Shown piece by piece: positions 1 to 64,000 of a stretch of DNA of 64,000 nucleotides (its first letter is position 1; every line of letters starts with the position of its first letter). The DNA lies in IMG/VR virus record IMGVR_UViG_3300032132_000439, positions 1-64,000 of that record. The stretch is one strand, 5' to 3'. Position numbers and translations under genes: made by a program. Under the pieces are notes generated by a model. That model ran no database searches and had not been told where the DNA came from. It saw only the letters and a list, made by a program, of their open reading frames with translations. Source of the stretch: a virus.

Positions 1-4
1 AAGC

Positions 5-340
5 TCAATCGGTTTTGAAAAGCTCGCGCACCCTGTCAGCGTCAGCCCCATCAAAAACAACAGTGTCACCGCCGTTAACCCGGATTTCTTGGGCAAGGAT
101 TTCATTGCTTCGTTCCAGTTCCGTTAGGGTTGAAGTGTCTGACAAAAGGCGCTGTGTGTGCCGTTTGCTAATTGATTGGTGCAATTCAACTTGATCCTCA
201 AGCATTTGCACTTGTTGATGGAGGTCACGCACCTTGGCGCTTTCAGCTAACAGCCCCGACAATTTCATGCCGGAGCCAAAGCCACCCGCAAAGGCCAGAG
301 CCCCAACGATTGCGTAAGCTTTAAGATTGATCATTTTCAA
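5..340 (-). CDS. Rz-like inner-membrane spanin (candidate)
   Basis: About 111 residues. One N-terminal membrane segment (roughly residues 8-27) is followed by a polar, coiled-coil-like region rich in Gln, Leu, Glu and Arg. That is the design of phage i-spanins of the Rz type, which link inner and outer membranes in the last step of lysis. It directly follows a holin-like gene and an endolysin, overlapping the holin gene's end. A second ATG at 334 is also possible. Identification is by position and architecture, not by a family motif. An o-spanin partner would lie outside the window. Confidence 0.55.
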   Translation of the reverse strand: MKMINLKAYAIVGALAFAGGFGSGMKLSGLLAESAKVRDLHQQVQMLEDQVELHQSISKRHTQRLLSDTSTLTELERSNEILAQEIRVNGGDTVVFDGADADRVRELFKTD

Positions 341-530
341 TCCGTGCGCTTTTCAGCTTGAACACGTATCCGGCAAGGATCGTCACAAGCGCCAGAGCTG
401 CAATTGCTAGCTGCTCATAATTCCCGAAATACTCGGGCGGAATGCGGTGCGTTAGATCGAATATGAACAAGGCGATCACAACAGCCCACACCACCGCAAA
501 CTCACGGCCAAAGGTTTTTTTAACGTTCAT
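321..530 (-). CDS. Putative holin
   Basis: A 69-residue protein with two hydrophobic segments (about residues 10-25 and 40-57) separated by a short polar turn, and a charged C-terminal tail. This is typical of small phage holins, which make the lesion that releases or activates the endolysin. It overlaps the endolysin gene by about 11 bases and the spanin-like gene by about 20, so the three are probably translationally coupled as a lysis cassette. Confidence 0.6.
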   Translation of the reverse strand: MNVKKTFGREFAVVWAVVIALFIFDLTHRIPPEYFGNYEQLAIAALALVTILAGYVFKLKSARIENDQS

Positions 531-1023
531 TGGTGCTGGCCTTTCCGTAGTCTTTCACAAGTGGGAAAGAGTAATCTTTGATCTTCTCGACAACCGGCCA
601 ATAGTAACCAATCACCCGGCTTGTTTTGAAAGGCTTGATGCTGGTTGTGTCGGAGTGGTTTGCACCAACACCCACGATGCGCCCGCGCTTGTCACGGCCC
701 ATGCCAAAAATTACATGGCCCTTGCCGCTGCCCTTAGCGCCACGCTCAAACACGACAACGCAACCCACAACCGGAGCTTTTATTTTTTTGAAGTGCGGTG
801 ATTTTGCGTAGGATTGAGCCCGGCCCGAGCGGGTTGAGCGAATGCCTACTTCTTCAAAGCAATTTCCAATGAATGCCGCGCAATTGGGCACTTCGTCAGT
901 TTTGACCCAATTCACTTTGATTTTCTTCCACCACCCCAGAATAACCGGGTTGTGCTTTCGGCCCTTGATTTCTTTCGTGCCAATGTAGGTGAGCGCCGTC
1001 TTGAGCCAGTTAGGGTAAGCCAT
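520..1023 (-). CDS. Endolysin, TIGR02594-like (NlpC/P60 or CHAP fold)
   Basis: A 167-residue protein that starts MAYPNWL and contains a short PNCAAF block near residue 47 that would supply the catalytic Cys, and a GHVIFG block near residue 102 that would supply the catalytic His. This Cys/His layout is characteristic of phage peptidoglycan amidases/endopeptidases of the TIGR02594 group. No signal peptide is visible, so release should depend on the adjacent holin-like protein. Confidence 0.75.
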   Translation of the reverse strand: MAYPNWLKTALTYIGTKEIKGRKHNPVILGWWKKIKVNWVKTDEVPNCAAFIGNCFEEVGIRSTRSGRAQSYAKSPHFKKIKAPVVGCVVVFERGAKGSGKGHVIFGMGRDKRGRIVGVGANHSDTTSIKPFKTSRVIGYYWPVVEKIKDYSFPLVKDYGKASTNER

Positions 1024-1039
1024 TTCAATTCTCCAATAT

Positions 1040-1444
1040 TTATTTGTAGTTTTTGATCAATGCGAAAAAGCGAACCGCCGCATACATCGTGCGCCGTTTC
1101 CACTTGGGAACTCCCAAGATTTCCATCGCCTTTAGAAAGATTTGATCGCCTTCAAGCCGCGTGCATTTTCTTGTGGAGCCATCCGGCTTCAAGATCAGCG
1201 CGTGCGTGCAAAGGTAATCATGAACAACCGCCGCTTTCGCATACGGTCCAAGTGGTGGGAAAATACCCCACGTCAGGCGCGGCGTTGATGCAAAATCGGT
1301 GTCGTATCCCTTGGGAACAACAACCCACTCACCGGCCAAATCTGTAAGGTAAAAAAAGAAAGGGCGGTGAACTGTTGCCAGCACCCGCCCCTTGCTGCTT
1401 CGATGAGTGATTTCAACGAGCAACGGTTCTGTAAAACTGCTCAC
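1040..1444 (-). CDS. DUF1353 family phage protein
   Basis: A 134-residue protein with the DUF1353 signature: a VPKGYDTDFAS block near residue 43 and an AAVVHDYL block near residue 71. The family is common near lysis and tail genes of tailed phages; its role is not established. It sits between the tail-fibre block and the endolysin, and its start overlaps the stop of the upstream fibre gene. Confidence 0.8.
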   Translation of the reverse strand: MSSFTEPLLVEITHRSSKGRVLATVHRPFFFYLTDLAGEWVVVPKGYDTDFASTPRLTWGIFPPLGPYAKAAVVHDYLCTHALILKPDGSTRKCTRLEGDQIFLKAMEILGVPKWKRRTMYAAVRFFALIKNYK

Positions 1445-2403
1445 TAAGCTAGCGGCGTTGGACCGTATGCCAAGAGATAGAACGCTGAGCCCGGGCTTGG
1501 TTGCGCCGTAAATCCTGTAATGCTGTTACCGTTGTAACTTGACGTTAGCGTCTTGCCCACGCCAACAGAGTTGTAATAGATAATGCCACCGTGAACGCCA
1601 ATGCTGTCAGTTGTTATGAGGATCAAGCCCTTAACAATGCTGCCCGTGCTTTGCCCGTGGCCAAAGCCAATTGCAGGACCGCCAGTTGCAGTTAGCGTGC
1701 CACCGCCATTGTCAGCCGATCCGAACGCGCCATGAAGACCAAAGATGTAAGAATACTCATTGATAATGGGTACGCTCACATTCGTATGTGGCACACTGCC
1801 CGAGTGGGACGGCGGTGTCATTGCAATTGTGGAGCTTGGCGCTGACCACCCCGGCAATGATGAAGGCACATGCCAACCACCGTTTGCGCGAACGCGAATG
1901 TCACCTTGATTGTTTGCGTTGTTGATCGTGTAGACTGAGCCGGGGTTGCCGTAAGTCAGTCCCAGATTTCGCTCAGCAAACGCCCCTTGCGGAACTTCAA
2001 CCCAAACGCCGCCACGTTTCTGGAAATAGGCTTTGTCGGTGCCCGCATTATCACCAACGACTGCAAAATCACCATTAGCACCTAGCGCGTTGGACGGCGC
2101 GGAAAGGCTATTGTCCTGCAAACTAATCGCTTGGCCGTAACCGTACCCTAGTTTTTGACGGGTGCTGTCAAGTGTAGCTCCTCCCATGTCGCGCAAATAT
2201 GCCGGAGTTGCGTATTTGAGATCGTCAGTGCCCGCATCTATTTCCGCTTGCGTTGCCTTAAGAACTAACCCTGCATCCGTGAAAGTGGCGTAACCCTTTT
2301 GAACCTCATCCCAATTGTTTGCGCCGCGATAAACGAACTCTACGCCACCCACTTCATGGGTTGAAACATTAATAACAAGACCAGTTGTTGGAAAATCACT
2401 CAT
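1444..2403 (-). CDS. Tail fibre / receptor-binding protein, long paralogue
   Basis: About 319 residues from the ATG at 2403, which overlaps the stop of the upstream gene (ATGA). The N-terminal ~110 residues match the neighbouring gene (2400-2810) in order and motif: NNWDEVQ-GYA, a TQA-D-GTDD block, an ATP-L-DMGG-TLD block and an APSN-G-NGD block. The C-terminal part is Gly/Ser/Asn-rich with beta-type sequence and two His-containing GFGHGQ-like patches, as in distal fibre domains. Role in receptor binding is inferred from position and composition. Confidence 0.6.
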   Translation of the reverse strand: MSDFPTTGLVINVSTHEVGGVEFVYRGANNWDEVQKGYATFTDAGLVLKATQAEIDAGTDDLKYATPAYLRDMGGATLDSTRQKLGYGYGQAISLQDNSLSAPSNALGANGDFAVVGDNAGTDKAYFQKRGGVWVEVPQGAFAERNLGLTYGNPGSVYTINNANNQGDIRVRANGGWHVPSSLPGWSAPSSTIAMTPPSHSGSVPHTNVSVPIINEYSYIFGLHGAFGSADNGGGTLTATGGPAIGFGHGQSTGSIVKGLILITTDSIGVHGGIIYYNSVGVGKTLTSSYNGNSITGFTAQPSPGSAFYLLAYGPTPLA

Positions 2404-2810
2404 GACGCATCCCGCCAAGTGCCGCTACGTTTTATCCACGTCTTGAACTCATCGCCAGCGTTGTTGCCTGAGAAACAAATGTCACCGTTATTGCCTATCG
2501 AGTTGGAAGGCGCGGCCATTGAGTTGTTTTGATAAGCGAATGAGTGAAAGCTTCCGTAATCAACATTGGTGCGGATCGTGTCAAGAGTTGTGCCGCCCAT
2601 GTCAGCTAGCGTTTTAGGTGTCACAAATTCTTGATCGTCGGTCCCGCCATCGGTATCTGCTTGCGTTGCAATGCGAGCTAGTCCTGGAGTTAACTGGTCT
2701 GCATAGCCAACTTGAACCTCATCCCACTGGTTAGGGCCGATATTTTCGAAAATAACACCGTCTTTGTCGAAGAACTGCCCGATAGTGCCGGGGCTTGGAA
2801 AGTTTGCCAT
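2400..2810 (-). CDS. Short tail fibre paralogue
   Basis: A 136-residue protein that aligns by eye along almost its whole length with the N-terminal third of the downstream fibre gene (QWDEVQVGYA, TQAD-D-GTDDQ, VTP-TLADMGG, APSNSIGNNGD). It stops where the longer paralogue continues into its distal domain. It could be an adaptor copy, or a duplicated fibre that lost its tip domain. The stop codon overlaps the next start. Confidence 0.55.
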   Translation of the reverse strand: MANFPSPGTIGQFFDKDGVIFENIGPNQWDEVQVGYADQLTPGLARIATQADTDGGTDDQEFVTPKTLADMGGTTLDTIRTNVDYGSFHSFAYQNNSMAAPSNSIGNNGDICFSGNNAGDEFKTWIKRSGTWRDAS

Positions 2811-3316
2811 TATACTTGCACCCAGTTCGGGTTTGCGCCGTCATGGCGAAGTTGATAGTGCTTGTCGGTGTCATCATCGCCGTACCAAGAACCCAGTGTG
2901 CGCTCATCTATTCCCGGCAACGAGGCCGTGGGGCCGTGCTCGTATGACGGCATGCCCGGCAAAACAACCCCTTCATCATCAGCGCTTCGCATTAGATTTC
3001 CGAGCAAATGACCCGGCGTTGGAGTTACCCACGCCGCAACCCCAACGCCGCCGCCGTTGGGGTCGTAAGCGAGCATTTCAGGCGGGACAATCACGGTGCC
3101 GACCAATTCAGCCGGCTTAATCCAGAAATCGTAATCCGCGGGAGCCGCTGGAACGATATCGTCTCGGAAAAGTGTAATTAAGCGCCACGCGCCAAGAACG
3201 CGAACAACACTTTCAGTGTAGCTATAAGCCTCCCCTGAAATTTTCTCAGGATCGGCAAGATTTTGAATCGCCCCGGCAATGCCGTGGGGGAATAGTGATG
3301 CGTCAGGTTGTGTCAT
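2810..3316 (-). CDS. Phage structural protein, fibre region, unknown
   Basis: A 168-residue protein lying inside the tail-fibre cluster. It has no family I recognise. The middle is rich in Pro, Asp and Gly (for example a DPNGGGVGVAAW stretch near residue 85), and the C-terminus is acidic and aromatic with a DDDTDKHYQLRHDG block. It abuts the short fibre gene, whose start lies at its stop, suggesting a role in fibre attachment or baseplate decoration. Confidence 0.45.
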   Translation of the reverse strand: MTQPDASLFPHGIAGAIQNLADPEKISGEAYSYTESVVRVLGAWRLITLFRDDIVPAAPADYDFWIKPAELVGTVIVPPEMLAYDPNGGGVGVAAWVTPTPGHLLGNLMRSADDEGVVLPGMPSYEHGPTASLPGIDERTLGSWYGDDDTDKHYQLRHDGANPNWVQV

Positions 3317-3325
3317 TGTATTCCC

Positions 3326-3892
3326 TTAAATCAGTGTTACGCCGCTTGCTGTGGTTACGGTTGCACCGCCGACCAACAATGCAAGATCGTCAAATGTCAT
3401 TTTGAACTGTTGCGTCATCGACGTGTCCCACCAAGCAATGTAATCTTCGCTTGGAACGACCGCGTTTGACTCGGCCAGATCATTGATTAGGAACGATGAA
3501 GCGCTGACTGAAACGTAAGTCGTGGTCGAGCTATCCCAATGGAAAACTTGGTTCGGAACCGCTGTGTCATCAATAAAGACGCGGGGGCCGGGAGCCGTTG
3601 GAGCAACACCCAATTCAGAAAGCAGCGGGATAGCGCCTTTTTCTGAGGTTTGTTGGATCGCTTGCCAAAGCATTGTGTGGTCTGTGTCATCAAGTGTGAT
3701 ACCAGCCGACACGCAAGCCGTGCGCAAGTTGCCGGTTACGATATTATACCAGCTTGCAGAGCGAACGGTTCCGTCAGGAACGCCCGCCGCCGAACAGTTT
3801 TTGAACCAAGTGTCTGCAGTTTCAACAACCGGGTCAGGGGTTGGTAGGGTTGTTGCGTAGAAAGGTGTTTGAGGGCCGAATGCTGTAGCCAT
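3326..3892 (-). CDS. Tail fibre-region protein, longer member of a paralogous pair
   Basis: A 188-residue protein. Its N-terminal ~80 residues resemble the protein at 4532-4870: F-PQ near the start, a TWFKNC-AAG-PDGTV block around residues 28-43, then SWYN-VTGNLR. The C-terminal half differs and carries acidic, Thr/Val-rich sequence. Probably a fibre or fibre-adaptor protein; function not shown. A ribosome-binding site (GGAGAAT) precedes the ATG. Confidence 0.45.
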   Translation of the reverse strand: MATAFGPQTPFYATTLPTPDPVVETADTWFKNCSAAGVPDGTVRSASWYNIVTGNLRTACVSAGITLDDTDHTMLWQAIQQTSEKGAIPLLSELGVAPTAPGPRVFIDDTAVPNQVFHWDSSTTTYVSVSASSFLINDLAESNAVVPSEDYIAWWDTSMTQQFKMTFDDLALLVGGATVTTASGVTLI

Positions 3893-3904
3893 TGAAATTC
3901 TCCG

Positions 3905-4522
3905 TTAAATTTTGTGACCACTAAAGCGGCCAAGAATTGTGCGTGTTGCCGACCCACGATGTCGCACCTCAATGGTGACCTCATCGTCTGTCTTTAGCTT
4001 GAATGCCCCGCTTGCAGAAACCGCCGCTTTGTAAGCTGTGTTGCCCGTGTCCGCAGCATCGCCAGTTGCGCGAATACCATTGATATAGAGATCAATTTCA
4101 AGCTCACGGTTGGCTTGCTCTTGCTGTGCATTTACATGCAGATTCCACCACCCGGCCTCATCTGCCCCGATCTTGAGAACACCAGCCAAAAGCGTTGTTG
4201 TTGATGCGTTTAAATCATCATCAACAATCGCAATGTTGGTGACCAATTGGTCTGTTGTAGGCGCGACCGTTTCGGTGAATGAATAATCAAACGCAACCGG
4301 TGTTTCGAGCTTCGCAATCCGAGCTAAAAGAGCGTCGTAAACAGCGCCCCCAAGATCATTCTTAATCGTGCAACTTCCGCCGAACGCCGTGCTGTATTCA
4401 AGGGTGATGCCGTCACCGGCCTTCAAGAACCGCTTGAAGATGTTGTAAACCGTGGCCTTTTTCAGCTCCTTGGTCACGCCGTCATAGAGCATCACAAGTT
4501 GTTGGACTGCTTTAATTCCCAT
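3905..4522 (-). CDS. Putative tail fibre protein
   Basis: A 205-residue protein. The N-terminus has a short helical, Lys-rich region (LYDGVTKELKKATVYNIFKRF-like), followed by a beta-rich domain with Thr/Ala/Asp repeats and a C-terminal EVRHRG patch. The pattern of the last ~110 residues resembles jelly-roll fibre tips in general terms only. It lies between the two members of a paralogous pair in the fibre cluster. Confidence 0.45.
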   Translation of the reverse strand: MGIKAVQQLVMLYDGVTKELKKATVYNIFKRFLKAGDGITLEYSTAFGGSCTIKNDLGGAVYDALLARIAKLETPVAFDYSFTETVAPTTDQLVTNIAIVDDDLNASTTTLLAGVLKIGADEAGWWNLHVNAQQEQANRELEIDLYINGIRATGDAADTGNTAYKAAVSASGAFKLKTDDEVTIEVRHRGSATRTILGRFSGHKI

Positions 4523-4531
4523 GATAGCCCC

Positions 4532-4870
4532 CTAATTGATTTCTGCTGTTGCTTCGAAAGTGAATTTCAAAGAGCCCGCGCCATCCGCCGCCTCTTTCTT
4601 TGCGATCCCAACAACGGCCTCAGCCAGCATTGTGAAGCTATCCGCGCTAACCGTGATCGCCACGCCCTGCGTGACTGCATAGTCAACGATGTAACGGAGG
4701 TTTCCGGTCACGCTGTTAAACCACTGCGCATCAATTACGGTGCCGTCAGGGTTGATCGCGTCCGCACAATTTTTGAAGTATGTTTCAACATCTCCATAGC
4801 GGTTCGTCGCTTGGCCATCTGGCAAGCTGGTAACCGCGTTACGCCCTTGCGGGCTAAACGCATTTGACAT
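4532..4870 (-). CDS. Tail fibre-region protein, shorter member of a paralogous pair
   Basis: A 112-residue protein whose N-terminal ~80 residues align by eye with 3326-3892: F-PQ, a YFKNCADA-NPDGTV block, QWFNSVTGNLR, and a following hydrophobic helix. It is the first gene after the gp48-like baseplate gene, the position where Mu-type phages put fibre genes. Exact role unknown. Confidence 0.45.
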   Translation of the reverse strand: MSNAFSPQGRNAVTSLPDGQATNRYGDVETYFKNCADAINPDGTVIDAQWFNSVTGNLRYIVDYAVTQGVAITVSADSFTMLAEAVVGIAKKEAADGAGSLKFTFEATAEIN

Positions 4871-4878
4871 ATTTGGGC

Positions 4879-5778
4879 CTAATTGAGTTTGTATTGATAA
4901 GATGCTACGGTGTGAGCGTGCTTGATTTTATCGATCAAACATTTGATTGCTGACCAATCGGGAATGCAAATCCCCGTATCAACGCCGCAACCTAAATCTG
5001 AATCGAAACCAAGGCTTTCGAAAACCGCGCCGTTAGCTTGCTGCAAAAGCAATGATGCCGGAACATCAACCTCAATGACAAAATGATGCGCATGGCCGTT
5101 GTAGACCTGAAAACCATCAACCGAGGCTAAGCAATCTTGCAATAGTTTGTTTGGCAAACGAGTTGGAGTGTTTGCGGCTACGTGCAAGTAATCAACCTGC
5201 CCAATTCCGCAAACCGTCACCGGCGTTTCGTAAGTCTCCGGCACAAGTTCATGATACCGAACGTACTCACAACATTCGCCCGTGGCATAGCCTAGGACTT
5301 CACCACCCTCAGCGCACTCACCAACCGGGGCTAAACCTAAGTTTGATCCGGGAATGTTTGCAATTGGCTGTGGGCCGAGCTGAGCAAAGCCTGTGTTGTC
5401 TCCGCAAACATCAACCGGGTCAATTTCGTAACAGCGAATTACCCACTCAAGCCGCAAGGCCATTTCTTCATAGTAGGTGAAATCCGTTCCGCCCGCTGTT
5501 GCAACCTTTGCGCAAACATCATTTGCGAAAGGGTCACAATCCCAACCGGCTGAATAATCCTCTTTCCAAAGATCAAGCGTTTCGGTTGCGGTGCTGCAAA
5601 ACATCTCTTCGATCATGTCGCAAGCGCGCTGTTCAACTTGCTGAACCCCGCCGCTTATTCCTGAAACCAGTTGATTTAGATAGGTGCCGGGAGCATCAAC
5701 GCTTTCCCAAGCGCGACCGCGCGGGAATAGAGCGCAAAAGCTTTTGGTGATTTGCTCCTTAGTCGGGCAAAAAGTCAT
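4879..5778 (-). CDS. Mu gp48/YmfQ-like baseplate protein (DUF2313)
   Basis: About 299 residues. The N-terminus has the family's LFPRGRAW block near residue 18 and a TLDLWKEDY block near residue 66. In Mu-type phages this protein ends the baseplate cluster and connects the wedge to the fibres. The middle is unusually rich in Cys (over a dozen residues, many in CGD-, ECAEGGE- and CCEY-like patches), suggesting an added disulphide- or metal-stabilised region compared with typical members. Confidence 0.7.
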   Translation of the reverse strand: MTFCPTKEQITKSFCALFPRGRAWESVDAPGTYLNQLVSGISGGVQQVEQRACDMIEEMFCSTATETLDLWKEDYSAGWDCDPFANDVCAKVATAGGTDFTYYEEMALRLEWVIRCYEIDPVDVCGDNTGFAQLGPQPIANIPGSNLGLAPVGECAEGGEVLGYATGECCEYVRYHELVPETYETPVTVCGIGQVDYLHVAANTPTRLPNKLLQDCLASVDGFQVYNGHAHHFVIEVDVPASLLLQQANGAVFESLGFDSDLGCGVDTGICIPDWSAIKCLIDKIKHAHTVASYQYKLN

Positions 5779-5780
5779 TG

Positions 5781-6860
5781 TTACCCCCTAACGAGAATTA
5801 CATTTCCGAGGCTTGGCATAATGCCGGTTGCAAAAGTAATATCGCCCCCGGGAATTGTGACCTCATGTGAGGTTTCGCCGGTCGCGTTTGCGATTGCTTG
5901 CCAAATCCATGAAATGCGGAGTGAGAAAGGTTGATCCGGCAAGCTTGGTTGTGGAGCCTGTTTGAACAGCTCAATTAGAGCCGCCTCAACGTTAGCGCGA
6001 ACCTCAGCCGTGTCCGGTGTCAAATTCTTGATTGTGATATCGATGTTGTCCAGATTTGGAGCAATCGCAACGGCTGTGGCCGTGGCTGGCTTGTTCAAAT
6101 CAAACACCGCTTGCACCGCGTCCAAATCAGCTTGTTGAGGGATGCCATCTAAATATGCGTCATCCATCATGACCCAAACAGCAACAGTGCCTTCACGGAA
6201 TGCGTTACCCTTAGCCCATGCGCGGGTTACCCCGGCAACACTAAGCGCCCACATCTCATAATCGCTCTCACTGCCCCCGTGAGGCGGGTTACGCTTACGG
6301 AAAAGCAACCGTTGCCGGTAATCCTCAATTCCCTCAATGTCAGAGCCCCGGCCAATGCCTTTGGGGTCTACAACAGTTTCGGTAATTGCTGCGATTGCCG
6401 GTGACATAACCAACGGCGTGTCAGCCAGTGCGTTGCCGCTCGGCCCTGTCGCTTGGCCTGTGACTGCAACGTCAATGTAACCAACGGCTGGCACTAACGC
6501 TGTCGCGTCTGTCGCATACGTTGCGCCATCATCTCTCGTCAAGATCGTGCCAGCCGGGATGCTAGTGCCCAATGTGCCGGTAAATCTAACGGCTCCCTCC
6601 GGGTAACTAGCTTGTTTTCGCGGCATACCCAACTCATCGCCGTGCCGCGTTAAATAATCGATTGTCGCCTTGCTCACAAAGGCCTGATCAAGAGCCGTCT
6701 TGATACGGCGATCAAATAAGTATGCCCATTGAGCCAGAACCTTAGCCAGCACGCCCCAAACATTTGGCCATAACCAAGCATCGGAGCCGGGTGTTTCAGC
6801 GCGGAATGAAGCGCGAAAACGCGATCCCCATTCTTTCAGTGTTTCGACTTTGAATGCCAT
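5781..6860 (-). CDS. Baseplate J-like protein (Mu gp47 family)
   Basis: About 359 residues from the ATG at 6860, which overlaps the stop of the upstream gp46-like gene. It has the baseplate-J layout: a helical N-terminus, a PAGTILTRDDG-like strand region near residue 103, an EDYRQRLLFRKRNPPHGGSE block near residue 180, and a C-terminal IPGGDITF region. In Mu this protein is a wedge component of the contractile-tail baseplate. The gene order gp45-gp46-gp47-gp48 is retained. Confidence 0.85.
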   Translation of the reverse strand: MAFKVETLKEWGSRFRASFRAETPGSDAWLWPNVWGVLAKVLAQWAYLFDRRIKTALDQAFVSKATIDYLTRHGDELGMPRKQASYPEGAVRFTGTLGTSIPAGTILTRDDGATYATDATALVPAVGYIDVAVTGQATGPSGNALADTPLVMSPAIAAITETVVDPKGIGRGSDIEGIEDYRQRLLFRKRNPPHGGSESDYEMWALSVAGVTRAWAKGNAFREGTVAVWVMMDDAYLDGIPQQADLDAVQAVFDLNKPATATAVAIAPNLDNIDITIKNLTPDTAEVRANVEAALIELFKQAPQPSLPDQPFSLRISWIWQAIANATGETSHEVTIPGGDITFATGIMPSLGNVILVRG

Positions 6861-7390
6861 TAGTTCACCGTTTGCTCCCAAAGCACGCCGAAGCGATACT
6901 TTTGCGGGTCATTATTGTTTGGGGAATAAGCATCAATTTGCAGGATCAAAGCGCTTTGTTGATCGCCAGAAATCTCAGCTTGAATTTCGAAACGCTCAAC
7001 AGCGCCTTGATCGATCAGGGGTTGCAACGCATCTTCGCAATATTCGATTGCCCTCACCTTCACATCATCGTTTAGGTAAGACGGCCAAAGCGTCCAAAGC
7101 AACGAACCAAGCTCAGCCTCACCCTTCTCAGTCAGAACATCAAAGGTATCGCCAGCCCAACCCTTCCGATCAACCTGCCCGGTCGGCAAATCCATCTCGT
7201 CAGGAAGGCGCTTGTCAGTGAACAGGCAAATGATCATCCCGGTTGCTAAACCGTCCTGAGCAAGTAAATCTCGCCCGTCAGTTGTGGGTTGAAGATCGGC
7301 CAGCCCTGTCTCATTGTTGAAAACCAGATCGGGAAGCAAATAAACGTCCGCAACATCGGCTTCATTGTCCCGAATTCGGTATTCAAACAT
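6860..7390 (-). CDS. Phage GP46 family baseplate protein
   Basis: About 176 residues from the ATG at 7390, which overlaps the end of the gp45-like gene. Sequence from DLQPTTDGRDLLAQDGLATG through to the C-terminal EIQAEIS region fits the GP46 family, the gp25/W-like wedge protein of Mu-type contractile tails. The upstream open frame continues past 7390, but that ATG has the overlap typical of this operon. Confidence 0.75.
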   Translation of the reverse strand: MFEYRIRDNEADVADVYLLPDLVFNNETGLADLQPTTDGRDLLAQDGLATGMIICLFTDKRLPDEMDLPTGQVDRKGWAGDTFDVLTEKGEAELGSLLWTLWPSYLNDDVKVRAIEYCEDALQPLIDQGAVERFEIQAEISGDQQSALILQIDAYSPNNNDPQKYRFGVLWEQTVN

Positions 7391-7914
7391 TATAGTGACC
7401 TCACCGTGTCTGACCCAGATTTGATTGGCCACTTGCCAGAACTTGAGCCGGTATCAATTTCAACATAATCAACGTCTTTACGAGCGACCGCGTGCCCGCC
7501 TTCACCGCCCAGATCAATTGAACCGCTTTCAACAACAACGCTGTCCGCAATGATTGTTAGCTTGCCCACTTTGATTGTGGATTCACCGCCGTGCATTTCG
7601 AAGTATTGCCCGCCGTTGTCGTACATCTTGGTTCCGCCGCCCGGCACGCCCGTGGGTTTGTCTCCCGGGCTTTCCAAGCCGATCACGATTGATTGGTCAC
7701 GATTGCCGCCCAAGCAAAGCATAAGCCCCTCAGAGCCCGCTGGTGGTGTGCTGGTGAAGCCAAATTGCTGCAGATGCGCAACCTTGTGGTTTCCGCCGAT
7801 AACCTCACCGGCAACGCCGTCAAGAATTGTCGTTTGCTGGTCACCGTCAGTGTTGATCTCTTTCAAGCGAACCCTTGAGATCATATTTGCAACGCGGGTG
7901 TTTAAATCGGTCAA
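7390..7914 (-). CDS. Phage baseplate assembly protein (Mu gp45, spike-like)
   Basis: A 174-residue protein with an OB-like N-terminal half and a Gly/Ser-rich beta-helical C-terminal half (GGQYFEMHGGEST through GSIDLGGEGG). This is the organisation of Mu gp45, the membrane-puncturing baseplate spike. Overlaps its neighbours by a few bases on both sides, as expected for coupled baseplate genes. I do not see the terminal His-x-His iron-binding motif clearly. Confidence 0.75.
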   Translation of the reverse strand: MTDLNTRVANMISRVRLKEINTDGDQQTTILDGVAGEVIGGNHKVAHLQQFGFTSTPPAGSEGLMLCLGGNRDQSIVIGLESPGDKPTGVPGGGTKMYDNGGQYFEMHGGESTIKVGKLTIIADSVVVESGSIDLGGEGGHAVARKDVDYVEIDTGSSSGKWPIKSGSDTVRSL

Positions 7915-8987
7915 GTGCCCAAATCCTCATTCGGCTTTACGGGGGAAGTATCAAAAACCTCCCATGTATCGAATGTTCCAAAGTCCGCCGTTGAGTTGGT
8001 TTTCTTTCCGCTAAGTGTGCGGGGATCAACCAAATCAATATTTGCAGTTGTTCCGCCCGAACCTTGTTCAAACGAAACGCTCTTGATCAGCATGTCGCCG
8101 TCAATTCTCAATTTCTGAGACTTCACGTAGATCAGCTTATTTGGAAGCACCACCGCGCCGCCTGTCCGCCAACCCGCAATCGTAATTTTTGCGCTTTCTG
8201 CCCGGCCTTGCGATCTATTCGCACCGGCTACCGCCCGAACCTTTGCGCGGTCATCATCCGTTTCACCCTCATTGAGAACTAATTTGGGTCGGTAGCGCGC
8301 AATTCCGCCGTCTTTAGCTTTTCCGATTGCTTGCTGTGGCTTTTCACCGGAGCCAACACTTGATTGGCCCTTGACGAAATAATCACTAAACCTGTCAGCC
8401 GTGCTATGCTTAGCGCTGGCCTTTAAGATATTATCGCCCTCAACCAGAGCGCCCGCTTGCCGCCCACCTTCACCGCCCCGCGTAATCACTAGCGATCCAT
8501 CGGGTAAGCCTTGCAAGAATGCGTCTTGATCTTTTAGCTGACGATTCACCGCGTCAAATGGGCTTTCGCCTTGATTGATCTGGAACCACGGCACTTCCGA
8601 CAAATCAATGTCAGATGAAACGCCCAAACCCCATTCATCAACTTCGTTCGCCATGTCGAGGGTTGATTTGTCCTCAAAGCGTCCGGTTGCGTGAATGATG
8701 CTACTGTCAATGAAATCGCATTGTTTCGAGCGCCCGCTGAGCGTTACTTCATGGCTCCCACTATCGAAATTTGGCTCGAAGGTTTCAACAAAACCAACGA
8801 GGTTAAACCCGGCGACTGAGATCACGCAAGGTGAACCGGCTGGCTCATCAAATGCCGCGCTCTCACTATCCGCCGTTTTGATCTTGAATTTCCAAGCCGC
8901 CTGATTTGCCGCGCCCTGCATGCTAATGGATTTAAAACCCGTGTAGCTGCTAGACCCGACCGTTAAAGTGACTTGTTCAAGGCTCAT
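7911..8987 (-). CDS. Baseplate hub protein (Mu gp44 / gpP family)
   Basis: A 358-residue protein matching the gpP/gp44 hub: an N-terminal YTGFKSISMQ-like strand start, GFVETFEPNFDSGSHEV near residue 75, a GRSKQCDFIDSS block near residue 97 and an INQGESPFDAVNRQLKDQDAF block near residue 146. In Mu-type tails it forms the central hub on which gp45 sits. Position directly before gp45 supports the call. Confidence 0.8.
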   Translation of the reverse strand: MSLEQVTLTVGSSSYTGFKSISMQGAANQAAWKFKIKTADSESAAFDEPAGSPCVISVAGFNLVGFVETFEPNFDSGSHEVTLSGRSKQCDFIDSSIIHATGRFEDKSTLDMANEVDEWGLGVSSDIDLSEVPWFQINQGESPFDAVNRQLKDQDAFLQGLPDGSLVITRGGEGGRQAGALVEGDNILKASAKHSTADRFSDYFVKGQSSVGSGEKPQQAIGKAKDGGIARYRPKLVLNEGETDDDRAKVRAVAGANRSQGRAESAKITIAGWRTGGAVVLPNKLIYVKSQKLRIDGDMLIKSVSFEQGSGGTTANIDLVDPRTLSGKKTNSTADFGTFDTWEVFDTSPVKPNEDLGT

Positions 8988-10246
8988 GGCTTAGAAACCT
9001 CAAAGGTTTTAGGCAAAAACAAAGGATGCAAAACGCTGTTGCGATCAATGATCTCACTTGCCATCTCAGCATCGTTAAACAGTTGGTGAGCCATAAACGT
9101 TGCGGGCAAGCTAACTTGTGTCTCAATCTCGATGATTGGCCTCAGGTTAGCCGCAAACTCGCTGAGCTGATCAATTGCGTGGTGCATAGATTTTTGCACC
9201 TCAATATGATCCTCAAACGTTTCAATATCCGTCATGGTTTCACTCAGCATGGCGCTAAGGGTTGCCCGAATTTTGATAGCCTCTTTGCGGTTGTCGATTT
9301 CAGCCCGGCTAGCAAGTTTCACCATTCCAAGAATAGCTAACTGGCGAACCATCTTGCTTGCGATCTGGGCTTGTTCATCCTGCAGAACTGCAACTGAATT
9401 TCGGTTGCGATCCAGTTTTGCACCGTTCAGCGCATCATCGTCGCGCACCAATTCAACCTGTTCCGCTGTATATGTCAGCGCAACCGGCTGCTCATAGCGC
9501 CCCGCATCGTAAAGATCATTTAGTTTGTCAAACAAACCATTCGCGTCAGCAACGCTATCAACCAATGAGAAAAGCGCGTTTCCTGCAGTTGTCGGGAACT
9601 CATCACCAACACCGCCGGATAAAAGTTCAGCGTTTAACGTTCTGATTAAGTGGCCAGTTTGCGTGCCCTCATCACCCTCAAGTGTGACTTCATTCCCGAT
9701 AGCTAACAGCTCAGTTACAAAGCTGAATAGAACAGTCTCCGCCGGGGAAATCGCGCCGGGTGTTGGGTAGTGGGAAAAATTAGATTGAAAAGCACTTACC
9801 ACCAAGGTTAAAGCCGCGCTTGCCGCTTCCGACATTTGAGCGCGTAACAAACCGATCGGTAGGATGCCAAAGCCGCCACGGGGAGTTAACTGAAATTCTA
9901 AATCAATTCCAAAGAACCCCAACCGTTTGCGGCTGAAATTAGTTTTTATGCTTGTGCATGTTGCGAACGTGGCGGGCCGCGCGGGTAAACGCAACGTTGA
10001 GCTGCCCTTAGTGTTGCCAGCCGCAAGCAAAGCGATTGCAGCGGTGTCCGCGTCATTGCCGGGAACATATGCGGCGATACTGACCGAATTGGCCTTTCCG
10101 CCCAAATCCTCAATAAGAGGATCATCACGATCAATGAACTCGTGAACAGCAACGCGGCGACCGCCTGAAAATGAATCTGTGTCAACAAAGAAAGGAACTC
10201 CCCGGAAAGAGGCCCGCTTCATGGTGCTTGGCCAGTCTTTGAGCAT
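8984..10246 (-). CDS. DNA circularisation / gpN-like tail protein (Mu gp43)
   Basis: About 420 residues from the ATG at 10246, which has a TTAGGAG ribosome-binding site. The start MLKDWPSTMKRASFRGVPF with VAVHEFIDRDDP after it is characteristic of the gpN / 'DNA circularization protein' family encoded between tape measure and hub. The frame is open further upstream to about 10351, but that passes through a terminator hairpin and has no ribosome-binding site, so 10246 was preferred. Confidence 0.8.
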   Translation of the reverse strand: MLKDWPSTMKRASFRGVPFFVDTDSFSGGRRVAVHEFIDRDDPLIEDLGGKANSVSIAAYVPGNDADTAAIALLAAGNTKGSSTLRLPARPATFATCTSIKTNFSRKRLGFFGIDLEFQLTPRGGFGILPIGLLRAQMSEAASAALTLVVSAFQSNFSHYPTPGAISPAETVLFSFVTELLAIGNEVTLEGDEGTQTGHLIRTLNAELLSGGVGDEFPTTAGNALFSLVDSVADANGLFDKLNDLYDAGRYEQPVALTYTAEQVELVRDDDALNGAKLDRNRNSVAVLQDEQAQIASKMVRQLAILGMVKLASRAEIDNRKEAIKIRATLSAMLSETMTDIETFEDHIEVQKSMHHAIDQLSEFAANLRPIIEIETQVSLPATFMAHQLFNDAEMASEIIDRNSVLHPLFLPKTFEVSKP

Positions 10247-10254
10247 GGCAACTC

Positions 10255-10290
10255 CTAACAAAAAAAGGGCTCGCAAATGCGAACCCTTTA
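10255..10290 (-). terminator. Intrinsic terminator just before the gpN-like gene
   Basis: On the minus strand a hairpin of GGGTTCGC and GCGAGCCC (one mismatch, loop ATTT) is followed by seven T. It ends about 14 bases before the start codon at 10246. A terminator here stops transcripts entering from the tape measure or from the promoter at about 10365 unless it is bypassed. Confidence 0.75.
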
Positions 10291-10319
10291 GATATCTGCT
10301 GTCTATTTTTGGAAAACTT

Positions 10320-10392
10320 AGAAAGTTGCCATAATTGAAAACTACACCCAAGAACTGTTTGAAGTCAACAGCAAATTACAGTGGAATTACCA
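10320..10392 (-). promoter_or_regulatory. Candidate minus-strand promoter with operator-like sites
   Basis: A TTGACT -35-like hexamer (10363-10368, minus strand) is followed by CAAACAGTT, the same block seen after the -35 hexamers at 35.5 kb and, in shorter form, at 20.7 and 25.4 kb. A TTACCA half-operator lies at 10387-10392 and an imperfect ATGGCAAC half at 10325-10334. No convincing -10 was found, so promoter activity is an inference. Confidence 0.4.
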
Positions 10393-10401
10393 TTTTAGCA
10401 A

Positions 10402-12843
10402 TTATAGCTCTTGTGTTCCCACGCTTGGCTCATCAACACTACCGGAAGAAGTTGCAGTAACCTCCTGAATAGTGCCGCCTTCTACTTTAACAAGAACCTC
10501 AGCTTTCACCTTGCTATCAGGTGCAAGCTCAATTTCTTGTTTCTCGGTTAGCCCTTGCCCAATACCGTTCCCGATATAATCGCCGGGCGCGATATCCTGC
10601 ATGGCCAAGATTGATTGCTGAGCGACCGGCTGATTAAGTGGTGACACAAAGCCAACACCCTCACCCCGAGCCTCTTTCTCAGCAACTTTTTCGGTGCTTT
10701 CAAGTATTGAAAGAACAGCCGGAGCCGCCGCTTTCCCGTTTCGCACACTTGCCGCATGCTCAAGAGGGGCAACGCGCTTGCCGGTTTCATCAACCTCAGC
10801 CGTCACTTTGCCCGTGAAACGATCAAACATTCCCGTTAGGTTTTCCCACTTTTCAGTTAGCGGAGAAAGCCATTGCATCACGTTGTCATACATCTCCTTA
10901 AAGATGCCGCCGATCTTCCCTGGAATTGATGCGATCTGAGCAGGAAAGCCAACCACCGCATCAATCAAGACTTGAATGTCACCAGTTGCAAGACCCGACC
11001 ACTCTGCGATTTTTTCGCCAATGGTTGCGAATATAGCAACAACATTTTCAGGAATGTTCCGAATGAGATCGGTAAAGCCTGTTACAAACTCCGTAACCGG
11101 CGCTTGCCAGTCCGCGGGAAGCCAGCCAATCACCAGTCCGGCGATATCATCAACGATAGTGGCAATAGCGTCAAACAAGCCATTCCAAACATTGAAAACT
11201 AACGTACTGAAATCTTCCCAAATCTTGATGCCCGCGTCAGCCACGGCTTGCCAATCACCAGTGAAAACACCTTTGATTAGATCGCCTACACCCTTCAAGA
11301 CCTCAACCATGCCGGTGAAGATTTCAACGGTTCGGGTTTTCAATTCTTCCCAATGTTTAATTGCGCTGTAAGCCAATGCAGCAAACACCACCGCAAGGGC
11401 AGCAAATGGAGCCGCAACTGTCATGGCCGAGGCCGCTAATCCCCGCGCCGCAATTGCAGCGGTTTTAAAGCTTGCTGCAAGCGTTGGAATGTTGATTGCG
11501 CCAGCTAAGAGCGCACCCCTTGAAAACGCCGCTATGGCCACTTTCGCGGCCATTAAACCGCCACCCAATAGCCTTGCAACAAAGATCAGCTTGCCAATCC
11601 CGGCCACAACGCCACCAAGAACCCACATAACAGGGGCAAAGGCTGCAGCTAGTGCAAGCGTTGTTGCAATCGTCGTTTGAGTGCCGCTATCCAGATTGCT
11701 AAACCAATCGGCAAGATTACCAACCGCTTCCGCTACCTTTTCAATGGTAGGTAACAAAGCTTCCGCAAGTATCACTTGGACCTTGAAGATTTGCCCCGAA
11801 AGTTTCTTGAAAATCTGCCCGGTCGTATCCATCCGGTTCATCCACTCAGTTTCAATGCTTAAGGCTGCAGCTCTTGAATCGTTAGCCGTCAGCAAAGCAT
11901 CACCGAGCAAATCGATATTGTCGATTAGGGGGGCAAGAGCCCGAGCCTCATCACCGAAGATTTGTGAAAGGGTCGCTTTCTGCATGTGTTTGGGTAATTC
12001 ATTCACCCGCGCAATGACGGTTTTAATCGTGCCCATTGCGTCTTTTTGCATGTGCTTAGACACGGCAACCGCATCAAGGCCAATGGCCCTAAAACCCGCC
12101 TTGTGTCGTGATGTGGCTGCTGCGCCAATCGTTAGCGCCTTACCCATGTTCCGAATAGAAGTCGCGGCTACCTCAGTTTCTGCGCCGGTCGCAACCAACG
12201 CACCACCAAGAGCGGCAACCTCCTCTTTCGTCATACCCATTGTTGCAACGGCTTCAACACCAACCCGGCGAACAACATCCAAAATCTCGGGCGCTGTTGC
12301 GGCCATAGAGTTTGAAAGCTCATTGATCACGCCAGCATATTGTTTTGTGGTGTCGGTTGTGAGCCCCATTGATGCGCGGATTTTTGCAAGAGCAACGCCA
12401 GCCTCACCGGCTTGCATATCGTAGGCGGTGCCCACTTTAGCAACCATTGCGGACCATTCGACAATCTCTGATTTGTCGATTCCAGATTGACCGGCGGCGG
12501 CTGCGATCTCAGCCATACCCGTTGCGGTCTGTCCCAACACCGGCCCCAGAGTCATGAACTCATCGCGCATCGCGGTTAGTTCGCTCTTACTGGCTCCATC
12601 AAGAACCTTGCGAACATCTGCCATTGCATCGTCAAGATCAATTGCGCCTTTTACGCTATCGGTTAGGAACGCGCCCACGGCCAAGGACGGAACGGTTGCA
12701 CTTGCGCCAACGCGCTGCATGCCACGGCCAATGCCGCTCAGCTTTGTCGATAAATCTTTGGCTTGATGCGCGACCGACGAGAAACCTGCCCGGGTCATAT
12801 CATCCGCAAAGATACCAATGCGGGCTTTCATTGTGTTATTCAT
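10402..12843 (-). CDS. Tail tape measure protein
   Basis: About 813 residues from the ATG at 12843. An N-terminal helical region with the TP901-type tape-measure core (residues ~60-330, including AAAAGQSGIDKSEI and GALVATGAETEVAATSIRNM) is followed by several hydrophobic helices (about 370-490) and an amphipathic C-terminal region. The protein sets tail length and is ejected with DNA. It follows the chaperone frameshift pair, as in all long-tailed phages. Confidence 0.85.
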   Translation of the reverse strand: MNNTMKARIGIFADDMTRAGFSSVAHQAKDLSTKLSGIGRGMQRVGASATVPSLAVGAFLTDSVKGAIDLDDAMADVRKVLDGASKSELTAMRDEFMTLGPVLGQTATGMAEIAAAAGQSGIDKSEIVEWSAMVAKVGTAYDMQAGEAGVALAKIRASMGLTTDTTKQYAGVINELSNSMAATAPEILDVVRRVGVEAVATMGMTKEEVAALGGALVATGAETEVAATSIRNMGKALTIGAAATSRHKAGFRAIGLDAVAVSKHMQKDAMGTIKTVIARVNELPKHMQKATLSQIFGDEARALAPLIDNIDLLGDALLTANDSRAAALSIETEWMNRMDTTGQIFKKLSGQIFKVQVILAEALLPTIEKVAEAVGNLADWFSNLDSGTQTTIATTLALAAAFAPVMWVLGGVVAGIGKLIFVARLLGGGLMAAKVAIAAFSRGALLAGAINIPTLAASFKTAAIAARGLAASAMTVAAPFAALAVVFAALAYSAIKHWEELKTRTVEIFTGMVEVLKGVGDLIKGVFTGDWQAVADAGIKIWEDFSTLVFNVWNGLFDAIATIVDDIAGLVIGWLPADWQAPVTEFVTGFTDLIRNIPENVVAIFATIGEKIAEWSGLATGDIQVLIDAVVGFPAQIASIPGKIGGIFKEMYDNVMQWLSPLTEKWENLTGMFDRFTGKVTAEVDETGKRVAPLEHAASVRNGKAAAPAVLSILESTEKVAEKEARGEGVGFVSPLNQPVAQQSILAMQDIAPGDYIGNGIGQGLTEKQEIELAPDSKVKAEVLVKVEGGTIQEVTATSSGSVDEPSVGTQEL

Positions 12844-12856
12844 GGATCGCACCTAC

Positions 12857-12890
12857 AAAAAAAGGCGCAACCCCTTAACGAGATTGCGCC
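12857..12890 (-). terminator. Intrinsic terminator just before the tape measure gene
   Basis: Minus strand: a perfect 7-bp stem GGCGCAA / TTGCGCC around a 13-base loop, followed by seven T, ending about 14 bases before the tape-measure start at 12843. The hairpin overlaps the end of the frameshift extension of the tail chaperone. It sits inside the structural operon, where a functional terminator would be unexpected without antitermination. Confidence 0.75.
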
Positions 12891-13027
12891 GCTTGTTTTC
12901 GTTTCTTGATGTAGTTAGCGTACCGCTCGTGCCATTTCAGCACGTCATCAGCACTCATGCCGTTCAATTCGCTAACTGGAAATTTTGCCTCAAAAACTAA
13001 TTCGTCTATGAGGTCGGGGAGTTTTTT
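12875..13027 (-). CDS. Tail assembly chaperone -1 frameshift extension
   Basis: An open frame about 49 codons long that is shifted -1 relative to the chaperone gene and ends at TAA 12875-12877. It has no start codon of its own with a ribosome-binding site. At 13021-13027 (minus strand) a classic slippery heptamer A AAA AAC lies in the zero frame, 12 bases before the zero-frame stop. The extension contains a DVLKWHERYANYIKK block like the C-terminal domains of G-T/E-E' type tail chaperones. I infer a programmed -1 frameshift product covering 12875-13308. Confidence 0.7.
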   Translation of the reverse strand, partial: KKLPDLIDELVFEAKFPVSELNGMSADDVLKWHERYANYIKKRKQAAQSR

Positions 13028-13308
13028 GCCGGTGCTGTTTCAGTAACAACAACTTGCATCAAGCGAGCCAGATCATTGGCGGGAACCTGAGCCAAAAGCT
13101 CTTGGTCAAGGCCGGTGATAGCTTCAAGATAATGCGGCATAACTTTTGTTTTCATCACGATTGAAACATTATCGCCATCCGTACCAACAACGGTGTCGTA
13201 TGGGAGGCCATGTTCAAGAACCAACAAGCCGGGAACTTCCTGCAGCTTGATTTTGTCTTGCTTGCCTTCGTGAGTTTCGATTGCGCGTGAAAGTGTAAAT
13301 TCAGTCAT
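13006..13308 (-). CDS. Tail assembly chaperone (Mu gp41-like)
   Basis: About 100 residues from the ATG at 13308. The ribosome-binding sequence TTGGAGAG lies directly upstream, so an apparent earlier TTG start inside it is unlikely. Position between tube and tape measure and the -1 slippery site near its 3' end identify it as the short form of the tail assembly chaperone pair. The sequence KIKLQEVPGLLVLEHGLPYDTVV fits phage tail assembly proteins of the gp41 type. Confidence 0.75.
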   Translation of the reverse strand: MTEFTLSRAIETHEGKQDKIKLQEVPGLLVLEHGLPYDTVVGTDGDNVSIVMKTKVMPHYLEAITGLDQELLAQVPANDLARLMQVVVTETAPAKNSPTS

Positions 13309-13326
13309 TTTTCTCTCCAAGAGTTT

Positions 13327-13352
13327 GGCGGCGCATTACCAGATGCACCGCC
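13327..13352 (-). promoter_or_regulatory. RNA hairpin with CTGGTA loop before the chaperone gene
   Basis: Minus-strand transcript: a 10-bp stem (one G-U pair) with a six-base loop CTGGTA at 13337-13342. It ends six bases before the TTGGAG block of the chaperone gene. The loop differs by one base from the CTGGCA loop of six hairpins in the early region, and the stem sequence is unrelated to theirs. Confidence 0.65.
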
Positions 13353-13363
13353 GATTTTTCAGT

Positions 13364-13741
13364 TTATAGATTAACTTCACGGCAAGCGGATGAAACCACT
13401 TTCAAGCCTGAAATCTCACCGGAGCCCGTGTTTAGCGAGGCCCGACCGACAAGATCAGCTTCCGTGAATAGGTATTGGCGTTTCATGTCGATCAATGTGA
13501 TTGTCACATCAACACAAGAAAGATCACCAAGCTCAGCCAGTGATTGCCCCATGCGATCTGAAATCGTAATTTCAGCTTCCGCCGGAACAGCCTTTACCGT
13601 TACATAGTGAGTGCCGTTTGCGTTTGCGTCCGCTTCCCGTTCAACCGTGCTTGGCTGAACGGTAACGTCACCGCGCAAGTTGTATTTGTTGTTGCCAGCT
13701 TTAATGCTGACGCGCCCTGCGGCGTTGTTGCAACCTTGCAT
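13364..13741 (-). CDS. Tail tube protein (Mu gp40-like)
   Basis: About 125 residues (start MQGCNNAAGRVSIKAG). The GNKYNLRGDVTVQPST region and the GQSLAELGDLSCVDVTITLIDMKRQYLFTEADLVGRASLNT region match the Mu M / 'phage tail tube protein' family. It is directly downstream of the sheath gene, the standard order in contractile tails. Confidence 0.8.
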   Translation of the reverse strand: MQGCNNAAGRVSIKAGNNKYNLRGDVTVQPSTVEREADANANGTHYVTVKAVPAEAEITISDRMGQSLAELGDLSCVDVTITLIDMKRQYLFTEADLVGRASLNTGSGEISGLKVVSSACREVNL

Positions 13742-13755
13742 AATTTCTTACCTTA

Positions 13756-15240
13756 TTAGCTGTTGAAGTTGCCGAGCTGTTGATGAGTGATCATCTGAGC
13801 TGCGAAGACGCGGAATTGGTTCACCATGTCAGGCGGTAGGACCGCATCAATCCGGTCTGGATCGGTAACGCTACGCTCCATAGTGAGCAACGATTCAAAC
13901 AGTGCGTAATTCTCGCAAATGCTGAGATCGCAAAGTTTTGCATAAGCATGCAAGACCGTGGCGCGAACCTCATCAACTGTAGCAACGTTGTCCCGGTTTA
14001 GTGGGTCAGTTTCAGCAAGTGCAACCTGAGAATAAGCCCCGGTAACTTCCGCTTTCAAGAAACGTGCAACGCCCATGCTTTGGAACATTGTGTTCACATT
14101 CAACCAACTTGGATCGGCAAGCCCCCAATCATTCAATTGGTAAGTTGTGTTCATGCGATCAATGATCACGTTGCCAGCTTTATCAACCCGGTAACCGCAA
14201 AGGCCGTCAAAATACATTGATTGACGCTCGGTGAGATCCCAACGGTCAGCGATCAACTTTGGAGCTTTGATGCCCTTCAAAGTTGTTGCGTGCATCGGAA
14301 CCGAAAGGTTCGTGCCAATGCCGTTGAAGTGTGCTGCAGTAGCACCGGCAAGAGCGCCTACCCAATCAAAGATTGGTGAGCCTGAATTGTAGACCGGCAT
14401 AATTGATGCGTGCGGGTCGTTACGGGTATTACCGAAAGCGCTCAACACCGCATAGGTGCCGTTTTTCGCTGTGATAACGTGGCCGTAAAGCTCTTTAGCG
14501 TAAGACCAGCGACCGCTTGTGCCGTCCATAAAGTCTTGCGTTGCATCAAGGTTTGTCGCGTCATTGAACGGCATGCCGATCACGTCAAACTCTTCATCGC
14601 CCAAGTTCGCAAGCAAACCTGAAACGTCAGCCGTGCCAGCACCACCAGTAAAGGCAACCACTGTGAGCAATGTTGCGCTTGTCACGCCTTCATCACCAAC
14701 GCGATCAAGTTCCAACACCATGTCGTCACTGATAACACCCGTGAAATCAGATGTTAGCGTAACAACACCAGCCGCATTAGCTGCAGTTACCGGCGTGTAA
14801 ACATTGGCGTTGATTTCTGCAACGATGTTTGCGGCAATGTCTGTGTCTGTGTCAGTTGTTGTCACTGCAACTGAATAGCGTTCACCATTCAGATAGAAGT
14901 AAACCGTACCAGCCGCCGTCAATGGCGCGCCCGCAACTGTGATTGTAGCTGTTGAAGCTGCGCCCGCACCTTCGGCAACAGATGCAACCCAGATTTCTTG
15001 CAACGGCGCGTTGTCGCGTGCTGCTCGGTACATTGCTGCAAGAACGGAATTTGCACCGGCAAGCTGATCAATGTTGTCGTTTACGAGTGTCGCCGTGTCG
15101 TTCGCTAGTGTGCCGGTTGCACTTTTGTGACCGACGAGCAAACAACGATTAGATGATTGAAAAACCGCTTGTGAGGGGTTGATTTGGAACGATGCCAAAG
15201 GAACCCGCAAGTTTTGTGGAATGTCTGCAACTGCAACCAT
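13756..15240 (-). CDS. Contractile tail sheath protein (Mu gpL-like)
   Basis: A 494-residue sheath protein: N-terminal LRVPLASFQINPSQA, a Thr/Ala/Val-rich insertion domain (residues ~90-210) with immunoglobulin-like character, and the conserved C-terminal part including ICENYALFESLLTMERSVTDPDR near residue 445. Its presence makes this a myovirus-type tail. The Thr/Ala-rich insertion is longer than the Mu core and may be a surface decoration. Confidence 0.9.
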   Translation of the reverse strand: MVAVADIPQNLRVPLASFQINPSQAVFQSSNRCLLVGHKSATGTLANDTATLVNDNIDQLAGANSVLAAMYRAARDNAPLQEIWVASVAEGAGAASTATITVAGAPLTAAGTVYFYLNGERYSVAVTTTDTDTDIAANIVAEINANVYTPVTAANAAGVVTLTSDFTGVISDDMVLELDRVGDEGVTSATLLTVVAFTGGAGTADVSGLLANLGDEEFDVIGMPFNDATNLDATQDFMDGTSGRWSYAKELYGHVITAKNGTYAVLSAFGNTRNDPHASIMPVYNSGSPIFDWVGALAGATAAHFNGIGTNLSVPMHATTLKGIKAPKLIADRWDLTERQSMYFDGLCGYRVDKAGNVIIDRMNTTYQLNDWGLADPSWLNVNTMFQSMGVARFLKAEVTGAYSQVALAETDPLNRDNVATVDEVRATVLHAYAKLCDLSICENYALFESLLTMERSVTDPDRIDAVLPPDMVNQFRVFAAQMITHQQLGNFNS

Positions 15241-15452
15241 TATGATTTATCTCCAAAGGATTGTTTTACAACCGGAGCGGATTGCTTAGGCTGCTTAGTT
15301 TCTTTGACTTCAACAAGATCACCAGCATTCAAGCGGCGCTTGTAAAAAGCATTAAGCGGAAGTTTTTTGCCTTCAACCGGAACGGGATCAAAATTGCGAT
15401 CCGGTTGACGAACTAAACAGCCCTCAGCGGGCTTCAAGACCATTGTTTTCAT
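15240..15452 (-). CDS. DUF2635 family protein (Mu gp38-like)
   Basis: A 70-residue protein with the family pattern KPAEGCLVRQPDRNFDPVP...GKKLPLNAFYKRRLNAGDLVEV. This short protein is found immediately before the sheath gene in Mu-type phages; its function is unknown. Its stop codon touches the sheath start. Confidence 0.8.
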   Translation of the reverse strand: MKTMVLKPAEGCLVRQPDRNFDPVPVEGKKLPLNAFYKRRLNAGDLVEVKETKQPKQSAPVVKQSFGDKS

Positions 15453-15463
15453 GTTGTTTCCCG

Positions 15464-16288
15464 TTAGGTTTTAATATCAGCTAGCACCGCCTCAGCACGC
15501 CCGTCAGGCCCGTGAGTTGCAGTACCAACAGTGTTGGGGTCGTGAGGGTTAGCTGCATCAATCGAAATTCCGATTGTCGCGCTGTTTTGTGTAATTGATT
15601 GTGCCGTTGGATAGCTTTTCAGCATGTCCTCAGCTTGGTTGATCTTTGCTAGAAAATCCCCAGTTGCGTTTTCCCGAACCGCTGTGAAGAAACTTTCAAG
15701 GTAAGGGGCAATCCCCGTCCCCATTTTCAACCCGGTTGGATCGTCCGCCGCCGCTAATGCATCAACTGTGGTTGATTCAAATTCCGGCTGGCATGGCCGA
15801 CACTCGAAAACGATTTGCCGGGCTGCAAGTCTTATGTCGCCTTTCGGTGACATAACGGGATTTGATTCAACGCTCAGCATTTGCCGGGCCGTGTTGTGAA
15901 AGAGCTGCGACCAAGTTGTTGCGCCATTCAACAGAGCTGTGAAAACCTGTGTTTCGAAGTGGTCCAAAACCAATTCAAGTTCAGCGTCAGTTTCGGGGAT
16001 TAAATGATCAACGTTTTCTTTGTTCTCTTCAAACTTAGAAAGCGAAATTTCGATCAACAGCGTTTCGTCAGGAACTATCCGGGAGCTGTTACCGTCATCA
16101 ATAAAACGGAAAACGCTACCCGGCGTATAGACCATGATTAAGGGCTGTTTTTCTTCGGCCGCAATAACGTCCAATGAATCAAGACGGCTATCAAATACCC
16201 GCCCCCCTGCAATGGTTGCGTCATTAAGACCGCCGTTAGTCAGGCACGCAATGGCCGACCAACGAAGCAATGTTTTTGCAGATGCCAT
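15464..16288 (-). CDS. Tail/neck protein (Mu gp37-like position)
   Basis: A 274-residue protein (MASAKTLLRWSAIACLTNGG...). It has an EISLSKF region near residue 85 and an ELELVLDHFETQVFTALLNGATTWSQLF region near 105 that look like tail-terminator proteins of minor-capsid/tail-end type. In Mu the gene before DUF2635 is gp37, a tail-completion protein. Assignment is by position and general pattern only. Confidence 0.5.
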   Translation of the reverse strand: MASAKTLLRWSAIACLTNGGLNDATIAGGRVFDSRLDSLDVIAAEEKQPLIMVYTPGSVFRFIDDGNSSRIVPDETLLIEISLSKFEENKENVDHLIPETDAELELVLDHFETQVFTALLNGATTWSQLFHNTARQMLSVESNPVMSPKGDIRLAARQIVFECRPCQPEFESTTVDALAAADDPTGLKMGTGIAPYLESFFTAVRENATGDFLAKINQAEDMLKSYPTAQSITQNSATIGISIDAANPHDPNTVGTATHGPDGRAEAVLADIKT

Positions 16289-16290
16289 GA

Positions 16291-16671
16291 TTAGCCCTTG
16301 CCCACTCTTGTCAGGTAATACCGGACCCGGCCAAAGCCAGTTGGTTCAACATTGTTAATCCGGTAAAGAACACCGATCATCGGGCGAAAAATGTAATCAC
16401 CTTGTACAAGCTCATAACCAACCTCATTGATATCAATGGAGGCGTGAGCATCGAAGCTGGTTACCAATGCGCGTTCACGGTCGCGCTGTGAAAATCCCTT
16501 GGCTTTGAATATGCCAAGAACAAGAGAAACGGCCCGGGTTGTGTCAGGGACCGCCCGAAGCTCACCTCCGCCGCTCATGGGGCGCAATTCAAGAGTTTCG
16601 CCCATCTCTTTTGCTACTGCTTTAGAAAGCTGGTTTTCATGATCAAACCAAATCGACTCAAAACCGGCCAT
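16291..16671 (-). CDS. Head-tail connector protein (candidate)
   Basis: A 126-residue protein, mixed alpha/beta, with FRPMIGVLYRINNVEPTGFGRVRYYLTRVGKG at its C-terminus. The 'Y-I-NV-P-GFGR' ending resembles small head-tail joining proteins of the FII type in length and place (between major capsid and tail genes). No diagnostic motif; call rests on position. Confidence 0.5.
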   Translation of the reverse strand: MAGFESIWFDHENQLSKAVAKEMGETLELRPMSGGGELRAVPDTTRAVSLVLGIFKAKGFSQRDRERALVTSFDAHASIDINEVGYELVQGDYIFRPMIGVLYRINNVEPTGFGRVRYYLTRVGKG

Positions 16672-16700
16672 CTAAAACCCCCTTTAGGGTAGTGAGAGGC

Positions 16701-17156
16701 TTAAAGCCCCCCACCAGTATTTCCTGCATTTTCCTCATTAACAGGTTCGCCGTTTCCGGCTGCGTCTGGTTGAGGTGCGTTTTCAACTTCAACTTTTACA
16801 AGTTCAGTTGATTGCTCTTTTTCGACTGTGCCACCTTCATCGCCGCCTGTAGTGTCGGCTTGCGTGAGTTGCACCTGTCCGTTTGCAGGTTCGTTATTTT
16901 CTTGCCCCGCTGGGGCTGCATTTACCGGCTCTTCAACCTTAGCTGGCTCGTCGGGCTTTTTAGGCTCGCCTTGAACAACTTTGATTTTGTGAGCTTTTGA
17001 AACTTTGATGCGATCAAAATTCGCAGATGTGCGAGTGATCTTGTCTGCAAGTTTCTTCGGTAGGTCGCCGGTCTGGTATCGTTTCCCAGTCTCGGCAGTA
17101 ACGGAGCGGCGTTTGTCGAGCCGCACCGTTACATCGCGTTTCATGCGAACCAGCAA
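16701..17156 (-). CDS. Low-complexity acidic protein of the head-tail junction
   Basis: A 151-residue protein with a basic N-terminal ~55 residues (MLVRMKRDVTVRLDKRRSV...) and a long Glu/Asn/Pro/Ala/Gly-rich tail of low complexity, unlike its neighbours. It lies next to the major capsid gene. The basic head could be a folded connector domain and the tail a disordered linker. I do not recognise a family. Confidence 0.5.
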   Translation of the reverse strand: MLVRMKRDVTVRLDKRRSVTAETGKRYQTGDLPKKLADKITRTSANFDRIKVSKAHKIKVVQGEPKKPDEPAKVEEPVNAAPAGQENNEPANGQVQLTQADTTGGDEGGTVEKEQSTELVKVEVENAPQPDAAGNGEPVNEENAGNTGGGL

Positions 17157-18188
17157 TTACTTAGCCTTCACAAGAAACTCAGGACGTGAAACCATAGGCA
17201 ACACGTTCATTTGAGCTTCCATATCAATGCCTTTGCCAAAGCGCATAGGCTCTTGCTTAGCATAGCGCTCTTGCGCTTTTGTGTTGACCGTTTCCATATA
17301 ATCAGCCGGTGCAAAATTCTCAGTGAACACTTGCTTAGTGCCCAATGGAATGATGCGAGCCTCACCGTCGGCAAGGTAATCATATGTGGTTGTTGTGTCT
17401 GTGAGCGGGTTGTAATAATCAACCGTACCATCATACTCAACAAACGTTAGGCCGTAATGCGTGAAGTTATCGCGCATTGAATCACGGTTAGGGTTTTTGC
17501 CCTGAGCGTTGTTGAAGAAGCGATATGCTTCGCGCGTTTCAGCGTCCTGCATAACCTTGTCCATGAAGCCAACGGAACCCAGAACAACAACACCGGTAAC
17601 CGTTTCGCCTTTTTTGATCTTGCGGTAATAACGCTTGATCTCGGCTGCAGTCTTTTCGATGTTCGGTGAGCCTGAGAAATCGAAATCAAAGACTTCTTCG
17701 GTTACGCCAAATTCAGTGAACAGATCAAACATTGTTGAACCGTCAGCGTCTTGGATAAGACCGTGAACCGCACCGTTACGCAACCATTCGCGCGTTACGT
17801 CCAGCTTATCGGCCATCGTATCAAGGCGCTCATTTACGATCTCTTCAACAACTTCAAGCTGATCGTCAGAACCGAACTTGCGTTTGTTTTGGATCGCGTC
17901 AGCCAAAAGACCATCTTCAATTGGGAAGTGTGGAATTTCAAAGCTGCGAATGTGACGTTTACCAGTGCGGTTTTTCGCACCCGGCGCGCCACGAACGGCT
18001 GACGGAACAAGGTTGATTACGCCGTTTTTGTATTCGATTGAAAAGTTTGTGCCGTACAAAAACTCAGACTTGAACAGGCCCATGCTGTTCCAGATTGAAT
18101 CTTTGTTCGGTACGATGTTGATCGCCGTAGAAAGCGAACGAACCCCAAAAGCGGGATTATCAAAAATTGCGAGTTGATCTTGGTTCAT
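17157..18188 (-). CDS. Major capsid protein (lambda gpE family)
   Basis: A 343-residue protein of the 'major capsid protein E' family: TAINIVPNKDSIWNSMGLFKSE at residues ~18-39 and a VNLVPSAVRGAPG-like block soon after, a DGLLADAIQNKR block near 93 and a C-terminal MRFGKGIDMEAQMNVLPMVSRPEFLVKAK. It assembles the procapsid shell. It follows the decoration gene and the protease/scaffold gene in the lambda order. Confidence 0.9.
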   Translation of the reverse strand: MNQDQLAIFDNPAFGVRSLSTAINIVPNKDSIWNSMGLFKSEFLYGTNFSIEYKNGVINLVPSAVRGAPGAKNRTGKRHIRSFEIPHFPIEDGLLADAIQNKRKFGSDDQLEVVEEIVNERLDTMADKLDVTREWLRNGAVHGLIQDADGSTMFDLFTEFGVTEEVFDFDFSGSPNIEKTAAEIKRYYRKIKKGETVTGVVVLGSVGFMDKVMQDAETREAYRFFNNAQGKNPNRDSMRDNFTHYGLTFVEYDGTVDYYNPLTDTTTTYDYLADGEARIIPLGTKQVFTENFAPADYMETVNTKAQERYAKQEPMRFGKGIDMEAQMNVLPMVSRPEFLVKAK

Positions 18189-18197
18189 GTTAACCCC

Positions 18198-18596
18198 TTA
18201 AACCAAAGAACGGCAAACAATACCCAGAGCTGTTAGCCCTAGAATTGCCGCGTCTTTTTCTGCTTGTGTTGTTACGTTTGCGCCCCACTGCAATGCAGGA
18301 CCAGCAACACGCGCTAGACGCTCAAGCGTTACCGCTTCAACATCTGCAGTGCCGGTTGCGTCACAACCTGTGAGCAAAACGCCTGTGATGATTTCTGAGC
18401 CGTCAGATGCGGTTGGGTCGAAAGGAACATAAAGCTTTTCCGCTGTGATCATTGCCATTGGCGTTCCAGCCAAGTGCAAGCCAGAGCCAGCTTTGATTTT
18501 ACGCGCTTCACGCGAATAATCAGGCTGTTCCCAGAGAATGAAATCATTCTGGTTTACGCCCTCATAGAAAGGACCGCTTGATTGAATTGTTGTCAT
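18198..18596 (-). CDS. Head decoration protein (lambda gpD-like)
   Basis: A 132-residue protein. The order of protease, decoration protein and major capsid is the lambda order (C-Nu3-D-E). The LYVPFDPTASDGSEIITGVLLTGCDATGTADVEAVTLERLARVAG region matches gpD-type head decoration proteins, which stabilise the expanded capsid as trimers. Confidence 0.8.
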   Translation of the reverse strand: MTTIQSSGPFYEGVNQNDFILWEQPDYSREARKIKAGSGLHLAGTPMAMITAEKLYVPFDPTASDGSEIITGVLLTGCDATGTADVEAVTLERLARVAGPALQWGANVTTQAEKDAAILGLTALGIVCRSLV

Positions 18597-18601
18597 GGAT
18601 T

Positions 18602-18994
18602 TTAGTCCTTAATGTTGTGGCGCTGCTTCATGTTCGCGACAAGGCGATCAGTTGCATCAACACCGTTTGTTGTGTCTGCGGCTTCAAGTTCTTCATCGCC
18701 CGCATCGCCCGCATCGACGTTGTTGCCGCTCAAAGCTTCAAGAGCTTGTTCGCGTGCGCTCGGCTTAACCGCTGGCTCGGGAGTGACAACAGGCTTTTCA
18801 ACCGCCGCCATATCGATTGCGGCTGCAGCAAAAACAGCTTCCGCTTGCTCAAGTGAGAGCTTTGTTTGCAGAGCAACAGCTTGCGCTAGTGCCGGTGTGG
18901 CCTTCGCATTTGCAGAGCCCATGATTGAACCAATGCGCGCCGTGGCCGCATCTTCTCCGGCTTGCTGCGCATCTGCTAAGTCTTGATCAGACAT
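18602..18994 (-). CDS. Nested scaffold protein from an internal start
   Basis: In frame within the protease gene, an ATG at 18994 (MSDQDLADAQQ) follows an AAAGGA ribosome-binding site eight bases upstream. It would make about 130 residues of an Ala/Glu-rich helical scaffold. Lambda makes Nu3 from the C gene in the same way. The start is inferred, not proven. Confidence 0.6.
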   Translation of the reverse strand: MSDQDLADAQQAGEDAATARIGSIMGSANAKATPALAQAVALQTKLSLEQAEAVFAAAAIDMAAVEKPVVTPEPAVKPSAREQALEALSGNNVDAGDAGDEELEAADTTNGVDATDRLVANMKQRHNIKD

Positions 18995-19918
18995 TGCATA
19001 TCCTTTGTTTGTTTTGAAACTTGCGCCCTTGCCGGAACTGGCTGAGAGGCTTTGAGATAGGGAAATCGCCGCTGTTAAATCACCAATAAGGTCAACGAAT
19101 CCCGTTTCACTTGCTTCCGCGCCCAAGATTGTTCTTGAACGGGTATCGTTCACCGCTTGCTCATCAACACCGCGCAACGTCGAAACGTGCGAAACAAATT
19201 GATCATGCAGTTGGAGAATTTTTGAATTGATCTCGCCCGCCGCGTCATCGGTCAGACTTTCAGCCGGGTTGCCCACGGCTTTAAGATCATTGGAGCGGAA
19301 AACCCGGGGCTTAACGCCTTGGGATTTCAACCGTTCGGTCTGGTCGTAATGGACCATGATCACGCCGATTGAGCCCACCATTGAGGAAGGCATTGCAACA
19401 ATCTTTGTTGCACCGGCTGCAATCGCATACCCGGCACTTGCCGCCATACCATTTGCAAAAGCGACAATTGGCTTGATCTTTGAAAGCTCGCGAACTCGCG
19501 CGCCCGCTTCCATAGCACCAACGGCCTCACCGCCCGGCGTGTTCATATCAAGAACAGCGCTCTTGACTTGCGGGTCATTTATCGCCGCTTCAAGAGCGGT
19601 TAAGAACCCCTCATAAGAGGTTAGGCCAGAACGAGCCCCAACCCATGCGCCACGGTTTACCAAGCTGCCAGCAACGGAGATGATCGCCGTTGACTGTTCA
19701 ATATTGTAACCCGCGAAATTTTCGCCAGCGTAAACAGGTCGCCCAACCAAACCAGCACTAATAGGCTCTTGAACGCCTTCGATTGATTCAAGATCAACTA
19801 GAGCGTCAACGCCGACACGGGGAGCCAAAACCGAGGCGATAACCTCAGCTTTGGTTTCCGTTGTCATTAGTGGTTGATTGAAAACCCGCTCAGCTAAATT
19901 AGCTAAGTGAGTGGCCAT
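18602..19918 (-). CDS. S49 family prohead protease fused to scaffold
   Basis: About 438 residues from the ATG at 19918. The N-terminal ~280 residues form an SppA/ClpP-like S49 peptidase: LDMNTPGGEA near 120, the nucleophile in a GMAASAGYAIAAG block near residue 150, and a YDQTERLKSQG block with the Lys base. The C-terminal ~130 residues are Ala/Glu-rich and helical, as in a scaffold. This is the organisation of lambda gpC. The nested internal start is listed separately. Confidence 0.85.
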   Translation of the reverse strand: MATHLANLAERVFNQPLMTTETKAEVIASVLAPRVGVDALVDLESIEGVQEPISAGLVGRPVYAGENFAGYNIEQSTAIISVAGSLVNRGAWVGARSGLTSYEGFLTALEAAINDPQVKSAVLDMNTPGGEAVGAMEAGARVRELSKIKPIVAFANGMAASAGYAIAAGATKIVAMPSSMVGSIGVIMVHYDQTERLKSQGVKPRVFRSNDLKAVGNPAESLTDDAAGEINSKILQLHDQFVSHVSTLRGVDEQAVNDTRSRTILGAEASETGFVDLIGDLTAAISLSQSLSASSGKGASFKTNKGYAMSDQDLADAQQAGEDAATARIGSIMGSANAKATPALAQAVALQTKLSLEQAEAVFAAAAIDMAAVEKPVVTPEPAVKPSAREQALEALSGNNVDAGDAGDEELEAADTTNGVDATDRLVANMKQRHNIKD

Positions 19919-19921
19919 CAA

Positions 19922-20608
19922 TTAAGCCCCTAGAATTGGATCGGTATATTCAACTTCATCAGTCAAAAGGTCACCAAGATCGAATGAGGGGCGTGTTGCG
20001 CGAACTACCGTTAAAAAGTCGTTTTCGTTACTGATTTCGCGGACAAATGACGCCCCTAAACCGCTACCGCCAAAGTCAGGCGTGGAATAGAAATAGACAA
20101 GGTTTCCGTTGTCTGGATTAGTTGTTTTCGACACGGTGAATGTCGATTGAGAATCGTTCTCAAAATCAACAACAACATCGGCTGGCATGTCGTCGTTTGG
20201 ATCATTATCAACCAAGTTGGTTTCAACAATATCCGGCGCGGATGCCATAGCCTTAACTAGATTAGCAATTGTGTACTCAGAGCCATCAACAGCAATGATT
20301 GCGCCAAGAACGCGCTCACCAACGCTATCATCAACCAATAGGGCGCGAAACAAATCTCGAATACGATCCGCCTCCGCTTCACTTGGCTGCTCCAGAAGAT
20401 CAAGGCGATCAACAATTTCAGCCACTTCATTAGCCAATGGAGAAACCGCACTGTTGATTGCGTCTGCAAGGTCCGCGTCACCACTTTCGCGCAAAGTCGC
20501 TTCGTCAGCGATTGCGGCCTGAATAACGGCGACTTGCGTACGTAGGTTGGCCCGACGAACAAACGCCTCAATGCCCGTGTTAATTTCGTAGGTTTTTTCG
20601 TCTACCAT
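19922..20608 (-). CDS. Virion-associated protein, unknown
   Basis: About 228 residues from the ATG at 20608. The frame is open a little further upstream but only to a TTG inside the terminator hairpin, so 20608 is chosen. The N-terminal half is helical (a coiled-coil-like stretch at about 25-95 with many Ala, Asp and Ile residues) and the C-terminal half is acidic and beta-rich. It lies between portal and protease genes, where many phages place an accessory head or decoration protein. No family recognised. Confidence 0.55.
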   Translation of the reverse strand: MVDEKTYEINTGIEAFVRRANLRTQVAVIQAAIADEATLRESGDADLADAINSAVSPLANEVAEIVDRLDLLEQPSEAEADRIRDLFRALLVDDSVGERVLGAIIAVDGSEYTIANLVKAMASAPDIVETNLVDNDPNDDMPADVVVDFENDSQSTFTVSKTTNPDNGNLVYFYSTPDFGGSGLGASFVREISNENDFLTVVRATRPSFDLGDLLTDEVEYTDPILGA

Positions 20609-20613
20609 GTTTC

Positions 20614-20651
20614 TCAAAATCCCATTAAAAAAGCCCGCCAAAAATGACGGG
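20614..20651 (-). terminator. Intrinsic terminator before the gene at 19922-20608
   Basis: Minus strand: GCCCGTC and GGCGGGC pair around a loop of about six bases, followed by six T. It lies about 17 bases before the start codon at 20608 and its downstream half is the 3' end of the small leader frame (20625-20684). Confidence 0.75.
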
Positions 20652-20684
20652 CTTTAGTTTTCCGGGCTTTAGCCGGGTTTTCAT
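20625..20684 (-). CDS. Possible 19-residue leader peptide overlapping a terminator
   Basis: ATG at 20684, preceded by TTGGAG at a normal distance, starts a 19-codon frame (MKTRLKPGKLKPVIFGGLF, then TAA). It runs through the whole terminator. The sequence AAAGCCCG occurs twice in the leader and either copy could pair with the downstream GGCGGGCTTT, which gives alternative structures. Small size means coding cannot be proven. Confidence 0.35.
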   Translation of the reverse strand: MKTRLKPGKLKPVIFGGLF

Positions 20685-20735
20685 ATGCGACTCCAAGGAA
20701 AGAGGGAGGATCAATTTATTAAAATCGCATACTTA

Positions 20736-20783
20736 CAATTACCATAACTAAACTGTTTGTCAAATAAAATCACCAAATTGGTG
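20736..20783 (-). promoter_or_regulatory. Minus-strand promoter with repressor-type operators
   Basis: Minus strand: -35 TTGACA (20758-20763), 16-base spacer, -10 TAATTG (20736-20741). The half-operator TGGTAAT overlaps the -10. A second palindromic site CACCA-AATTGGTG lies at 20771-20783. It is placed to drive the head genes 19922-20608 and onward, past the leader terminator. Confidence 0.55.
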
Positions 20784-20789
20784 AATTAT

Positions 20790-22403
20790 TTACACTTCAC
20801 CGGCTGGTTTGCCGGGTTTAGCTGGCTTTTCTGGTTCATCTTCAAGCTTCAAACTCTTGATCACACCCTTTTCGACGGCCTTTTGTTCAAGCCGCTCCTC
20901 CCAATCGTTGCCATCTTGAGCCGCGATTGATTCAAGGGTTTCAACACCCATGTCCAAACCAAGCTCTTGAGCTTTACGTTCTTTCATCGGGTCAATTTGT
21001 GGTTTGCCGGACATAATGAATGCGCAACGTGCAAGAGCTTCCCAGTTGCCATAGAAATCTCCAACGCCCGGGGGCAAGTCAATTTCACCGATCAAGAAAG
21101 CCTCTTCAAGCCAAGCTGCAAACAATGGCTGCAATACTTGCGAGTGGACTGTTGAACGCGCAACCATGTAACCTTTCCAAACATCTGCGAGCGCCGTGCG
21201 GGCTGCAGCATAAGGCAATGAGCTGTAGTTTTTGGATAGGCTGGCAAAATCGATGCCGGTTGCCGCTGAGAATTGACGCAAGAAAGCGGCTTCAAACGCT
21301 GGAAAGTTTGCGTTCGATGTACTGCCCATTTTGATGTCGAGTTCTTCATTGGGCAATAAGTGGGGGATGCGCGCACCTTGCATCGTGATCCCGGCGCTGC
21401 TGTGATATCCCTTCACTTGCTGCATATGATCAATGCCAAGGGCTGTGATCGCGTTGCCGCCTAACTTGTTCTTAAGCGCATCAAGATCGCTCCCGACAAC
21501 CTCCATCGCCTTCTCATAAGGCAAGTTGGTTTTGATAACCGCTGCATATGATGCTTGCGTGACGGCACGCTGTAGCTCGGTTTTGTTGTAATTCTTTAGC
21601 ATCTTCATGCTACCGATTGCGCTTGCGAACTTGCTAACGCCCCGGCTCATTTCTGCATAAGGTTGATCAAATGCGTGCAATACGATTGGTCGGCCCATTC
21701 GGGAAGACGTGCGCGCGCTCACATATCGCTTTGCGTGAACCAAGCCGTCAGTTTCGTTCGGGTGTTTCTTGCGAATGTAATAGTGCGTTGGTGCGCCCAT
21801 TGCATTGCGGCGAATACCGTGCCGCACATTGCGATCACTAGAATATTTGTCAGGCGTTTCGAGGCGATCAATAGAAATATGCTGCAAACACGTTCCAAAT
21901 TTCAAGCCGCGCTTATATGCGGTTCGGTCAAATTGAACCAAGGCCAGCGCTTCACCATCAACAAAAATGCCCGCGTCCATAGTGCGCATCAATGCAGCAA
22001 GATCACCCCGGCGTTTTGCATCTACGTTGTGACGGAACCCATTTGCAAACAGGTCAAACTTGCGTTCCACTTGTCGCGCCCAATCCCGTGATTGTTCCGG
22101 TGAGATCCCGAGCAACTTATAATCAGGCTTCGCAGATAGTTTGATACGCGAACCAATTACGTTGTTTGTGTGCGCGTCCCGGGCGCTAACGGCAAAAGGG
22201 TCATTGCGCGTAAGTGAACGAGATCGCGAACGCAACAGCTCACCGGATTGATCAAATTCATTGTCGGCGCTGTTGTTGCTGGTGTACCAGTTACCACCCA
22301 CTTCACCGCCCAGAGCTGCCCCGTCATAAGGCGTGCCGTAACCTAAGCTTGCTGTTGCCCCGGATAGAAAATCTGTGGCCTTGTTGATCATTTTAGTGAA
22401 CAT
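20790..22403 (-). CDS. Portal protein (lambda gpB family)
   Basis: A 537-residue protein. It has the lambda B-type start (GELLRSRSRSLTRNDPFAVSARDAHTNNVIGS) and the core residues around ALVQFDRTAYKRGLKFGTCLQHISIDRLETP, and a Lys/Glu/Pro-rich C-terminal tail. The portal is the dodecameric ring through which DNA enters and leaves the head. Its start overlaps the preceding gene. Confidence 0.9.
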   Translation of the reverse strand: MFTKMINKATDFLSGATASLGYGTPYDGAALGGEVGGNWYTSNNSADNEFDQSGELLRSRSRSLTRNDPFAVSARDAHTNNVIGSRIKLSAKPDYKLLGISPEQSRDWARQVERKFDLFANGFRHNVDAKRRGDLAALMRTMDAGIFVDGEALALVQFDRTAYKRGLKFGTCLQHISIDRLETPDKYSSDRNVRHGIRRNAMGAPTHYYIRKKHPNETDGLVHAKRYVSARTSSRMGRPIVLHAFDQPYAEMSRGVSKFASAIGSMKMLKNYNKTELQRAVTQASYAAVIKTNLPYEKAMEVVGSDLDALKNKLGGNAITALGIDHMQQVKGYHSSAGITMQGARIPHLLPNEELDIKMGSTSNANFPAFEAAFLRQFSAATGIDFASLSKNYSSLPYAAARTALADVWKGYMVARSTVHSQVLQPLFAAWLEEAFLIGEIDLPPGVGDFYGNWEALARCAFIMSGKPQIDPMKERKAQELGLDMGVETLESIAAQDGNDWEERLEQKAVEKGVIKSLKLEDEPEKPAKPGKPAGEV

Positions 22404-23046
22404 CGAAACGAACTCCCCGCGCTGGTCCGCGTGACATTGTTAAATCAGGTAGGTCGGTGACTTCCTCACCGCATAGCCCGTAAAATCTTTCATAAACAAC
22501 CAAGAGCTTGTCGATACTTGAGGCGTGATACCAAACCTCTTGATCCTCATAGCGAACCCGCTGAGGTTTATCCGGGTTGAGTGTCAGCGTTTCAATTGCG
22601 TTGTAGATGTTGCGCAACAGTGTGGCACACCGGCTTTCCGCCGTTGTTTCCAACTGAGCAGATTGGGCTTTCTCGTGTTCCGCGACCGCAACACCATAAG
22701 TGATAACTTGCGTCGGGCTTGCAACACCACCAAAGCTAAGCGCCCCGGCTCCCGTTGCTAGACCACTGAAATTCACCGCGCCCAAAGCTACGTTGCTAAC
22801 ATCAACCGCCACGGTGCCGCTTATCAGAAGAACCGATTGCGGTGTGTTGGTGATGCTGAGATCAAAAGTGTCAGTTGCGAATGTTACCGTGCCGATAACT
22901 TCCTCACTGTGAAACGTTCTGTCAGGATACGTGATTGCAAACGTGCCGGAAAATACCCCGGCATCATCAAACGTCCCCACAACGGTAGCATTGCCCAAAG
23001 TTGGGTCATTTGCCGCCAATGTAATTGACCGCCTATTAGTTGTCAT
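22393..23046 (-). CDS. Head-tail joining region protein with a beta-rich N-terminal domain
   Basis: A 217-residue protein between terminase and portal genes, the position of gpW in lambda. The last ~90 residues are helical (ESRCATLLRNIYNAIETLTL... SSIDKLLVVYERFYGLCGEE) and have the size of gpW, while the first ~125 residues are Thr/Val/Gly-rich beta sequence (TVVGTFDDAGVFSGTFAITYP). A gpW-like joining function is inferred from position; I cannot prove homology. Confidence 0.45.
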   Translation of the reverse strand: MTTNRRSITLAANDPTLGNATVVGTFDDAGVFSGTFAITYPDRTFHSEEVIGTVTFATDTFDLSITNTPQSVLLISGTVAVDVSNVALGAVNFSGLATGAGALSFGGVASPTQVITYGVAVAEHEKAQSAQLETTAESRCATLLRNIYNAIETLTLNPDKPQRVRYEDQEVWYHASSIDKLLVVYERFYGLCGEEVTDLPDLTMSRGPARGVRFDVH

Positions 23047-24863
23047 GATGCGAACTCCGCGCCTAATGCGCTCAAACTAAGAGCGCCGTTGTTTGTTTCT
23101 TTGATCTTGTTCAAATTGTTCAAGCGCCCCTCAAAGTCAGGGTTAAGGCTATAACGAGCCGCCATCGCATAAACGAACGTATCAATTGCTTCATTCCGAG
23201 CGCCGGGCTTTTTGAACCATTCCCGCTTGGGAAAACCGTTCATGTAAATGATACGGGATTTTTCCACGGTCATTTGCTCAAAATATCCAGCCTCATATCG
23301 GGTAGGAAAGTGAATGCAACCCGGCCCCGCTTCCACGATTGGATAACGTTGATAAATGAGCGTTTTCGCATCATCCACGCCGACCAAGTAAAGTTGGGTT
23401 TTCCGAATGTTCTTGTTTGTTGATCGCTTCCAAATAGGCTTGTCAGGACCGGGAACGCCTTTGATCGCGTGCCACGGCCTAAACGATGCATTGTGTTTGG
23501 CTGCAAACTCATAAACTTGTTGCGTTGTGTTACCATCGCCCGAGTCAATTGCCGCCGCTTCAACGCCAAGCATTTCACCACTAGGGTGTTTGAATTTTCG
23601 CTTTAGCTGTTCTTCAAGAGCACTCCAAACTTGCTGACTGTAGGGGCTGCCCGAAAGTATCACGTTGTCTTGTGACCAACATTCCTCATCAAGACCCCAA
23701 GCCAAGAACTGCACTTCAAGGCGATCAGGTTGCACGTCAATGCCCGCTGTAACCAAGCATGCCCGTTTGTCTATTACATCGGCTGGATAGTCCTCAGCAC
23801 GGCTTTGCAAGCTTTCTGCGTTTGCAGTCTTGGCCAAGCTATCCTCAAAGGTTTCCGCCAACCGGGTATTTACGAACGTTTGCAACCGTGGCGGGTCATC
23901 TTTCACGTTCACAAAAAGCTCAGCCAGCTCACCGAGCTTTGCCCAAGGGCTGGCAATGGCGTTGAGGTGAAAACCGGCCTTGCCGTTATATGGTGCCGTT
24001 GGAGTCCAAATTCCCCGCTGCACTGATTCATGTCGATCAGCTTTTGACCAATCACAACCACATGAAACGCAGTTATATGAAGCCTCACGCGGACGGCCTT
24101 TAGGCCACTTCACCCGGGACCACTCCAAAATTTGCGGGTGATCGCAATGCATGCAAGGCACATAAAGAACCCGCTGATCAGTCTCCAAATATGCCGCCTC
24201 AATACGGCTCAAGCCCTTCACGGTTGGCGTGCTTGTAAGAATGATCTTACGGTTCTCACTAAAGGTGGCTGTACGCTGAGCAACAAGCTCAACAGGATCG
24301 CCCTCACGGGTGCTGACGTTATACCGATCGATCTCATCAAGTAGGGCAACCCGAATAGGTCGGGAAGCAAGGCTTGATTCTGAATTTGATGTTACTAGCG
24401 TTAGGTGACCGCCCGGGAACTTAATGTAACCGTCTTTAATGCCGCCACCCTTTTTGCCGGGATCGCCGCACCGCTCTTTCAGCTCGGACATATCCCTAAT
24501 CATCGGGTGTACGCGGTCATTCTGAAACGCTTGAGCCATAACCTCAGTTGGCTGTACAACCAGCATAGGGGCCGGGTCATGGTGTATATGATAGCCAACG
24601 GCATTAAGGATTAGCTCAGTTTTACCAAGCTGAGCGCCGAACAAGAGAACAACCTGTTCCGAGGCTCCATTGCTGATTTCACGCATAGGCTCGCGCAAGT
24701 ATGGCGTTCGGCTTGTGCGCCACCTTCCCGGCTCCGCACTCGCTTCCCCGCTAAGCATGCGGTGATCATCTGCCCAAGTATCAATCGTATGATCCGGGGG
24801 CAGTTGAAAACCATCAACCCAACCTTGGCGAACCTCACCAACACGGTTGGGGGCAAGGGTCAT
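23043..24863 (-). CDS. Terminase large subunit (GpA type)
   Basis: A 606-residue GpA-type terminase: a Walker A-like GAQLGKTELILN block near residue 75, an acidic LLDEIDRY box near residue 175, a Cys cluster with CMHCDHP and CVSCGCDW near 236-270, and the nuclease region starting with ITAGIDVQPDRLEVQ near residue 380. It couples ATP-driven packaging to DNA cutting. The start overlaps the terminase small gene by four bases. Confidence 0.92.
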   Translation of the reverse strand: MTLAPNRVGEVRQGWVDGFQLPPDHTIDTWADDHRMLSGEASAEPGRWRTSRTPYLREPMREISNGASEQVVLLFGAQLGKTELILNAVGYHIHHDPAPMLVVQPTEVMAQAFQNDRVHPMIRDMSELKERCGDPGKKGGGIKDGYIKFPGGHLTLVTSNSESSLASRPIRVALLDEIDRYNVSTREGDPVELVAQRTATFSENRKIILTSTPTVKGLSRIEAAYLETDQRVLYVPCMHCDHPQILEWSRVKWPKGRPREASYNCVSCGCDWSKADRHESVQRGIWTPTAPYNGKAGFHLNAIASPWAKLGELAELFVNVKDDPPRLQTFVNTRLAETFEDSLAKTANAESLQSRAEDYPADVIDKRACLVTAGIDVQPDRLEVQFLAWGLDEECWSQDNVILSGSPYSQQVWSALEEQLKRKFKHPSGEMLGVEAAAIDSGDGNTTQQVYEFAAKHNASFRPWHAIKGVPGPDKPIWKRSTNKNIRKTQLYLVGVDDAKTLIYQRYPIVEAGPGCIHFPTRYEAGYFEQMTVEKSRIIYMNGFPKREWFKKPGARNEAIDTFVYAMAARYSLNPDFEGRLNNLNKIKETNNGALSLSALGAEFAS

Positions 24864-25414
24864 ATGTCAGCAACCTCTTTTTGTAATTCTTCGATAGCCT
24901 CCCGAATTTCGGTTTTGAGGCCTTCTTTCCCCGCCTCAATCAGAAAGGGGGCTAATCTCGCGTTTAGGGTTTCCAGCTTCCGCCGCACCGCTGTGGCGAT
25001 CTCAAAGCTATGAGATTTCACATCTGCAGCGCTCACCAGCTCCCCGGCTTCCTCTTCAAAGCGTAGCTTGGCGCGTTTTGCTTCATAGGCGGCTTTTTGC
25101 GCCCGTGCTTGCAAATACACCCGGTTGCTTTGATCCGCTTCCTGAGCGGCGCTTATTGCAGCAGCATTGTCCGCGCTCCGCGTTTGCGGTGCTGGCGTTT
25201 GTCTGGGCTCCGGTGTCTCCGGCTCCGTTGTTGTGTTGTTTGCCCGGCGGCTGTGTTGGTCAAGTGATGCAATAAGGCGATCAACATCGGCGGTCAGGTA
25301 TAACCCATCGTCACCGCGTGAAATCCGTCCCTGAGCTTCAAGCGCTCGAATGCGCCGGTCACTAACACCAGCTCTCCGCGCCGCTGCAGTCTGGTTGAGG
25401 CGTTCAGCACTCAT
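24860..25414 (-). CDS. Terminase small subunit (Nu1-like)
   Basis: A 184-residue protein. N-terminal residues ~5-50 form a winged-helix-like DNA-binding region (LNQTAAARRAGVSDRRIRALEAQGRISR), followed by a Pro/Thr/Ala linker and a helical C-terminal interaction domain (RAKLRFEEEAGELVSAADVKSHSFEIA). This matches the Nu1 type, which recognises the packaging site. It is the first gene of the head operon on the minus strand. Confidence 0.75.
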   Translation of the reverse strand: MSAERLNQTAAARRAGVSDRRIRALEAQGRISRGDDGLYLTADVDRLIASLDQHSRRANNTTTEPETPEPRQTPAPQTRSADNAAAISAAQEADQSNRVYLQARAQKAAYEAKRAKLRFEEEAGELVSAADVKSHSFEIATAVRRKLETLNARLAPFLIEAGKEGLKTEIREAIEELQKEVADI

Positions 25415-25580
25415 AAAACACCTATTTATTCGATTTTGTCACATTACCATTCCGCGCTGTTTTGTCAAACAATTCCCGCAATTGGTAATTATTTTATCAA
25501 AAGTGCATCTTTTTTATTGCAGTATTGGTAAATCCGGTTCAGAGTGTGGTTACTGGCTAAGGAAATTGGAGAGCAAAACA
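25415..25580. promoter_or_regulatory. Divergent promoter region, terminase and amidoligase
   Basis: Minus strand: -35 TTGACA (25463-25468), 16-base spacer, -10 TAATGT (25441-25446), with the half-operator TTACCA at 25444-25449 over the -10. Plus strand: half-operators TGGTAA at 25483-25488 and 25526-25531, the latter inside GTATTGGTAAAT, a 12-mer also found at the early promoter near 51.85 kb. The plus-strand start is preceded by AAATTGGAGAG. No good -35 for the plus strand was seen. Confidence 0.5.
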
Positions 25581-26684
25581 ATGATCACAACTGACCGCAC
25601 ATATGGCGTTGAAATTGAAGGCGTTATGCCATCGGGTATCTCAAGAGCTGAGGTAACTTTCGCACTTAAACAAGCTGGCATGGACGTTGAATTGGAAAGT
25701 TACAACCACATTGTCCGCCCAAGCTGGAAAGTTACAACTGACGCAAGCGTTGGATACGGTAGCGGTTTCGAGTTGGTTAGCCCGATCCTAAAAGGCGCTG
25801 ACGGTTTGCGCCAATTGTTCACCGCCCTAACGGCCTTAACTGAGCTTGGCTGCTCTGTGAATAAGTCTTGCGGTATGCATGTACACGTTTACGCTGGTGA
25901 TTTCTCAGCTAAGGAAATCGGCAAAATTTCCAAGTGCTTTTTGATGTATGAAAACTTTTTTGACTACATTATGCCTTTGAGCCGCCGTGGTTCTTCAAAC
26001 CGATATGTTAAATCGAACCGCTTGCATTCAGGTGGCGGTTATAAGCCTTTCCATGCTAACGCCGGTATGGATCGCATAAGCGCTGCAAAAACAATCTATG
26101 AAGTTTATAACGCTGTTCAAAGTGATCGCTTCTACAAATTCAACTTGCAAAACCTTGTTGGCGGCCACCGCTTCAACACTATCGAATTTCGCCAGCACGT
26201 TGGCACGATGGACACACAAAGCGCCCTGAATTGGGTTGCTCTTTTGGTTTCGTTTGTCGAGAACGCTGCAAAATCAAAAATCCGTAAACGCGAAAGCTTC
26301 AAGGACGCTGACAAGCACTTGCGCGCTGGCCGTGAAATGGCTGACTTTTTCCGCATGTTTAAAACGCCTGAGGCGGTTCAATCTTACTATAAGGATCGCT
26401 ATGCATTTTTCCGCGATGAAGAAACGGCAGTCATCAAGGCTGAGAAAGATGCGATCATACGCCGTGAGGAAATCATCGGCAACATTACCGATCTAATCGA
26501 GCGCGCCACGGCAAAGCTTGAACACATGGCTACTTTCAAGCGCCGTCAGTGGAATAAAGAGGGCCGTTTGCGCCGCAATATCCGCATCCTGCAAAACCCA
26601 ACCGCTGAGACAAATTCAAAGCTTGAAGTGGCCGTGCGCCAACTTGAACTTGCACTTACACCGCGCACCCGCCGCGCCGCTTAA
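25581..26684 (+). CDS. Amidoligase family protein (Amidoligase_2)
   Basis: A 367-residue protein. It opens with TTDRTYGVEIEG, the typical start of COOH-NH2 amidoligases of the glutamine-synthetase/GCS superfamily, and has a HIVRPSWKVTTDASVG block near residue 44, a GFELVSPIL block near 65, a SCGMHVHVYA block near 95 and a NTIEFRQHVGTM block near 200. These Glu/His/Arg positions are the expected ATP/metal and substrate residues. The last 130 residues are charged and helical. The family forms amide bonds using ATP; the substrate here is unknown. The only coupled neighbour is the GGCT-like gene. Confidence 0.85.
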   Translation: MITTDRTYGVEIEGVMPSGISRAEVTFALKQAGMDVELESYNHIVRPSWKVTTDASVGYGSGFELVSPILKGADGLRQLFTALTALTELGCSVNKSCGMHVHVYAGDFSAKEIGKISKCFLMYENFFDYIMPLSRRGSSNRYVKSNRLHSGGGYKPFHANAGMDRISAAKTIYEVYNAVQSDRFYKFNLQNLVGGHRFNTIEFRQHVGTMDTQSALNWVALLVSFVENAAKSKIRKRESFKDADKHLRAGREMADFFRMFKTPEAVQSYYKDRYAFFRDEETAVIKAEKDAIIRREEIIGNITDLIERATAKLEHMATFKRRQWNKEGRLRRNIRILQNPTAETNSKLEVAVRQLELALTPRTRRAA

Positions 26685-26699
26685 TTGAAAGAGAACATC

Positions 26700-27173
26700 A
26701 TGACAAATTCAAAATATTATTTCGCTTACGGCTCTAACTTGAACGTTGAACAAATGAAATTCCGGTGCCCTAAAGCCAAGCTTATCAAAACCGCGCATTT
26801 GCCAGATTGGAGGCTTGTGTTTAGAGGCGTTGCTGACGTGGAGCCGTTTGAAGGGCTTTCCGTTCCCGGTGCCTTGTGGGCTGTGACCGAAGAATGTGAG
26901 AAGTCGCTAGATCAGTATGAGGGTTGCCGCCCTGACGGTAATGGTCTTTATCGCCGTGAGTTCATTGATGTTGTGACTGAGAGCCCGAACGGGGCTCCCA
27001 TAAAAGAAACTGCGCTTGTCTACATCATGAACCGTGACGGGTATGATGCGCCGGGGGAGATTTACGCCAGAAGCATTATTGATGGCTATAAGCACAACAA
27101 TCTTGACCCACAACCACTCTATCAAGCCATATCATACGCCTTTGACAACTCCCCAAGCCTAGCCGAGATTTAG
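26700..27173 (+). CDS. Gamma-glutamylcyclotransferase-like protein (AIG2/GGCT fold)
   Basis: A 157-residue protein starting 15 bases after the amidoligase stop. It has the GGCT signature YFAYGSNLN near residue 6 and a PGALWAVTEE-EKSLDQYEG block near residues 56-75 that would carry the catalytic Glu region. Members cleave gamma-glutamyl amide bonds and release pyroglutamate. Pairing with an amidoligase suggests a make-and-break pair for a gamma-glutamyl-type amide; this is inference. Its 3' end overlaps the opposing ParB-methyltransferase gene by 15 bases. Confidence 0.85.
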   Translation: MTNSKYYFAYGSNLNVEQMKFRCPKAKLIKTAHLPDWRLVFRGVADVEPFEGLSVPGALWAVTEECEKSLDQYEGCRPDGNGLYRREFIDVVTESPNGAPIKETALVYIMNRDGYDAPGEIYARSIIDGYKHNNLDPQPLYQAISYAFDNSPSLAEI

Positions 27174-28553
27174 AGCTTTCAAAACATGGGGAGATCGCGC
27201 CAATGGTCGTGATTTCCCTAACATCATTTCAAACTCATATTTAACGGCGCTGGTGACTTGATCAACCGGCAATTCTTCGGTTTTGATCCCCATGCATTGC
27301 CATGAGCTATCGCCGCCCCCGCCTTTCATTTCTTTGCAGGAATAGCCGTATTGATCGCATAGGTCGCGGACTTCATCGCGGGAATGGTATTTCTGGTAAA
27401 ACCACTCACCATTGCGGTATAGGGCCGTGAGGTTGTTTTCATCCAAGAACTCAACATAGCGCATGCTCGGTGAGCTTCGGTTGATTGTTTGCCGATCAAA
27501 TGATTTGCGATAATCAAGGCAACGCCCTGAGAAGAAAATGCGACCGCCCACTTTGCAAGCTGCATTGATGAACGTCAGCACCGCATCTTGAGCTTCCATG
27601 CAATCAACGCTGTTCATCACGCTATCAAGAACAACAGCGTCATAACCGCCGTTCTTTTCAATATCCGCGCACATGTGATCGATCATGGCATTGATCGCGC
27701 TTGCATCTAATGTTTTGGAGCCGCCTACTCGGCGGAACAATTCAACGTCATGCACGTTGAAGCCCTGCTCACGCAAAAACTTCGCATAATCGCCTTGCCC
27801 TGCGCCGAAATCCAGAACCCGGGCCTCACGGTTATTTAAAAGCCAGGGAATTACAAGCTTCTCATAAAGGTTGCTCTTGTTTTCCTTACCGCTATCGGTT
27901 TTGCGCTTGCGATACATTTGCGCGAAAGTTTGAATGTACGTGTTCCGCGGGAGATGCTCATAACTGAAAACACCGTATTCCCGGCTCAGAAATTGCACGT
28001 ATTCGTCCCGGCGCTCATCTGGCACAACAAACACCGTGAGGTCACAACCGAGCAATTTTGCGGCCAAAGCATATTGCGCGCAATGAATGATCTCGCCCGA
28101 CTGGGTAGCAACAACGCCACCCCATGAGCCAAATTTGACAATCAATTTGCAGATTTCTTGACGTACGTTTACGCCGGTTGCACGCAAATTGCCCTCAAGC
28201 GTATCGCCTTTTATGACGGTATACCCAAGCTCGGGAAAGCCGCCCTTGAGACTGCACGCCTCATCGCCACGGTCCAAATCGGTGCCGTTGTGAAGTTGGT
28301 TGAAACGAACTTCATCATATGTAGTGGTTTTGGCTGACAGGACATAAACGGGAGCCGTTGTTTCGCCCAATGCACGCAAAGCCCGTGTGCGCTGGTGACC
28401 GGCAACCAATAAGTCGCCGCGAACAATTAGCGGTTTAACAATCCCAAAACGCTTGATGCTTTCTTTCAGAACTTCAATGTCGTCATCATCAATCTTGCGC
28501 GGGTTGTAAGCCGCCCCACGCAAGCCGTCCAATGAATAAGCAGGATCAAGCAT
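27159..28553 (-). CDS. ParB-domain protein fused to a SAM methyltransferase
   Basis: About 464 residues from the ATG at 28553, which overlaps the stop of the upstream ParB gene. Residues ~1-95 form a ParB/Srx-like domain (NPRKIDDDDIEVLKESI, VAGHQRTRALRALG). Residues ~105-205 form a domain of unknown type with GGVVATQSGEI and ALAAKLLGCDLTVFVVP. Residues ~240-400 are a class I methyltransferase with motif I VLDFGAGQGDY near 246. No DPPY or PC motif of DNA methylases is seen. DNA is a plausible target because of the ParB domain, but this is inference. Confidence 0.7.
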   Translation of the reverse strand: MLDPAYSLDGLRGAAYNPRKIDDDDIEVLKESIKRFGIVKPLIVRGDLLVAGHQRTRALRALGETTAPVYVLSAKTTTYDEVRFNQLHNGTDLDRGDEACSLKGGFPELGYTVIKGDTLEGNLRATGVNVRQEICKLIVKFGSWGGVVATQSGEIIHCAQYALAAKLLGCDLTVFVVPDERRDEYVQFLSREYGVFSYEHLPRNTYIQTFAQMYRKRKTDSGKENKSNLYEKLVIPWLLNNREARVLDFGAGQGDYAKFLREQGFNVHDVELFRRVGGSKTLDASAINAMIDHMCADIEKNGGYDAVVLDSVMNSVDCMEAQDAVLTFINAACKVGGRIFFSGRCLDYRKSFDRQTINRSSPSMRYVEFLDENNLTALYRNGEWFYQKYHSRDEVRDLCDQYGYSCKEMKGGGGDSSWQCMGIKTEELPVDQVTSAVKYEFEMMLGKSRPLARSPHVLKALNLG

Positions 28554-29211
28554 TTTCACCCGCCCGAGCCAGCAACCAACGGACAAATCCGAAATATGCG
28601 CCGTGGCTTTCTGAATACATCGTCAGCGTGTCTTTGAGATCAGCCGCCTCTTGATCCGTCATTGGAACCTTGATGCCATCAAAGTTGAATGTCGGGCCGG
28701 TCACGCCGGTTGTTGATTCATCGCTGCTTTCGGATGAGATATCAACATGATCGCCACCGCTACCGTCATCAACGGCATTGTAAGTGGTGTTTTCACCGGT
28801 GCCACTGTCCATGAGGTTGTCGAGAATATCAGGATCGAACGCAGCAACTTCCAGATCGAAGCCCTGCTCTTCCAGAGCTTTCAACTCAGTTGTGAGCAAT
28901 CCATAATCCCATTGGGAATATTCGCCGGACTTGTTGTCCGTGATCCTGTACATCTGGGCTTGCTCATCGGACAAATCCGAGGCCACCTTAACGGGAACCT
29001 CAGTGTAACCGAGCTTTTGAGCGGCGCGCCACCGGGTGTGTCCTACGATAATTACGCCGGTCCCATCTACGACGATCGGTTGCTGAAAACCGAATTGTTC
29101 CAACGACATAGCGACCTTATCGACCGCCTCATCAGAGATGCTTCGTGGATTGTTGTCGTATGGCAATACATCCTGTATTGGCCAATCGGTAACATCAAAC
29201 GTCCGTTCCAT
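28546..29211 (-). CDS. ParB/Srx-domain protein
   Basis: A 221-residue protein with an N-terminal ParB-like domain (PYDNNPRSISDEAVDKVAMSL; VDGTGVIIVGHTRWRAAQKLG; residues ~15-80) and a second region from ~85-130 typical of phage ParB proteins that sit beside methylase genes. The C-terminal half is acidic and Ser/Asp-rich with a short terminal helical domain. A TTAGGAG-type ribosome-binding site precedes the ATG. It overlaps the ParB-methyltransferase gene, so the two should be co-translated. Confidence 0.8.
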   Translation of the reverse strand: MERTFDVTDWPIQDVLPYDNNPRSISDEAVDKVAMSLEQFGFQQPIVVDGTGVIIVGHTRWRAAQKLGYTEVPVKVASDLSDEQAQMYRITDNKSGEYSQWDYGLLTTELKALEEQGFDLEVAAFDPDILDNLMDSGTGENTTYNAVDDGSGGDHVDISSESSDESTTGVTGPTFNFDGIKVPMTDQEAADLKDTLTMYSESHGAYFGFVRWLLARAGENA

Positions 29212-29462
29212 TTTTCTCTCCTAAGTGATTGTTTTTATTGTAGTGAATTTATTGCAGGGGTATTTTGTTCCACCGGACCCTGTAAAAATTTCAGAAACTA
29301 GCCAGATATCGGGGGCAACGCTTACCCGCATGGGTGAAGCTTAGCTCCGTAGTACCTTAAATGTTAATGAAACCAATCACTTAGCATGTCTTGCTAATGT
29401 GCTGACTCATTGAGTGGGAAGTGGTGGGGTTTTGCAGTATAAACACTGAGTAGAATAATATT
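29212..29462. other. Gene-free stretch with dyads
   Basis: About 250 bases without a gene. TTAGCA and TGCTAA form an inverted repeat at 29381-29397 (5-base loop), and AGAATA-A-TATTCT is a 13-base palindrome at 29452-29464, overlapping the stop of the gene at 29463. These could be protein-binding sites or a weak terminator. No promoter of the recurring phage type is evident; promoter location for the ParB genes is unknown. Confidence 0.4.
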
Positions 29463-30035
29463 CTAACCAGCTACACCAAACTGCTTGGCGTAACGCTTCA
29501 TCAATCGATCCATCTCGTGAATGATACGAGGCCCGGCCACCTTGTTAGCCGCCTCATGCATCCTCACCTTAGATTGCCCCTTGATCATCTCGTTGGGTAT
29601 GCTAGGCCCGAACTCTTTCTTAATGGGTAAGCGCTTACGCCCTACCCGATGAAAGACGTGGCCACCCATCTTGCCCACGATGAATGAGCCACGATTCAAG
29701 GTGCGCTTGCCCCATGCACGGTGTGTTACACCCTTGCGCGTCTGACGGGGCTTAAACCGCTTCAAGGGCAGATATACGCCTGAGCTTTCAATAACGAAGT
29801 CAAGCCGCCCGGCATAAGCTGTGAGCTTACGCAAATTGCCGTGGCTTACGATATCCCGTTGGATCAACCCAACCTCTTTGGATAGCGTGCGGCGAACTTG
29901 CGTAAATGCACTACTGCCCGCACGGTTTAGCACGCGGGCAATAACTTTTGATTTCTCTTTGCCGCCAAGCGCCTGAAACGCCCGCTCAAGCCCTTTGATA
30001 TCCTCAGCGCTAAAACGTACGTGTCCAACAGCCAT
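29463..30035 (-). CDS. Minor tail protein Z-like (GpZ family)
   Basis: A 190-residue protein, basic (many Arg/Lys). It matches the prophage minor tail protein Z family: SAEDIKGLERAFQALGGKEKSKVIARVLNRAG at the N-terminus and a basic AWGKRTLNRGSFIVGKMGGHVFHRVGRKRLPIKKEFGPSIP core. In lambda, GpZ acts at the tail end for head joining. It is separated from the other tail genes by the terminase and head block, an unusual location. Confidence 0.8.
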   Translation of the reverse strand: MAVGHVRFSAEDIKGLERAFQALGGKEKSKVIARVLNRAGSSAFTQVRRTLSKEVGLIQRDIVSHGNLRKLTAYAGRLDFVIESSGVYLPLKRFKPRQTRKGVTHRAWGKRTLNRGSFIVGKMGGHVFHRVGRKRLPIKKEFGPSIPNEMIKGQSKVRMHEAANKVAGPRIIHEMDRLMKRYAKQFGVAG

Positions 30036-30043
30036 GCGGCCTC

Positions 30044-30214
30044 CTAACGCCTAATAGAGCGCCTTGCAGCTATTGCGCGGGCAATGCTGCGCATATCGGT
30101 GCGGGTTGCTTGGTTAAACTTGTTAACAGCTCGCCCAAGAGCGCGGGGATTGCGTTCGCCAATCGCAACCGCCGCACTCTTGATCGCATTTGCACGGTCG
30201 GTGCATCCGCACAT
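30044..30214 (-). CDS. Small basic protein, unknown
   Basis: A 56-residue frame (start MCGCTDRANAIKSAAV, then ERNPRALGRAV and ending in AARRSIRR). The ATG overlaps the stop of the upstream gene and its stop region holds the GGAGG ribosome-binding site of the GpZ-like gene, so all three are coupled. Ala/Arg-rich with a CGC motif at residue 2. No family recognised. Confidence 0.6.
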   Translation of the reverse strand: MCGCTDRANAIKSAAVAIGERNPRALGRAVNKFNQATRTDMRSIARAIAARRSIRR

Positions 30215-30501
30215 TAGATTGAGATTTCTTCAATGAAATATGCCAGCTCAGCGTCATCGTCTTGACCTGTGGCCTTTGCAACGATTTTGATCTCATCACC
30301 AAGTGCTAGGGCTGCAGGAACATCGTTCATGCTTGTGTGTGGCCAAGACTGCACTGGATACCATCCAGCCGCGCCGTTGGGCTTTAGGTAAATGTTTGCG
30401 CTCATTTCATTCGCATCTTTGAAAATAGCGCGGTATGCGTTGCCGGTTGTTAGTGTAACAACAGGGCTTTCGAGGTTGTCGCGAGTAAGAATGCCTTCCA
30501 T
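30214..30501 (-). CDS. Phage protein, unknown, 95 residues
   Basis: A compact mixed beta protein (VVTLTTGNAYRAIFKDAN; SANIYLKPNGAAGWYPVQSW; EIKIVAKATGQDDDAELAYFIEEISI). The beta-strand pattern and size resemble small tail or decoration proteins, but I recognise no family. It lies upstream of the GpZ-like gene in a coupled set. Confidence 0.55.
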   Translation of the reverse strand: MEGILTRDNLESPVVTLTTGNAYRAIFKDANEMSANIYLKPNGAAGWYPVQSWPHTSMNDVPAALALGDEIKIVAKATGQDDDAELAYFIEEISI

Positions 30502-30513
30502 GACATTTCCCTT

Positions 30514-30855
30514 CTATTTGTAAACAGTAGCCAAGCCGAGGGTCACCATCTCAGAATTGAGTGATGTTTCGAAATCATCATGGATGAATGCGAGCCAACG
30601 GCCATATTTTCCCTTGTTACGGGATCTCAACGTGCGGATTTTGACGGTCTTGCCTAAGACACGTTCACGCAACCAATCACGGGTAATTAGACCCTCAGTC
30701 CGGCTTGCACCACGGACCTCAGGTGCATTGATCCCGGCCAATCGTAGCTTTTGGCCTTTAAGCCAAGAGCCAAAGCCCAGATCAATGTCAACGGTTACCG
30801 TGTCACCATCATATACTTTGGTGACGACGGCATTGCGTACGTATTCGTCTTGCAA
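30514..30855 (-). CDS. Thermonuclease (SNase-like) family protein
   Basis: About 113 residues if it starts at the TTG at 30855, three bases after the stop of the gene before it. An open frame runs further upstream but overlaps that gene entirely. The SNase fold motifs are clear: VYDGDTVTVDI near residue 13, LRLAGINAPEV near 35 (Arg and Glu of the active site) and a later Arg in KYGRWLAF near 88. Such proteins cut DNA and RNA in a Ca-dependent manner. No signal peptide is visible. Purpose among structural genes is unclear; a host-DNA or entry-stage nuclease is possible. Confidence 0.75.
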   Translation of the reverse strand: MQDEYVRNAVVTKVYDGDTVTVDIDLGFGSWLKGQKLRLAGINAPEVRGASRTEGLITRDWLRERVLGKTVKIRTLRSRNKGKYGRWLAFIHDDFETSLNSEMVTLGLATVYK

Positions 30856-30856
30856 C

Positions 30857-31171
30857 CTAAGCGGCCAATTGCCATGCAATGAAGCCAAAGGCGATGAAGG
30901 CCATGAACACAAGAATTGCGTTCTTTGATGATTTGCGCGAATTGGCCAACTGCTCGCGCACCGGCTCAACAATCGTGTTGATCTTAATCACGCCTTGCTC
31001 CACTTGAAGCTCATTGGTTTCGTCGTGGAATTCAACAACAAAGTTGCCATTGATACGCGCGCGCAACCAGTCGATTGCGAACAATTCAATTTGCCAAGGG
31101 TGCAAGCCCTTTTCGTTTAGAAAAACCCGAAGCTCTTCCAATAGAGCCTTGCTCAAACGTTTCTTTTTCAT
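30857..31171 (-). CDS. Tail-anchored small membrane protein, unknown
   Basis: About 104 residues from the ATG at 31171, preceded by CAACTTGGAGAATGAA. A charged soluble part is followed by a single C-terminal hydrophobic segment (NAILVFMAFIAFGFIAWQL), consistent with a tail anchor in the inner membrane. I recognise no family. A superinfection-exclusion or lysis accessory role is possible but has no direct support. Confidence 0.55.
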   Translation of the reverse strand: MKKKRLSKALLEELRVFLNEKGLHPWQIELFAIDWLRARINGNFVVEFHDETNELQVEQGVIKINTIVEPVREQLANSRKSSKNAILVFMAFIAFGFIAWQLAA

Positions 31172-31197
31172 TTCATTCTCCAAGTTGATTTTTTGCC

Positions 31198-31226
31198 ATA
31201 AAAAAAGCCCCAATTAAGGGGCTTTT
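31198..31226 (-). terminator. Intrinsic terminator before the gene at 30857-31171
   Basis: Minus strand: AAAAGCCCC and GGGGCTTTT pair around a TTAATT loop, and the minus strand continues with further T. The hairpin ends about 28 bases before the ATG at 31171. The sequence is near symmetric, so it could also stop rightward transcripts. Confidence 0.8.
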
Positions 31227-31253
31227 GGTTTTGCTAATCATTTACAGATTTGC

Positions 31254-31367
31254 CTACTTTTCCGCTCTCGCGGCTGTCTCTATTTCGTCAAGGTTGCTCA
31301 AAATTCCAGCGATTTTCTCACGCATATCCCTAACTACATCTAGTATAACTTCAGTTTGTTGACTCAT
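31254..31367 (-). CDS. Small helical protein, 37 residues
   Basis: ATG at 31367 with a strong GGAGGAAAA ribosome-binding site. The frame is MSQQTEVILDVVRDMREKIAG followed by a helical stretch to TAA/stop at 31254. An apparent longer frame upstream is hydrophobic and without ribosome-binding site. Amphipathic helix pattern suggests a small regulatory or interaction protein. Opposite in direction to the HTH gene at 31634. Confidence 0.55.
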   Translation of the reverse strand: MSQQTEVILDVVRDMREKIAGILSNLDEIETAARAEK

Positions 31368-31633
31368 CGCGTTTTCCTCCTGCGCGTCAGATACCGTACT
31401 CAATAGTGAATAGAACAAAAATAGAACATCATCAATTGCAAAAAGGAATATAATCACATCAATTGAATATATTCCTATTAAGTGCACCACCCTCCCAAGT
31501 TCAATTCACTCATTAGTAATTATTAATACTTAGAAAAGGAGCGCTAACTCGCTGATCCAAATAATGTATTCAGATTTACGCACGTATATGTAATGAGTTT
31601 GTCCGGGTTCACCAGAGCATTAACTAGGCATTT
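31368..31633. promoter_or_regulatory. Divergent intergenic region with a long inverted repeat
   Basis: An exact inverted repeat, AGGAATATA at 31444-31452 and TATATTCCT at 31468-31476 (15-base spacer), lies between the small minus-strand gene and the plus-strand HTH gene. AATAGAACA occurs twice in tandem just before it (about 31409-31426). These are candidate operators for the HTH protein. The TTACCA-type phage operator is absent here. Confidence 0.45.
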
Positions 31634-32245
31634 ATGGAACAAAACAAGATTATTACCAAAAAAAATGCATTATCAACAATTAGGGAGGAGTTCGGACTGA
31701 GCCAAGAGCAACTAGCAGAGCTTATTGATATATCACCCTCAACAATATCGCGTTGGGAGCGCGGCAAGACATTGCCGCCGCTGCTATCCGCTGTCAGCCG
31801 TAAGCATAACCGACCGCTGACATATGTGACGGCTATGGTTGATCAAGAGTTGCGGGGCAAAGTTCGTGCCTCAGAGCGCCTTGAGGCGTTGTTTCATGGC
31901 GATAACCTAATGATTGTAGAATTCAGCAAAGGCGTTCGCAGTGCTTTCCCTTTAGTTGTGGCAACAATTGGGCTTGGCATAACACCTTTCCTAAGAAATG
32001 AAACGAAGCGCGTTTTTGCAGAAAACATGCCCCAATTCTTGCGTGCAATGAACACGCCCGGTGCAAGCTGCAAATGGTGGGCACCATACGACGGCAAGAA
32101 CACAGAGAGTGGTTTGATTTCATCAGGTCTGAATATGCAGCTCTATTACATGGGGTCAAAGGTCGTTTATATGGAAGCCGCGCCCATATCAATTCAGGAA
32201 AGCTTAGAGCGACCCGTTGGTGAAATGATATTCGAAGGAATTTAG
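31634..32245 (+). CDS. XRE-family HTH protein with unknown C-terminal domain
   Basis: A 203-residue protein. Residues ~14-65 form an XRE helix-turn-helix (REEFGLSQEQLAELIDISPSTISRWERGK). The remaining ~135 residues are not an S24 peptidase domain; they contain a hydrophobic region followed by PRxxxxCxCKWWAPY-like aromatic sequence and could be a ligand-binding sensor. It is the only plus-strand gene between about 27.2 and 40 kb, enclosed by terminators, the layout of a moron expressed in lysogens. Confidence 0.7.
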   Translation: MEQNKIITKKNALSTIREEFGLSQEQLAELIDISPSTISRWERGKTLPPLLSAVSRKHNRPLTYVTAMVDQELRGKVRASERLEALFHGDNLMIVEFSKGVRSAFPLVVATIGLGITPFLRNETKRVFAENMPQFLRAMNTPGASCKWWAPYDGKNTESGLISSGLNMQLYYMGSKVVYMEAAPISIQESLERPVGEMIFEGI

Positions 32246-32269
32246 CGCCCCACTTTTGCAGGGCGCTAA
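32242..32269. terminator. Hairpin between HTH gene and opposing structural gene
   Basis: TTAGCGCCC and GGGCGCTAA form a 9-bp stem with a 10-base loop. It starts in the stop codon of the HTH gene. The following T-tract is weak on both strands, so termination efficiency is uncertain; it most likely separates the two convergent units. Confidence 0.55.
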
Positions 32270-32273
32270 GCAT

Positions 32274-32633
32274 TTATAGTTTGGTATAATAGTGAATTAC
32301 GCGACCACTGTCAGCCGCTGTAGTGTCTTGCACAACAGCGTAGGCACCCGTCGCGCGCGTGAATGTAATATACAAGCCGCGATCTGAAACGCTGTATCCT
32401 GCAACATCTACGGTAGAGGCATCAGGATCGGTCGCGCCGGTTGTAAACACTTCGAGTTTAACCGTTTGATCAACGCCGGGCGTTACTGAATCGGGCACGC
32501 CTCCGATAATGTCAATTACCTTTTCGTAGATTGGTTTCCCATCGACCCAAAGGCGGTCGGTTTCACGTTCGACGGCTGAATATGCCACGGGGGCTTGTAC
32601 ACCGCCAATTGGGACTGTGTTATTTGAACTCAT
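32274..32633 (-). CDS. Phage structural protein, unknown, 119 residues
   Basis: Starts MSSNNTVPIGGVQAP. A compact beta-type protein with TDRLWVDGKPIYEKVID near residue 26 and DRGLYITFTRATGAYAV near residue 84. The 'WVDGKPIY-K' pattern is seen in phage carbohydrate-binding or fibre-associated proteins, but I cannot place it in a family. Directly downstream of the 928-residue protein. Confidence 0.5.
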   Translation of the reverse strand: MSSNNTVPIGGVQAPVAYSAVERETDRLWVDGKPIYEKVIDIIGGVPDSVTPGVDQTVKLEVFTTGATDPDASTVDVAGYSVSDRGLYITFTRATGAYAVVQDTTAADSGRVIHYYTKL

Positions 32634-32644
32634 TTTGAACCCCT

Positions 32645-35431
32645 TTAGGCCATTTTAGCGACGAATGTGATACCAACACTGTGATCAGCATCAGTTGTAT
32701 TCAAGCGATCAAGTGTGATTTCGTTGGTGCCTGATTTGCCTGTTGCACCAGCAGCCCAGTTGAATGTCCCCGCAGAGGTGTTAACGGCAAAACCATAAAC
32801 ATCGTCAGCGCCAGTGACCTCAAATGAGATTGCATCATCGTTGTCACTGCGGAACCAGATTGAGTAATAGCGAAGTTTACCTTTTTGGTAGTAATTCGCA
32901 TTGTTTACGTTGTACTTGCCATTAGCAGGGTTGTCGCTAGTCGTAACAACCCACGAATTACCCGCCGTTTGGTTCAGTGTGGCTTCGACAAGTGCTGTGT
33001 CGTTAACCTCAGTGATTACTTGAGGCACAAGCTTAGCGTTTGCCGCGTCCCATTCAAACGTGTCGCCATCAACGGCAGTCGATAGGTCGATTTCAACAGC
33101 TGTTGCAGGCAACACTGTCGTTTCTGGCAGTTGTTCAACCAAGAAAGTTGAACGCACTCCAAGCTCACCAAGGGAACCGCTGGAAAAATCAATACCAACC
33201 TCACTGTCAACAGCGGGCGTGAAATACACTTCCGCGCTAGGAAGAACAGATTGATTGTGCGTCGCTTTCGATGGATGTAGATCAATCGGGTCGGTCGGCC
33301 CGATATTAGCATTTGCCGTCAAATCTACGAACCTGAGTTGCGCGGCATCACCGGTGCCAGAAGATGGAGGGAACAACTGAAGGTGAGCAGATAAGCGGTA
33401 TGTTTTACCCGCCTTAAGCCCTTGAATTGAGCCCGTGCCAGATAGTGACAGAACAGCATGAACGTCACTAAAGTGCGTTACATCAAAGCCGTAGTGAGTT
33501 GCACCGGAGTCGTTTGCCGTCGCTGAGAGGCCAACTTGAATGCGTGAAAGCGGTTCAACTGTAATGGCATCAACTACGCTATAGCTTGGCTCAACACTGA
33601 TCGAAAGCGTGTTCGCATCACGCACATAAAGCAATGACTGGGCAACGCCCGTGGACGGCTTCACATCAGTGAGCGCACCGGCTGTTGTTTGATCCAACCA
33701 ATAATATTCACCAACGCTCAAACCGTGACCCGTGACAGTGACAGCGCCAACTGTTGTGATAACGAAATTATCAACATCAACAACGCTGGTTACGATTGTG
33801 TGCGCATCCAAATCACCATCTGTTGCAACGGCTTTGACCCAGTTGGTGCCGTCGTGGTGAACCGCTTCAAGTTGTGAAAAACCGTGAGCTGTTTGGTTCA
33901 CATCTTCAAGCAAGCGTGACGCTTCGCCGGAAGACACCATGCCATCACTGTCAGCAACAAGAACCCAATGCTGACCCGTGTTTGTTGGCTTGATAAAGTG
34001 CAAGACGCGATCACCAGAGTTGTTTTGCGCCTGAGTGATTGTGCCAATCGCTGTTGCGCCATCAAAGCCCTTAAAGGCTGAGCTGAAAACAAAGTCGCGA
34101 TCAATTGTATCGATGTTGCGAAGGTGAACAATAACGTCACCGAGAATACCCGTGTTACCCGTAAAGCTTTCAATTTCACAATTGCCTGTCGAGGCATTGG
34201 AGGAAACAAAGCGGTAAGCGCCTTGGCTGTAGCTTAGTTCTTGAGGTGTTCCAGTTGCAAAGATGGATTCAACGCCTACAAAGCCGTACTTCTTTGCACT
34301 AAAACCAGCTTCATCAATTGCCCCTTTTACGTCGCCCGCCTGTTCAAAATTGACCGCGTTGCCGTCAAGTTCAACAGTGCGAGGGCCGGTTAGTGTACCA
34401 TCTGTATTGAAGATGTTTTCACTTACGGCTGGCGTTTCCCAAATAAGCTTTGCAGAGCCAGCGGGTGAAATGCTCCAAATGTGTGTGACCGTATCGGTGC
34501 CAACATCTGTGCCAGTATACCAAGCCAATGCCGGGCCAGCGATTGCACGAGCTGTGACTTCCGATTCAGTTGGGTTTGCAACATCAGAAGCCGCAAGAGT
34601 TGCCGCTGTGATAAATACATGCGCACCGGTTTGGCTGTAAAGCTTGCCATCGCCCGCTTTGACAATCTGGTTGAAAGCAACGCTTGAAATTAGGTCGTCA
34701 GGGTCAAGAGCGTGCAAGCCGTCAGAGCCGACCTTTAGCAATTGCTCAGCATCCGCTGAAACGTCTTGCGCTGGGTGCTTATGGTCGCCGCGTGCATACG
34801 TAACAGCTGAGCCAGCCGCGCCCGAGCCATCATCTGAGGCCGGTGCAATAACGTTCTCAGGGCCAACAGGTAGTAAAGTTGACAAATCCATAGTGAATGT
34901 TGACGCATCATCGCGTGTGATCGTTAGAATGCCAGATGCATCAACAGTGCCCGACATAATGCGGGCTAGATTTGTGTCGTCGAGATATAGCGACAAATCA
35001 AGGGCGGTTGGTGTGCCCGCTTCGTCGGTATATGTCAGAATGTTCGCAACCAAAGTTAGGCTAGTGAGCGTTTCTGCAACATTGTCAGTGATTGTTACAG
35101 ATGCGCCGTGATCATCGGTGATCGTAAACGTGCCATCACCATTGTCGAGCGCAACAGTGCGCTTGGAATCGAAAGTAACAACAACACCGGCACCATTGTT
35201 GTGAGAGAACGTGCCGTCACCATTGTCCGTGATAACTGAGGTGACATCATTGATCGCGTCAAGTTGGGTCTTGAGCACCTTGCCTTGTTCAGCCGAAAGA
35301 GGCGACAATGCACCACCCGTGGTTAGGTTATCAATGACTTCACTTTTGCGCACCAACGATGCGCTATCTGACAGGCCGGTCGAAGATGAAACCCCACCCT
35401 CCCGGCGAGGCCGCGACGTAATCATGTTCAT
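32645..35431 (-). CDS. Large fibre- or appendage-like structural protein
   Basis: About 928 residues from the ATG at 35431 (GGGGA upstream). N-terminal region has repeats with an NGDGTF-T-DD/N pattern (residues ~50-110, three copies) and a DPDDL / DHKHPAQDVSADAE block near 230, as in tail-fibre or appendage proteins with collagen/fibre-like linkers. The remainder is Asp/Thr/Val/Gly-rich beta sequence. It probably forms a virion surface fibre or spike; it is far from the main fibre genes at 1.4-4.9 kb. Confidence 0.6.
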   Translation of the reverse strand: MNMITSRPRREGGVSSSTGLSDSASLVRKSEVIDNLTTGGALSPLSAEQGKVLKTQLDAINDVTSVITDNGDGTFSHNNGAGVVVTFDSKRTVALDNGDGTFTITDDHGASVTITDNVAETLTSLTLVANILTYTDEAGTPTALDLSLYLDDTNLARIMSGTVDASGILTITRDDASTFTMDLSTLLPVGPENVIAPASDDGSGAAGSAVTYARGDHKHPAQDVSADAEQLLKVGSDGLHALDPDDLISSVAFNQIVKAGDGKLYSQTGAHVFITAATLAASDVANPTESEVTARAIAGPALAWYTGTDVGTDTVTHIWSISPAGSAKLIWETPAVSENIFNTDGTLTGPRTVELDGNAVNFEQAGDVKGAIDEAGFSAKKYGFVGVESIFATGTPQELSYSQGAYRFVSSNASTGNCEIESFTGNTGILGDVIVHLRNIDTIDRDFVFSSAFKGFDGATAIGTITQAQNNSGDRVLHFIKPTNTGQHWVLVADSDGMVSSGEASRLLEDVNQTAHGFSQLEAVHHDGTNWVKAVATDGDLDAHTIVTSVVDVDNFVITTVGAVTVTGHGLSVGEYYWLDQTTAGALTDVKPSTGVAQSLLYVRDANTLSISVEPSYSVVDAITVEPLSRIQVGLSATANDSGATHYGFDVTHFSDVHAVLSLSGTGSIQGLKAGKTYRLSAHLQLFPPSSGTGDAAQLRFVDLTANANIGPTDPIDLHPSKATHNQSVLPSAEVYFTPAVDSEVGIDFSSGSLGELGVRSTFLVEQLPETTVLPATAVEIDLSTAVDGDTFEWDAANAKLVPQVITEVNDTALVEATLNQTAGNSWVVTTSDNPANGKYNVNNANYYQKGKLRYYSIWFRSDNDDAISFEVTGADDVYGFAVNTSAGTFNWAAGATGKSGTNEITLDRLNTTDADHSVGITFVAKMA

Positions 35432-35446
35432 AGTTTTTCCCCTGAA

Positions 35447-35474
35447 CGAAAAAAGGCCCACCGATTGGTGAGCC
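35447..35474 (-). terminator. Intrinsic terminator in the leader of the large fibre-like gene
   Basis: Minus strand: GGCTCACC and GGTGGGCC pair (one mismatch, four-base loop), followed by six T, ending about 18 bases before the ATG at 35431. It lies downstream of the operator/promoter at 35.5 kb, so the promoter's own transcript passes it before reaching the gene. Confidence 0.75.
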
Positions 35475-35497
35475 TCAAGATTTGGATTTTTGGAAAG

Positions 35498-35534
35498 TTA
35501 CCACATTGGTAAATCAGACTGTTTGGAATGTCAA
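35498..35534 (-). promoter_or_regulatory. Palindromic operator TTACCA-CAT-TGGTAA with promoter elements
   Basis: 35498-35512 reads TTACCACATTGGTAA, a perfect 6+3+6 dyad and the best-formed copy of the operator recurring in this prophage. On the minus strand TTGACA (35529-35534) would place the operator over the -10 with a 16-base spacer. CAAACAGTC follows the -35. The -35 overlaps the end of the upstream gene. Confidence 0.6.
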
Positions 35535-36061
35535 ACTGTTTTTTGTATTCCCCAATAATTCGCCAAAGTGTCAAGTGCCTCAATTAGAGATTCTTGGTGA
35601 TGATACCGCATAAGCTCATATGACTTTTGCCGCTCTTTGCTTTTCCGCCGGGCATATTCCGCGACCGTTGAACCACCAAAGCACACTTGGTTTAGCAGAG
35701 ATGCGGCAACACGACCGATCCGGGTGTTTGCTTGCGCTAGATCACCAGCCGCCTCAATTGCGCGATCTTGAACCCCTATTCTCGCACCGCTTGGAATGCG
35801 CGGTTCATAATCAACAGCTTTTAGGCCGCTGATTTCTGCGCTGTGGCAAAGCTCCCCGTATTTTCGCCCGGCTTGCAATTGCGCCCGGGTGATTTTGTGA
35901 TGTTTGTATAACCGGCCCAAAGGGTCAGTTTTGAAATTGACGTGCGCTGTGATCTTTTCCGGTTCCCCATACGAACCAAACTCAGGATTATCAATTTCAG
36001 CCTCTTCCACGTCAGCACCAAACACCGGCATGCGTGGCTTTGATCGCTTAGCTTTCGCCAT
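35531..36061 (-). CDS. DUF6456-like phage protein, candidate late regulator
   Basis: About 176 residues from the ATG at 36061 (a TTG-type start slightly upstream is also open). The basic N-terminus, a YKHHKITRAQLQAGRKYGELCH-like helix near residue 50, IPSGARIGVQDRAIEAAGDLAQANTRIGRVAASLLNQVCF near 90-130 and LIEALDTLANYWG at the end resemble the DUF6456 family common in alphaproteobacterial phages. Family role is not established. It is the last early gene before the structural units, so an antiterminator or late activator is a reasonable guess. Confidence 0.5.
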   Translation of the reverse strand: MAKAKRSKPRMPVFGADVEEAEIDNPEFGSYGEPEKITAHVNFKTDPLGRLYKHHKITRAQLQAGRKYGELCHSAEISGLKAVDYEPRIPSGARIGVQDRAIEAAGDLAQANTRIGRVAASLLNQVCFGGSTVAEYARRKSKERQKSYELMRYHHQESLIEALDTLANYWGIQKTV

Positions 36062-36425
36062 TAGCGTCACCTTCGATCATGGGCGCTGAAAGGGTGATTA
36101 GGCGCGATGCGTTTAGCAAGATCGCCCGGGCTTCTGAATTTTCGCCGTGCATGTGTGCCATGCCTTGAATCATCGAGATGCACCGATCACGCTCACGGGT
36201 CATGGCCGTGTTAACAGATCGCACCGCTTGGTCCATAGCTGCAGCATTGGTCAAAGAGTTTTGGAGAACATCGCCAGATTTTTGGCTTTTGTTCAGCAGG
36301 TTTTCCAAAACCTCAATCTTTGGGCTTAGCTCACCGGTCGCTTCCTTGTGGCCTTCACGCCAACCAGCCTTGCGTGATTTCTCAAGCTCCGATTTGTGTC
36401 GAATTTCCAAAGTGCTTTCCGTCAT
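36048..36425 (-). CDS. Helical phage protein, unknown, 125 residues
   Basis: Highly charged and helical, with a Lys/Arg/Glu-rich first third (SELEKSRKAGWREGHKEATGELS) and a middle coiled-coil-like part. The C-terminus (ARAILLNASRLITLSAPMIEGD) is a hydrophobic helix. Overlaps both neighbours by a few bases. No recognised family. Confidence 0.5.
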   Translation of the reverse strand: MTESTLEIRHKSELEKSRKAGWREGHKEATGELSPKIEVLENLLNKSQKSGDVLQNSLTNAAAMDQAVRSVNTAMTRERDRCISMIQGMAHMHGENSEARAILLNASRLITLSAPMIEGDANGES

Positions 36426-36874
36426 TTCCGTGCAACCCTTTTCTTGCGATCAAGACCCTTGAACGCGATTTCGTCGATCTGTGGTTGTGGAAGCGTGAAA
36501 CCAAATTCAGCCAGCCAATCCATGACAATGGGGGTCATGACCGTGATTGCAGCTCTTGGCGTATCCGCCTTGATTGTGATCACCTTGTGGCCAAGCTTGC
36601 GAAAGTTCGCATGCCGCTTTTTTTGGTTTGCTGATCTGGAACCTTGCTTGGCCTTGACCTCAATGTGCCGGATTATCTCCTTCGGGAAATATAACCTCAG
36701 ATCAGGCTCCCCGGCTTGCATGCCGCTGGCCTTCGCTCTGCCCCGCTCAACCTTGCTCCGGTAAGCGCCATTTTGATCCGCCGCGAACATCAAAGGCGCT
36801 CCGGCATCGATCAAGCGTTGAAGCACTTGAGCCATGTAGGATTGAATTTGATTTTCAGAATATCGGATCGGCAA
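36422..36874 (-). CDS. VRR-NUC domain nuclease
   Basis: About 150 residues. The VRR-NUC signature is visible: KASGMQAGEPDLRLYFP near residue 48, RHIEVKAKQGSRSANQKKRHANFRKLGHKVI near 68 with the E-x-K catalytic pair, and a following helix. The family is a PD-(D/E)XK nuclease common in phages, usually acting on branched or recombination intermediates. It sits two genes upstream of the candidate late regulator, downstream of the primase. Confidence 0.85.
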   Translation of the reverse strand: MPIRYSENQIQSYMAQVLQRLIDAGAPLMFAADQNGAYRSKVERGRAKASGMQAGEPDLRLYFPKEIIRHIEVKAKQGSRSANQKKRHANFRKLGHKVITIKADTPRAAITVMTPIVMDWLAEFGFTLPQPQIDEIAFKGLDRKKRVARK

Positions 36875-37248
36875 TTTTTCAGTTCTCCATCAACAACAGG
36901 ATTGAAGGTTTACCGAATACGTGAATTGAGATCAAGAATTATCTGATTTGGCAATCAAGTAAAAATACTAGACGTTTTTAAAAACCACCATTTCTTACTT
37001 TCACCCTCTTATATAGATATAAATAGAAAGAGAAAAAGATAAGAAAGAACATAAAGAACACGCACACGAGAGGATTAGTTTTATCCCTTATAGGGGAAAG
37101 TATTGAAAAGAAAAGCGTTTGTTTTCAATGGCTTATTCAGGTAATTTCCCCACTTAAATTTAGGAGGTTTTTGAAATCCTCCGATTGTTAGGTGTATAGG
37201 GGGAGCGCGAGAAAGTAGTTTAACGCGCTCCATTTTGGTGTGAAAATA
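36875..37248. promoter_or_regulatory. AT-rich gene-free stretch: promoter and hairpins
   Basis: 374 bases without a gene between primase and VRR-NUC genes. A minus-strand promoter-like pair TTGATC (36930-36935), 17-base spacer and TAAACC (36907-36912) overlaps an operator-like TTTACCGAATACGTGAA at 36909-36925. The central part is A/T-rich with GAAAGA/AAGAA runs. Hairpins GGAGCGCG...CGCGCTCC (37202-37231) and GGAGG...CCTCC (37163-37182) lie next to the primase stop. It could also contain a replication origin; nothing proves it. Confidence 0.45.
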
Positions 37249-39753
37249 CTACAATGTGACCAGAGAATAGTTTCTTTTTGGTCGCCCCTTACCCTGCTCA
37301 ACGCTCTCAACTATGGTCCCTGAATCCATCAAACCGCCCAATAATCGATCTAAAAGTTGTCTGTCAACGCCCCTTTTATTCATCTTTAGGGACACAAATG
37401 TGCGCGATGCGGAGCCCCCTTGATTGCGCAAAATGGTAATAATTGATCTTGTTCGTTTGAGATTTGCTTCATCGCTACTACTCGCAATTGACTCCATATT
37501 TGCAAAATAACGCATTTGATTGCCTAACAAGTGACTGACAAAATCAAAGGCAAATCGCAGGTGTTTTTGCTGTATAGTCACGGCCCTGCAGTCCTCAGTT
37601 ACCGCTAAGATCAAGGCTACTTTTAAAGCGTTCTCAACGGCGCGGTTAAACGCATCTGCAAGCGGGTTACCTTGTTTCTCAAGTTTGTTTACAATCTCCG
37701 TGAATTTTTCGAGCTGTTTAAATACAAATTCCCCTTGCTCTTCACTTAGCGCGATAATCATTGGAGTTGCCGTTTTACTCCCGTCGATTAGCCCGTTTGA
37801 GGATTGGAACTTGTTAACGCGATAGGCCAGTATGTCCGCAATGCCCGAGGCTGCTTTTGTTGGTGCTATTGCCTTGGATGCTTGCATTTTCGCCTCTTTG
37901 GTTTCGAAATGCATCATCATACGCGGCAAGAACCCCATAGACCAAAGGCTGTCGTTGTAGTTTTCGCGAAAATCTGACGGTGTTGTTGCTCCAATCATAT
38001 TGAAACTTGGGTTTTGGACGGGATCAAAACGCCCCTTAATCTTAGCGCTTCCCGACCCCCTAGCCCGGCGCGATCTTGCGAAGGACGATCCAGATGCGGA
38101 GTAGAGTTTTAGAAGGCTTGTTCTGATTTCATCTTGAGTGGCCACAATGTTTTTGCCGATGAATTTTTTCATGAACCCGCCAAATTCATCAATCGAAGCC
38201 ATGACGGCGGGTAGCTCTTTGATCATATCATAGAGCGCCGCCCCTGACGTTACGTCACCCTCTTGCATCAACGTGCTTGGCTGCACCCGGGTAAAGCAAT
38301 CGTTTTCATCGTCATAAAGCTCACCGCCCGGCACCAAGTCACGATAGTAAACGTCGGATAGTTTCAGCACCTTTTCAACGGAGCTTAGTCGTGATGTTTT
38401 ACCGTAAGCGGCACCGGCAACCGTGAGGGTGTAAACGTTGCTATAAGTGGTGTAACGCCCCTCAATAGCCCATGCGCGGCCTAGCAATGCCCCGCAATAG
38501 GTTAGCGCGGTTAAACCACTCATAAGAGGGCTCCGGCTCGGCGCGGCGCTTTCTAGATAATCGGTAAGATCGGACCACACGCCTCCAAAGCTGTTAAGCC
38601 GCTTATGAAAGTCAAATTCACGCACAAGCCCCTTGACCACTTCATTGTCAGTGTTCTCCTCTTCCGCCTTCACATCTGCAATTTCTTCCGAAGTTGGTTG
38701 CGTGGCGGCGAGCTGCTCAGCCTTTGCAAGCGCTGATTTTTTGTCCTCACTGGCGATGATTGATTTGACGTGTTCCGTATCATCCCAATTGGTTAGCGGA
38801 TCAACAATGCTCATAAGCCACCACAACGCCTCATTGCTATCAATCCCGCGCGCGGCCATCACCAATTGAACGGGGCTGTAACCTTGATCAATTCCAAAGT
38901 CTTTAATGCCATTGCGGTTGATAGACAGGTTCTGACTGCGCTCAGCAAGAGGCCGTCCGCTCGAGCTGGATCGCCATGTTGCAACTGCCTTGTAGCCACC
39001 CGCCACTTGCTCCAAATTATACAGGTCCAGCTCTTCAACCCAACTTTGCAGATCGGCTAAGCTGAGGTTGTTTGCGATATCGTACCAATCCCCGTCCGAC
39101 TGGCTCACGTCGCCGTTATCTTCGGACTTATCAGGGCGAACACCTTTGCGCTTTACGTTGAACGGTTTCAACGCTTCCGATATTGCCTCAACATGTTCAT
39201 TGGTCAGCTCCGGTAATTCGTCGGCCGGAACGGTGCAAAGATCAACGCCCATCTCTTTCCACTCATAGGGGTTTTGTGTGTCCGGGTGAATGGTTGGCGG
39301 TATCACCGTTTGATTGCCCATGCCCAACACTTCGCAAACGCTTTTAGGGTGTTCACCTTTCTTGACTGGTGCGAAGAACTTTTGCGCCCTCACCGTGCCG
39401 TCAGTTTTATAAAATGCGGTATAGCCCTTTGCACCGACCTTCATTACATCGCTACCCGGCAAGCAAGCTTCAATTGCCGCCACCATCTCCGGTGTTCCGT
39501 AATCAAGGTCAATAGCCACCACATTTGATGATCCCGGGCCTAATGCAATTCCAATGCCAGCTCCCGGCCATGTAGCCCAATTAGCCAATTGCTCAGCCGT
39601 GGGTTGCGTGATTGAAAACTGTGACCAAGCTTTTAGAGGATACCAGCGAGTTCCGTCATATAAGCCGGGGTATTTCGTGCCCGGTCTAATAGGGATCGGG
39701 CTGTAACCGTTTTCAACAAGTTGCTTAGCGATTTCATTAAAAGGTGACTGCAC
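37249..39753 (-). CDS. Primase-polymerase with helicase-like (DUF3987) domain
   Basis: About 834 residues, starting at a GTG (39753) with GGAG eight bases upstream. The first ~170 residues are a bifunctional primase-polymerase domain (GYSPIPIRPGTKYPG; IAIDLDYGTPEM near residue 67; then His/Asp residues around KVGAKGYTAFYK). The rest is a DUF3987-type ATPase with GAAYGKTSRLSSVEKV near residue 450 (Walker A) and SIDEFGGFMKKF near 530. Such proteins start and unwind phage replication forks. It is read from the 39.9 kb promoter region. Confidence 0.88.
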   Translation of the reverse strand: MQSPFNEIAKQLVENGYSPIPIRPGTKYPGLYDGTRWYPLKAWSQFSITQPTAEQLANWATWPGAGIGIALGPGSSNVVAIDLDYGTPEMVAAIEACLPGSDVMKVGAKGYTAFYKTDGTVRAQKFFAPVKKGEHPKSVCEVLGMGNQTVIPPTIHPDTQNPYEWKEMGVDLCTVPADELPELTNEHVEAISEALKPFNVKRKGVRPDKSEDNGDVSQSDGDWYDIANNLSLADLQSWVEELDLYNLEQVAGGYKAVATWRSSSSGRPLAERSQNLSINRNGIKDFGIDQGYSPVQLVMAARGIDSNEALWWLMSIVDPLTNWDDTEHVKSIIASEDKKSALAKAEQLAATQPTSEEIADVKAEEENTDNEVVKGLVREFDFHKRLNSFGGVWSDLTDYLESAAPSRSPLMSGLTALTYCGALLGRAWAIEGRYTTYSNVYTLTVAGAAYGKTSRLSSVEKVLKLSDVYYRDLVPGGELYDDENDCFTRVQPSTLMQEGDVTSGAALYDMIKELPAVMASIDEFGGFMKKFIGKNIVATQDEIRTSLLKLYSASGSSFARSRRARGSGSAKIKGRFDPVQNPSFNMIGATTPSDFRENYNDSLWSMGFLPRMMMHFETKEAKMQASKAIAPTKAASGIADILAYRVNKFQSSNGLIDGSKTATPMIIALSEEQGEFVFKQLEKFTEIVNKLEKQGNPLADAFNRAVENALKVALILAVTEDCRAVTIQQKHLRFAFDFVSHLLGNQMRYFANMESIASSSDEANLKRTRSIITILRNQGGSASRTFVSLKMNKRGVDRQLLDRLLGGLMDSGTIVESVEQGKGRPKRNYSLVTL

Positions 39754-40003
39754 TGTATTTCTCCATTTACGCAAATTTCGATATGCACAACCTCACCATA
39801 TTCACCAAAAACGCAAGAGGGGGTGTGTATTGAAAAGGGTTGCAATTCTCAGTTTCGGTGATTATTGCAGTATTAATGCACCACTCAAACCCATGTAAAC
39901 CAAGGCTTTTCAAAATAAGTTACCAAAAATGACATTTTTTTGTTGCATTCACTCAGGGATAAGTTAGATTACCAATATTGAGAAAACAACTTGGAGAGAT
40001 CAA
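39754..40003. promoter_or_regulatory. Divergent promoter region between primase and plus-strand genes
   Basis: Plus strand: TTGCAT (39943-39948), 16-base spacer, TAGATT (39965-39970), with the half-operator TTACCA at 39969-39974 over the -10. Another TTACCA lies at 39920-39925. For the primase, TTGGTGAATATGGTG (about 39796-39811, minus strand) contains two TGGTG units like the operator arms. The conserved CAACTTGGAGA block precedes the start at 40004. Confidence 0.5.
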
Positions 40004-40285
40004 ATGACAACGACTAAAGAGACTTTCATGCAAGCCTATATCCTGCAACGCGCCGGTGCCCACACTGGCTCCATTACATCGGGCAAGCTTGTGGCTAGCG
40101 CTGCAAACGTTTGGCAAGAGCTGCAGTATGAACTTGGTAATGAAGAGCGCCCACAAGCGGTAAGCCATGATGAAGATGGTGTTGTAATCACGAACAGTGA
40201 TGAAACTGACAGTAACGGCACAACTATCGGTGAATGCGATGCCGTGCCGATCCCGTTCATGAACACTCCCGGCGATTTGGATTAA
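40004..40285 (+). CDS. Phage early protein, unknown, 93 residues
   Basis: Start ATG at 40004 with AACTTGGAGA seven bases upstream. The first two-thirds (TTKETFMQAYILQRAGAHTGSITSGKLVAS...) look helical; the C-terminal third is acidic (Asp/Ser/Glu) with a NSDETDSNGT patch. No family recognised. First gene of a plus-strand unit of small proteins. Confidence 0.55.
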   Translation: MTTTKETFMQAYILQRAGAHTGSITSGKLVASAANVWQELQYELGNEERPQAVSHDEDGVVITNSDETDSNGTTIGECDAVPIPFMNTPGDLD

Positions 40286-40295
40286 TCAGAATTGA

Positions 40296-40323
40296 GGTTG
40301 CGCTGACTGGCATTGGCGCAACC
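40296..40323 (+). promoter_or_regulatory. RNA hairpin with CTGGCA loop
   Basis: GGTTGCGC and GCGCAACC form an 8-bp stem extended by T-G, G-T and A-T pairs to an 11-bp stem; the loop is CTGGCA (40307-40312). It sits in the gap before the gene at 40350, nine bases before the CAACTTGGAGA block. Same loop, different stem from the other copies. Confidence 0.75.
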
Positions 40324-40349
40324 CCAAACTTTCAACTTGGAGAATTATT

Positions 40350-40688
40350 ATGTCGCTTATGGATATCGCGCAGTTTGCGCAGTTTCGACACGGAATTGAA
40401 AGCGTTGAGCTGAACGGAAATAGCATTCGCTTGCACTTCCCAAGTGGCCCCCTTGATGCACCAAAAAACAATGCTGCATTCGCTGAGGTCACGGCTCCGG
40501 TAAACCCCGCAATTGGCCTTGAAGTCTATGAGTTGGCTGTTCGGTTCTACATTCCCCACAATGACGGTCACGGCCTTCAACATACGCACCGCGCATTCTT
40601 CAATGACCGCACACAATTGCTTGATTATCTGAGCCGTGAAACTGGTTACAAATTTGAAGCGCCTAGCGATTGGGAGTTGGTGGCATGA
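40350..40688 (+). CDS. Phage early protein, unknown, 112 residues
   Basis: ATG 40350, preceded by CAACTTGGAGAATTATT. Begins MSLMDIAQFAQFRHGIESVELN; central NAAFAEVTAPVNPAIGLEVYELAVRFYIPHN; C-terminal RAFFNDRTQLLDYLSRETGYKFEAPSDWELVA. Compact mixed protein, no family recognised. Its stop overlaps the next start (ATGA). Confidence 0.6.
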   Translation: MSLMDIAQFAQFRHGIESVELNGNSIRLHFPSGPLDAPKNNAAFAEVTAPVNPAIGLEVYELAVRFYIPHNDGHGLQHTHRAFFNDRTQLLDYLSRETGYKFEAPSDWELVA

Positions 40689-40801
40689 GCTATTCAACCC
40701 GCATGCAAATCTTGCTTGGCGCTGGCCTTGCTGCGCTTGTCTTTCTTACCCTTTTGGTTCTGGAAAACCAGTTAGCCGAAGCCGCGAAACTAGCGGTATG
40801 A
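40685..40801 (+). CDS. Small membrane protein, 38 residues
   Basis: Starts MSYSTRMQILLGAG. The central 20 residues (LAALVFLTLLVLEN) form one membrane helix. Start overlaps the preceding stop and its stop overlaps the next start, so it is translated only by coupling. Function unknown. Confidence 0.6.
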   Translation: MSYSTRMQILLGAGLAALVFLTLLVLENQLAEAAKLAV

Positions 40802-41007
40802 AAAACCTAGATTTGATAGCTTGCGCCGGTCTTATCTTGTCCGAGGCCGCCGTTCGCCCCGCCCCACCCCGTGATGACCCTTTCAGCATGTATGGGTGGG
40901 GCGGAGGGCGATGCAGAACGCAACCCAAACCACCACCCTCAAAGGATCGCTCAAAGGCAAAAGCCGCACGTAAGCAATCCCGCAAAAATCGGAGAAAGAA
41001 AAAATGA
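40798..41007 (+). CDS. Small basic protein, unknown, 69 residues
   Basis: Starts MKNLDLIACAGLILSE with ATGA coupling to the gene before. The N-terminus is hydrophobic; the C-terminal 35 residues are extremely basic (KDRSKAKAARKQSRKNRRKKK). The last codons overlap the next start (ATGA). Possibly a nucleic-acid-binding or membrane-attached protein, but no homology recognised. Confidence 0.55.
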   Translation: MKNLDLIACAGLILSEAAVRPAPPRDDPFSMYGWGGGRCRTQPKPPPSKDRSKAKAARKQSRKNRRKKK

Positions 41008-41390
41008 AAATCGAAACATTGGCGGCGGAATGTCGTGATGAAATTTTGTCTAACCTTGGTGATCGATCCGGCATAAACTTGGATAGCTGTTCTTTTGATG
41101 AAGAGATTTGGGAAGAGATCAAAACGGCTCAGTCTGAGATCATTGAACGCGCACTCCAAAAGCAGCGCGATGCCCTACTCACCGGCTCCAAGGAATGGGG
41201 AGATCGCAAAGACGATCTTACCGAGGTGATCAAGGCAAATCACCCGCACTATACAAAAGACTACGCACCGTATTCTCGCGCTCAAGAGTTGGTTTCAAAC
41301 CGGCATTCAAAAGGTGCTTTGATCGGTCTGGTCAGCTACCTACTCGGCCAAGCCGCGATGATCGGTGACGCTGTGGAAAGGCACGGTTGA
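41004..41390 (+). CDS. Phage protein, unknown, 128 residues
   Basis: ATG 41004 overlaps the stop of the previous gene. Mostly helical and acidic at the N-terminus (IETLAAECRDEILSNLGDRSG) with a middle helical part (EIIERALQKQRDALLTGSKEWGDRKDDLTEVI) and a hydrophobic C-terminal helix. No family recognised. Confidence 0.6.
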   Translation: MKIETLAAECRDEILSNLGDRSGINLDSCSFDEEIWEEIKTAQSEIIERALQKQRDALLTGSKEWGDRKDDLTEVIKANHPHYTKDYAPYSRAQELVSNRHSKGALIGLVSYLLGQAAMIGDAVERHG

Positions 41391-41392
41391 TC

Positions 41393-41704
41393 ATGGGGCA
41401 TGAGCTAAAAGCCACGGCCAATGACTTGCACCTTGTGTTGGAGACTTTCACTGTCGCCCAAATGGCCAACCCACAAAGCGCAATAGCACCCATGAGGGCT
41501 GTTGCGGAACTTTTCGCACGACAACGGGCCAATGAGCAAGAACGCGCTCAGAAGAGCTTTAAATCGCTTTCGATGCGTGTGGTCCAGCTTGATAGCGCAT
41601 ACGTGCGGTTAAAGAATGACCCCAACTCCCCGGAAGCGGTGAGCGAGCTGGAAAACCGATCAAAAGATGTTCGGGAAATCATAGACGCGGCGAGGTTTCA
41701 ATGA
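41393..41704 (+). CDS. Helical phage protein, unknown, 103 residues
   Basis: Helical and charged (MGHELKATANDLHLVLETFTVAQ...; QERAQKSFKSLSMRVVQLDSAYVRLKNDP; SELENRSKDVREIIDAARF). The ATG at 41393 was chosen; the upstream TTGATC at 41387 is possible but lacks a clear ribosome-binding site. Likely a small interaction protein. Confidence 0.5.
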   Translation: MGHELKATANDLHLVLETFTVAQMANPQSAIAPMRAVAELFARQRANEQERAQKSFKSLSMRVVQLDSAYVRLKNDPNSPEAVSELENRSKDVREIIDAARFQ

Positions 41705-41958
41705 TCAACAATCAAACAACCAAACGGTGTTTTGAGTGCGGTGACGTTTTTCCTGATCAGCGCGGGTTGGATATCCATCTAAACAATTGTCAGTACACAA
41801 TTGATGCACGGGAGGAAAGAGCTAAAGCCAGCCGGGATTTGGATATTAGCAATAGAGCCAACGAAATCTTTTATGAAATTGTTGGTGACCATGATCAAGA
41901 AACCCTATGTCCGCGGAAGTTGTCTGAGTTCTTAGCGGAGCAGGAGTATTCAGTATGA
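41701..41958 (+). CDS. C2H2-like zinc finger protein, 85 residues
   Basis: A CFECGDVFPDQRGLDIHLNNC pattern occupies about residues 10-30, giving two Cys-x2-Cys and His/Cys ligands of zinc-finger type. The rest is helical and acidic. Small zinc-finger proteins of this type are often phage early regulators; target unknown. Coupled to both neighbours. Confidence 0.6.
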   Translation: MINNQTTKRCFECGDVFPDQRGLDIHLNNCQYTIDAREERAKASRDLDISNRANEIFYEIVGDHDQETLCPRKLSEFLAEQEYSV

Positions 41959-42107
41959 TTGGCCGTTTTCTTTGTCGCATTGGCTTTCACCGGTACGGAC
42001 GGAAGTATTTTGCCGCCGGTAAAGATTGGGCCTTTGGTATGGGGCACCGGGCGCGGAACTGCAGACGTAAAGACTGCAAAGTCACGCTGAGATATTGGCC
42101 CGACTAA
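41955..42107 (+). CDS. Small Cys-containing phage protein (DUF1660-like)
   Basis: A 50-residue frame, start ATG 41955 overlapping the previous stop. MIGRFLCRIGFHRYG begins with a Cys/His pair and NCRRKDCKVTLRYWPD gives a second Cys pair near the C-terminus. Size and Cys spacing resemble DUF1660-type prophage proteins; the match is by eye. Confidence 0.5.
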   Translation: MIGRFLCRIGFHRYGRKYFAAGKDWAFGMGHRARNCRRKDCKVTLRYWPD

Positions 42108-42186
42108 AAACGCACATTGACAAACAACCCGACATTCATTCGAGTGCCGGGGATTCTTTAAACCAACTCAGTATCTTGGAATAATA

Positions 42187-42981
42187 ATGCTTTCAAAGCT
42201 TTTTAAAAAAATCAAAAGTATCATTTGGTTCATAATCAAATGGTTTTTTCTGATCCCGCTTGCACTTTTTATTGTTGTAGGCTTATCGCTTGGCCTTTAC
42301 GAAAACTTGACCGGCAACAAGATTGCTTGGCCCGGCAACTCAGAAGTTGCGGAAATTGCAGAAGCCAACCCTGTTGAAGAAACGGAAGTGCTTGATGCGG
42401 CTCCCGCTGTAATTGAAACCGAACCGGCAATAGAAAACTCAGAAGCGTATTTGGCCGGTCTTTACGATCAAGTTTTTCACAAGTGCGATCACGAGGCTGC
42501 TAACATTCCAGCGAACTCAGCTTTCTTGGCTAGCTATTTTCATTGGAGCGTTGCCTATGATGAAAGCTATTTCACCGGCATGCGTGAGGGTCATGAGTTG
42601 ATCCATGAACAAGGCGAGGAGTTCGCATGCGCCTACCTGATCGGCGTTCTGTCAAATCACGCCACAATCACGAAGCGACCAACCCCAACTGCAGATGATC
42701 GAGAATTTGCCTTCGGAACCGGCGTTTACTCAGCTTTCGTGGCGGATTGTGGCTACGTTCTGGATGGCTCAGAATTGGGGAAAACACACCATCAGGCCGT
42801 TGCAACTGAGCGAATGAAATCGCTTACGGAATACCATGATGGACTGCACCTTGTTTACGATCTTGTCGAAAAGTTCGGGCTCAAAAGGGCTTGCGATGAA
42901 ATCGCTCAGGGAGTTATCAAACCATCTGACTTTGGAATAAAGCCCGATATTCCAGAAAATCGATCACCGTTGTTGAACTAA
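42187..42981 (+). CDS. Membrane-anchored protein with extracytoplasmic domain, unknown
   Basis: 264 residues. Basic start (MLSKLFKKIKS) then a long hydrophobic segment (IIWFIIKWFFLIPLALFIVVGLSLGL), then a Glu/Ala/Pro linker and a ~180-residue domain with four conserved-looking Cys (HKCDHEAAN, EEFACAYLIGV, VADCGYVLD, KRACDEIAQ), probably in the periplasm. No family recognised. Early plus-strand expression makes a superinfection-exclusion or lysogenic-conversion role plausible, unproven. Confidence 0.6.
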   Translation: MLSKLFKKIKSIIWFIIKWFFLIPLALFIVVGLSLGLYENLTGNKIAWPGNSEVAEIAEANPVEETEVLDAAPAVIETEPAIENSEAYLAGLYDQVFHKCDHEAANIPANSAFLASYFHWSVAYDESYFTGMREGHELIHEQGEEFACAYLIGVLSNHATITKRPTPTADDREFAFGTGVYSAFVADCGYVLDGSELGKTHHQAVATERMKSLTEYHDGLHLVYDLVEKFGLKRACDEIAQGVIKPSDFGIKPDIPENRSPLLN

Positions 42982-42988
42982 GCAAACC

Positions 42989-43013
42989 AAAGGGCGCATC
43001 ATGCGCCCTTTTT
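42989..43013. terminator. Bidirectional terminator between the plus-strand unit and brnA
   Basis: AAAGGGCGCAT and ATGCGCCCTTTTT form a near-perfect hairpin with a T-tract on the plus strand; the minus strand also has an A-to-T reversal. The stop codon of brnA lies inside it. Efficient on the plus strand; probably weak on the minus strand. Confidence 0.75.
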
Positions 43014-43382
43014 CTTCACCAATGCCAGCAAGTCCGCATTCAATTGAGACTGCCAACCCCTGCCCGTTAATCGGTAGTGTTTAAGCACCTCACTATCCAA
43101 CCTTATTGAGATAGATTCTTTGCCCTTACCTGCAGGTAACTTAGGGCGACCACGCTTAGCCTTGGCAAACATCGCGTCTGACCATTCCGGGTTGTCAGCA
43201 TCCGCCGCAATACCGGCCTGAATTTCTTGTTCCGTGATCAGTTCTCTTGGAGGAGTATTCGCCGCTCGTAGCCCACTATATCTTACTTTTGCTTCGGCTC
43301 TAACTGCTTTAGCATCCTTTATAATAAACGAGCCGCTTCCTTGGCGGGTGTCATCATCCTTGCTCTTCGATGATTTTCTCAT
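42999..43382 (-). CDS. brnA: BrnA family antitoxin
   Basis: A 127-residue protein: a disordered, charged N-terminal region, an INTPPRELITEQEIQAGIAADADNPEWSDAMF-like central helix segment, a basic linker and a KESISIRLDSEVLKHYR region at the end that forms a ribbon-helix-helix DNA-binding domain. Such proteins neutralise BrnT and repress the operon. The start overlaps the brnT end by about 28 bases. The gene pair runs against the plus-strand genes on both sides. Confidence 0.85.
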   Translation of the reverse strand: MRKSSKSKDDDTRQGSGSFIIKDAKAVRAEAKVRYSGLRAANTPPRELITEQEIQAGIAADADNPEWSDAMFAKAKRGRPKLPAGKGKESISIRLDSEVLKHYRLTGRGWQSQLNADLLALVKKKGA

Positions 43383-43641
43383 ATTTTCGCACCTCCCTTT
43401 TGTTAGACTTTCGCAAGCTAATCACACGTATTGCATCTTCACGTATGGTGTAACAAATAGCATGTAACCGCTCGCCAATTTTCACATGGCATAACTGGCG
43501 CTCTTCACCGTCATGGTTTTGGGTAAGGCAAATCGCGCTATCCCAATCAATAAGCTTTGCGCTTTCAAACGCGATTCCGTGCTTATCAAGGTTCTTTCGC
43601 GCCTTGTTATCGTCCCATTCATATTCAAATTCATCACTCAT
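43354..43641 (-). CDS. brnT: BrnT family toxin
   Basis: A 95-residue protein from the ATG at 43641 (EFEYEWDDNKARKNLDKHGIAFESA at the N-terminus; ARVGERLHAICYTIREDAIRVISLRKSNKREVRKYE later). These match BrnT, a ribonuclease toxin of the RelE superfamily. It precedes brnA and shares an overlapping end, the standard order. A TTGACA-like box and the palindrome at 43649-43662 lie just upstream. Confidence 0.85.
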   Translation of the reverse strand: MSDEFEYEWDDNKARKNLDKHGIAFESAKLIDWDSAICLTQNHDGEERQLCHVKIGERLHAICYTIREDAIRVISLRKSNKREVRKYEKIIEEQG

Positions 43642-43648
43642 GTCAATA

Positions 43649-43662
43649 AATGTATATACATT
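43649..43662. promoter_or_regulatory. brnTA operator-promoter palindrome
   Basis: AATGTATATACATT is a perfect 14-bp palindrome immediately before brnT, the expected position of the BrnA/BrnT autoregulatory site. It shares TGTATA with the inverted repeat at 43708-43726. Confidence 0.6.
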
Positions 43663-43698
43663 AAAACAATAATGCAACCTCAAAATGGGTACGTTTTA

Positions 43699-43728
43699 TT
43701 GATAAAATGTACAAGATGCTTGTATATT
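43699..43728 (+). promoter_or_regulatory. Plus-strand promoter with inverted repeat TGTACAAG-N3-CTTGTATA
   Basis: TTGATA (43699-43704), 18-base spacer, TATATT (43723-43728). An inverted repeat TGTACAAG atg CTTGTATA (43708-43726) covers the spacer and -10. It drives the small genes from 43790. Because it resembles the brnTA palindrome, BrnA may bind both sites, which would make the toxin-antitoxin protein also a regulator of the next unit. Confidence 0.45.
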
Positions 43729-43789
43729 GAGGTTGACCAAAGAATCTTCATCGCTCAGAGTGAGTACATGGACAACTTGGAGAGCCACG

Positions 43790-44053
43790 ATGAAGAATTT
43801 TGTAGAACAGATTAAAGACCTAATGGAAGCACGCGGTTGGGCGGAAAATCGGAGCCGTTTCGTTTCCGTTTTAGTACCAAAATTGGAAGCCTACCCACCA
43901 TATTTCTTTGCACTTGAAGAAACGCTTGAAGAGCAAAGCGGCACGCTTGCACTACGCGATTGCTTGCATGAAGTAATGCCATACGGCGTGAGCCTGAAAG
44001 ACGATAACATGATTGATGCAATTGATGCTGTAATGGGTGAGTTGGTGTGGTAA
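43790..44053 (+). CDS. Phage protein, unknown, 87 residues
   Basis: ATG 43790 with CAACTTGGAGAGCCACG upstream, the conserved ribosome-binding block. Acidic and helical (MKNFVEQIKDLMEARGWAENRSRF...; CLHEVMPYGVSLKDDNMIDAIDAVMGELVW). Stop overlaps the next start. Unknown function. Confidence 0.55.
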   Translation: MKNFVEQIKDLMEARGWAENRSRFVSVLVPKLEAYPPYFFALEETLEEQSGTLALRDCLHEVMPYGVSLKDDNMIDAIDAVMGELVW

Positions 44054-44235
44054 TGGCTAAATCAACTTTAAAGGCCGCTGACAGGCATTTCGTTACGATC
44101 CGGGCCCATGCTGCAGTAGGTAATGAGGCCGCCGCCACGCGCTATTACTGCGAGCATCGGATTTCATATGCAAAATTCATGAAAGCACTAAATGAGGGCC
44201 GTGACCAACGGAGGAGAAAACAAGATGACAAGTGA
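44053..44235 (+). CDS. Small basic protein, unknown, 60 residues
   Basis: MAKSTLKAADRHFVTIRAHAAVGNEAAATRYYCEHRIS, basic at both ends, aromatic in the middle. ATG at 44053 overlaps the previous stop (TAATG). Function unknown; size and charge suggest nucleic-acid binding. Confidence 0.5.
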   Translation: MAKSTLKAADRHFVTIRAHAAVGNEAAATRYYCEHRISYAKFMKALNEGRDQRRRKQDDK

Positions 44236-44425
44236 AGATTTTGTGAGCTGGCTAGCAGAAATGAAGTCCGCGGGACTTGGTCGATCTGACGCAAAGTGCG
44301 CTGAGCTTTTGGGTATCTCGAAAAACAGCGTTGTGGCCATTAAGAAAAATGGGGGCGACATACGGACCGCACTTGCGTGTAGAGCTTTGTTGCATCGCAT
44401 GGAACCGTACGGCAAATCAGTTTAG
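44225..44425 (+). CDS. Small HTH protein, Cro-like
   Basis: 66 residues from the ATG at 44225. SDAKCAELLGISKNSVVAIKKNGGD near residue 21 is a helix-turn-helix with the expected Ala, Gly and Ser-x-x-Val-x-x-x-Lys pattern. It may be a small regulator of Cro type. No self-operator beyond those listed was identified. Confidence 0.55.
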   Translation: MTSEDFVSWLAEMKSAGLGRSDAKCAELLGISKNSVVAIKKNGGDIRTALACRALLHRMEPYGKSV

Positions 44426-44496
44426 CGCATTCAAGTGGTTGGAGCTTTCTTTTATACAACCGCGTAAAGAGCCAAAAGCAACACTATGCATGCAGG

Positions 44497-44528
44497 AAAG
44501 GGCTAGGGGTTCGCGCCCCTAGCCCTTT
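44497..44528. terminator. Bidirectional terminator between early operons
   Basis: AAAGGGCTAGGGG and CCCCTAGCCCTTT form a 13-bp perfect stem around TTCGCG, followed by TTTTT on the plus strand and by A-to-T reversal on the minus strand. It separates the plus-strand unit from the minus-strand early operon, whose last gene stops inside it. Confidence 0.85.
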
Positions 44529-44755
44529 TTAATTCCCATCTCCAACGCCGCCTCTTCACTGGCCTCAGAAATAGCCCTCATAGTCTCTTCCGTGTAAACA
44601 CCAACTGCGATAGCCATTGCCTCAAAGAACGCCTCACGGCTTACGCCATCGAATTTAGCGCCCTTTGATTGCAAGAACGGCCCAACCTTTGCAGCGGCGC
44701 TTTTCAACGCCGCCACTTCAAAGTCTTCAAGGTTACTCAGATGGTTGTGTATCAT
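44519..44755 (-). CDS. Phage early protein, unknown, 78 residues
   Basis: Helical and acidic (MIHNHLSNLEDFEVAALKSAAAKVGPFLQSKG; EAFFEAMAIAVGVYTEETMRAISEASEEAALEMG). Overlaps the helicase gene at its start by about 23 bases. No family recognised. Confidence 0.55.
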   Translation of the reverse strand: MIHNHLSNLEDFEVAALKSAAAKVGPFLQSKGAKFDGVSREAFFEAMAIAVGVYTEETMRAISEASEEAALEMGIKKG

Positions 44756-46613
44756 CTAACGCACTCCATCTTGCAAGGCCATCAACCTCTCCCGGTTGAC
44801 TTGTCGCGATCTTGCGGCGCTTTAACCGACCAAGGCAATCATCAACAACCGTGTAAAGCTGGCCGGTTACGTCCATGATATCCTCAATACGCACCCCAAC
44901 CGCTTGTTGTTTCAACACCTCATAAACGATGCGATCCGCGCCATTGGAGAAAGTGCCGGGCGCATCATAAAGGAAAGACTTAACGCGCGTGTAGCTGCCA
45001 TCCTCTTGCACAACAATCCGGTCAGGACACCGCAAAGACTTAGCCCGAACAATCGCCTCACTGGTTGTGCTTGGGTAAGGCTCCTGCCCGCCGTGCGCAG
45101 TCCACCAGCGTTCAGCCATCTTGCGCGCGCCACCAGCATGCTCAAAACAAACCCATTCAGGAATAGGCGCGGATTTCTTGACGCTTGGAATGTAATACCC
45201 AACCTTCATGCTCGTTGCGGCACCCTGCTTTTCATGGCGCTCAAATGTCCATGTTCGGCAAAAAGCTCCAGGGAGATTGGCCGCACGTTCATCCTCAAAG
45301 TGGCCTTGGTTTTTAAGCAAAGCGCGCGTGTCCGCCGTCCGATCGATCTTATCAGTTTCAACCGGCTCAGGGAAAACATACCCGCACTCATAACATTCAC
45401 TGCATTGGATCGGCAAAATTGTACGGCAAGACTCTTGCGGGCACACTTTAACCGGCGCGTCCCCCACTTTATCGCTCTCAGAGCGCCGTTTCTTGGTTGG
45501 TGGTGGTTGCACATCATCAATAGGTCCGTGGCGCTTCACGTTGCCCGCAAAGTCCAACACAAGGCAATTTGTTTTGCCGGTGTCCGGTGAGATCCGCAAA
45601 CCACGGCCAACCATTTGTTGATATAGCCCGGGGCTGGCTGTCGGGCGGCATAGAGCGACCAAATCCACGTTTGGTGCATCAAAGCCCGTTGTGAATACAT
45701 TTACGTTCACAAGGCACCTCAGCTCACCGTTTTTGAACCGGCGAACCATATCCTCACGCTCACCTTTGCTTGTGGAGCCGGTTACGCATTCAGCGCCGAA
45801 GCCGTGGCCATCAAGCAAGTGCGTCAGTTGCTCCGCGTGATCAATGCTTGATGCAAAAACCAAGATGGACTTGCGATCATGGCCAACCTGAACGATTTCA
45901 TTCACGACCGCCGCGTTGGTATCAAGCGTGTTCACTAGCTGATCAACTTGGGAGCTGTTGAAATCACCGCCTTGATAGTTGATTGCCCGCATGTCGAATG
46001 TTGTGCGCATTGCCTTTGGAACAACCGGGCTAAGATAGCCGCGTGAAATCAGTTCACCAACGTTCACTTGATAGGCAATATCATCAAACATTGTCTCGTC
46101 AGTGTCGCCATATAGCAAACCACAATCCAAGCGATATGGTGTGGCGGTTAGGCCTAATGAACGATAGTTTTCATGATGACGTTTTGCATCTTCAAACATG
46201 CGCCCGTACATCGTGTTAGATTTCGGGTTAATCGTATGAGCTTCATCAACGATGAATAGATGCGCTCCCCCGATTTCATCAAGCTTGTTGTAAATGGTTT
46301 GAACGCCACCAAAGAGAATTTGAGCGTTACGGTCACGACGGCCAATGCTTGCGCTGTAGATGCCAACCGGCGCTTGTGGCCATAGGGAAAGCAACCGCTC
46401 CAAGTTCTGCTCAAGCAGCTCTTTTTGGTGCGTCACGCATATAATCCGCATGCCGGGATACATCTCAAGCGTCCGTTTGCAGATTTCAGCGTTGATCACC
46501 GATTTACCGGCGCCGGTGGCCAAATCGAGAATTGGGTTGCCGCCTACTTCACGCCAATATGTAAAAGTCGCGTCAACTGCAGCTTGTTGATAGTCGCGCA
46601 AAACATAATTCAT
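44733..46613 (-). CDS. DEAD/DEAH-box helicase (SF2)
   Basis: A 626-residue SF2 helicase. DLATGAGKSV near residue 31 (Walker A), FIVDEAHTI near 119 (DEAH), SLGLTATPYRL near 155 (motif III), and QMVGRGLRISPDTGK near 335 (motif VI). C-terminal ~200 residues contain a Cys-rich CPQESCRTILPIQCSECYECG segment that looks like a zinc ribbon and a helical tail. It fits the phage helicase family that unwinds DNA during replication/recombination. Confidence 0.88.
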   Translation of the reverse strand: MNYVLRDYQQAAVDATFTYWREVGGNPILDLATGAGKSVINAEICKRTLEMYPGMRIICVTHQKELLEQNLERLLSLWPQAPVGIYSASIGRRDRNAQILFGGVQTIYNKLDEIGGAHLFIVDEAHTINPKSNTMYGRMFEDAKRHHENYRSLGLTATPYRLDCGLLYGDTDETMFDDIAYQVNVGELISRGYLSPVVPKAMRTTFDMRAINYQGGDFNSSQVDQLVNTLDTNAAVVNEIVQVGHDRKSILVFASSIDHAEQLTHLLDGHGFGAECVTGSTSKGEREDMVRRFKNGELRCLVNVNVFTTGFDAPNVDLVALCRPTASPGLYQQMVGRGLRISPDTGKTNCLVLDFAGNVKRHGPIDDVQPPPTKKRRSESDKVGDAPVKVCPQESCRTILPIQCSECYECGYVFPEPVETDKIDRTADTRALLKNQGHFEDERAANLPGAFCRTWTFERHEKQGAATSMKVGYYIPSVKKSAPIPEWVCFEHAGGARKMAERWWTAHGGQEPYPSTTSEAIVRAKSLRCPDRIVVQEDGSYTRVKSFLYDAPGTFSNGADRIVYEVLKQQAVGVRIEDIMDVTGQLYTVVDDCLGRLKRRKIATSQPGEVDGLARWSALDDTQPSE

Positions 46614-46906
46614 GAGCGCAAACCTTGGACGCGGAAGACGGAAGCGTTGTGCGAGAAACCTTCAAAAACGCCGTTGTCTGCCATGCGCATAATCCAGCTT
46701 TTTAGCGCGTTGACCGGCAAGCGCAATTCAGCGGCCAGATCAAGAAAGCGCATTGAACAAATACCGCATTCAGCAATTCGTTTTTCAATGATTGATTTTG
46801 GTGTTGCTTTAATGGTTTTCGGCTTACGTGTGCGCGTGTATTCAACACCGCAATCGCTAGGCCAGTCAAAACGCGGCGGAACCGCAATAGCTAGATAATC
46901 AGTCAT
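46610..46906 (-). CDS. Small HTH-like phage protein
   Basis: 98 residues, MTDYLAIAVPPRFDWPSDCG at the start, basic middle (TRTRKPKTIKATPKSIIEKR), helix-turn-helix-like end (LDLAAELRLPVNALKSWIMRMADNGVFEGF). Overlaps the helicase start. Likely DNA-binding, function unknown. Preceded by CAACTTGGAGGTCAC. Confidence 0.55.
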   Translation of the reverse strand: MTDYLAIAVPPRFDWPSDCGVEYTRTRKPKTIKATPKSIIEKRIAECGICSMRFLDLAAELRLPVNALKSWIMRMADNGVFEGFSHNASVFRVQGLRS

Positions 46907-46926
46907 GTGACCTCCAAGTTGAAAAG

Positions 46927-46956
46927 AACCGGGGACGGTGCCAGCCGCACCCGGTT
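46927..46956 (-). promoter_or_regulatory. RNA hairpin with CTGGCA loop
   Basis: Minus strand: AACCGGG and CCCGGTT form the outer stem, one mismatch and a G-U follow, then CGG/CCG closes the loop CTGGCA (46939-46944). It ends eight bases before the CAACTTGGAGG block of the 46610-46906 gene. Confidence 0.75.
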
Positions 46957-46967
46957 TGTTGTTTGTT

Positions 46968-47102
46968 TTAGATACCGGCTAGCTTTCGCATTGCCTTGAG
47001 CTTGCTGATTTCAAGAATGTTCCAAAAGAACCGGAAAGCTAAGGCAAGCATACCGACCACAATTAGCCATAAGGTGATGTCAAAAAGCATTTCAATGATC
47101 AT
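46968..47102 (-). CDS. Small membrane protein, 44 residues
   Basis: ATG at 47102 with GGGAGC seven bases upstream. The frame MIIEMLFDITLWLIVVGMLA continues through a single membrane helix and ends with a basic KLKAMRKLAGI tail. It overlaps the stop of the exonuclease gene, so it is probably coupled. Unknown function. Confidence 0.6.
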   Translation of the reverse strand: MIIEMLFDITLWLIVVGMLALAFRFFWNILEISKLKAMRKLAGI

Positions 47103-47640
47103 AGGTAGCTCCCGCTTTATCCAATCGCGCAATCACGCTTTCGGCTTGGTTTAGTGCATCGCTGAGAGCATCGTGCTTTGTGCCCGTGTACTCAATTTCA
47201 GCGTCAGTTCCCCAAAACGCCTCAAGCGTCCGTACGCTTCGGGTTTGGTGGTATCTCCAAGGCACCGATAAATCGCAAAGCTCATAGGCTTTAGCCAAAT
47301 GCGAACAATCAAAATCCGGGTCTTTCGCCCACACATGTTGCGGTCGGTGGTTTTGGAAAAGTTCACTAAGACGATAGAGCGCCGAACCTATCGAGTAGCC
47401 ACCTGTCGCAATTTGCGTGGCAAACAGCTCAACGTCAGTTTCCGCCCACCACTGCAGTGTTGAAAGGTCAATTTTCATGCCCATCGCAACGCACGATTGC
47501 GGGTCGATTTTCAAGTTAAGCTTTGAAATCATCTTGCCGTCAGGCAAAGTCGGATCAAAGACAACCGCGCCAATTTGCGTGATCACTGAGCCGGGCTTTA
47601 AGCCAAGGTTTTCAATGTCAATCATAATGTGTTTTGACAC
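47092..47640 (-). CDS. 3'-5' exonuclease (DnaQ/Rv2179c-like)
   Basis: 182 residues from a GTG at 47640, preceded by TTGGAGTAA. DEDD motifs: IDIENLG near residue 7 (D-x-E), AKDPDFDCSHLA near 107, and GTKHDALSDALNQA near 155. The middle LQWWAETD stretch is typical of the Rv2179c-like exonuclease group. Role: proofreading or end processing of phage DNA or RNA. Confidence 0.8.
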   Translation of the reverse strand: MSKHIMIDIENLGLKPGSVITQIGAVVFDPTLPDGKMISKLNLKIDPQSCVAMGMKIDLSTLQWWAETDVELFATQIATGGYSIGSALYRLSELFQNHRPQHVWAKDPDFDCSHLAKAYELCDLSVPWRYHQTRSVRTLEAFWGTDAEIEYTGTKHDALSDALNQAESVIARLDKAGATYDH

Positions 47641-47645
47641 GGCGG

Positions 47646-47858
47646 TTACTCCAAAAGCTCATTGATGCGCTTTGCGATGCGCTCGGCTTTTTCTTTGTCG
47701 CTAAATGCAAGCTCATTATCGACCTCAAGATGATCGATTTTTTGCTTGTTTGTGGCGATTTTGGCCGCTTTCTTTTCAGCCACTTTCACCAAGTCAGTTG
47801 CGACTTTTTGCAAAGTCCCGATTGCCTTATTCAAGGTCAGATTTGCCGCTAGTTCCAT
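47646..47858 (-). CDS. Small coiled-coil protein, 70 residues
   Basis: Almost entirely helical, with alternating Ala/Leu/Lys/Glu positions (TLQKVATDLVKVAEKKAAKIATNKQKIDHLEVDNELAF). Preceded by CAACTTGGAGAG. Could be an accessory subunit or regulator. No family recognised. Confidence 0.5.
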   Translation of the reverse strand: MELAANLTLNKAIGTLQKVATDLVKVAEKKAAKIATNKQKIDHLEVDNELAFSDKEKAERIAKRINELLE

Positions 47859-47859
47859 T

Positions 47860-48156
47860 CTATCTCTCCAAGTTGATTTTGCGTCCAGCCGGTGGCCCGG
47901 CTAATGCATTGTTGATATTCGGAGCGGTGCAATGATCATGGATCAAGTTGCCCACTACCCGGCGCAGTTCGTTTTCTTCAAAGATTTCCAGCCGGGTTGA
48001 AAATCTTATTGAGGCCATGCGGTTGATCGCATCGAAAACCTCAAGATCGACCAGCGAAAACTGGTTGGTTAGTTTGAAAATTGATGTTCCATTCGCAAAG
48101 CGGCGGAAGATTTCAACCTTCTTTTTTTCTGAAATGGTGGCGCTATATTCATGCAT
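47860..48156 (-). CDS. Small HTH-like phage protein, 98 residues
   Basis: ATG at 48156 (MHEYSATISEKKKVEIFRRFANG). The region ISEKKKVEIFRRFANGTSIFKLTNQFSLVDLEVFDAINRM resembles a homeodomain/HTH-like small DNA-binding fold. The C-terminus reads through CAACTTGGAGAGA, the conserved ribosome-binding block of the next gene, so the block is coding here. It overlaps the nuclease gene's end by eight bases. Confidence 0.5.
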   Translation of the reverse strand: MHEYSATISEKKKVEIFRRFANGTSIFKLTNQFSLVDLEVFDAINRMASIRFSTRLEIFEENELRRVVGNLIHDHCTAPNINNALAGPPAGRKINLER

Positions 48157-49171
48157 TATCGCCACCCCGATTTTCCGGGTTGTCCGTAATGTCGCGGCCA
48201 GCCTTTTCATCTTCCCCAACCGCTTCCGGTGGTCCATCAATGAAGGTTTCGCCGTTATCCAAGGCGTAAGTAATTGTGCCCGCATCTGGGTCCGCGTCGA
48301 TCTGCTCACCCGGCACAAAGCAAGGGTTGAAAAGGTGGCCTTCACAACCGGCCAATTGCTCGTCGCGGTTTAGTGGCTTGCTGTGCTTTTCGCACTGCCA
48401 TGAGCCGTAATCTTTATGAGCAAGCGGAGTTACGTGGATGCATGTGCGGCAAGAGCGTGTTTGAACAAACTCCCCGCCTTTGCAGATGTTTTTGTAATCG
48501 CAGAAGCGGCACGACCAAAAGTCAGGATCATCGGAGACACGGCTTGGCGCGTCGTCAGTGTAAACAATCGATTCAACGCGGTTGAAAAGATGCTCGCAAA
48601 AACCCTGATCATAATCGATAACAATGCTCATTACCGCGTCAGTGTTCTTGTTAACCGCAAGGTAAAGGCATTTCTTATAGCCGGTTAGGTGCATGTAAGA
48701 TTGACACTGAATGAAGTGTTCCGGCTTATGCTCTTTCAGCCCCTTTTTAATCAAAGCGTCCCAACTCTTTTGGTTGTGTGATTTGCACTCCACAACAACC
48801 CATTGGTCGTCAATGCCGGGTACATTGTGTGCAACGCCATCAAGCAACCCCCGGGCATGCCCACCAACGCCCCTAACGCGCATCTGACGGCCTGTGTCTG
48901 GATCGTGGGTGATAACTGTTGCCCCGGCCCCGGCAAGCCCCTCAAGCAAGCGCTCTTCATGGATTTCACCAGTTTCAAACAAGCGGCACATTTTGCCATC
49001 AAATTGTTTGGGAGGCGTGGCCCAACGAAACGCATAAAATGGCGCTCGGTTGCAATCCGATCCAAGCATTGAAAGGCTAATACCGATTGAACCATATGGC
49101 TCACCGCGCTTGGCTTGCGAGTAATCGTAAATTTTGTTTGCAACGGGGTCCGTATCTGGTATTTCAACCAT
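48149..49171 (-). CDS. PD-(D/E)XK exonuclease (Cas4/RecB-like)
   Basis: 340 residues. The nuclease motif is GLLDGVAHNV near residue 107 (D) with WVVVECKSHNQ near 123 (E-x-K), followed by a glutamine-containing IQCQSYMHLTG helix near 155. A Cys-cluster with WSCRFCDYKNICKGG near 218 and further Cys residues could hold an Fe-S cluster as in Cas4-type nucleases. It would process ends for Sak4-driven recombination. C-terminal 60 residues are acidic and disordered. Confidence 0.8.
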   Translation of the reverse strand: MVEIPDTDPVANKIYDYSQAKRGEPYGSIGISLSMLGSDCNRAPFYAFRWATPPKQFDGKMCRLFETGEIHEERLLEGLAGAGATVITHDPDTGRQMRVRGVGGHARGLLDGVAHNVPGIDDQWVVVECKSHNQKSWDALIKKGLKEHKPEHFIQCQSYMHLTGYKKCLYLAVNKNTDAVMSIVIDYDQGFCEHLFNRVESIVYTDDAPSRVSDDPDFWSCRFCDYKNICKGGEFVQTRSCRTCIHVTPLAHKDYGSWQCEKHSKPLNRDEQLAGCEGHLFNPCFVPGEQIDADPDAGTITYALDNGETFIDGPPEAVGEDEKAGRDITDNPENRGGDNA

Positions 49172-49223
49172 AATAAAAAAATCCCATGATGTTTGCTCTC
49201 CAAGTTGACGTTGTGGTGATGGT

Positions 49224-49260
49224 TGGCCGGGCGAGGGATGCCAGTCCCTATGACCCCGGC
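49224..49260 (-). promoter_or_regulatory. RNA hairpin with CTGGCA loop
   Basis: Minus strand: GGCCGGG and CCCGGCC form the base, an asymmetric internal loop follows, then AGGGA / TCCCT closes the loop CTGGCA (49238-49243). The plus-strand direction ends in TTTTT after the stem, so the same element could also be a terminator on that strand. It lies upstream of CAACTTGGAGAG and the exonuclease gene. Confidence 0.7.
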
Positions 49261-49264
49261 CTTT

Positions 49265-49453
49265 TTATTGCCCGGATTTTTGCTTGGTTATGAAAAACGC
49301 CGCTTTGTCTTTGAGGGCTTGTTTGTTGTTCACCAATTTTCGATAGTCAGGCAGGGAAACAACGTCCCTGCCCTCAATTTCCACCAGCTCCGCATCATTG
49401 GTGATCACATCTTGGAACACCTTCGGTAGTGGGGCTTGATGTGTGACTACCAA
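49265..49453 (-). CDS. Small phage protein, unknown, 62 residues
   Basis: MVVTHQAPLPKVFQDVITNDAELVE... then Lys-rich end (KALKDKAAFFITKQKSG-like). Overlaps the end of the SSB-like gene by about seven bases, so the two are coupled. No family recognised. Confidence 0.5.
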   Translation of the reverse strand: MVVTHQAPLPKVFQDVITNDAELVEIEGRDVVSLPDYRKLVNNKQALKDKAAFFITKQKSGQ

Positions 49454-49989
49454 GGTTGTGCGCCATTATTGGCGGTTTGCGCTGGCGTGTCGGTTGCGCC
49501 GTTCATATGCGGTGGCTTTTCACCAGAGGCCGCATTTTGTGCCGGAGCCGTTGCCGCTGACGGGTGAATGAAATGCTTGATTTCATTGCTCGCCTCATAG
49601 CCGTTTTTAGGCGGGTTAACTGCAAGCTCAACAATGAAAGGCAAGCCAATCAATTGATCAGTTTCACCCGGTGCATTCTGACCAAAGCCCGTTGCAATAC
49701 TGGCTTCACCGTAAAGGCGGCGACCTTTGCGCGCATAACCTTCGCTCGGGTGAACCACTGGGTAACGGAACAGGATTTGCCGCCCTGCTTGGTCACCGTC
49801 AGTGATTTCAATCATCATGTGTACGGTGTACTTGTCAGTATGCTCACCGTTATCAATCGCCTCTTTCTCTTTAGGCGCGCGGCGGGAAGCTATGAATTTG
49901 CCGGGGTATTTGCCAGCCGGGATTGGTGTAAAGCGATCCGCGTCAATTGCCTCTTGTGCATCAAATCCGCCATTAGGTAGTGCTACCAT
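49447..49989 (-). CDS. DUF669-like single-strand-binding protein
   Basis: 180 residues. IPAGKYPGKFIASRRAPKEKEA near residue 22 and MMIEITDGDQAGRQILFRYPVVHP near 58 fit the DUF669 group of phage SSB-like OB-fold proteins, followed by a Pro/Ala/Asn/Gly-rich disordered tail. Such proteins cover ssDNA in phage replication and recombination. It lies next to the Sak4-like ATPase, a usual pairing. Confidence 0.75.
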   Translation of the reverse strand: MVALPNGGFDAQEAIDADRFTPIPAGKYPGKFIASRRAPKEKEAIDNGEHTDKYTVHMMIEITDGDQAGRQILFRYPVVHPSEGYARKGRRLYGEASIATGFGQNAPGETDQLIGLPFIVELAVNPPKNGYEASNEIKHFIHPSAATAPAQNAASGEKPPHMNGATDTPAQTANNGAQPW

Positions 49990-50010
49990 TTTAAATCTCC
50001 AAGTTGTTGC

Positions 50011-50030
50011 GTAAGGGTGCCAGCCCTTAC
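50011..50030 (-). promoter_or_regulatory. RNA hairpin with CTGGCA loop
   Basis: Minus strand: GTAAGGG and CCCTTAC pair perfectly around CTGGCA (50018-50023). It lies between the ATPase stop and the ribosome-binding block CAACTTGGAGA of the DUF669-like gene. Confidence 0.8.
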
Positions 50031-50040
50031 ATTTCGCCGG

Positions 50041-50973
50041 TTAAGCGGCTGGCGTTTCAGTTGTTGTTGATTGGGTGTCAGGCGCGCCGTTGTCGGCAAG
50101 CTGCTCCGCTTCAACGGCGGCGCTAGCCTCTTGCTCTTCCGTAAGCACTGGCTCAGGTATTGCGGTTGGTGGCGTATCCATGCCCGGGAAGTAATCGGCC
50201 AAAACCTTATATCCCTGAGCTTCGTGATAAACGACCTCAGTAGGTGTTTTGTAACGCGACTTAGCGACAAACCCCGGGCGCTCTTCAAGATAGATCACGC
50301 GGGTTCCGTGGCCTTCCGCGTGGCTATGTTTCTTGTTGAAGCCACCCTCTTGCGTCTTGATGACTTTTTTCTGATTAATGAAGCCAACCATATCAACATC
50401 ATCAACAAGAAGATCGACCACCTTTTTGTGAAGGCGCGGAACATAGCGGTCATAACCTTCCGTTCCCGGCTCGTCGAAACGCTTAATGTCAAAGTGCGCT
50501 AAGATCACAATGGCCATGTTGCGAACGGTGCGCAGCTTGTTGAGCATGCGTAAAACGTCAGCGAACTTGTCTTTATAGGCGATATAGCCTTTGCCATATC
50601 CCGGCTCTTCAATGTCAGGCCAACCGTTTTCAGCGCAAACTTTGCTGATAATCATCGGTTCAAGCTTGTCGATTGTGTCGATCACAAGGGTTTTGCGATC
50701 ATGGGGCTCAGTGCCCAACATGCGCAAATAATCGACAAACTGATCATAACCAGTGCCTTTAATGTCCTGCCCGTCACCTGTTTTGGAATCTTGCACAAGT
50801 GGAAAACTGAAAACCTCAGTATCCGCTGGCAACCCCTCCTCAGTGAAGATGAAAGCCGGGTTGGGAAATTCGCTTGCAAGGCTGGTTTTCCCAAGCCCTG
50901 CAGTGCTGTAGAACAAACAACGCGGTGGCTTCACGTTCTTTGTTGTCTTCAACATTTCCATTAATTTTGCCAT
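50041..50973 (-). CDS. Sak4-like RecA/AAA ATPase (recombination)
   Basis: 310 residues. Walker A FYSTAGLGKTSLAS near residue 23, a hydrophobic Walker B-like LVIDTIDKLEPM near 95, and later IVILAHFDIKRF. N-terminal 230 residues form a RecA-type core; the last 60 are Glu/Thr/Ala-rich. This matches the Sak4 single-strand-annealing ATPase group found with DUF669 SSBs and exonucleases. First gene of the minus-strand early operon. ATG at 50973 is preceded by a TTGGAGAG sequence. Confidence 0.8.
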   Translation of the reverse strand: MAKLMEMLKTTKNVKPPRCLFYSTAGLGKTSLASEFPNPAFIFTEEGLPADTEVFSFPLVQDSKTGDGQDIKGTGYDQFVDYLRMLGTEPHDRKTLVIDTIDKLEPMIISKVCAENGWPDIEEPGYGKGYIAYKDKFADVLRMLNKLRTVRNMAIVILAHFDIKRFDEPGTEGYDRYVPRLHKKVVDLLVDDVDMVGFINQKKVIKTQEGGFNKKHSHAEGHGTRVIYLEERPGFVAKSRYKTPTEVVYHEAQGYKVLADYFPGMDTPPTAIPEPVLTEEQEASAAVEAEQLADNGAPDTQSTTTETPAA

Positions 50974-51179
50974 TTTCTAACTCTCCAAAAATGTAAACAA
51001 ATCGTTACGTTTTTGCGTAATTGGTATTTTTTTGCTTGCAATAAACGCCTGAGCGTATAGAAGATTAGGCTGCAATAAAAAAACGACGCTTACCAAATCG
51101 GTAACATGCTGCAAGAATTATCAATATTGGTAATTTTTGCAAGCGACAAAATCATAAATAGTGGAGTAAAAATACTGTA
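50974..51179. promoter_or_regulatory. Repressor-early promoter operator region
   Basis: Minus strand: -35 TTGCAG (51109-51114), 16-base spacer, -10 TAAGCG (51087-51092). The operator TTACCA-AAT-CGGTAA (51090-51104, one mismatch) lies between them. Half-operators occur at 51127-51133 (TTGGTAA) and 51018-51027 (TAATTGGTAT). This is a divergent switch between the early operon and the repressor. The repressor's own promoter was not identified clearly. Confidence 0.6.
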
Positions 51180-51830
51180 ATGTTAGAACAAGCCAGTACA
51201 ATCAAGAGGTTACGGAAATTACGCGGCTTAACTCAGGGTGATTTAGCCCAGCTAATCGCAGAGAATACCGACCTCGAAACAACAACCGCCACGATTTCAC
51301 GCATTGAGCGCGGTGATCGCCAGTTGACCGCAAAATGGATCAAGGCATTTTCGCAAGCGCTTGAGGTTGATGAATACACAATCATAACGGGCAAGGCCGA
51401 CATACCGGAAAGCACCGGCGAAAGCTCAGGCATTCCCGTTGCCGGAAGATTGAGCGCTGAAACGTGGTCGAGTAGCAAAGCTAGCAAAAGCGCATTCAAA
51501 ACGGTTCCGGTTATCCCAACCGACGAATATAGAGACTATTCACATAGCGCTTTTGAGCTGGAAGAAAACAGCGGCGTTGAGGAGCTAACGAACGGGTGTG
51601 CTATTACAGTTCCCTATTACGATGCGCGGGTGAACCCAACACCCGGCGATCTGGTTGTTGTTCGCTTCACTCAAGGCGCGCAACCTGAGCGTATTTACCG
51701 CACTTGTGCCGGGGAATTAATTCGTGATCGCCTCACAAATACCGTTCAGCTTAGCGTGGCCGGGGTTTTGTACGAAGTGGAAAAAGCCGACCTATTGGGT
51801 AAAATTACTGCAATTTATAGACAAGTTTAA
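51180..51830 (+). CDS. CI-like repressor: XRE HTH plus S24-type C-terminal domain
   Basis: 216 residues. Residues ~5-65 form an XRE HTH (IKRLRKLRGLTQGDLAQLIAENTD... TISRIERGDRQLT). Residues ~85-210 have the LexA/CI fold: IPVAGRLSAE cleavage-region-like stretch, AFELEENSGVEEL-NG-AITVPYYDA where the catalytic Ser loop would be, and PGDLVVVRF. The Ser-Met and Lys of self-cleaving members are not clearly conserved (SG and an Arg-containing QPERIYR instead), so self-cleavage is doubtful. It faces the early operon across the operators, so it is the best candidate for the operator-binding repressor. Confidence 0.8.
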   Translation: MLEQASTIKRLRKLRGLTQGDLAQLIAENTDLETTTATISRIERGDRQLTAKWIKAFSQALEVDEYTIITGKADIPESTGESSGIPVAGRLSAETWSSSKASKSAFKTVPVIPTDEYRDYSHSAFELEENSGVEELTNGCAITVPYYDARVNPTPGDLVVVRFTQGAQPERIYRTCAGELIRDRLTNTVQLSVAGVLYEVEKADLLGKITAIYRQV

Positions 51831-51838
51831 TAAAAAGG

Positions 51839-51866
51839 TTGACATAATTCACCGTATTGGTAAATT
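51839..51866 (+). promoter_or_regulatory. Early plus-strand promoter with operator
   Basis: -35 TTGACA (51839-51844), exactly 16-base spacer, -10 TAAATT (51861-51866). The operator half GTATTGGTAAAT overlaps the -10 and a related TTCACCG arm lies to its left. This is the cleanest promoter of the recurring type and drives the HD-domain gene and everything to the integrase. Confidence 0.7.
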
Positions 51867-51892
51867 TTCCAAATCAACTTGGAGAGGCCCAT

Positions 51893-52510
51893 ATGGATTT
51901 ACACCACGAAACGGCTGGCACCGTTTTCAACAAAAAGATGATTTCAGGTCGGCTTGTCGATATCCTGAACCCAACGACGGATGATATAATTTTCAGTGAT
52001 ATCATTCACGCGCTTTGCGGGATAACTCGATACGACAACCACACAACGCGCCCAGTTATGCTTTCTGAGCATTCCCTATATGTCGGGCATTTGATGCGAA
52101 GCATCGCCCCGGTGGGTGAGCGGGAAGAATATCAGCGCCACGGGCTTGCGCATGATTTCCACGAATACGCGCTAGGCGATCAAACAACGCCGGTGAACAA
52201 GGCTGTAACGCACCTTGCTGGCATTGATGGATTTGGGATGCTCAAGGCGCGTTGGGATTCTGTGATCTTTGAAGCCCTTGGAATGACCCCACCAACTGAC
52301 GCAATAATTGAAGCGGTAAAATGGTGCGACCGGCAAGTTTTCATCGCTGAATATCAAGCGTATATTTACGATCCTAAGCCGACCGATATTGGCCTTGAAG
52401 AATGGCCAGACGACATTGTGGATTTGGACAAAATGCGCGATTCATGGCTTCACATTTCCCCACATCGAGAATTTGCGCGCATAGCTGTTAAGTGCTTCGC
52501 AAACATCTAA
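51893..52510 (+). CDS. HD-domain phosphohydrolase (YfbR-like nucleotidase)
   Basis: 205 residues from the ATG at 51893. RPVMLSEHSLYVG with its His near residue 63 and GLAHDFHEYALGD near residue 92 are the HD-type metal-binding motifs; KWCDRQVFIAEYQAY follows. The family includes 5'-deoxynucleotidases and phage proteins of nucleotide metabolism. The mRNA start contains the CTGGCA-loop hairpin at codons 6-11. Early expression fits a role in nucleotide supply. Confidence 0.75.
   Translation: MDLHHETAGTVFNKKMISGRLVDILNPTTDDIIFSDIIHALCGITRYDNHTTRPVMLSEHSLYVGHLMRSIAPVGEREEYQRHGLAHDFHEYALGDQTTPVNKAVTHLAGIDGFGMLKARWDSVIFEALGMTPPTDAIIEAVKWCDRQVFIAEYQAYIYDPKPTDIGLEEWPDDIVDLDKMRDSWLHISPHREFARIAVKCFANI
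51909..51926 (+). promoter_or_regulatory. RNA hairpin with CTGGCA loop inside the HD gene start
   Basis: AAACGG and CCGTTT form a 6-bp stem, loop CTGGCA (51915-51920). It is in codons 6-11 of the HD gene, 16 bases after the ATG. The stem therefore also encodes protein (TAGT-V). It could modulate initiation by masking or by protein binding. Confidence 0.65.
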
Positions 52511-52526
52511 CACGGCTGGCACCGTG
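52511..52526 (+). promoter_or_regulatory. RNA hairpin with CTGGCA loop
   Basis: CACGG and CCGTG form a 5-bp stem, loop CTGGCA (52516-52521). It directly follows the HD stop and precedes the CAACTTGGAGA block of the gene at 52557. Confidence 0.7.
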
Positions 52527-52556
52527 AAAATCTGACTATCAACTTGGAGAACTAAA

Positions 52557-53090
52557 ATGAACACAATCTTATCTTCCGAAATTTCCCACAAAATCATAGG
52601 TCACTATTTCGGTGCAAACCGGCAAGCGATGATTGATGAAGCGCATGTGCTTTCTCAAAAGGTCTATGAGGCAACTGTGCCCGAAGGCGTTCGCGATGCA
52701 ATGGGCATGGCCGCTGAGGGGATTTTTGAACCTTGTGACGAACTATCAATTCACATTGGCCGTGAAAAAGCTTTCAACCTACCTTTGAAAAATCCGGTTC
52801 CATCGTGCGCGGTTCTTGAGAACACGATTGTTATCTCAAGAGAAAGCAATGCGGTGCTATTTAAAGAGCTTGAAAAGGCCTTTAAAAAATTTGATGCCGC
52901 CGAAAAAACTGTCAGCGCCGCTGTTGACACTGTTCTGACTGCGATCACCCCATTTGCCACGGTTGAAGAGCTTGTTGCTCACTGGCCGGAATTGGCTGAA
53001 ATCATTGAAGTTCCCGAAACGAAATTTAGCGGCGGTGAAAAGACAAACATCACCAAAGCAAAAACAGCGCTTGAAGCATTGGCCGCGTAA
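52557..53090 (+). CDS. Phage early protein, unknown, 177 residues
   Basis: ATG 52557 with CAACTTGGAGAACTAAA upstream. Alpha-helical, with SREKAFNLPL-like middle and a Lys/Ala-rich C-terminal helix. A central ELEKAFKKFDAAEKTVSAAVDTVLTAI part has coiled-coil character. No family recognised. Confidence 0.55.
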   Translation: MNTILSSEISHKIIGHYFGANRQAMIDEAHVLSQKVYEATVPEGVRDAMGMAAEGIFEPCDELSIHIGREKAFNLPLKNPVPSCAVLENTIVISRESNAVLFKELEKAFKKFDAAEKTVSAAVDTVLTAITPFATVEELVAHWPELAEIIEVPETKFSGGEKTNITKAKTALEALAA

Positions 53091-53221
53091 TGCAGAGCGA
53101 TGGTTGCGCACTTTGTTTCCTGCTCGGCGCGTGGCTCCACTCGGTTGGCTTTACCCTTGCGGGGGTATTGCTGGCCGCGTTGGCGCTTGGTTACTTCTTC
53201 GGGGGTAATACACCCGCATGA
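53090..53221 (+). CDS. Small membrane protein, 43 residues
   Basis: ATG at 53090 overlaps the previous stop (TAATG). MQSDGCALCFLLGAWLHSV then a hydrophobic run (FTLAGVLLAALALGYFFGG) to the stop at 53221, overlapping the next start. Unknown function. Confidence 0.55.
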   Translation: MQSDGCALCFLLGAWLHSVGFTLAGVLLAALALGYFFGGNTPA

Positions 53222-53418
53222 CCGCTAAGCTGAAAATTACACGCACGCAAATTAATGCTGTGGCCGCTGTGGCCATGCAAAATGATATCGCCATCTGTGT
53301 TGAGCATGAAGGGCTCAAGCTGACCGTCTATCCTGACACAAAGGTCGGTGATAGGGTTGAAGACGCAAGCCAATCGAGCTTGGACAAATGGCGCAAAAAC
53401 AAAGGCAAAAAGCAATGA
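53218..53418 (+). CDS. Small phage protein, unknown, 66 residues
   Basis: Beta-rich N-terminal half (LKITRTQINAVAAVAMQND; ICVEHEGLKLTVYPDTK) and a basic C-terminal helix. Overlaps both neighbours by four bases, directly before the integrase. It may be an excisionase-like or regulatory partner; size and position are the only support. Confidence 0.5.
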   Translation: MTAKLKITRTQINAVAAVAMQNDIAICVEHEGLKLTVYPDTKVGDRVEDASQSSLDKWRKNKGKKQ

Positions 53419-54410
53419 CGAAAGTTAACCTTGAAGGCTTGCACATTGTTAAGGTGCGATCAAAGTCGGGTAAACGGGTTGAATATCATTACGCCTTTCG
53501 TGGCGGTCCTCGCCTCACCGAAAAGCCCGGGACCGCTGCTTACTTGAGAGAGTTCCAACGCTTCGCCAAGGCAAAGCCGGTTGAAGCACTGGGCTCCGTT
53601 AGCGCTCTTATTGAAGACTATCGCCGGAGCGCGAAATTCCTGAAACTGGCCACATCAACTAAGCGATCCTATACCACGGCCCTTGATCGCATTGGCGCTG
53701 AATTTGGGACCATGCCGATTGAAGCCCTTGAAGAAAGAGGCTCCCGAGCAGAGATTTTATTATGGCGCGACGAAATCGCCGCCGAAACACCGCGCACCGC
53801 TGACAACACCGTCACCGTGTTTGCCCGGGTGCTTGCAATCGCCGTGGATCGCGAAATGATTATGCGCCACCCATTGCAGAACATTGAAAAGGTCAGCAAA
53901 GCATCAAGGCGCGATGTTATCTGGTTGGACGATCAAATACAGACAATCATGGCGAAATCGCCTCAGACGATCCGTGAGGCGTTTCTATTGGCTTTGCATA
54001 GTGGACAACGCAAAGGCGATCTAATGGCCATGACGTGGGATCAATGGGACGGGGAAGCGCTAAAATTCAAACAGGGCAAGACCGGCGCGGTTGTCCACTT
54101 CAAACCGCACTCAGATTTGCGCAATATGTTGAACACCATGAAGCGGCCAAGCGTTCGCGTTCTGACCAATCAATCGGGTGTGCCTTGGAGCGGTGGGTTT
54201 GATGGCGTGTGGCGCAAGAACCTTCAAAAGCTGAATATCACCGGCCTAACATTTCACGACTTGCGGGGAACGTACATTACGACCGCATATCGCAACGGCA
54301 CCACAATTCCAAAGATCGCGGAAGTAAGCGGTCACAGTGAGCGTGATTGCCAGAGCATAATTCGCCAGCATTATCTGGCAACGGACGTGTTGAATGAAAC
54401 GCAAGTTTGA
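53415..54410 (+). CDS. int: Tyrosine-family integrase
   Basis: 331 residues. N-terminal arm/core-binding region (~1-170), then the catalytic domain: HSGQRKGDLMAM near residue 197 (Arg), FHDLRGTYITTAYRNG near 286 (HxxR), SGHSERDCQSIIRQHYLA near 310 with the terminal His and Tyr. It catalyses site-specific recombination between phage and host attachment sites. It ends ~270 bases before the tRNA fragment. Start ATG overlaps the previous stop. Confidence 0.92.
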   Translation: MTKVNLEGLHIVKVRSKSGKRVEYHYAFRGGPRLTEKPGTAAYLREFQRFAKAKPVEALGSVSALIEDYRRSAKFLKLATSTKRSYTTALDRIGAEFGTMPIEALEERGSRAEILLWRDEIAAETPRTADNTVTVFARVLAIAVDREMIMRHPLQNIEKVSKASRRDVIWLDDQIQTIMAKSPQTIREAFLLALHSGQRKGDLMAMTWDQWDGEALKFKQGKTGAVVHFKPHSDLRNMLNTMKRPSVRVLTNQSGVPWSGGFDGVWRKNLQKLNITGLTFHDLRGTYITTAYRNGTTIPKIAEVSGHSERDCQSIIRQHYLATDVLNETQV

Positions 54411-54679
54411 TCGCTCAGTTATCCAAAACGGTAAACTGTCGGACAACGTGCCGCCGGTGTATTTGACCCTTACAACTGCAGGTCACGACCGGGGTCATTT
54501 CTATGATCTTTTCTGCAGTAAAAACACCGCGAAAAAGAGAACAAAAGAGCAATTGCCCTGTAAAAAATGGCCTGTTTTTACACCAAACCACCCAAAAAGA
54601 ACAAAACAAGACTCCTCCCAAGTGCCTGTTTAACAATGCGGAATCAGCGTTTTTATACTTCAGAAAAGGGTAAGACCTA
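54411..54679. other. Phage right end, no clear gene, possible integrase arm sites
   Basis: 269 bases between integrase and att core. AGAACAAAA occurs at 54538-54546 and 54598-54606, 60 bases apart, in a region where arm-type integrase sites are expected. An inverted repeat TGTAAAAA/TTTTTACA lies at 54559-54582. A 79-codon frame from 54394 overlaps the integrase end but has no ribosome-binding site and looks non-coding. Confidence 0.4.
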
Positions 54680-54728
54680 CTGACTTCTAATCAGCAGGTT
54701 ACAGGTTCGAGTCCTGTCGGGATCACCA
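54680..54728 (+). other. attR: 3' fragment of tRNA-Arg(TCT)
   Basis: From 54680 the sequence has an anticodon stem-loop with anticodon TCT (54686-54688), variable region, T-arm 54701-54717 (ACAGG-TTCGAGT-CCTGT) and acceptor strand CGGGATC, discriminator A and CCA (54726-54728). The 5' half is missing and base 54679 (A) mispairs with 54695 (C), which places the phage-host junction at about 54680. The intact tRNA should lie at the left prophage end, outside the window. Confidence 0.75.
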
Positions 54729-54815
54729 TAATTATTGGAAATCAACAGCTTAGCGTGGCTAACCTACCTAAAGGTCACCATCGCCATCGGGCTCAGGCAC
54801 GTTTTCTGAAAGTGT

Positions 54816-55043
54816 TCAAATGAACATGCCCTGTTCATCACACTTGGAACATTTCATGCGTTCGCTGAAATGACGATCGCCAAGAGCTGGCACAAACTTA
54901 TGGGTCACACCACGAGCTGCACAGACAAAATCAATGTTGATTAGTTTGCGGCACCGGCAATGCATATTGTAATACACAGCAATCAACCGCATTCCAGCCC
55001 TTTTGGCCTGCCGCAATGTCTTTATTGATGATCTCATTGGCAC
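54816..55043 (-). CDS. Small protein with Cys pairs, unknown
   Basis: 75 residues. Basic start (RSSIKTLRQAKRAGMRLIAVYYN), two Cys (CRCR) near 31 and CSKC near the C-terminus, consistent with a zinc ribbon. It is just right of attR, so it is probably host DNA. A small zinc-ribbon protein of unknown function; a start slightly downstream (MRSS) is also possible. Confidence 0.45.
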   Translation of the reverse strand: MPMRSSIKTLRQAKRAGMRLIAVYYNMHCRCRKLINIDFVCAARGVTHKFVPALGDRHFSERMKCSKCDEQGMFI

Positions 55044-55277
55044 AAATTAACAAGAGAACAAAAATGGAACAAACTCGATTTGGATTCGGAGTTACTTTTC
55101 TAAAACCCAGCTCATTTCAGGAAGTTAACAATCGCACTGCTAGTTAGCAATTACTAGCGATCGCGGAGCCGATGTTTTAGGTTATACTTTCATTGGATCG
55201 GGTTTGTTTACCAACAGTTCCCCGATTAGTCAGCATTCCAGTGCTGCCTACTCCGTTACTAATATTTGAAGGCTACT
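55044..55277. other. Gene-free stretch
   Basis: AT-rich, about 230 bases. It contains AGAACAAAAATGGAACAAACTCG, a third occurrence of the AGAACAAAA word. No convincing promoter pair was found beyond general AT-richness. Confidence 0.3.
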
Positions 55278-56054
55278 ATGATCGATAGACGCAAATCGGA
55301 AATCCTATGGCACTACACATCGTTAGACACCCTTTATAAAATATGGGATTCAAAATCTCTATTGGCGTCAGACATTCGGGACCTAAACGATCGCAAAGAA
55401 TGGAAGGTTGCCTTCGAAGCGTTTCGTAGCTGGTCGCAGAAATCAAATAACCCCGCTGCACTGAAGTTGCTTGATGACAATCCGGAATTTGAAAACACAG
55501 CGGGCAACCAATCGAACAGGTCCATGGTAGTGTCTTTCTCTGCGAGGCGAGACAACCTTTCTATGTGGCGCGTCTACGGCAATATCCAAAATGGGGGGAA
55601 AGCAGAAGCCATCGGATTTGAGAAAAAGGACCTAATCTCAATTTGCAAGGCTCAAACAATTGGTGAACCCGGAAAGTGTGTCTATGAAATGGAAATCGCC
55701 CACGGGCTGCTTGAAGACCAACTTGGAAAACAGACTGAAAACTTCGAAACAGCAGCGTACTTTGCTGTTTGGCAATTAGCCCACTGGTTGAAAGATAAAG
55801 GCTTCAGCGATGAAGCAGAGTGGCGCATTCCAGTACCAGTTGAGTACGACGGACACCGTAAAAATGTGGGCATCATTGGCAACCGATTTAGGTATCCCAT
55901 AGACCTGCAAGGGGCTGAAATCCACGAGCTGGGCATTGCCGAAATTATGGGCGGACCCACCACCTCAAAGGAGCTATTGGCTGCGTTCGTAGAAAACGCC
56001 TACGGAAAACGCGACTTTCCAAAAACTGAGACATCTTCGATCCCGTTTGTGTAA
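55278..56054 (+). CDS. DUF2971 family protein
   Basis: 258 residues from the ATG at 55278 (GAAGG upstream). DUF2971 signature WHYTSLDTLYKIWDSKSLLASDIRDLNDRKEW near residues 11-42, MVVSFSARRDNLSMWRVYG near 80-100, EAEWRIPVPVEY near 175. The family has unknown function and often lies near variable or defence-like genes. It is adjacent to a phage integration site. Confidence 0.75.
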   Translation: MIDRRKSEILWHYTSLDTLYKIWDSKSLLASDIRDLNDRKEWKVAFEAFRSWSQKSNNPAALKLLDDNPEFENTAGNQSNRSMVVSFSARRDNLSMWRVYGNIQNGGKAEAIGFEKKDLISICKAQTIGEPGKCVYEMEIAHGLLEDQLGKQTENFETAAYFAVWQLAHWLKDKGFSDEAEWRIPVPVEYDGHRKNVGIIGNRFRYPIDLQGAEIHELGIAEIMGGPTTSKELLAAFVENAYGKRDFPKTETSSIPFV

Positions 56055-56180
56055 CTATCCGGCAGGCTTATGCCAAGCATCGAGGCGGTCTGTCACATCG
56101 CGGATGCCCTGTTTAACATCCCGAATATCCGACCGATATTCCTCACGCGCCCTAAAGGTTTCGTCCAGGTCAAATACCAC
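56055..56180 (-). pseudogene. Gene remnant, helical C-terminal fragment
   Basis: An open frame of about 41 codons with coding character (FDLDETFRAREEYRSD, then a helical EYRSDIRDVKQGIRDVTDRL-like part) ending TAG at 56055. The frame is preceded in frame by a TAG and lacks a good start codon. It looks like the last part of a longer gene that was lost. Non-coding chance remains. Confidence 0.35.
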
Positions 56181-56197
56181 AACAGAAATCTATTGCT

Positions 56198-56863
56198 TTA
56201 GTTCGCTTGAAACTCGTCAATTATTGCAGACATCAAATGAAGAAATTCCTGTCCGGCGCGTTCGTCTAAGGTCTCAAGCTTGCTATGTTGGCTCGCAAAG
56301 ACTTCCAGCGACATTTCGCCTTCAGAGACTGCCAACAATGCCTCGTAACGAGTCGACAAAATGACGTCTGCACTTGCGTCGCTGCCATAACATGCTCGAG
56401 CTCGCCCGTTACCCACGCTTAGAACGATACTTTCTCCGTCCACGTCTAACAGCGCTACAAAGCTCATATGATCGCTGACTACTTTGTCTGCCACGGCGCC
56501 AATAGTGGTTGCAACTGTTCGCAAGTTCCCAGGCCTAACAGTTGGTCCTTCCGCTGGGAACTTTGCACCAAACAATGCCAACTCAAGAATGATGTTGCTT
56601 GTCGAAGCACCCAGTGAAGTTAGCTCGTAAACAGTCACACCATGAGCGGCTTCTGAGCGTTTGATTAGACCATCATCTGTTAGTTTGCTTAGTCGCTCAG
56701 TCAGCAGATTAGCGGCTATTCCTGTTGGACCCTTTTGAAGTTCTGTAAACCTTGCAGGGCCAGCGTGCAAATCTCTCAAAATCAGCAATGTCCAACGATC
56801 ACCAATACGATCGAGCCCTCTGGCAATTGGGCAGAGCAATTTGTATGAGCGCGTTTTAGCCAT
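56198..56863 (-). CDS. HxlR-family transcriptional regulator
   Basis: 221 residues from the ATG at 56863. N-terminal HxlR winged helix (CPIARGLDRIGDRWTLLILRDLHAGPARFTELQKGPTGIAANLLTERLSKL; residues ~12-70). The C-terminal half (residues ~100-220) is an SCP2-like ligand-binding fold, as in some HxlR proteins. GAGGTGATA precedes the ATG. Divergent to the carbonic anhydrase, which may be its target. Confidence 0.85.
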   Translation of the reverse strand: MAKTRSYKLLCPIARGLDRIGDRWTLLILRDLHAGPARFTELQKGPTGIAANLLTERLSKLTDDGLIKRSEAAHGVTVYELTSLGASTSNIILELALFGAKFPAEGPTVRPGNLRTVATTIGAVADKVVSDHMSFVALLDVDGESIVLSVGNGRARACYGSDASADVILSTRYEALLAVSEGEMSLEVFASQHSKLETLDERAGQEFLHLMSAIIDEFQAN

Positions 56864-57043
56864 TATCACCTCACGAAAACGTTACTTTAAAAAATAAAGC
56901 GATCACTTTATCTATTACACTCAATCTACGGCGACGATCAATAATGTCAATACATTCAGCATGCTAAAGGCCAACTGAAATGTAGTTTCGCCGTGAGATT
57001 GCATAAATAGATAGCCCTTTGGGCAGTTACATGGAGATACATT

Positions 57044-57571
57044 ATGACCGCAGTCCCTCAACTACTGGATAGGAATCAAGAATTTGCAAAGAACTTCAAC
57101 GATGCCGAGTTGCCAATTCTACCAAAACTGCGATGTGTGATCGTTGCATGTGTTGATGCAAGGGTTGACCCGGCCCACATCCTTGATTTGCCCTTGGGCG
57201 AAGCCGTGGTGATGCGGAACAATGGCGGGCGTGTAACAGACGAGATTATTGATGAAATTGCTGCCTTAGCCTTTATGGCAGCAAACCTTGATGGAGAAAT
57301 TCCGGGACCATTTGAAGTTATCATCATGGAACATACGCATTGTGGCGCAGAACGGTTCGCAGACCCAGGTTTCCAGGCGGTAGCTAAAGCACATCTTGGA
57401 ATTGATGTTTCAAAAACAGCCATTAATGACCACCGTCAGTGCTTGACGAGTGATCTTGAAAAACTCGAAGCGGCAAAGAACATCCCCGATTATGTCCAAG
57501 TTTCAAGTCTTTTATACGACCTGAAAACTGGTTTGGTTGAGCAAGTGAGCGCGCCAAAGGCTATCCGTTAG
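57044..57571 (+). CDS. Beta-carbonic-anhydrase-like protein
   Basis: 175 residues. VACVDARVDP near residue 37 (Cys-x-Asp-x-Arg) and EHTHCGAERF near residue 105 (His-x-x-Cys) give the zinc-site residues of beta-carbonic anhydrases. The family interconverts CO2 and bicarbonate; the zinc-site order is preserved but this protein is short. Divergent from HxlR across 174 bases; regulation by HxlR is a guess. Confidence 0.8.
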   Translation: MTAVPQLLDRNQEFAKNFNDAELPILPKLRCVIVACVDARVDPAHILDLPLGEAVVMRNNGGRVTDEIIDEIAALAFMAANLDGEIPGPFEVIIMEHTHCGAERFADPGFQAVAKAHLGIDVSKTAINDHRQCLTSDLEKLEAAKNIPDYVQVSSLLYDLKTGLVEQVSAPKAIR

Positions 57572-57749
57572 TCCAGCAAAGCGGTGAGCATAGTAATGCT
57601 CGCCGCATTTTCATGTATTCCGCAAATCTCAGTAATGTGGCTTACATAAATGGTTGACGGCTCGAACCTGTTAGCAGTTCAGATATCCATTTGCTTATGC
57701 TTTTACCCGTGCGATGTTCGTATAAAAAAGCAAAGACAGAGGGCTACCA

Positions 57750-58046
57750 GTGATTTTAAACGAAATGAATAAAGACGAATTCACCCGACGGTTTGCTGCT
57801 GACATGTTGGCTGAGTTTAAACGGGCCAGTGAAAAATTTCCAGCAAAAGACAACCCAACTGTCGCAGCGCTTACCGAAGAGGTCGGCGAGCTGGCTCAAG
57901 CCATGCTGCATATTCGAGAGGGTAAGATACAGGATTGGAACCGCGTTTACGAAGAAGCTGTGCAAGTTGCAACAGTCGCAATGCGGTGTGCTTTGGAAGG
58001 CGACGATACGCTTAATGTCGAGCCGACAACAGATAATTGGAAATAG
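57750..58046 (+). CDS. MazG-like nucleotide pyrophosphohydrolase
   Basis: 98 residues. NPTVAALTEEVGELAQAMLHIREGK near residue 42 with the EE-GEL motif, and DWNRVYEEAVQVATVAMR with the second acidic pair, match all-alpha MazG-type pyrophosphohydrolases. GTG at 57750 (AGAGGG upstream) is the likely start; ATG at 57765 is the alternative. Confidence 0.75.
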   Translation: MILNEMNKDEFTRRFAADMLAEFKRASEKFPAKDNPTVAALTEEVGELAQAMLHIREGKIQDWNRVYEEAVQVATVAMRCALEGDDTLNVEPTTDNWK

Positions 58047-58135
58047 CTAGACTTCAACTCAATTGATGTTGGTCATTGATATTCTCACGCATATGCCCAT
58101 GTTGTTGGTAGTAAACACGCACTAAGGGGTAACAA

Positions 58136-58390
58136 ATGGGTATCGGTAGTTTAATAATCTTTCTTATAATCGGCGCGCTTTCGGGTTGGCTCGCTGGCAA
58201 GATCGTCAAAGGCTTTGGCTTTGGATTGGTCGGGAACGTAGTTGTGGGCATACTGGGAGCCGTAGTTGCCGGGTACCTGCTGCCTGCTATCGGATTTGGT
58301 GTTGGCACAGGGTTTATCGGCTCCATCATAAGCGGCACAATTGGCGCGGTCGTTCTCCTGTTCGCAATCAAAATAGTTAAACAACTTTAG
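58136..58390 (+). CDS. GlsB/YeaQ/YmgE family membrane protein
   Basis: 84 residues with three hydrophobic segments and Gly-rich turns (GIGSLIIFLIIGALSGWLAGKIVKGFGFGLVGNVVVG at the start). Matches the transglycosylase-associated YeaQ/GlsB stress-related membrane family; function not established. Followed closely by another small membrane protein. Confidence 0.85.
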   Translation: MGIGSLIIFLIIGALSGWLAGKIVKGFGFGLVGNVVVGILGAVVAGYLLPAIGFGVGTGFIGSIISGTIGAVVLLFAIKIVKQL

Positions 58391-58412
58391 TTACTAAGCA
58401 AAGGAGCTAGAC

Positions 58413-58583
58413 ATGGAACGCAAAATCAACGTCACCCAACACGGCGGAACTGGCATGCTTTGGTTTGTCGGTTGGCTTTTCACAATCGGGTTTCTTCAGC
58501 TCGGTTTCTGGAAAGGCCTTCTTGGCCTGCTCGTTTGGCCATTCTTTTTGGGCGCACATTTCGCACCGATTGCGGGCATATAG
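58413..58583 (+). CDS. Small membrane protein, unknown, 56 residues
   Basis: ATG at 58413 with AAAGGAG seven bases upstream. A basic N-terminus (MERKINVTQHGGTGM) then two hydrophobic segments. Unknown function. Confidence 0.7.
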   Translation: MERKINVTQHGGTGMLWFVGWLFTIGFLQLGFWKGLLGLLVWPFFLGAHFAPIAGI

Positions 58584-58699
58584 TAGCCCGCCAAGCAAAA
58601 ATGTAGAATTGATTTGGATTAGTTCAAATAATCGACAATTTGCGCTTCAATTAAGCAAACTCCCCGTCTATGCTTTTATGCATATGATGGGGAAAATTG

Positions 58700-59311
58700 A
58701 TGAAAAAGATTCTAGTGCTTTTAGCGCACCCTGCGCCGCGCCATTCCGTTACTAACGGGCAGCTGTCGACAGTTGCACAAAGCATAGATGGGGTCACATT
58801 TGTTGACCTGTACAAAGATTACCCTCGTTTCAAAATCAACATAGAAGCTGAACAAGCTCGGCTTGAAGAGCATGATATTATTCTCTTTCAGTTCCCTTTG
58901 ATGTGGTATTCAACACCTTCCCTATTGAAAGAATGGCAAGACTTGGTCTTGGAATATGGCTACGCGTATGGCGAAGGTGGCACAGCCCTAAAGGGCAAGT
59001 TTTTGTTGCCAGTCGTATCCGCAGGCGGCCCAGAAAACGCATATGATGCAGATGGCTACAATAACTTTGATCTGCGCACGTTTCTGACGCCGTTGGAGCA
59101 GACTGCGGACCTTTGTCATATGACCTACATTTCTCCTTATGCGATCTACGCATCTCTTCGAGCAATCAAAGACGGGCGACTGGATCTGCACACTAGCCAG
59201 TATAAAGCACTGCTCTGTGCGCTGCGTGATGACAAGTTTGATTACAAGCAAGCCGCAAAACTCGACATTCTAACTTGCGAAAACCTACCGCTTAAACAAG
59301 GAGCAAAATAA
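58700..59311 (+). CDS. KefF-like NAD(P)H oxidoreductase
   Basis: 203 residues from the ATG at 58700. Flavodoxin-like fold start KKILVLLAHPAPRHS, QFPLMWYSTPSLLKEWQDLVLEYGYAYG near residue 60, LLPVVSAGGPENAY near 100. This is the KefF ancillary family, which regulates KefB/KefC potassium efflux systems. Its stop and the downstream start nearly overlap (ATAATG), so the pair is coupled. Confidence 0.85.
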   Translation: MKKILVLLAHPAPRHSVTNGQLSTVAQSIDGVTFVDLYKDYPRFKINIEAEQARLEEHDIILFQFPLMWYSTPSLLKEWQDLVLEYGYAYGEGGTALKGKFLLPVVSAGGPENAYDADGYNNFDLRTFLTPLEQTADLCHMTYISPYAIYASLRAIKDGRLDLHTSQYKALLCALRDDKFDYKQAAKLDILTCENLPLKQGAK

Positions 59312-61215
59312 TGACCGGCTTTCTGTTTCAAGCTTTCGTGTATCTCTGCGCAGCTGTAATTGCGGTGCCAATTGCCAAACGCCTTGGTCTGGGTTCAGTG
59401 CTAGGATATTTGATCGCCGGCATCGTCATTGGTCCAGTTATCGGCCTCGTTGGCTCTGAAACTCAAGACATCCAGCACTTCGCCGAATTCGGCGTTGTCA
59501 TGATGCTGTTTTTGGTTGGTTTGGAACTAGAACCAAAAGCGCTTTGGGCAATGCGCCATAAGTTGCTTGGCCTTGGCGGGCTACAAGTCGGCCTGACTGC
59601 GGGCATAATCGCTGCGATCGCGTATGCGTTGGGCGTAAATGTCCAAAGCTCTATTGCAGTTGGCCTAGTGTTTTCACTATCATCTACGGCAATCGTTTTG
59701 CAAACGTTGAACGAAAAAGGCTTGATGAAATCTGATGGTGGCCAATCAAGCTTTTCGGTGCTGTTGTTCCAAGATATTGCTGTGATCCCAATGCTCGCAC
59801 TCATTCCATTGTTGGCAGTGCAAGAATTGGTAGATCACCTACATCATGATGAACATGGCGGCGGCCATGGCGCGGAACTCAGTTTGGTTGATGGCCTTGC
59901 AGGTTGGCAGGTGGCTGGTGTGACAATGCTCGCTGTTGCGGTTGTGATCGTTGGCGGACACTATTTGTCTCGTCCCCTATTCCGCTTCATTGCTGGTGCT
60001 AAACTCAGAGAAGTTTTCACCGCTGCAGCTTTGCTTCTTGTCATCGGGATAGCACTTCTCATGTCGCTTGTCGGCTTGTCGCCAGCACTTGGAACATTTT
60101 TGGCAGGTGTGGTGCTTGCGAACTCAGAATTCCGTCACGAACTTGAAAGCGACATCGATCCGTTCAAAGGTCTATTGCTTGGCTTGTTCTTCATTACGGT
60201 CGGAGCTGGTATCAACTTTGGCTATTTGCAAGACAATCTAGCGACCGTTTTCGGGCTAACTTTCGGTTTGATGTTGCTTAAAGCACTCGTTCTTTTGGGA
60301 CTTGCCTTCATATTCAAATTGAAGGGGACCGACCGTTGGTTGTTTACTTTGAGTTTGGCGCAGGCAGGTGAGTTTGGCTTCGTCTTGCTCTCGTTCACGG
60401 TACAAAATGGCGTTATTTCGGGTGAGCTATCTCAACTTCTGCTATTAGTTGTTGCGCTCTCCATGTTGCTCACACCTCTTCTGTTTATCCTTTACGATAA
60501 AGTGATTGTGCCAAAACTCACTGGCGATCGCTCGCGTGAAGAAGACGAAATCACAGAGCAAGGCACCGTAATCATTGCAGGCACAGGCCGATTTGGACAA
60601 ATCATCAATCGCTTGCTTTTAGGCAATGGATTTCAGACGGTCGTTTTGGACCTGAGCGCCGAAATGGTGGACCGACTTGGCAAATTCGGAGTGCGCAGCT
60701 TTTACGGAGACGCATCTCGGCCAGATCTTTTGCATGCTGCAGGTCTACACGATGCGAAGATGATTGTTGTGGCGATTGATGACCCTGATCGTGCTGCGGA
60801 AATTGTTCAACACGCCCGTCACGAACGCCCCGACATCCACATTGTGGCACGTGCACGTGATCGTACCGAAGTTTATCGATTGTATCGAGCAGGTGCTAAC
60901 GACATTATTCGAGAGACTTTCGACAGCTCTGTACGCGCGGGTCGGTCTGCCTTAGAAGGTCTCGGTATACACCCCTACGAAGCAGAAAAGATAGTCACAG
61001 CATTTACAGCGATGGACCTCAAAGGCATTCGCAAACTTGCGGACGCATATGACCCTGATACACCGGCGCATGAGAACGCTGAGTACATTCGCTTAGCACA
61101 TGAGGTCGCTGCTGAGATGGACGAAGCTATGATGGGGTCGCGAGGCGCCCATAAAGGTTCAGTGGATCGTGCTTGGATGCCGCCGGGCAAACGTCCTGAT
61201 TCTATTGATGAATAG
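59311..61215 (+). CDS. Glutathione-regulated K+/H+ antiporter (KefB/KefC-like)
   Basis: 634 residues. About 12 membrane segments in residues 1-390 (first block FLFQAFVYLCAAVIAVPIAKR; the DIAVIPMLALIPLL helix near 145) followed by an RCK-N domain with a Rossmann start VIIAGTGRFGQIINRLLLGNGF near 413, then a RCK-C-like tail. Such transporters extrude potassium when activated by electrophiles and by KefF. Stop at 61215. Confidence 0.88.
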   Translation: MTGFLFQAFVYLCAAVIAVPIAKRLGLGSVLGYLIAGIVIGPVIGLVGSETQDIQHFAEFGVVMMLFLVGLELEPKALWAMRHKLLGLGGLQVGLTAGIIAAIAYALGVNVQSSIAVGLVFSLSSTAIVLQTLNEKGLMKSDGGQSSFSVLLFQDIAVIPMLALIPLLAVQELVDHLHHDEHGGGHGAELSLVDGLAGWQVAGVTMLAVAVVIVGGHYLSRPLFRFIAGAKLREVFTAAALLLVIGIALLMSLVGLSPALGTFLAGVVLANSEFRHELESDIDPFKGLLLGLFFITVGAGINFGYLQDNLATVFGLTFGLMLLKALVLLGLAFIFKLKGTDRWLFTLSLAQAGEFGFVLLSFTVQNGVISGELSQLLLLVVALSMLLTPLLFILYDKVIVPKLTGDRSREEDEITEQGTVIIAGTGRFGQIINRLLLGNGFQTVVLDLSAEMVDRLGKFGVRSFYGDASRPDLLHAAGLHDAKMIVVAIDDPDRAAEIVQHARHERPDIHIVARARDRTEVYRLYRAGANDIIRETFDSSVRAGRSALEGLGIHPYEAEKIVTAFTAMDLKGIRKLADAYDPDTPAHENAEYIRLAHEVAAEMDEAMMGSRGAHKGSVDRAWMPPGKRPDSIDE

Positions 61216-61561
61216 TAGAAAGTTCGAAATTAGCAATATTGCGAACTAAAGCGTACTATGTGACTGCAACAATATAGCCCAAGTGTACTAGTACAGTTGT
61301 TCGTCAAAATGACTGCAATCGATTACATTTGCAGAATTGCTTACAATTTGTGCAACACTGACTAGACCTAATTGCAATAATCCGTATCTTAGAATGCTTA
61401 TTGGAAACGTAATTGTTAAGTGCGTTTGGAAGCAAAACTGCGACTGGTTTTCGAGGTGGAACTGAGTTTCACCACGAAGGATTAAACCAGTTGGCCTAAG
61501 TATACTATGACAATTGGCCTCGGTTTCGCGCCCTATAGACTTTGAGGAATGGGTAACTGCG
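61216..61561. other. Gene-free AT-rich stretch
   Basis: About 346 bases. It contains a palindrome TGTACTAGTACA at 61284-61295. No promoter pair could be assigned with confidence. The adjacent LuxR-type protein might autoregulate from here, unproven. Confidence 0.35.
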
Positions 61562-61951
61562 ATGAGTGAAGTAAATTCAAAACTAGAAGACGGTAATTCA
61601 ATCACAGGAACACTCACAGCTGGTTTGTCAGCGAGTAGCATGCTCAGCGTTGGTCAACGCAAACGCACAACACATTTTCCAGAATCTCCGAACCTAATTG
61701 CCTTCGCCCGTCGCCTAAAAACGGTAACACGTCGTGAATTCGAAGTGTTTGAGCAAGTAATGGAAGGCCTCACTGCACTACAAATTGGTGAGCGTTTAGG
61801 CATTAGCCCTCGAACTGTTGATGTTCACAAAGCTCGTTTCATTCAAAAGGTTCAAGTCGATAACATGGTTGTCGCAGCGCGCTATTTCACTTGCCTTGAG
61901 ACTTTGACTGAACTCAACGCAGACATGATTTCAGAAGCTACAGCGCTCTAA
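61562..61951 (+). CDS. LuxR-type HTH regulator
   Basis: 129 residues from the ATG at 61562. C-terminal ~75 residues hold the LuxR DNA-binding domain: TRREFEVFEQVMEGLTALQIGERLGISPRTVDVHKARFIQKV. N-terminal ~50 residues are Ser/Thr-rich and not a receiver domain. The frame is open to a TTG at 61514, but the ATG was preferred. Function unknown. Confidence 0.75.
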   Translation: MSEVNSKLEDGNSITGTLTAGLSASSMLSVGQRKRTTHFPESPNLIAFARRLKTVTRREFEVFEQVMEGLTALQIGERLGISPRTVDVHKARFIQKVQVDNMVVAARYFTCLETLTELNADMISEATAL

Positions 61952-62413
61952 TTAGTCTTTGTTCATTCTTGGGTGGAGAACCTGATCGCCAGCTTTCAGG
62001 CCGATTTTGACAGAAATCCCACCTGCAATTTCAAACACAAATCGAACTTTTCCAGCTGAGGGGATTGGTGTGGGATCGCGCGGCTTGGCATTCACGTGAA
62101 TGTTAGCGATTTTGCCATTTTCAGCAATAAATATCATATCTAGCGGGATAAGTGTGTTTCGCATCCAAAACGAAACTTCTCTTTCATCGCCGAAATCAAA
62201 CAGCATGCCTTTGTCGTCAGCAAGTTCTGTGCGGAACATTAGGCCTTGAGCACGCTCTTCTGCGGTATCTGCAATTTCAATCGTGAAGCTATGTGCGCCT
62301 GTCGAGCTATTGAGCGTTAAACTGTTTTCTCCAGCAAAACAGGCAGAGAGCATGAAGAACAAGCACACAGCAACAAGCGAGCGCAACGAAGATCGAAGTG
62401 AAGTTGTGATCAT
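61952..62413 (-). CDS. DUF192 family exported protein
   Basis: 153 residues. N-terminal signal peptide-like segment with a lipobox-like SACFAG near residues 24-29. DUF192 motif: AEERAQGLMFRTELADDKGMLFDFGDEREVSFWMRNTLIPLDMIFI near residues 51-96. The family is widespread in proteobacteria; role unclear. Convergent stop with the LuxR gene. Confidence 0.88.
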   Translation of the reverse strand: MITTSLRSSLRSLVAVCLFFMLSACFAGENSLTLNSSTGAHSFTIEIADTAEERAQGLMFRTELADDKGMLFDFGDEREVSFWMRNTLIPLDMIFIAENGKIANIHVNAKPRDPTPIPSAGKVRFVFEIAGGISVKIGLKAGDQVLHPRMNKD

Positions 62414-62423
62414 AGGTAGATAT

Positions 62424-63041
62424 TTAGTGCGATGAAGGAGCGTCGCCCCAACCGTCTGGACGTATCTCTGCGACCATCAGACCTTTAGGTCCGTCACCAT
62501 AGCGCGCCAATACAAACTGTCCCGGACGAAGCTCAGCAAGCCCAAAACGGCGCAAAGTTTCCATATGGATGAAAATGTCAGGATGGCCCTCACCTGCAGA
62601 AAGAAACCCAAAACCACGTAGTCGATTAAACCACTTCACTTCTAGGCGTTCCAGCTGTGACGAAGGCTCTACAACCACATGGGTTTTTGCCGGCGCCAAC
62701 TGAGAAGGATGTTTCGCGGTTGAATCATCCATAGAAAGAATTCTAAATGCCTGCAAACCGCCTGGACGGTCCAGAGCTTCAACGACTATTCGGGAACCTT
62801 CGTAAGCGGTCTTAAAACCATCGCGACGCAAACAGGTTACATGAACCAAGACATCTGGCATGCCATTGTCCGGAACGATAAAGCCGAAGCCTTTCGCAAC
62901 GTCAAACCACTTTATAGAGCCTGAGATCTCAATGACATCCACTGAAGGATCATTTAGAATTTCAGCGGTGTTGTCCGTTGTTGAAGTACTACCCTCGAAC
63001 TCAACATCACCCTCTACATCGGCTGTAATCTTGGCCCCCAT
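62424..63041 (-). CDS. Two-domain cold-shock-like protein
   Basis: 205 residues from the ATG at 63041; the frame is open further upstream without ribosome-binding site. Two CSD motifs: SIKWFDVAKGFGFIVPDN near residue 42 and EVKWFNRLRGFGFLSAGEGHPDIFIHMETL near residue 133. Two-domain CspA-like proteins are typical of alphaproteobacteria and bind RNA as growth or stress regulators. Confidence 0.85.
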   Translation of the reverse strand: MGAKITADVEGDVEFEGSTSTTDNTAEILNDPSVDVIEISGSIKWFDVAKGFGFIVPDNGMPDVLVHVTCLRRDGFKTAYEGSRIVVEALDRPGGLQAFRILSMDDSTAKHPSQLAPAKTHVVVEPSSQLERLEVKWFNRLRGFGFLSAGEGHPDIFIHMETLRRFGLAELRPGQFVLARYGDGPKGLMVAEIRPDGWGDAPSSH

Positions 63042-63313
63042 AATCGCCTTGTCCTCTTGTCTGCCCACTCCACCACAAGCAGGGTACACTTACTAATCTC
63101 CGATTTTGTCCGATTCAGGTTGATTTGTTAAGTAAATAATTAACGATCATTAACCATTTCCAGAACTGTACCCGGTTTTTATTTGAGGATTGAACAAAAA
63201 CACCGCAACTTCAAAGGGATATAAGGCATAACTTATACACATTCAAACAACTGTGATTGTTGCGTTTTTTCAACCAATCATGAATGGTTGGACCTGTTAG
63301 CGAAGGAATCAGC

Positions 63314-63733
63314 ATGAAATACTTACACACAATGGTCCGCGTGACGGACATAGATGAAAGCCTAAAGTTTTATTGCGAAGGCCTTGGTCTTAAAGAGAAC
63401 AAACGGATTGAGAACGACAAAGGTCGTTTCACATTAATATTTTTGTCAGCGCCCGGCGATGAAGCGGCTCAAGTTGAGTTGACCTACAACTGGGATGGCA
63501 ACGAGCAATACACAGAAGGTCGCAGTTTTGGCCACCTCGCCTATCGCGTCCAAGACATTTATGCGACGTGTCAGCACCTAATGGATATGGGATACACGAT
63601 ATCTCGTCCTCCACGCGACGGGCACATGGCTTTTGTTCGTTCACCAGACAATATTTCTATTGAATTGATACAGGACGGTGATCTAGAGCCAATCGAACCT
63701 TGGATTTCCATGGAAAACATCGGCGCTTGGTAA
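63314..63733 (+). CDS. gloA: Glyoxalase I (lactoylglutathione lyase)
   Basis: 139 residues from the ATG at 63314 (GGAAT upstream). Glyoxalase fold: MKYLHTMVRVTDIDESLKFYCEGLGLKE (metal His near 5), QVELTYNWDG near residue 58 with a metal Glu, GRSFGHLAYRVQDI near 75 (metal His) and SIELIQ with a second Glu near 121. It detoxifies methylglyoxal with glutathione. Confidence 0.88.
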   Translation: MKYLHTMVRVTDIDESLKFYCEGLGLKENKRIENDKGRFTLIFLSAPGDEAAQVELTYNWDGNEQYTEGRSFGHLAYRVQDIYATCQHLMDMGYTISRPPRDGHMAFVRSPDNISIELIQDGDLEPIEPWISMENIGAW

Positions 63734-63777
63734 ATCAAGATTTCGTACAAAAGATAAAATCTTAACTATCCTTATTG

Positions 63778-63800
63778 ACCGGCGATTAGTCATCGCCGGT
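63778..63800 (+). terminator. Intrinsic terminator after the glyoxalase gene
   Basis: ACCGGCGAT and ATCGCCGGT form a 9-bp perfect stem with a five-base loop; the following plus strand is TATTCTTT. Located 45 bases after the stop. Confidence 0.7.
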
Positions 63801-63840
63801 TATTCTTTGAGTTGATCATACAGTGCTCAAAGGCCAAGCG

Positions 63841-64000
63841 ATGCGTATATTTATCGCCCTTCTTATCAGTTTATCTTTTCTGGCCGGTTGCGCCTCAATG
63901 GGCGGTTTTTCCGGCGGCAAAAGCTATAAGAAAAAATATGGTCTTTATGTTGAGCATTCCAAAGTTCAAACGTTCTGCCTATTGCCTAAGCTGCGTTACG
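63841..64000 (+). CDS. Lipoprotein gene, partial (runs off the window)
   Basis: ATG at 63841. The frame begins MRIFIALLISLSFLAGC, a lipoprotein signal with a LAGC lipobox, then ASMGGFSGG and a Lys/Tyr-rich stretch. The remaining gene lies beyond base 64000. Confidence 0.7.
   Translation, partial: MRIFIALLISLSFLAGCASMGGFSGGKSYKKKYGLYVEHSKVQTFCLLPKLRY

Follow-up and report, generated by a model that had tools for sequence, protein, structure and literature searches.

Leader hairpins with a fixed CUGGCA loop on varying stems as candidate cis-acting RNA elements of a phage regulon

Results

The window, a 64,000-nucleotide stretch of phage DNA (positions 1-64,000 of IMG/VR record IMGVR_UViG_3300032132_000439), carries seven small RNA hairpins that present a common six-base tip on differing stems. 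We put at about even odds (a probability of roughly 0.5) the reading that these are start-site cis-acting RNA elements of a phage regulon, whose loop would be read by a trans-acting factor, probably a phage protein, that sets translation. All seven hairpins of the original prediction are present and lie in the transcribed orientation, six of them 31-54 nt upstream of an ATG and most of them between neighbouring same-strand genes. Taking stem length as the contiguous pairs adjoining the loop, GU allowed, the loop CTGGCA caps at least 5 bp in five hairpins and an interrupted 4+7 bp in one, and CTGGTA caps 10 bp in the remaining one. On the plus strand an 11-bp stem at 40296..40323 (loop position 40307) lies in the leader of orphan gene 40350-40688, a 6-7-bp stem at 51909..51926 (51915) falls within the first codons of an HD-type phosphatase gene (phrog_318; ATG 51893), and a 5-bp stem at 52511..52526 (52516) leads gene 52557-53090. 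On the minus strand the 10-bp CTGGTA hairpin at 13327..13352 (13342) leads tail gene 13006-13308, the product of which is weakly similar to the phrog_166 tail protein (E 0.0013); the interrupted stem at 46927..46956 (46944; 4 bp, mismatches, 7 more) leads orphan gene 46610-46906 together with the helicase gene that follows; a 5-bp inner stem with an interrupted outer helix at 49224..49260 (49244) leads a Cas4-type nuclease gene (phrog_1990); and a 7-8-bp stem at 50011..50030 (50023) leads the single-strand DNA-binding-like gene 49447-49989 (phrog_2300/phrog_6015). The predicted early-gene placement thus holds in part, as one copy heads a tail gene, and the statement that the stems differ completely needs qualifying for the two loop-closing pairs, which are G-C/G-C in four of the seven; otherwise the stems vary and covary.

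Six of the hairpins sit 5' of a start-site block, which is CAACTTGGAGA in four cases and a variant in two. The exact block occurs nine times in the window, each time shortly before an ATG. Four copies have a hairpin upstream: 40333..40343 (plus strand, 6 nt before ATG 40350), 49197..49207 (minus, 9 nt before ATG 49187 of a short frame and also before the nuclease ATG 49171), 49996..50006 (minus) and 52540..52550 (plus). The copy before the HD gene (51875..51885, plus) is followed by its hairpin, which lies 3' of the block within the gene start, and those at 39987..39997 and 43773..43783 (plus) and 47865..47875 and 31177..31187 (minus) have no CTGGCA hairpin, the third having a leader stem with a GCCA tetraloop instead. 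The variant CAACTTGGAGG stands at 46911..46921 (minus), downstream of hairpin 46944, and a degenerate block, ACTCTTGGAGA, at 13314..13324 (minus), 3' of hairpin 13327..13352, which has only CTCTTGGAGA downstream and not the exact block. The claim that the hairpins stand just before the block needs correcting for 46944 and 13342, and five exact copies of the block (39987, 43773, 47875, 31187 and 51875) lack an upstream CTGGCA hairpin. The block is rare in the likely host family: of 100 genomes, eight have it 4-9 nt ahead of an ATG, with one or two matches each.

None of the seven stems is followed by a run of more than four T, as the sense U-tract directly after the stem of an intrinsic terminator would require, and neither the CTGGCA/CTGGTA loops nor the ACCA loops described below contain GGA, which in a hairpin loop defines a CsrA/RsmE site. 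Rfam 15 at gathering score gave no match in the window or in loci L019, L020, L022 and L117, while at permissive E there was none in L020 and L190 and two unrelated sub-threshold matches in window positions 39900-54500.

The case for the CTGGCA set rests on where the hairpins lie, on their shared loop and on the covariation of their stems. Of the 43 CTGGCA words in the window, five have a stem of at least 5 bp, one has 4 bp and 37 have 0-3 bp; permuted hexamers have a stem of at least 5 bp at 38 of 4798 places, giving a binomial P of 2.3e-5 for CTGGCA. When gene leaders are taken to span 90 nt upstream and 40 nt downstream of the start (68 in the window), CTGGCA is the loop of a hairpin in five, and the maximum for any hexaloop in leaders across 500 dinucleotide shuffles is three, reached twice. 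Pairing occupies 92.9% of 42 stem cells against 57% when shuffled, and doubly changed cells number 15 against 4.7, neither value being attained in 500 shuffles. The predicted structured RNA, with a fixed loop on compensatory stems upstream of starts, is well supported by these figures. If position is ignored and the entire window counted, it is unexceptional for one word to cap five hexaloop hairpins with GU allowed (any-word maxima 3-6 in 30 shuffles), and the window was not flagged by a generic detector with stricter settings (6 bp, no more than one GU).

A like design with another loop is seen in rhizobial phages of the 16-3 clade, in which the loop CNACCAA (C-N-ACCA-A) is followed by CACCAC and GAGGAGA. 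IMG/VR was scanned for loop, CACCAC and GAGGAGA, with the stem left out of the pattern, and at least 120 stretches matched. Among the matches listed, 79 distinct arm pairs have 70.9% of cells paired against 41.6% shuffled (0/500) and 144 doubly changed cells against 67 (0/500), and pairing falls to 26-36% if the arms are slid by 1-3 columns; 49 of 130 pattern matches, again among those listed, have pair runs of only 0-4. A leader list preselected for ACCA is partly circular for loop retention, and unselected leaders, picked by gene homology alone (82 read, 78 with a hairpin), were used instead. ACCA lies in the loop of the strongest hairpin in 27 of these 78, compared with 63 of 3433 (1.8%) among random stretches that form a hairpin, an approximately 19-fold difference. 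By orthologous leader the counts are 8/18 for p072, 4/15 for p086 and 0/22 for Sak4, so that enrichment is strong and retention is not universal. No exact match to the rhizobial pattern occurs in 61 genomes from the family to which a Mesorhizobium belongs. In one set of leaders, hairpin-led genes are set off from the preceding gene by a long gap. In one locus (L139, Sak4 68% to 16-3) the leaders have a GC-rich hairpin, a CACCAC-type flank and a Shine-Dalgarno with differing loops, indicating that this architecture can exist without loop recognition. Structure, covariation, placement and repetition are matters of observation, as is the second family, and an independent rhizobial set with another loop strengthens the structured-RNA reading.

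Related prophages had been proposed as the place to find the same loop, but no start-linked CTGGCA set was found in IMG/VR, in GTDB (one genome per species) or among 394 genomes from the likely host family, and start-linked CUGGCA hairpins are known from one genome only. Exact CTGGCA-block-ATG patterns were matched by 17 IMG/VR stretches with stems of only 0-2 bp and 35 GTDB stretches with stems of only 0-3 bp, and the GGCTGGCACC-AACTTGGAG pattern had two matches with no stem above 4 bp and no start codon after the block in the sequence shown. A covariance model (R1) run over the 394 genomes had a weak match in 25 (best 29.4 bits), and 20 loci inspected from these matches contain no CTGGCA hairpin of at least 5 bp. 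Single-protein IMG/VR scans with Sak4 and primase found no relatives, 20 prophage loci of the likely host family (Sak4 33-43% identical) have no such leader hairpins, and phages CRP-902 and Pyei1 (first 50,000 bases each) and CRP-822 have no repeated loop. Isolated CTGGCA/CTGGTA hairpins of at least 5 bp in L011, L020, L023, L054, L055 and L097, one per locus and with no CTTGGAG block within 60-70 nt, were taken as chance; GC-GTTA-GC tetraloops flagged by the generic detector in L131 do not adjoin a Shine-Dalgarno and were set aside.

A search for a loop-binding protein found no small protein common to the window phage and four 16-3-clade phages, which have in common VRR-NUC, primase, helicase, Cas4 nuclease, Sak4, HD and integrase proteins. 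The 105-residue early protein p073 of 16-3 occurs in the nine loci with 16-3-type hairpins and in none of 100 loci without them, 37 of which are shorter than 8 kb and two of which (L109 and L110) are structural halves of hairpin-bearing phages. The co-occurrence of p073 may be no more than a clade marker, the sigma-like p086 having the same distribution. The window phage encodes no homologue of p073, and p073 matches no protein family. A search of the phage collection at E 0.01 gave no match for orphans 46610, 40350 or 41701, and 46610 has none in 198 genomes either. AlphaFold models from single sequences gave no informative fold for either of two orphans, at pLDDT 48 for 46610 and 71 for 40350. 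The model of 40350 has no Foldseek match below E 0.3, its insignificant matches including some coat proteins of RNA phages. A likeness of 40350 to Mediator Med17 (best VIA Z 7.2) is within the common background and was rejected.

Discussion

The leader hairpins would, in the mechanism we propose, be cis-acting RNA elements of a phage regulon in which the stem need only form and present a fixed 5'-CUGGCA-3' near the upstream edge of the ribosome landing site, the adjoining block CAACUUGGAGA serving as a putative phage-specific extended ribosome-binding block. The loop, and perhaps the block too, would be read by a factor acting in trans, most probably a small RNA-binding protein of the phage, and this factor would set translation of the hairpin-led cistrons jointly. 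The binder is putative, and we infer translation rather than mRNA stability as the output. In the 16-3 clade the same design would employ the C-N-ACCA-A loop, with CACCAC before GAGGAGA as linear element, and a different loop there is as expected if each lineage's loop fits its own binder. The original prediction, in which a phage protein probably recognises the loop, is upheld as to the structured RNA and its conserved loop, with reading by a protein kept as the best available interpretation.

The hairpins might instead be structural insulators that only stop upstream mRNA pairing with the ribosome-binding site, the loops being alike by descent or stability. The L139 leaders, the long gaps before hairpin-led genes and the many orthologous leaders with another loop in their strongest hairpin are consistent with such a role, but a free loop would not be expected to be identical in six of seven copies on stems of 4-11 bp, nor ACCA to be so enriched at leaders chosen regardless of loop, and we consider insulation alone unlikely. 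Somewhat less credible is a processing or stability element, in which an RNase would cut near the hairpin, the hairpin would shield the new 5' end and the loop would be the recognition site of nuclease or protector. Most hairpins do lie between same-strand neighbours, the position of known phage processing sites such as the RNase III sites of T7; however, no common sequence 5' of the seven stems is apparent by eye, copy 51909 is inside a coding start, and the linear element that is conserved lies downstream, over the Shine-Dalgarno.

A kissing interaction of the loop with an antisense RNA, with a second leader or with ribosomal RNA seems improbable. The GCCA tetraloop of block-bearing leader 47858, which has no CTGGCA hairpin, is complementary to UGGC, but no separate complementary loop is seen, all CTGGCA/TGCCAG hairpins of at least 5 bp in the window being the seven or their opposite strand, and the rhizobial loop is not complementary to the CTGGCA loop. 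Four hairpins read GCTGGCAC, complementary to a conserved segment, GTGCCAGC, of 16S rRNA, a match judged coincidental since this part of the rRNA is folded within the 30S subunit. Binding of the palindromes by a DNA-binding protein, as proposed for ESAS, would account for inverted repeats near genes, but is very improbable given arms that vary and pair only with themselves, wobble pairs, and an asymmetric core that is sense-oriented in all seven. Chance or word bias is hardly tenable: the whole-window hexaloop count within shuffle maxima is what it would predict, whereas the position-gated shuffles, the covariation in both families, the permuted hexamers and the unselected ACCA leaders all argue against it.

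The regulon reading may extend further. We regard as possible, though doubtful, a general scheme in which temperate alphaproteobacterial phages run translational regulons by means of a lineage-specific loop repeated on free stems before an extended start block, each with its own early RNA-binding reader (candidate p073 in the 16-3 clade), loop and reader changing together. Descriptions of start-associated phage repeats date back to 2011, the available portion of the report offering no mechanism (PMC3203893). In the phages studied here the element upstream forms an RNA whose stems covary cleanly while its loop stays invariant, and it exists in two versions with unrelated loops. The hairpins look like docking sites for a factor timing phage protein production, and a loop-reading protein, if it exists, would make a new orthogonal RNA-protein pair. 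The rhizobial version is abundant in relatives of Sinorhizobium meliloti phage 16-3, making the proposal testable in a tractable system.

Protein-bound translational operator hairpins include the operators bound by RNA-phage coat proteins and, in phage Mu, the Com site of mom. These would act alike, as loop-presenting hairpins near the ribosome-binding site read by a phage protein, but they are single and have a known protein, whereas the window phage has one loop over several genes on unrelated stems and a putative binder. The open-access main texts searched, on rhizobial or other phages, mention no hairpin, stem-loop or inverted repeat.

The nearest analogue of the hairpins and block, judging from the available portions of the reports, is the SAS/ESAS system described for mycobacteriophages of cluster K (PMC3203893) and Microbacterium phages of cluster EF (PMC7302621). 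SAS of cluster K is a phage-specific extended ribosome-binding repeat of 13 bp in 11-19 copies (PMC3203893), and about half of the copies, at non-structural genes mostly after long gaps, have an inverted-repeat element just upstream (PMC3203893, PMC7302621). The window block is likewise a near-identical repeat over the Shine-Dalgarno of a gene subset, in many copies and rare in the host, although as CAACTTGGAGA it does not match the cluster K consensus GGGATAGGAGCCC. The position of ESAS is also reproduced, since four of the nine exact blocks have a hairpin at most 80 nt upstream, as do the CAACTTGGAGG and CTCTTGGAGA sites. Other repeated dyads are comparable. Microbacterium phages of cluster EG have inverted repeats of 18 bp that lie 14-22 bp upstream of start codons (PMC7302621), and cluster O has a dyad of 17 bp that is not closely start-linked (PMC4351075), but in both, as described in these sources, the arms are conserved and not the loops. 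In cluster K ESAS too the arms are conserved and the spacer varies, and the authors, in the portion available, found little support for RNA pairing (PMC3203893); in the window phage, by contrast, the loop is conserved and the arms vary and covary as RNA.

Hairpins of the window phage

Read from its sequence, the phage in the window, part of a record of 64,374 bases, is temperate and contractile-tailed, with a tail sheath (13756-15240), a CI-like repressor (51180-51830) and an integrase (53388-54410). The right end appears to be host flank, where a protein (59311-61215) shares up to 64-65% identity with proteins encoded by a Seohaeicola genome and by others in that family, presumably Rhodobacteraceae, of which we take the host to be a member. 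Palindromes of the type TACCAATATTGGTA, seen by eye at about 39950-39990, 51140-51160 and 51850-51875 in the vicinity of the 40004, 51180 and 51891 promoters, are probable operators of the CI-like repressor. A BrnA antitoxin in 42999-43683 (Pfam, 60 bits) follows a frame that resembles BrnT by eye and has no NCBIfam match; together these are probably a phage-borne toxin-antitoxin pair.

The original prediction, of seven hairpins carrying one loop on unrelated stems (13327-13352, 40296-40323, 46927-46956, 49224-49260, 50011-50030, 51909-51926 and 52511-52526), is borne out by the window sequence for all seven. Five fall within or adjoin the recombination region, whose genes encode a Sak4-like annealase, ssDNA-binding protein, Cas4-type nuclease and helicase. 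CTGGCA occurs 43 times in the window: five copies stand on at least 5 contiguous pairs, that at 46944 on 4 plus 7, and the other 37 on 0-3. Permuted words of the same letters have at least 5 pairs at 38 of 4798 places, giving P of about 2e-5 for CTGGCA. The single CTGGTA loop, at 13342, has a 10 bp stem. CTGGCA is the hairpin loop in 5 of 68 leaders (8840 nt), and the maximum for any hexaloop in 500 dinucleotide shuffles of these leaders is 3. Across the seven stems 92.9% of 42 cells form standard pairs and 15 cells are doubly changed, compared with 4.7 in shuffles (0/500), while sliding the partner arm by 1-3 columns lowers pairing to 31-57%. Counted over the whole window without singling out leaders, five GU-allowed hairpins with one loop are unexceptional, and the window is not flagged by a generic detector with tighter limits (a stem of 6 bp and no more than one GU).

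Pattern scans covering IMG/VR and a single genome for each GTDB species, collections that may lack records close to the window's own genome, found no second genome with the CTGGCA set, all the stems returned having 0-4 pairs. Six loci among those examined each have one hairpin of 5-10 bp with CTGGCA or CTGGTA as its loop, without the start-site block described below. A covariance model, in whose alignment only 3 base pairs survived, matched weakly in 25 of 394 host-family genomes, and the CTGGCA hairpin is absent from the 20 loci inspected among its matches. Rfam gave no match within the sequences scanned.

The start-site block

The extended ribosome-binding sequence repeated before gene starts, CAACTTGGAGA, has nine exact copies in the window, and 12 with at most one mismatch where 1.1 are expected. 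All nine exact copies are followed by ATG, at a gap of 6 in six and of 7, 9 and 0 in one each. Of 100 genomes from the likely host family, 8 have it at a gap of 4-9 before ATG, with one or two matches in each. Good pairing to the 16S tail is expected of GGAG alone, so rRNA pairing leaves most of the block's conservation unexplained. The CTGGCA hairpin lies upstream of four of the nine exact blocks and a hairpin also precedes the variant blocks at 46921 and 13321; at block 51875 it is located 3' of the start codon. The leader at 47876-47900 has the block, and its stem carries a tetraloop, GCCA, whose complement, UGGC, is part of the common loop. The block ahead of the Cas4-type nuclease gene leads first into the ATG, at 49187, of a short frame containing a seven-T run, and this short frame overlaps the nuclease ATG (49171) in a different frame; slippage, a mini-leader or a misplaced start is possible.

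ACCA-loop hairpins in relatives of phage 16-3

Relatives of the window recombination genes include the group of Rhizobium phage 16-3, with Sak4 at 35-40% identity, and a detector for one loop on unlike stems found another repeated loop, CCACCAA, in this group. Many of its leaders run from a variable stem with a 5-8-nt loop containing ACCA through CACCAC and GAGGAGA to ATG. Scanning IMG/VR for CCACCAA-N5-20-CACCAC-N0-9-GAGGAGA, with the arms unspecified to avoid selecting stems, gave at least 120 stretches, the chance expectation being roughly a dozen (scaled from an earlier IMG/VR pattern scan). The 131 matches listed comprise 79 distinct arm pairs, in which 70.9% of 474 cells pair compared with 41.6% in shuffles (0/500) and 144 cells are doubly changed compared with 67 (0/500); all slid versions pair at 26-36%. 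The best run is only 0-4 pairs in 49 of 130 scored matches among those listed. The exact pattern is absent from all 61 genomes from the family of a Mesorhizobium and so is apparently phage-specific, as far as an exact pattern can show.

When 108 distinct leaders, all chosen to have ACCA and a stem of 5 pairs or more, were grouped by gene (single-linkage), many unlike stems were found beneath like loops within gene groups, the beta-clamp gene contributing 12 rows (11 places). As ACCA was itself a condition of selection here, a second sample was taken by gene homology alone. In 78 of these 82 leaders there is a hairpin with 5 bp or more, and ACCA is in the loop of the strongest hairpin in 27 of the 78, against 63 of 3433 random 78-nt stretches from the same loci. 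Retention differs by gene (p072 8/18, p086 4/15, EVB67_056-type methylase 4/6, Sak4 0/22), the Sak4 leader lacking the element in both phage groups. The ACCA element is therefore strongly enriched at leaders but gained and lost among them.

Probable mode of action and candidate readers

What is conserved in sequence is the loop together with a linear element at the ribosome-binding site; elsewhere pairing itself is the conserved property. This is the signature of a stem that would present its loop to a putative reader. In the six upstream-placed hairpins the loop centre is 31-54 nt from the ATG (54 nt being measured to the ATG at 49187, with the nuclease ATG at 49171 a further 16 nt beyond). 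These distances, taken with general knowledge of initiation, place the hairpin close to the upstream boundary of a ribosome at initiation, which points to translation as the process on which it would act. That the motifs are rare in host genomes and that the loop differs between phage lineages both favour a phage-encoded reader. Intrinsic terminators of the typical kind are rejected as no U-tract longer than four follows the seven stems, and CsrA-type sites, defined by GGA in a hairpin loop, because the loops lack GGA; a double-stranded DNA operator is unlikely given the varying arms and asymmetric core.

Among 110 loci examined, 10 have at least one hairpin (the single hit in one, L104, is likely chance) and 100 have none, 37 of the latter being under 8 kb and two being the other halves of hairpin-bearing phages. 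All nine 16-3-type loci have the early 105-residue protein p073 and the 100 hairpin-free loci all lack it, a distribution identical to that of sigma-like p086; p087 and the HTH protein p072 are each missing from one 16-3-type locus, and p074 is also found in a few hairpin-free loci. The co-occurrence makes p073 a lead to a candidate reader, confounded by ancestry and fragments. Locus L139 bears on this, its Sak4 being 68% identical to that of 16-3, above three hairpin-bearing loci, while it lacks p073, the sigma-like pair and the common loop, which argues that the association is not solely ancestry. The leaders of L139 do have hairpins, CACCAC-type flanks and SD sequences, so hairpin leaders are possible without a fixed loop, and this keeps alive an explanation in which the hairpin serves only to keep upstream mRNA from pairing with the ribosome-binding site and loop identity is unimportant.

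Other features were seen in the compared loci. Tandem ECF-like sigma factors of the 16-3 clade (L020:25974-26986, TIGR02937 above cut-off) co-occur with ACCA hairpins. An early rhizobial-phage protein (L022:18085-19227, L019:18255-19391) has repeated KVGDRV-like stretches, and a C-terminal part resembles ribosomal protein L7/L12 (PF00542 at 27.0 bits, passing the cut-off only in L022). One IMG/VR contig, L131, has at 9659, 11985 and 14740 three GC-GTTA-GC tetraloop hairpins on different 8-bp stems, not beside a Shine-Dalgarno sequence.

Comparison with known start-associated repeats

A term search of selected rhizobial-phage papers found hairpins, stem-loops and inverted repeats unmentioned in their main text. 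Cluster K mycobacteriophages have start-associated sequences (SAS), about half with an upstream extended element (ESAS) of conserved inverted arms and variable spacer, in which departures generally do not support RNA pairing, and the authors leaned to DNA binding (PMC3203893); similar pairs of elements are described in Microbacterium cluster EF (PMC7302621). Compared with those of cluster K, the window element shares its placement and an SAS-like block, but conservation is inverted, with a fixed loop and free, covarying arms where the ESAS has conserved arms (PMC3203893). On this sequence comparison we file the present element as variant kin to start-associated repeats of the SAS/ESAS type, but not as an ESAS.

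Follow-up and report, generated by a model that had tools for sequence, protein, structure and literature searches.

Among described phage systems, the modules of phiEco32, LUZ24, phiRIO-1 and PSA-HP1 combine an amidoligase with a gamma-glutamyl cyclotransferase (GGCT), and have been assigned to putative peptidoglycan modification (PMC11945000, PMC5498523). The phage papers trace the peptidoglycan idea to Iyer 2009 and Hardies 2013, and for related modules the host surface has been conjectured in print to be the target (PMC11945000, PMC5498523, PMC10580990). Modules of the phiEco32/LUZ24 type also include a GATase, an ATP-grasp protein and a COOH-NH2 ligase, and are found among early genes; the locus analysed here, by contrast, consists of two genes only and adjoins packaging genes. 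It lies in the window, by which we mean the whole stretch of DNA analysed, positions 1-64,000 of IMG/VR record IMGVR_UViG_3300032132_000439.

A preliminary description of this DNA stated that amidoligase and GGCT neighbours had been noted earlier in comparative genomics, and named DNA, the capsid and a cell-surface molecule as possible targets. Later phage papers that refer back to Iyer 2009 and Hardies 2013 describe fuller modules with both genes. The pairing has already been noticed in phages; what is new here is this reduced two-gene cassette, a shared motif, and a third gene elsewhere. Our preferred reading, to which we assign a probability of about 0.6, is that the pair is a lytic-phase cassette that places a gamma-glutamyl tag on a host-derived substrate and takes it off again.

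Position of the gene pair in the prophage

The phage in the window is of a contractile-tail type with a GpA-type terminase. Profile searches locate its tail sheath (13756-15240), head protein (17157-18188) and portal (20790-22403) genes on the minus strand, as are those of TerL (23043-24863) and of the terminase small subunit TerS (24860-25414; PHROG 57, E 3e-24). An integrase gene occupies 53388-54410, and past ~55-58 kb the gene content takes on a bacterial look, with products that include a KefC-like antiporter and a flavodoxin-fold protein. Judged by this gene content the element is a prophage plus flanking host DNA; comparing its first 4 kb with 54.3-57.6 kb revealed no att repeat.

The amidoligase (25581-26684) and GGCT (26700-27173) genes, 15 bp apart, are on the plus strand within this otherwise minus-strand late region. 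TerS flanks them on one side; on the other stands a minus-strand gene (27159-28586; PHROG 5475, where no function is assigned) for a fusion of ParB_N, a middle region and a methyltransferase, with a ParB gene (28546-29211, minus) beside it. The preliminary description had placed a plus-strand pair between minus-strand terminase and ParB genes, and both this arrangement and its coordinates and strands proved correct on re-checking. PADLOC returned no defence or anti-defence match for the pair. The prophage also carries a BrnT toxin / BrnA antitoxin pair (42999-43683, minus; PF04365, PF14384), and a DUF2971 protein (55266-56054, plus), weakly similar to the candidate defence family PDC-S31, adjoins its integrase end.

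Predicted enzymes

The first gene starts at an ATG (25581) with a GGAG ribosome-binding site and encodes 367 amino acids, which match Amidoligase_2 (PF12224) over model positions 2-244 of 245 (97.7 bits against a cut-off of 22, E 1.3e-27) and PHROG 2443, 'amidoligase' (E 2.8e-30). Twelve residues invariant in an alignment of 58 phage amidoligases, G9, E11, E13, W49, D54, E64, P68, G98, H100, H102, E202 and R204, are all present in it; E11, E13, D54, E64, H100, H102, E202 and R204 make up its conserved acidic/His/Arg active-site set. The AlphaFold2 model (pLDDT 90.8) gave as best Foldseek matches in the PDB YbdK, gamma-glutamylmethylamide synthetase (GmaS) and glutamine synthetases, with E from 8e-6 to 1e-3, and also returned Dop of the pupylation system; TM-scores are low, about 0.34-0.41, so we claim only a fold class, from which the substrate class cannot be read. 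The initial assignment to Amidoligase_2, with ATP-dependent amide bond formation, is supported; we predict a carboxylate-amine ligase that uses ATP and has the glutamine-synthetase/GCS fold.

The second gene starts at ATG 26700 and encodes 157 amino acids matching AIG2/GGACT (PF06094; 47.6 bits against a cut-off of 22.8, E 3e-12) and PHROG 2520, 'gamma-glutamyl cyclotransferase' (E 6.8e-30). A YGSN loop (Y10 G11 S12 N13) and E74, invariant or nearly so among 40 GGCTs, are present in the window protein; in a phmmer comparison with human GGCT (8e-7), E74 aligns with E98, which we take to be the catalytic residue of the human enzyme. Human GGCT is also the best Foldseek match (3cry, E 2.8e-11, TM 0.73) to the AlphaFold2 model (pLDDT 95.8). 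Profile, residues and structure search alike uphold the first assignment, a GGCT-fold protein directly after the amidoligase; we predict a cyclotransferase resembling human GGCT, which would cleave gamma-glutamyl amides.

Human GGCT acts on small gamma-glutamyl compounds. Since the window GGCT is closest to it, and the fold neighbours of the ligase are small-molecule gamma-glutamyl ligases, the pair might run a metabolite cycle, gamma-glutamylating an amino acid, polyamine or other amine and freeing it later. Gamma-glutamyl protection and deprotection in butirosin synthesis and the gamma-glutamyl-putrescine pathway offer parallels to such a cycle. Against it, the window ORFs scanned included no biosynthetic partner gene nearby, and we consider a cycle of this kind somewhat unlikely.

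Conservation of the pairing

The viral and genome collections yielded no relatives when scanned with the single amidoligase protein; a nine-sequence amidoligase alignment was too divergent as query, and a three-sequence alignment recovered them. Another set of loci was seeded with GGCT: the 80 best-scoring viral loci, with 63 distinct GGCTs, 60 of them having enough upstream DNA. An amidoligase gene lies immediately upstream on the same strand in 52 of these 60, the exceptions being mostly one marine lineage in which GGCT follows a helicase-like gene. Conversely, GGCT is found within 2.5 kb in 39 of the 54 amidoligase-seeded loci with enough flank, and is downstream on the same strand in nearly every case (39/40 such GGCT genes). 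Both sets consist of the best-scoring loci, and these proportions hold among relatives rather than for all phages. The distance matrices of the two proteins correlate (Mantel r 0.61 for 72 dereplicated pairs; maximum of 2000 permutations, 0.12).

The pairing is therefore far above chance across phages, with gene order fixed and the genes co-inherited. The preliminary description had reckoned that an absence of conserved pairing in other phages would speak against its proposal; the neighbourhood survey found the pairing conserved. Annotated phages of Bacillus, Arthrobacter, Geobacillus, Vibrio, Terrisporobacter and Ca. Heliusvirales carry both genes. Some phages have either gene alone, which shows that each can occur without its partner.

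Several loci deserve mention on their own account. In the marine lineage (L026, L058, L073) a YGSN-type GGCT stands beside the helicase-like gene without an amidoligase. In L008 (6717-7613) an N-terminal amidotransferase-like region, with an MCLI start, is apparently fused to GGCT in one chain, and in L076 amidotransferase, amidoligase and GGCT genes are all three present. A neighbour in L005, a 'Q-rule protein', was ruled out as a GGCT by alignment.

The ParB-methyltransferase neighbour

A ParB-methyltransferase fusion is also found beside amidoligases in L086, L099, L100 and L103/L104. It is widespread in viral contigs, with a homologue about 51% identical in Escherichia phage vB_EcoM-613R2, and most viral loci that carry it have no amidoligase. 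This rules it out as an obligate partner and makes it a neighbour of the pair.

Its position next to the pair, together with a weak Nmad5 match at 52557-53090, could point to DNA hypermodification, in which a modified base of the phage DNA would receive an amino acid or polyamine from the ligase. However, the Nmad5 match is only about 50 aa long and scores under its curated threshold, the fusion mostly occurs without an amidoligase, and the ORFs scanned include neither a base-synthesis nor a DNA-kinase gene. DNA is the least likely target, and a very improbable one, because base-modification genes above curated cut-offs are absent from the window ORFs scanned.

A small third gene in related loci

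Of 79 loci seeded with the amidoligase, 49 have a gene for a protein of ~80 aa immediately behind that of the ligase (L143:8418-8675, L159:1507-1737, L166:7819-8049, L005:4731-4970 and about 45 more), and where all three genes are present the order is ligase, small protein, GGCT in 34 of 39. The small protein has no significant match in Pfam, PHROG, NCBIfam or PADLOC. One search of annotated phages returned just 10 records, of which seven are Porphyromonas phages and two are fecal contigs, all with an amidoligase; the tenth is a fecal contig in which the match is near the contig end. The window lacks it; a search of the window ruled out that it is fused to another protein or encoded elsewhere there.

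The small protein may be a regulator, a partner or a substrate, and offers a new handle on the target of the ligase. As the tightest neighbour of many phage amidoligases, it raises the possibility that the ligase modifies proteins, attaching glutamate or some other group to a protein of phage or host, those of the virion included, with the small companion as possible partner or substrate; that the glutamine-synthetase fold also takes in Dop of the pupylation system is in keeping with this. Yet the window has no copy of the companion, and the C-terminus of this protein varies, in contrast to that of Pup, which leaves a Pup-like modifier with a fixed tail unsupported. We judge protein modification improbable here. 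A broader version, which we also think unlikely to be right, makes amidoligases the core of a system with the ~80-aa protein as their substrate or obligate partner, and with GGCT to edit the product or undo it; the window locus would then be a reduced form whose target is a host molecule.

The promoter region

TerS and amidoligase genes diverge from an intergenic region (25415-25580) with three operator-like sites, one with a single mismatch to ATTGGTAAW (25443-25451) and two exact (25481-25489, 25524-25532). The phage part of the window has six exact copies, these two and four elsewhere at promoter-like positions; noncoding DNA holds 5 where shuffling predicts 0.17. Intergenic occurrences are at 25443, 25481, 25524, 35505, 39968, 51117-51134 and 51856. 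The one at 51117-51134 is a near-palindromic copy, ATTATCAATATTGGTAAT (near-palindrome ATTACCAATATTGGTAAT), in the divergent region of an HTH_3 repressor-like gene (51180-51830, plus), which the motif would link to the pair as candidate lysogeny repressor; the remaining exact copies precede other transcription units. Matches to the sigma-70 consensus in 25415-25580 were not above chance, and no clear sigma-70 promoter was recognized there.

Operators in the divergent promoter region had been claimed in the preliminary description, and the repeats shared with the repressor-like region lend this support. We regard the motif copies as candidate prophage-repressor sites, an assignment made post hoc with the region already in view. 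The motif common to the promoter region of the pair and that of the repressor suggests lytic-phase expression: if the copies are repressor operators, the pair would be silent in the lysogen and switched on by induction. Expression timed in this way would fit a lytic role better than constant exclusion of superinfecting phages by the lysogen.

Discussion

Computation establishes the folds, catalytic residues, gene order and co-inheritance of the pair; from these, and from the operator-like sites, we infer the gamma-glutamyl chemistry of the ligase, the lytic timing and the target. On the reading we prefer, the two genes would act as one lytic-phase enzyme cassette: the ligase would convert a carboxylate (glutamate, at its gamma-carboxyl, is the likeliest) to an acyl phosphate and join it to an amine, and GGCT would cleave gamma-glutamyl amides by intramolecular attack, yielding 5-oxoproline and the free amine. 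The net effect would be that, while the phage grows, an amide of gamma-glutamyl type is placed on a host-derived substrate and then removed or limited in its spread. As substrate, a precursor or peptide of the cell envelope or a small amine metabolite is likeliest. Our search of the literature found no report of a substrate or activity for the phage pair.

The envelope might, alternatively, be the target in the stricter sense proposed for modules of phiEco32, LUZ24 and phiRIO-1 type (PMC11945000, PMC5498523, PMC11253131, PMC10580990, PMC11318856), the pair altering peptide cross-links or precursors of peptidoglycan to block superinfection or prepare lysis. A CHAP-domain gene in the same prophage (520-1023), scoring just under the Pfam cut-off, is consistent with this. 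Against it, the GATase II of such modules is missing from the whole record, which has no match to PF13230 or PF13522 (so that a GATase is ruled out as a required partner at the window locus), and neither an ATP-grasp protein nor a COOH-NH2 ligase was found among the window ORFs scanned with Pfam, a part of the total. The operator-like sites speak against constant expression in the lysogen, and the literature search found no experiment on an effect on peptidoglycan. We entertain peptidoglycan modification as a tentative possibility, and keep the more general tag-and-untag cassette as our preferred reading.

The pair recurs, in fixed order, in phages of many bacterial groups. The window locus is a minimal two-gene version in a prophage, with a promoter that a candidate repressor may control, which in principle makes it easy to study by deletion and by induction.

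Among cellular enzymes, human GGCT (C7orf24) and YbdK/GmaS resemble the window proteins in fold and catalytic residue pattern, but are metabolic enzymes only about 11-28% identical to them. The pairs of Ca. Heliusvirales, the Bacillus 035JT001 group, Geobacillus GR1 and Terrisporobacter TPDSL_ph1 match that of the window in families, order and strand, and in Heliusvirales the pair likewise lies between a ParB gene and terminase; their amidoligases, however, are only about 20-33% identical to that of the window, whose pair, unlike theirs, runs opposite to the late genes around it and has its intergenic region in common with TerS. The closest cassettes are those of L086, L019 and L099, with amidoligases about 33-44% and GGCTs about 43-47% identical. 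L086 and L019 differ from the window in having a GNAT-like gene nearby, and L086 also in its terminase type and in a second GGCT-like gene (6112-6681), of YGTL type, in the same cassette as the YGSN-type one. As in the window, ParB-methyltransferase is near the cassette in L086 and L099, and in L086 and L019 the cassette adjoins terminase genes of the opposite strand.
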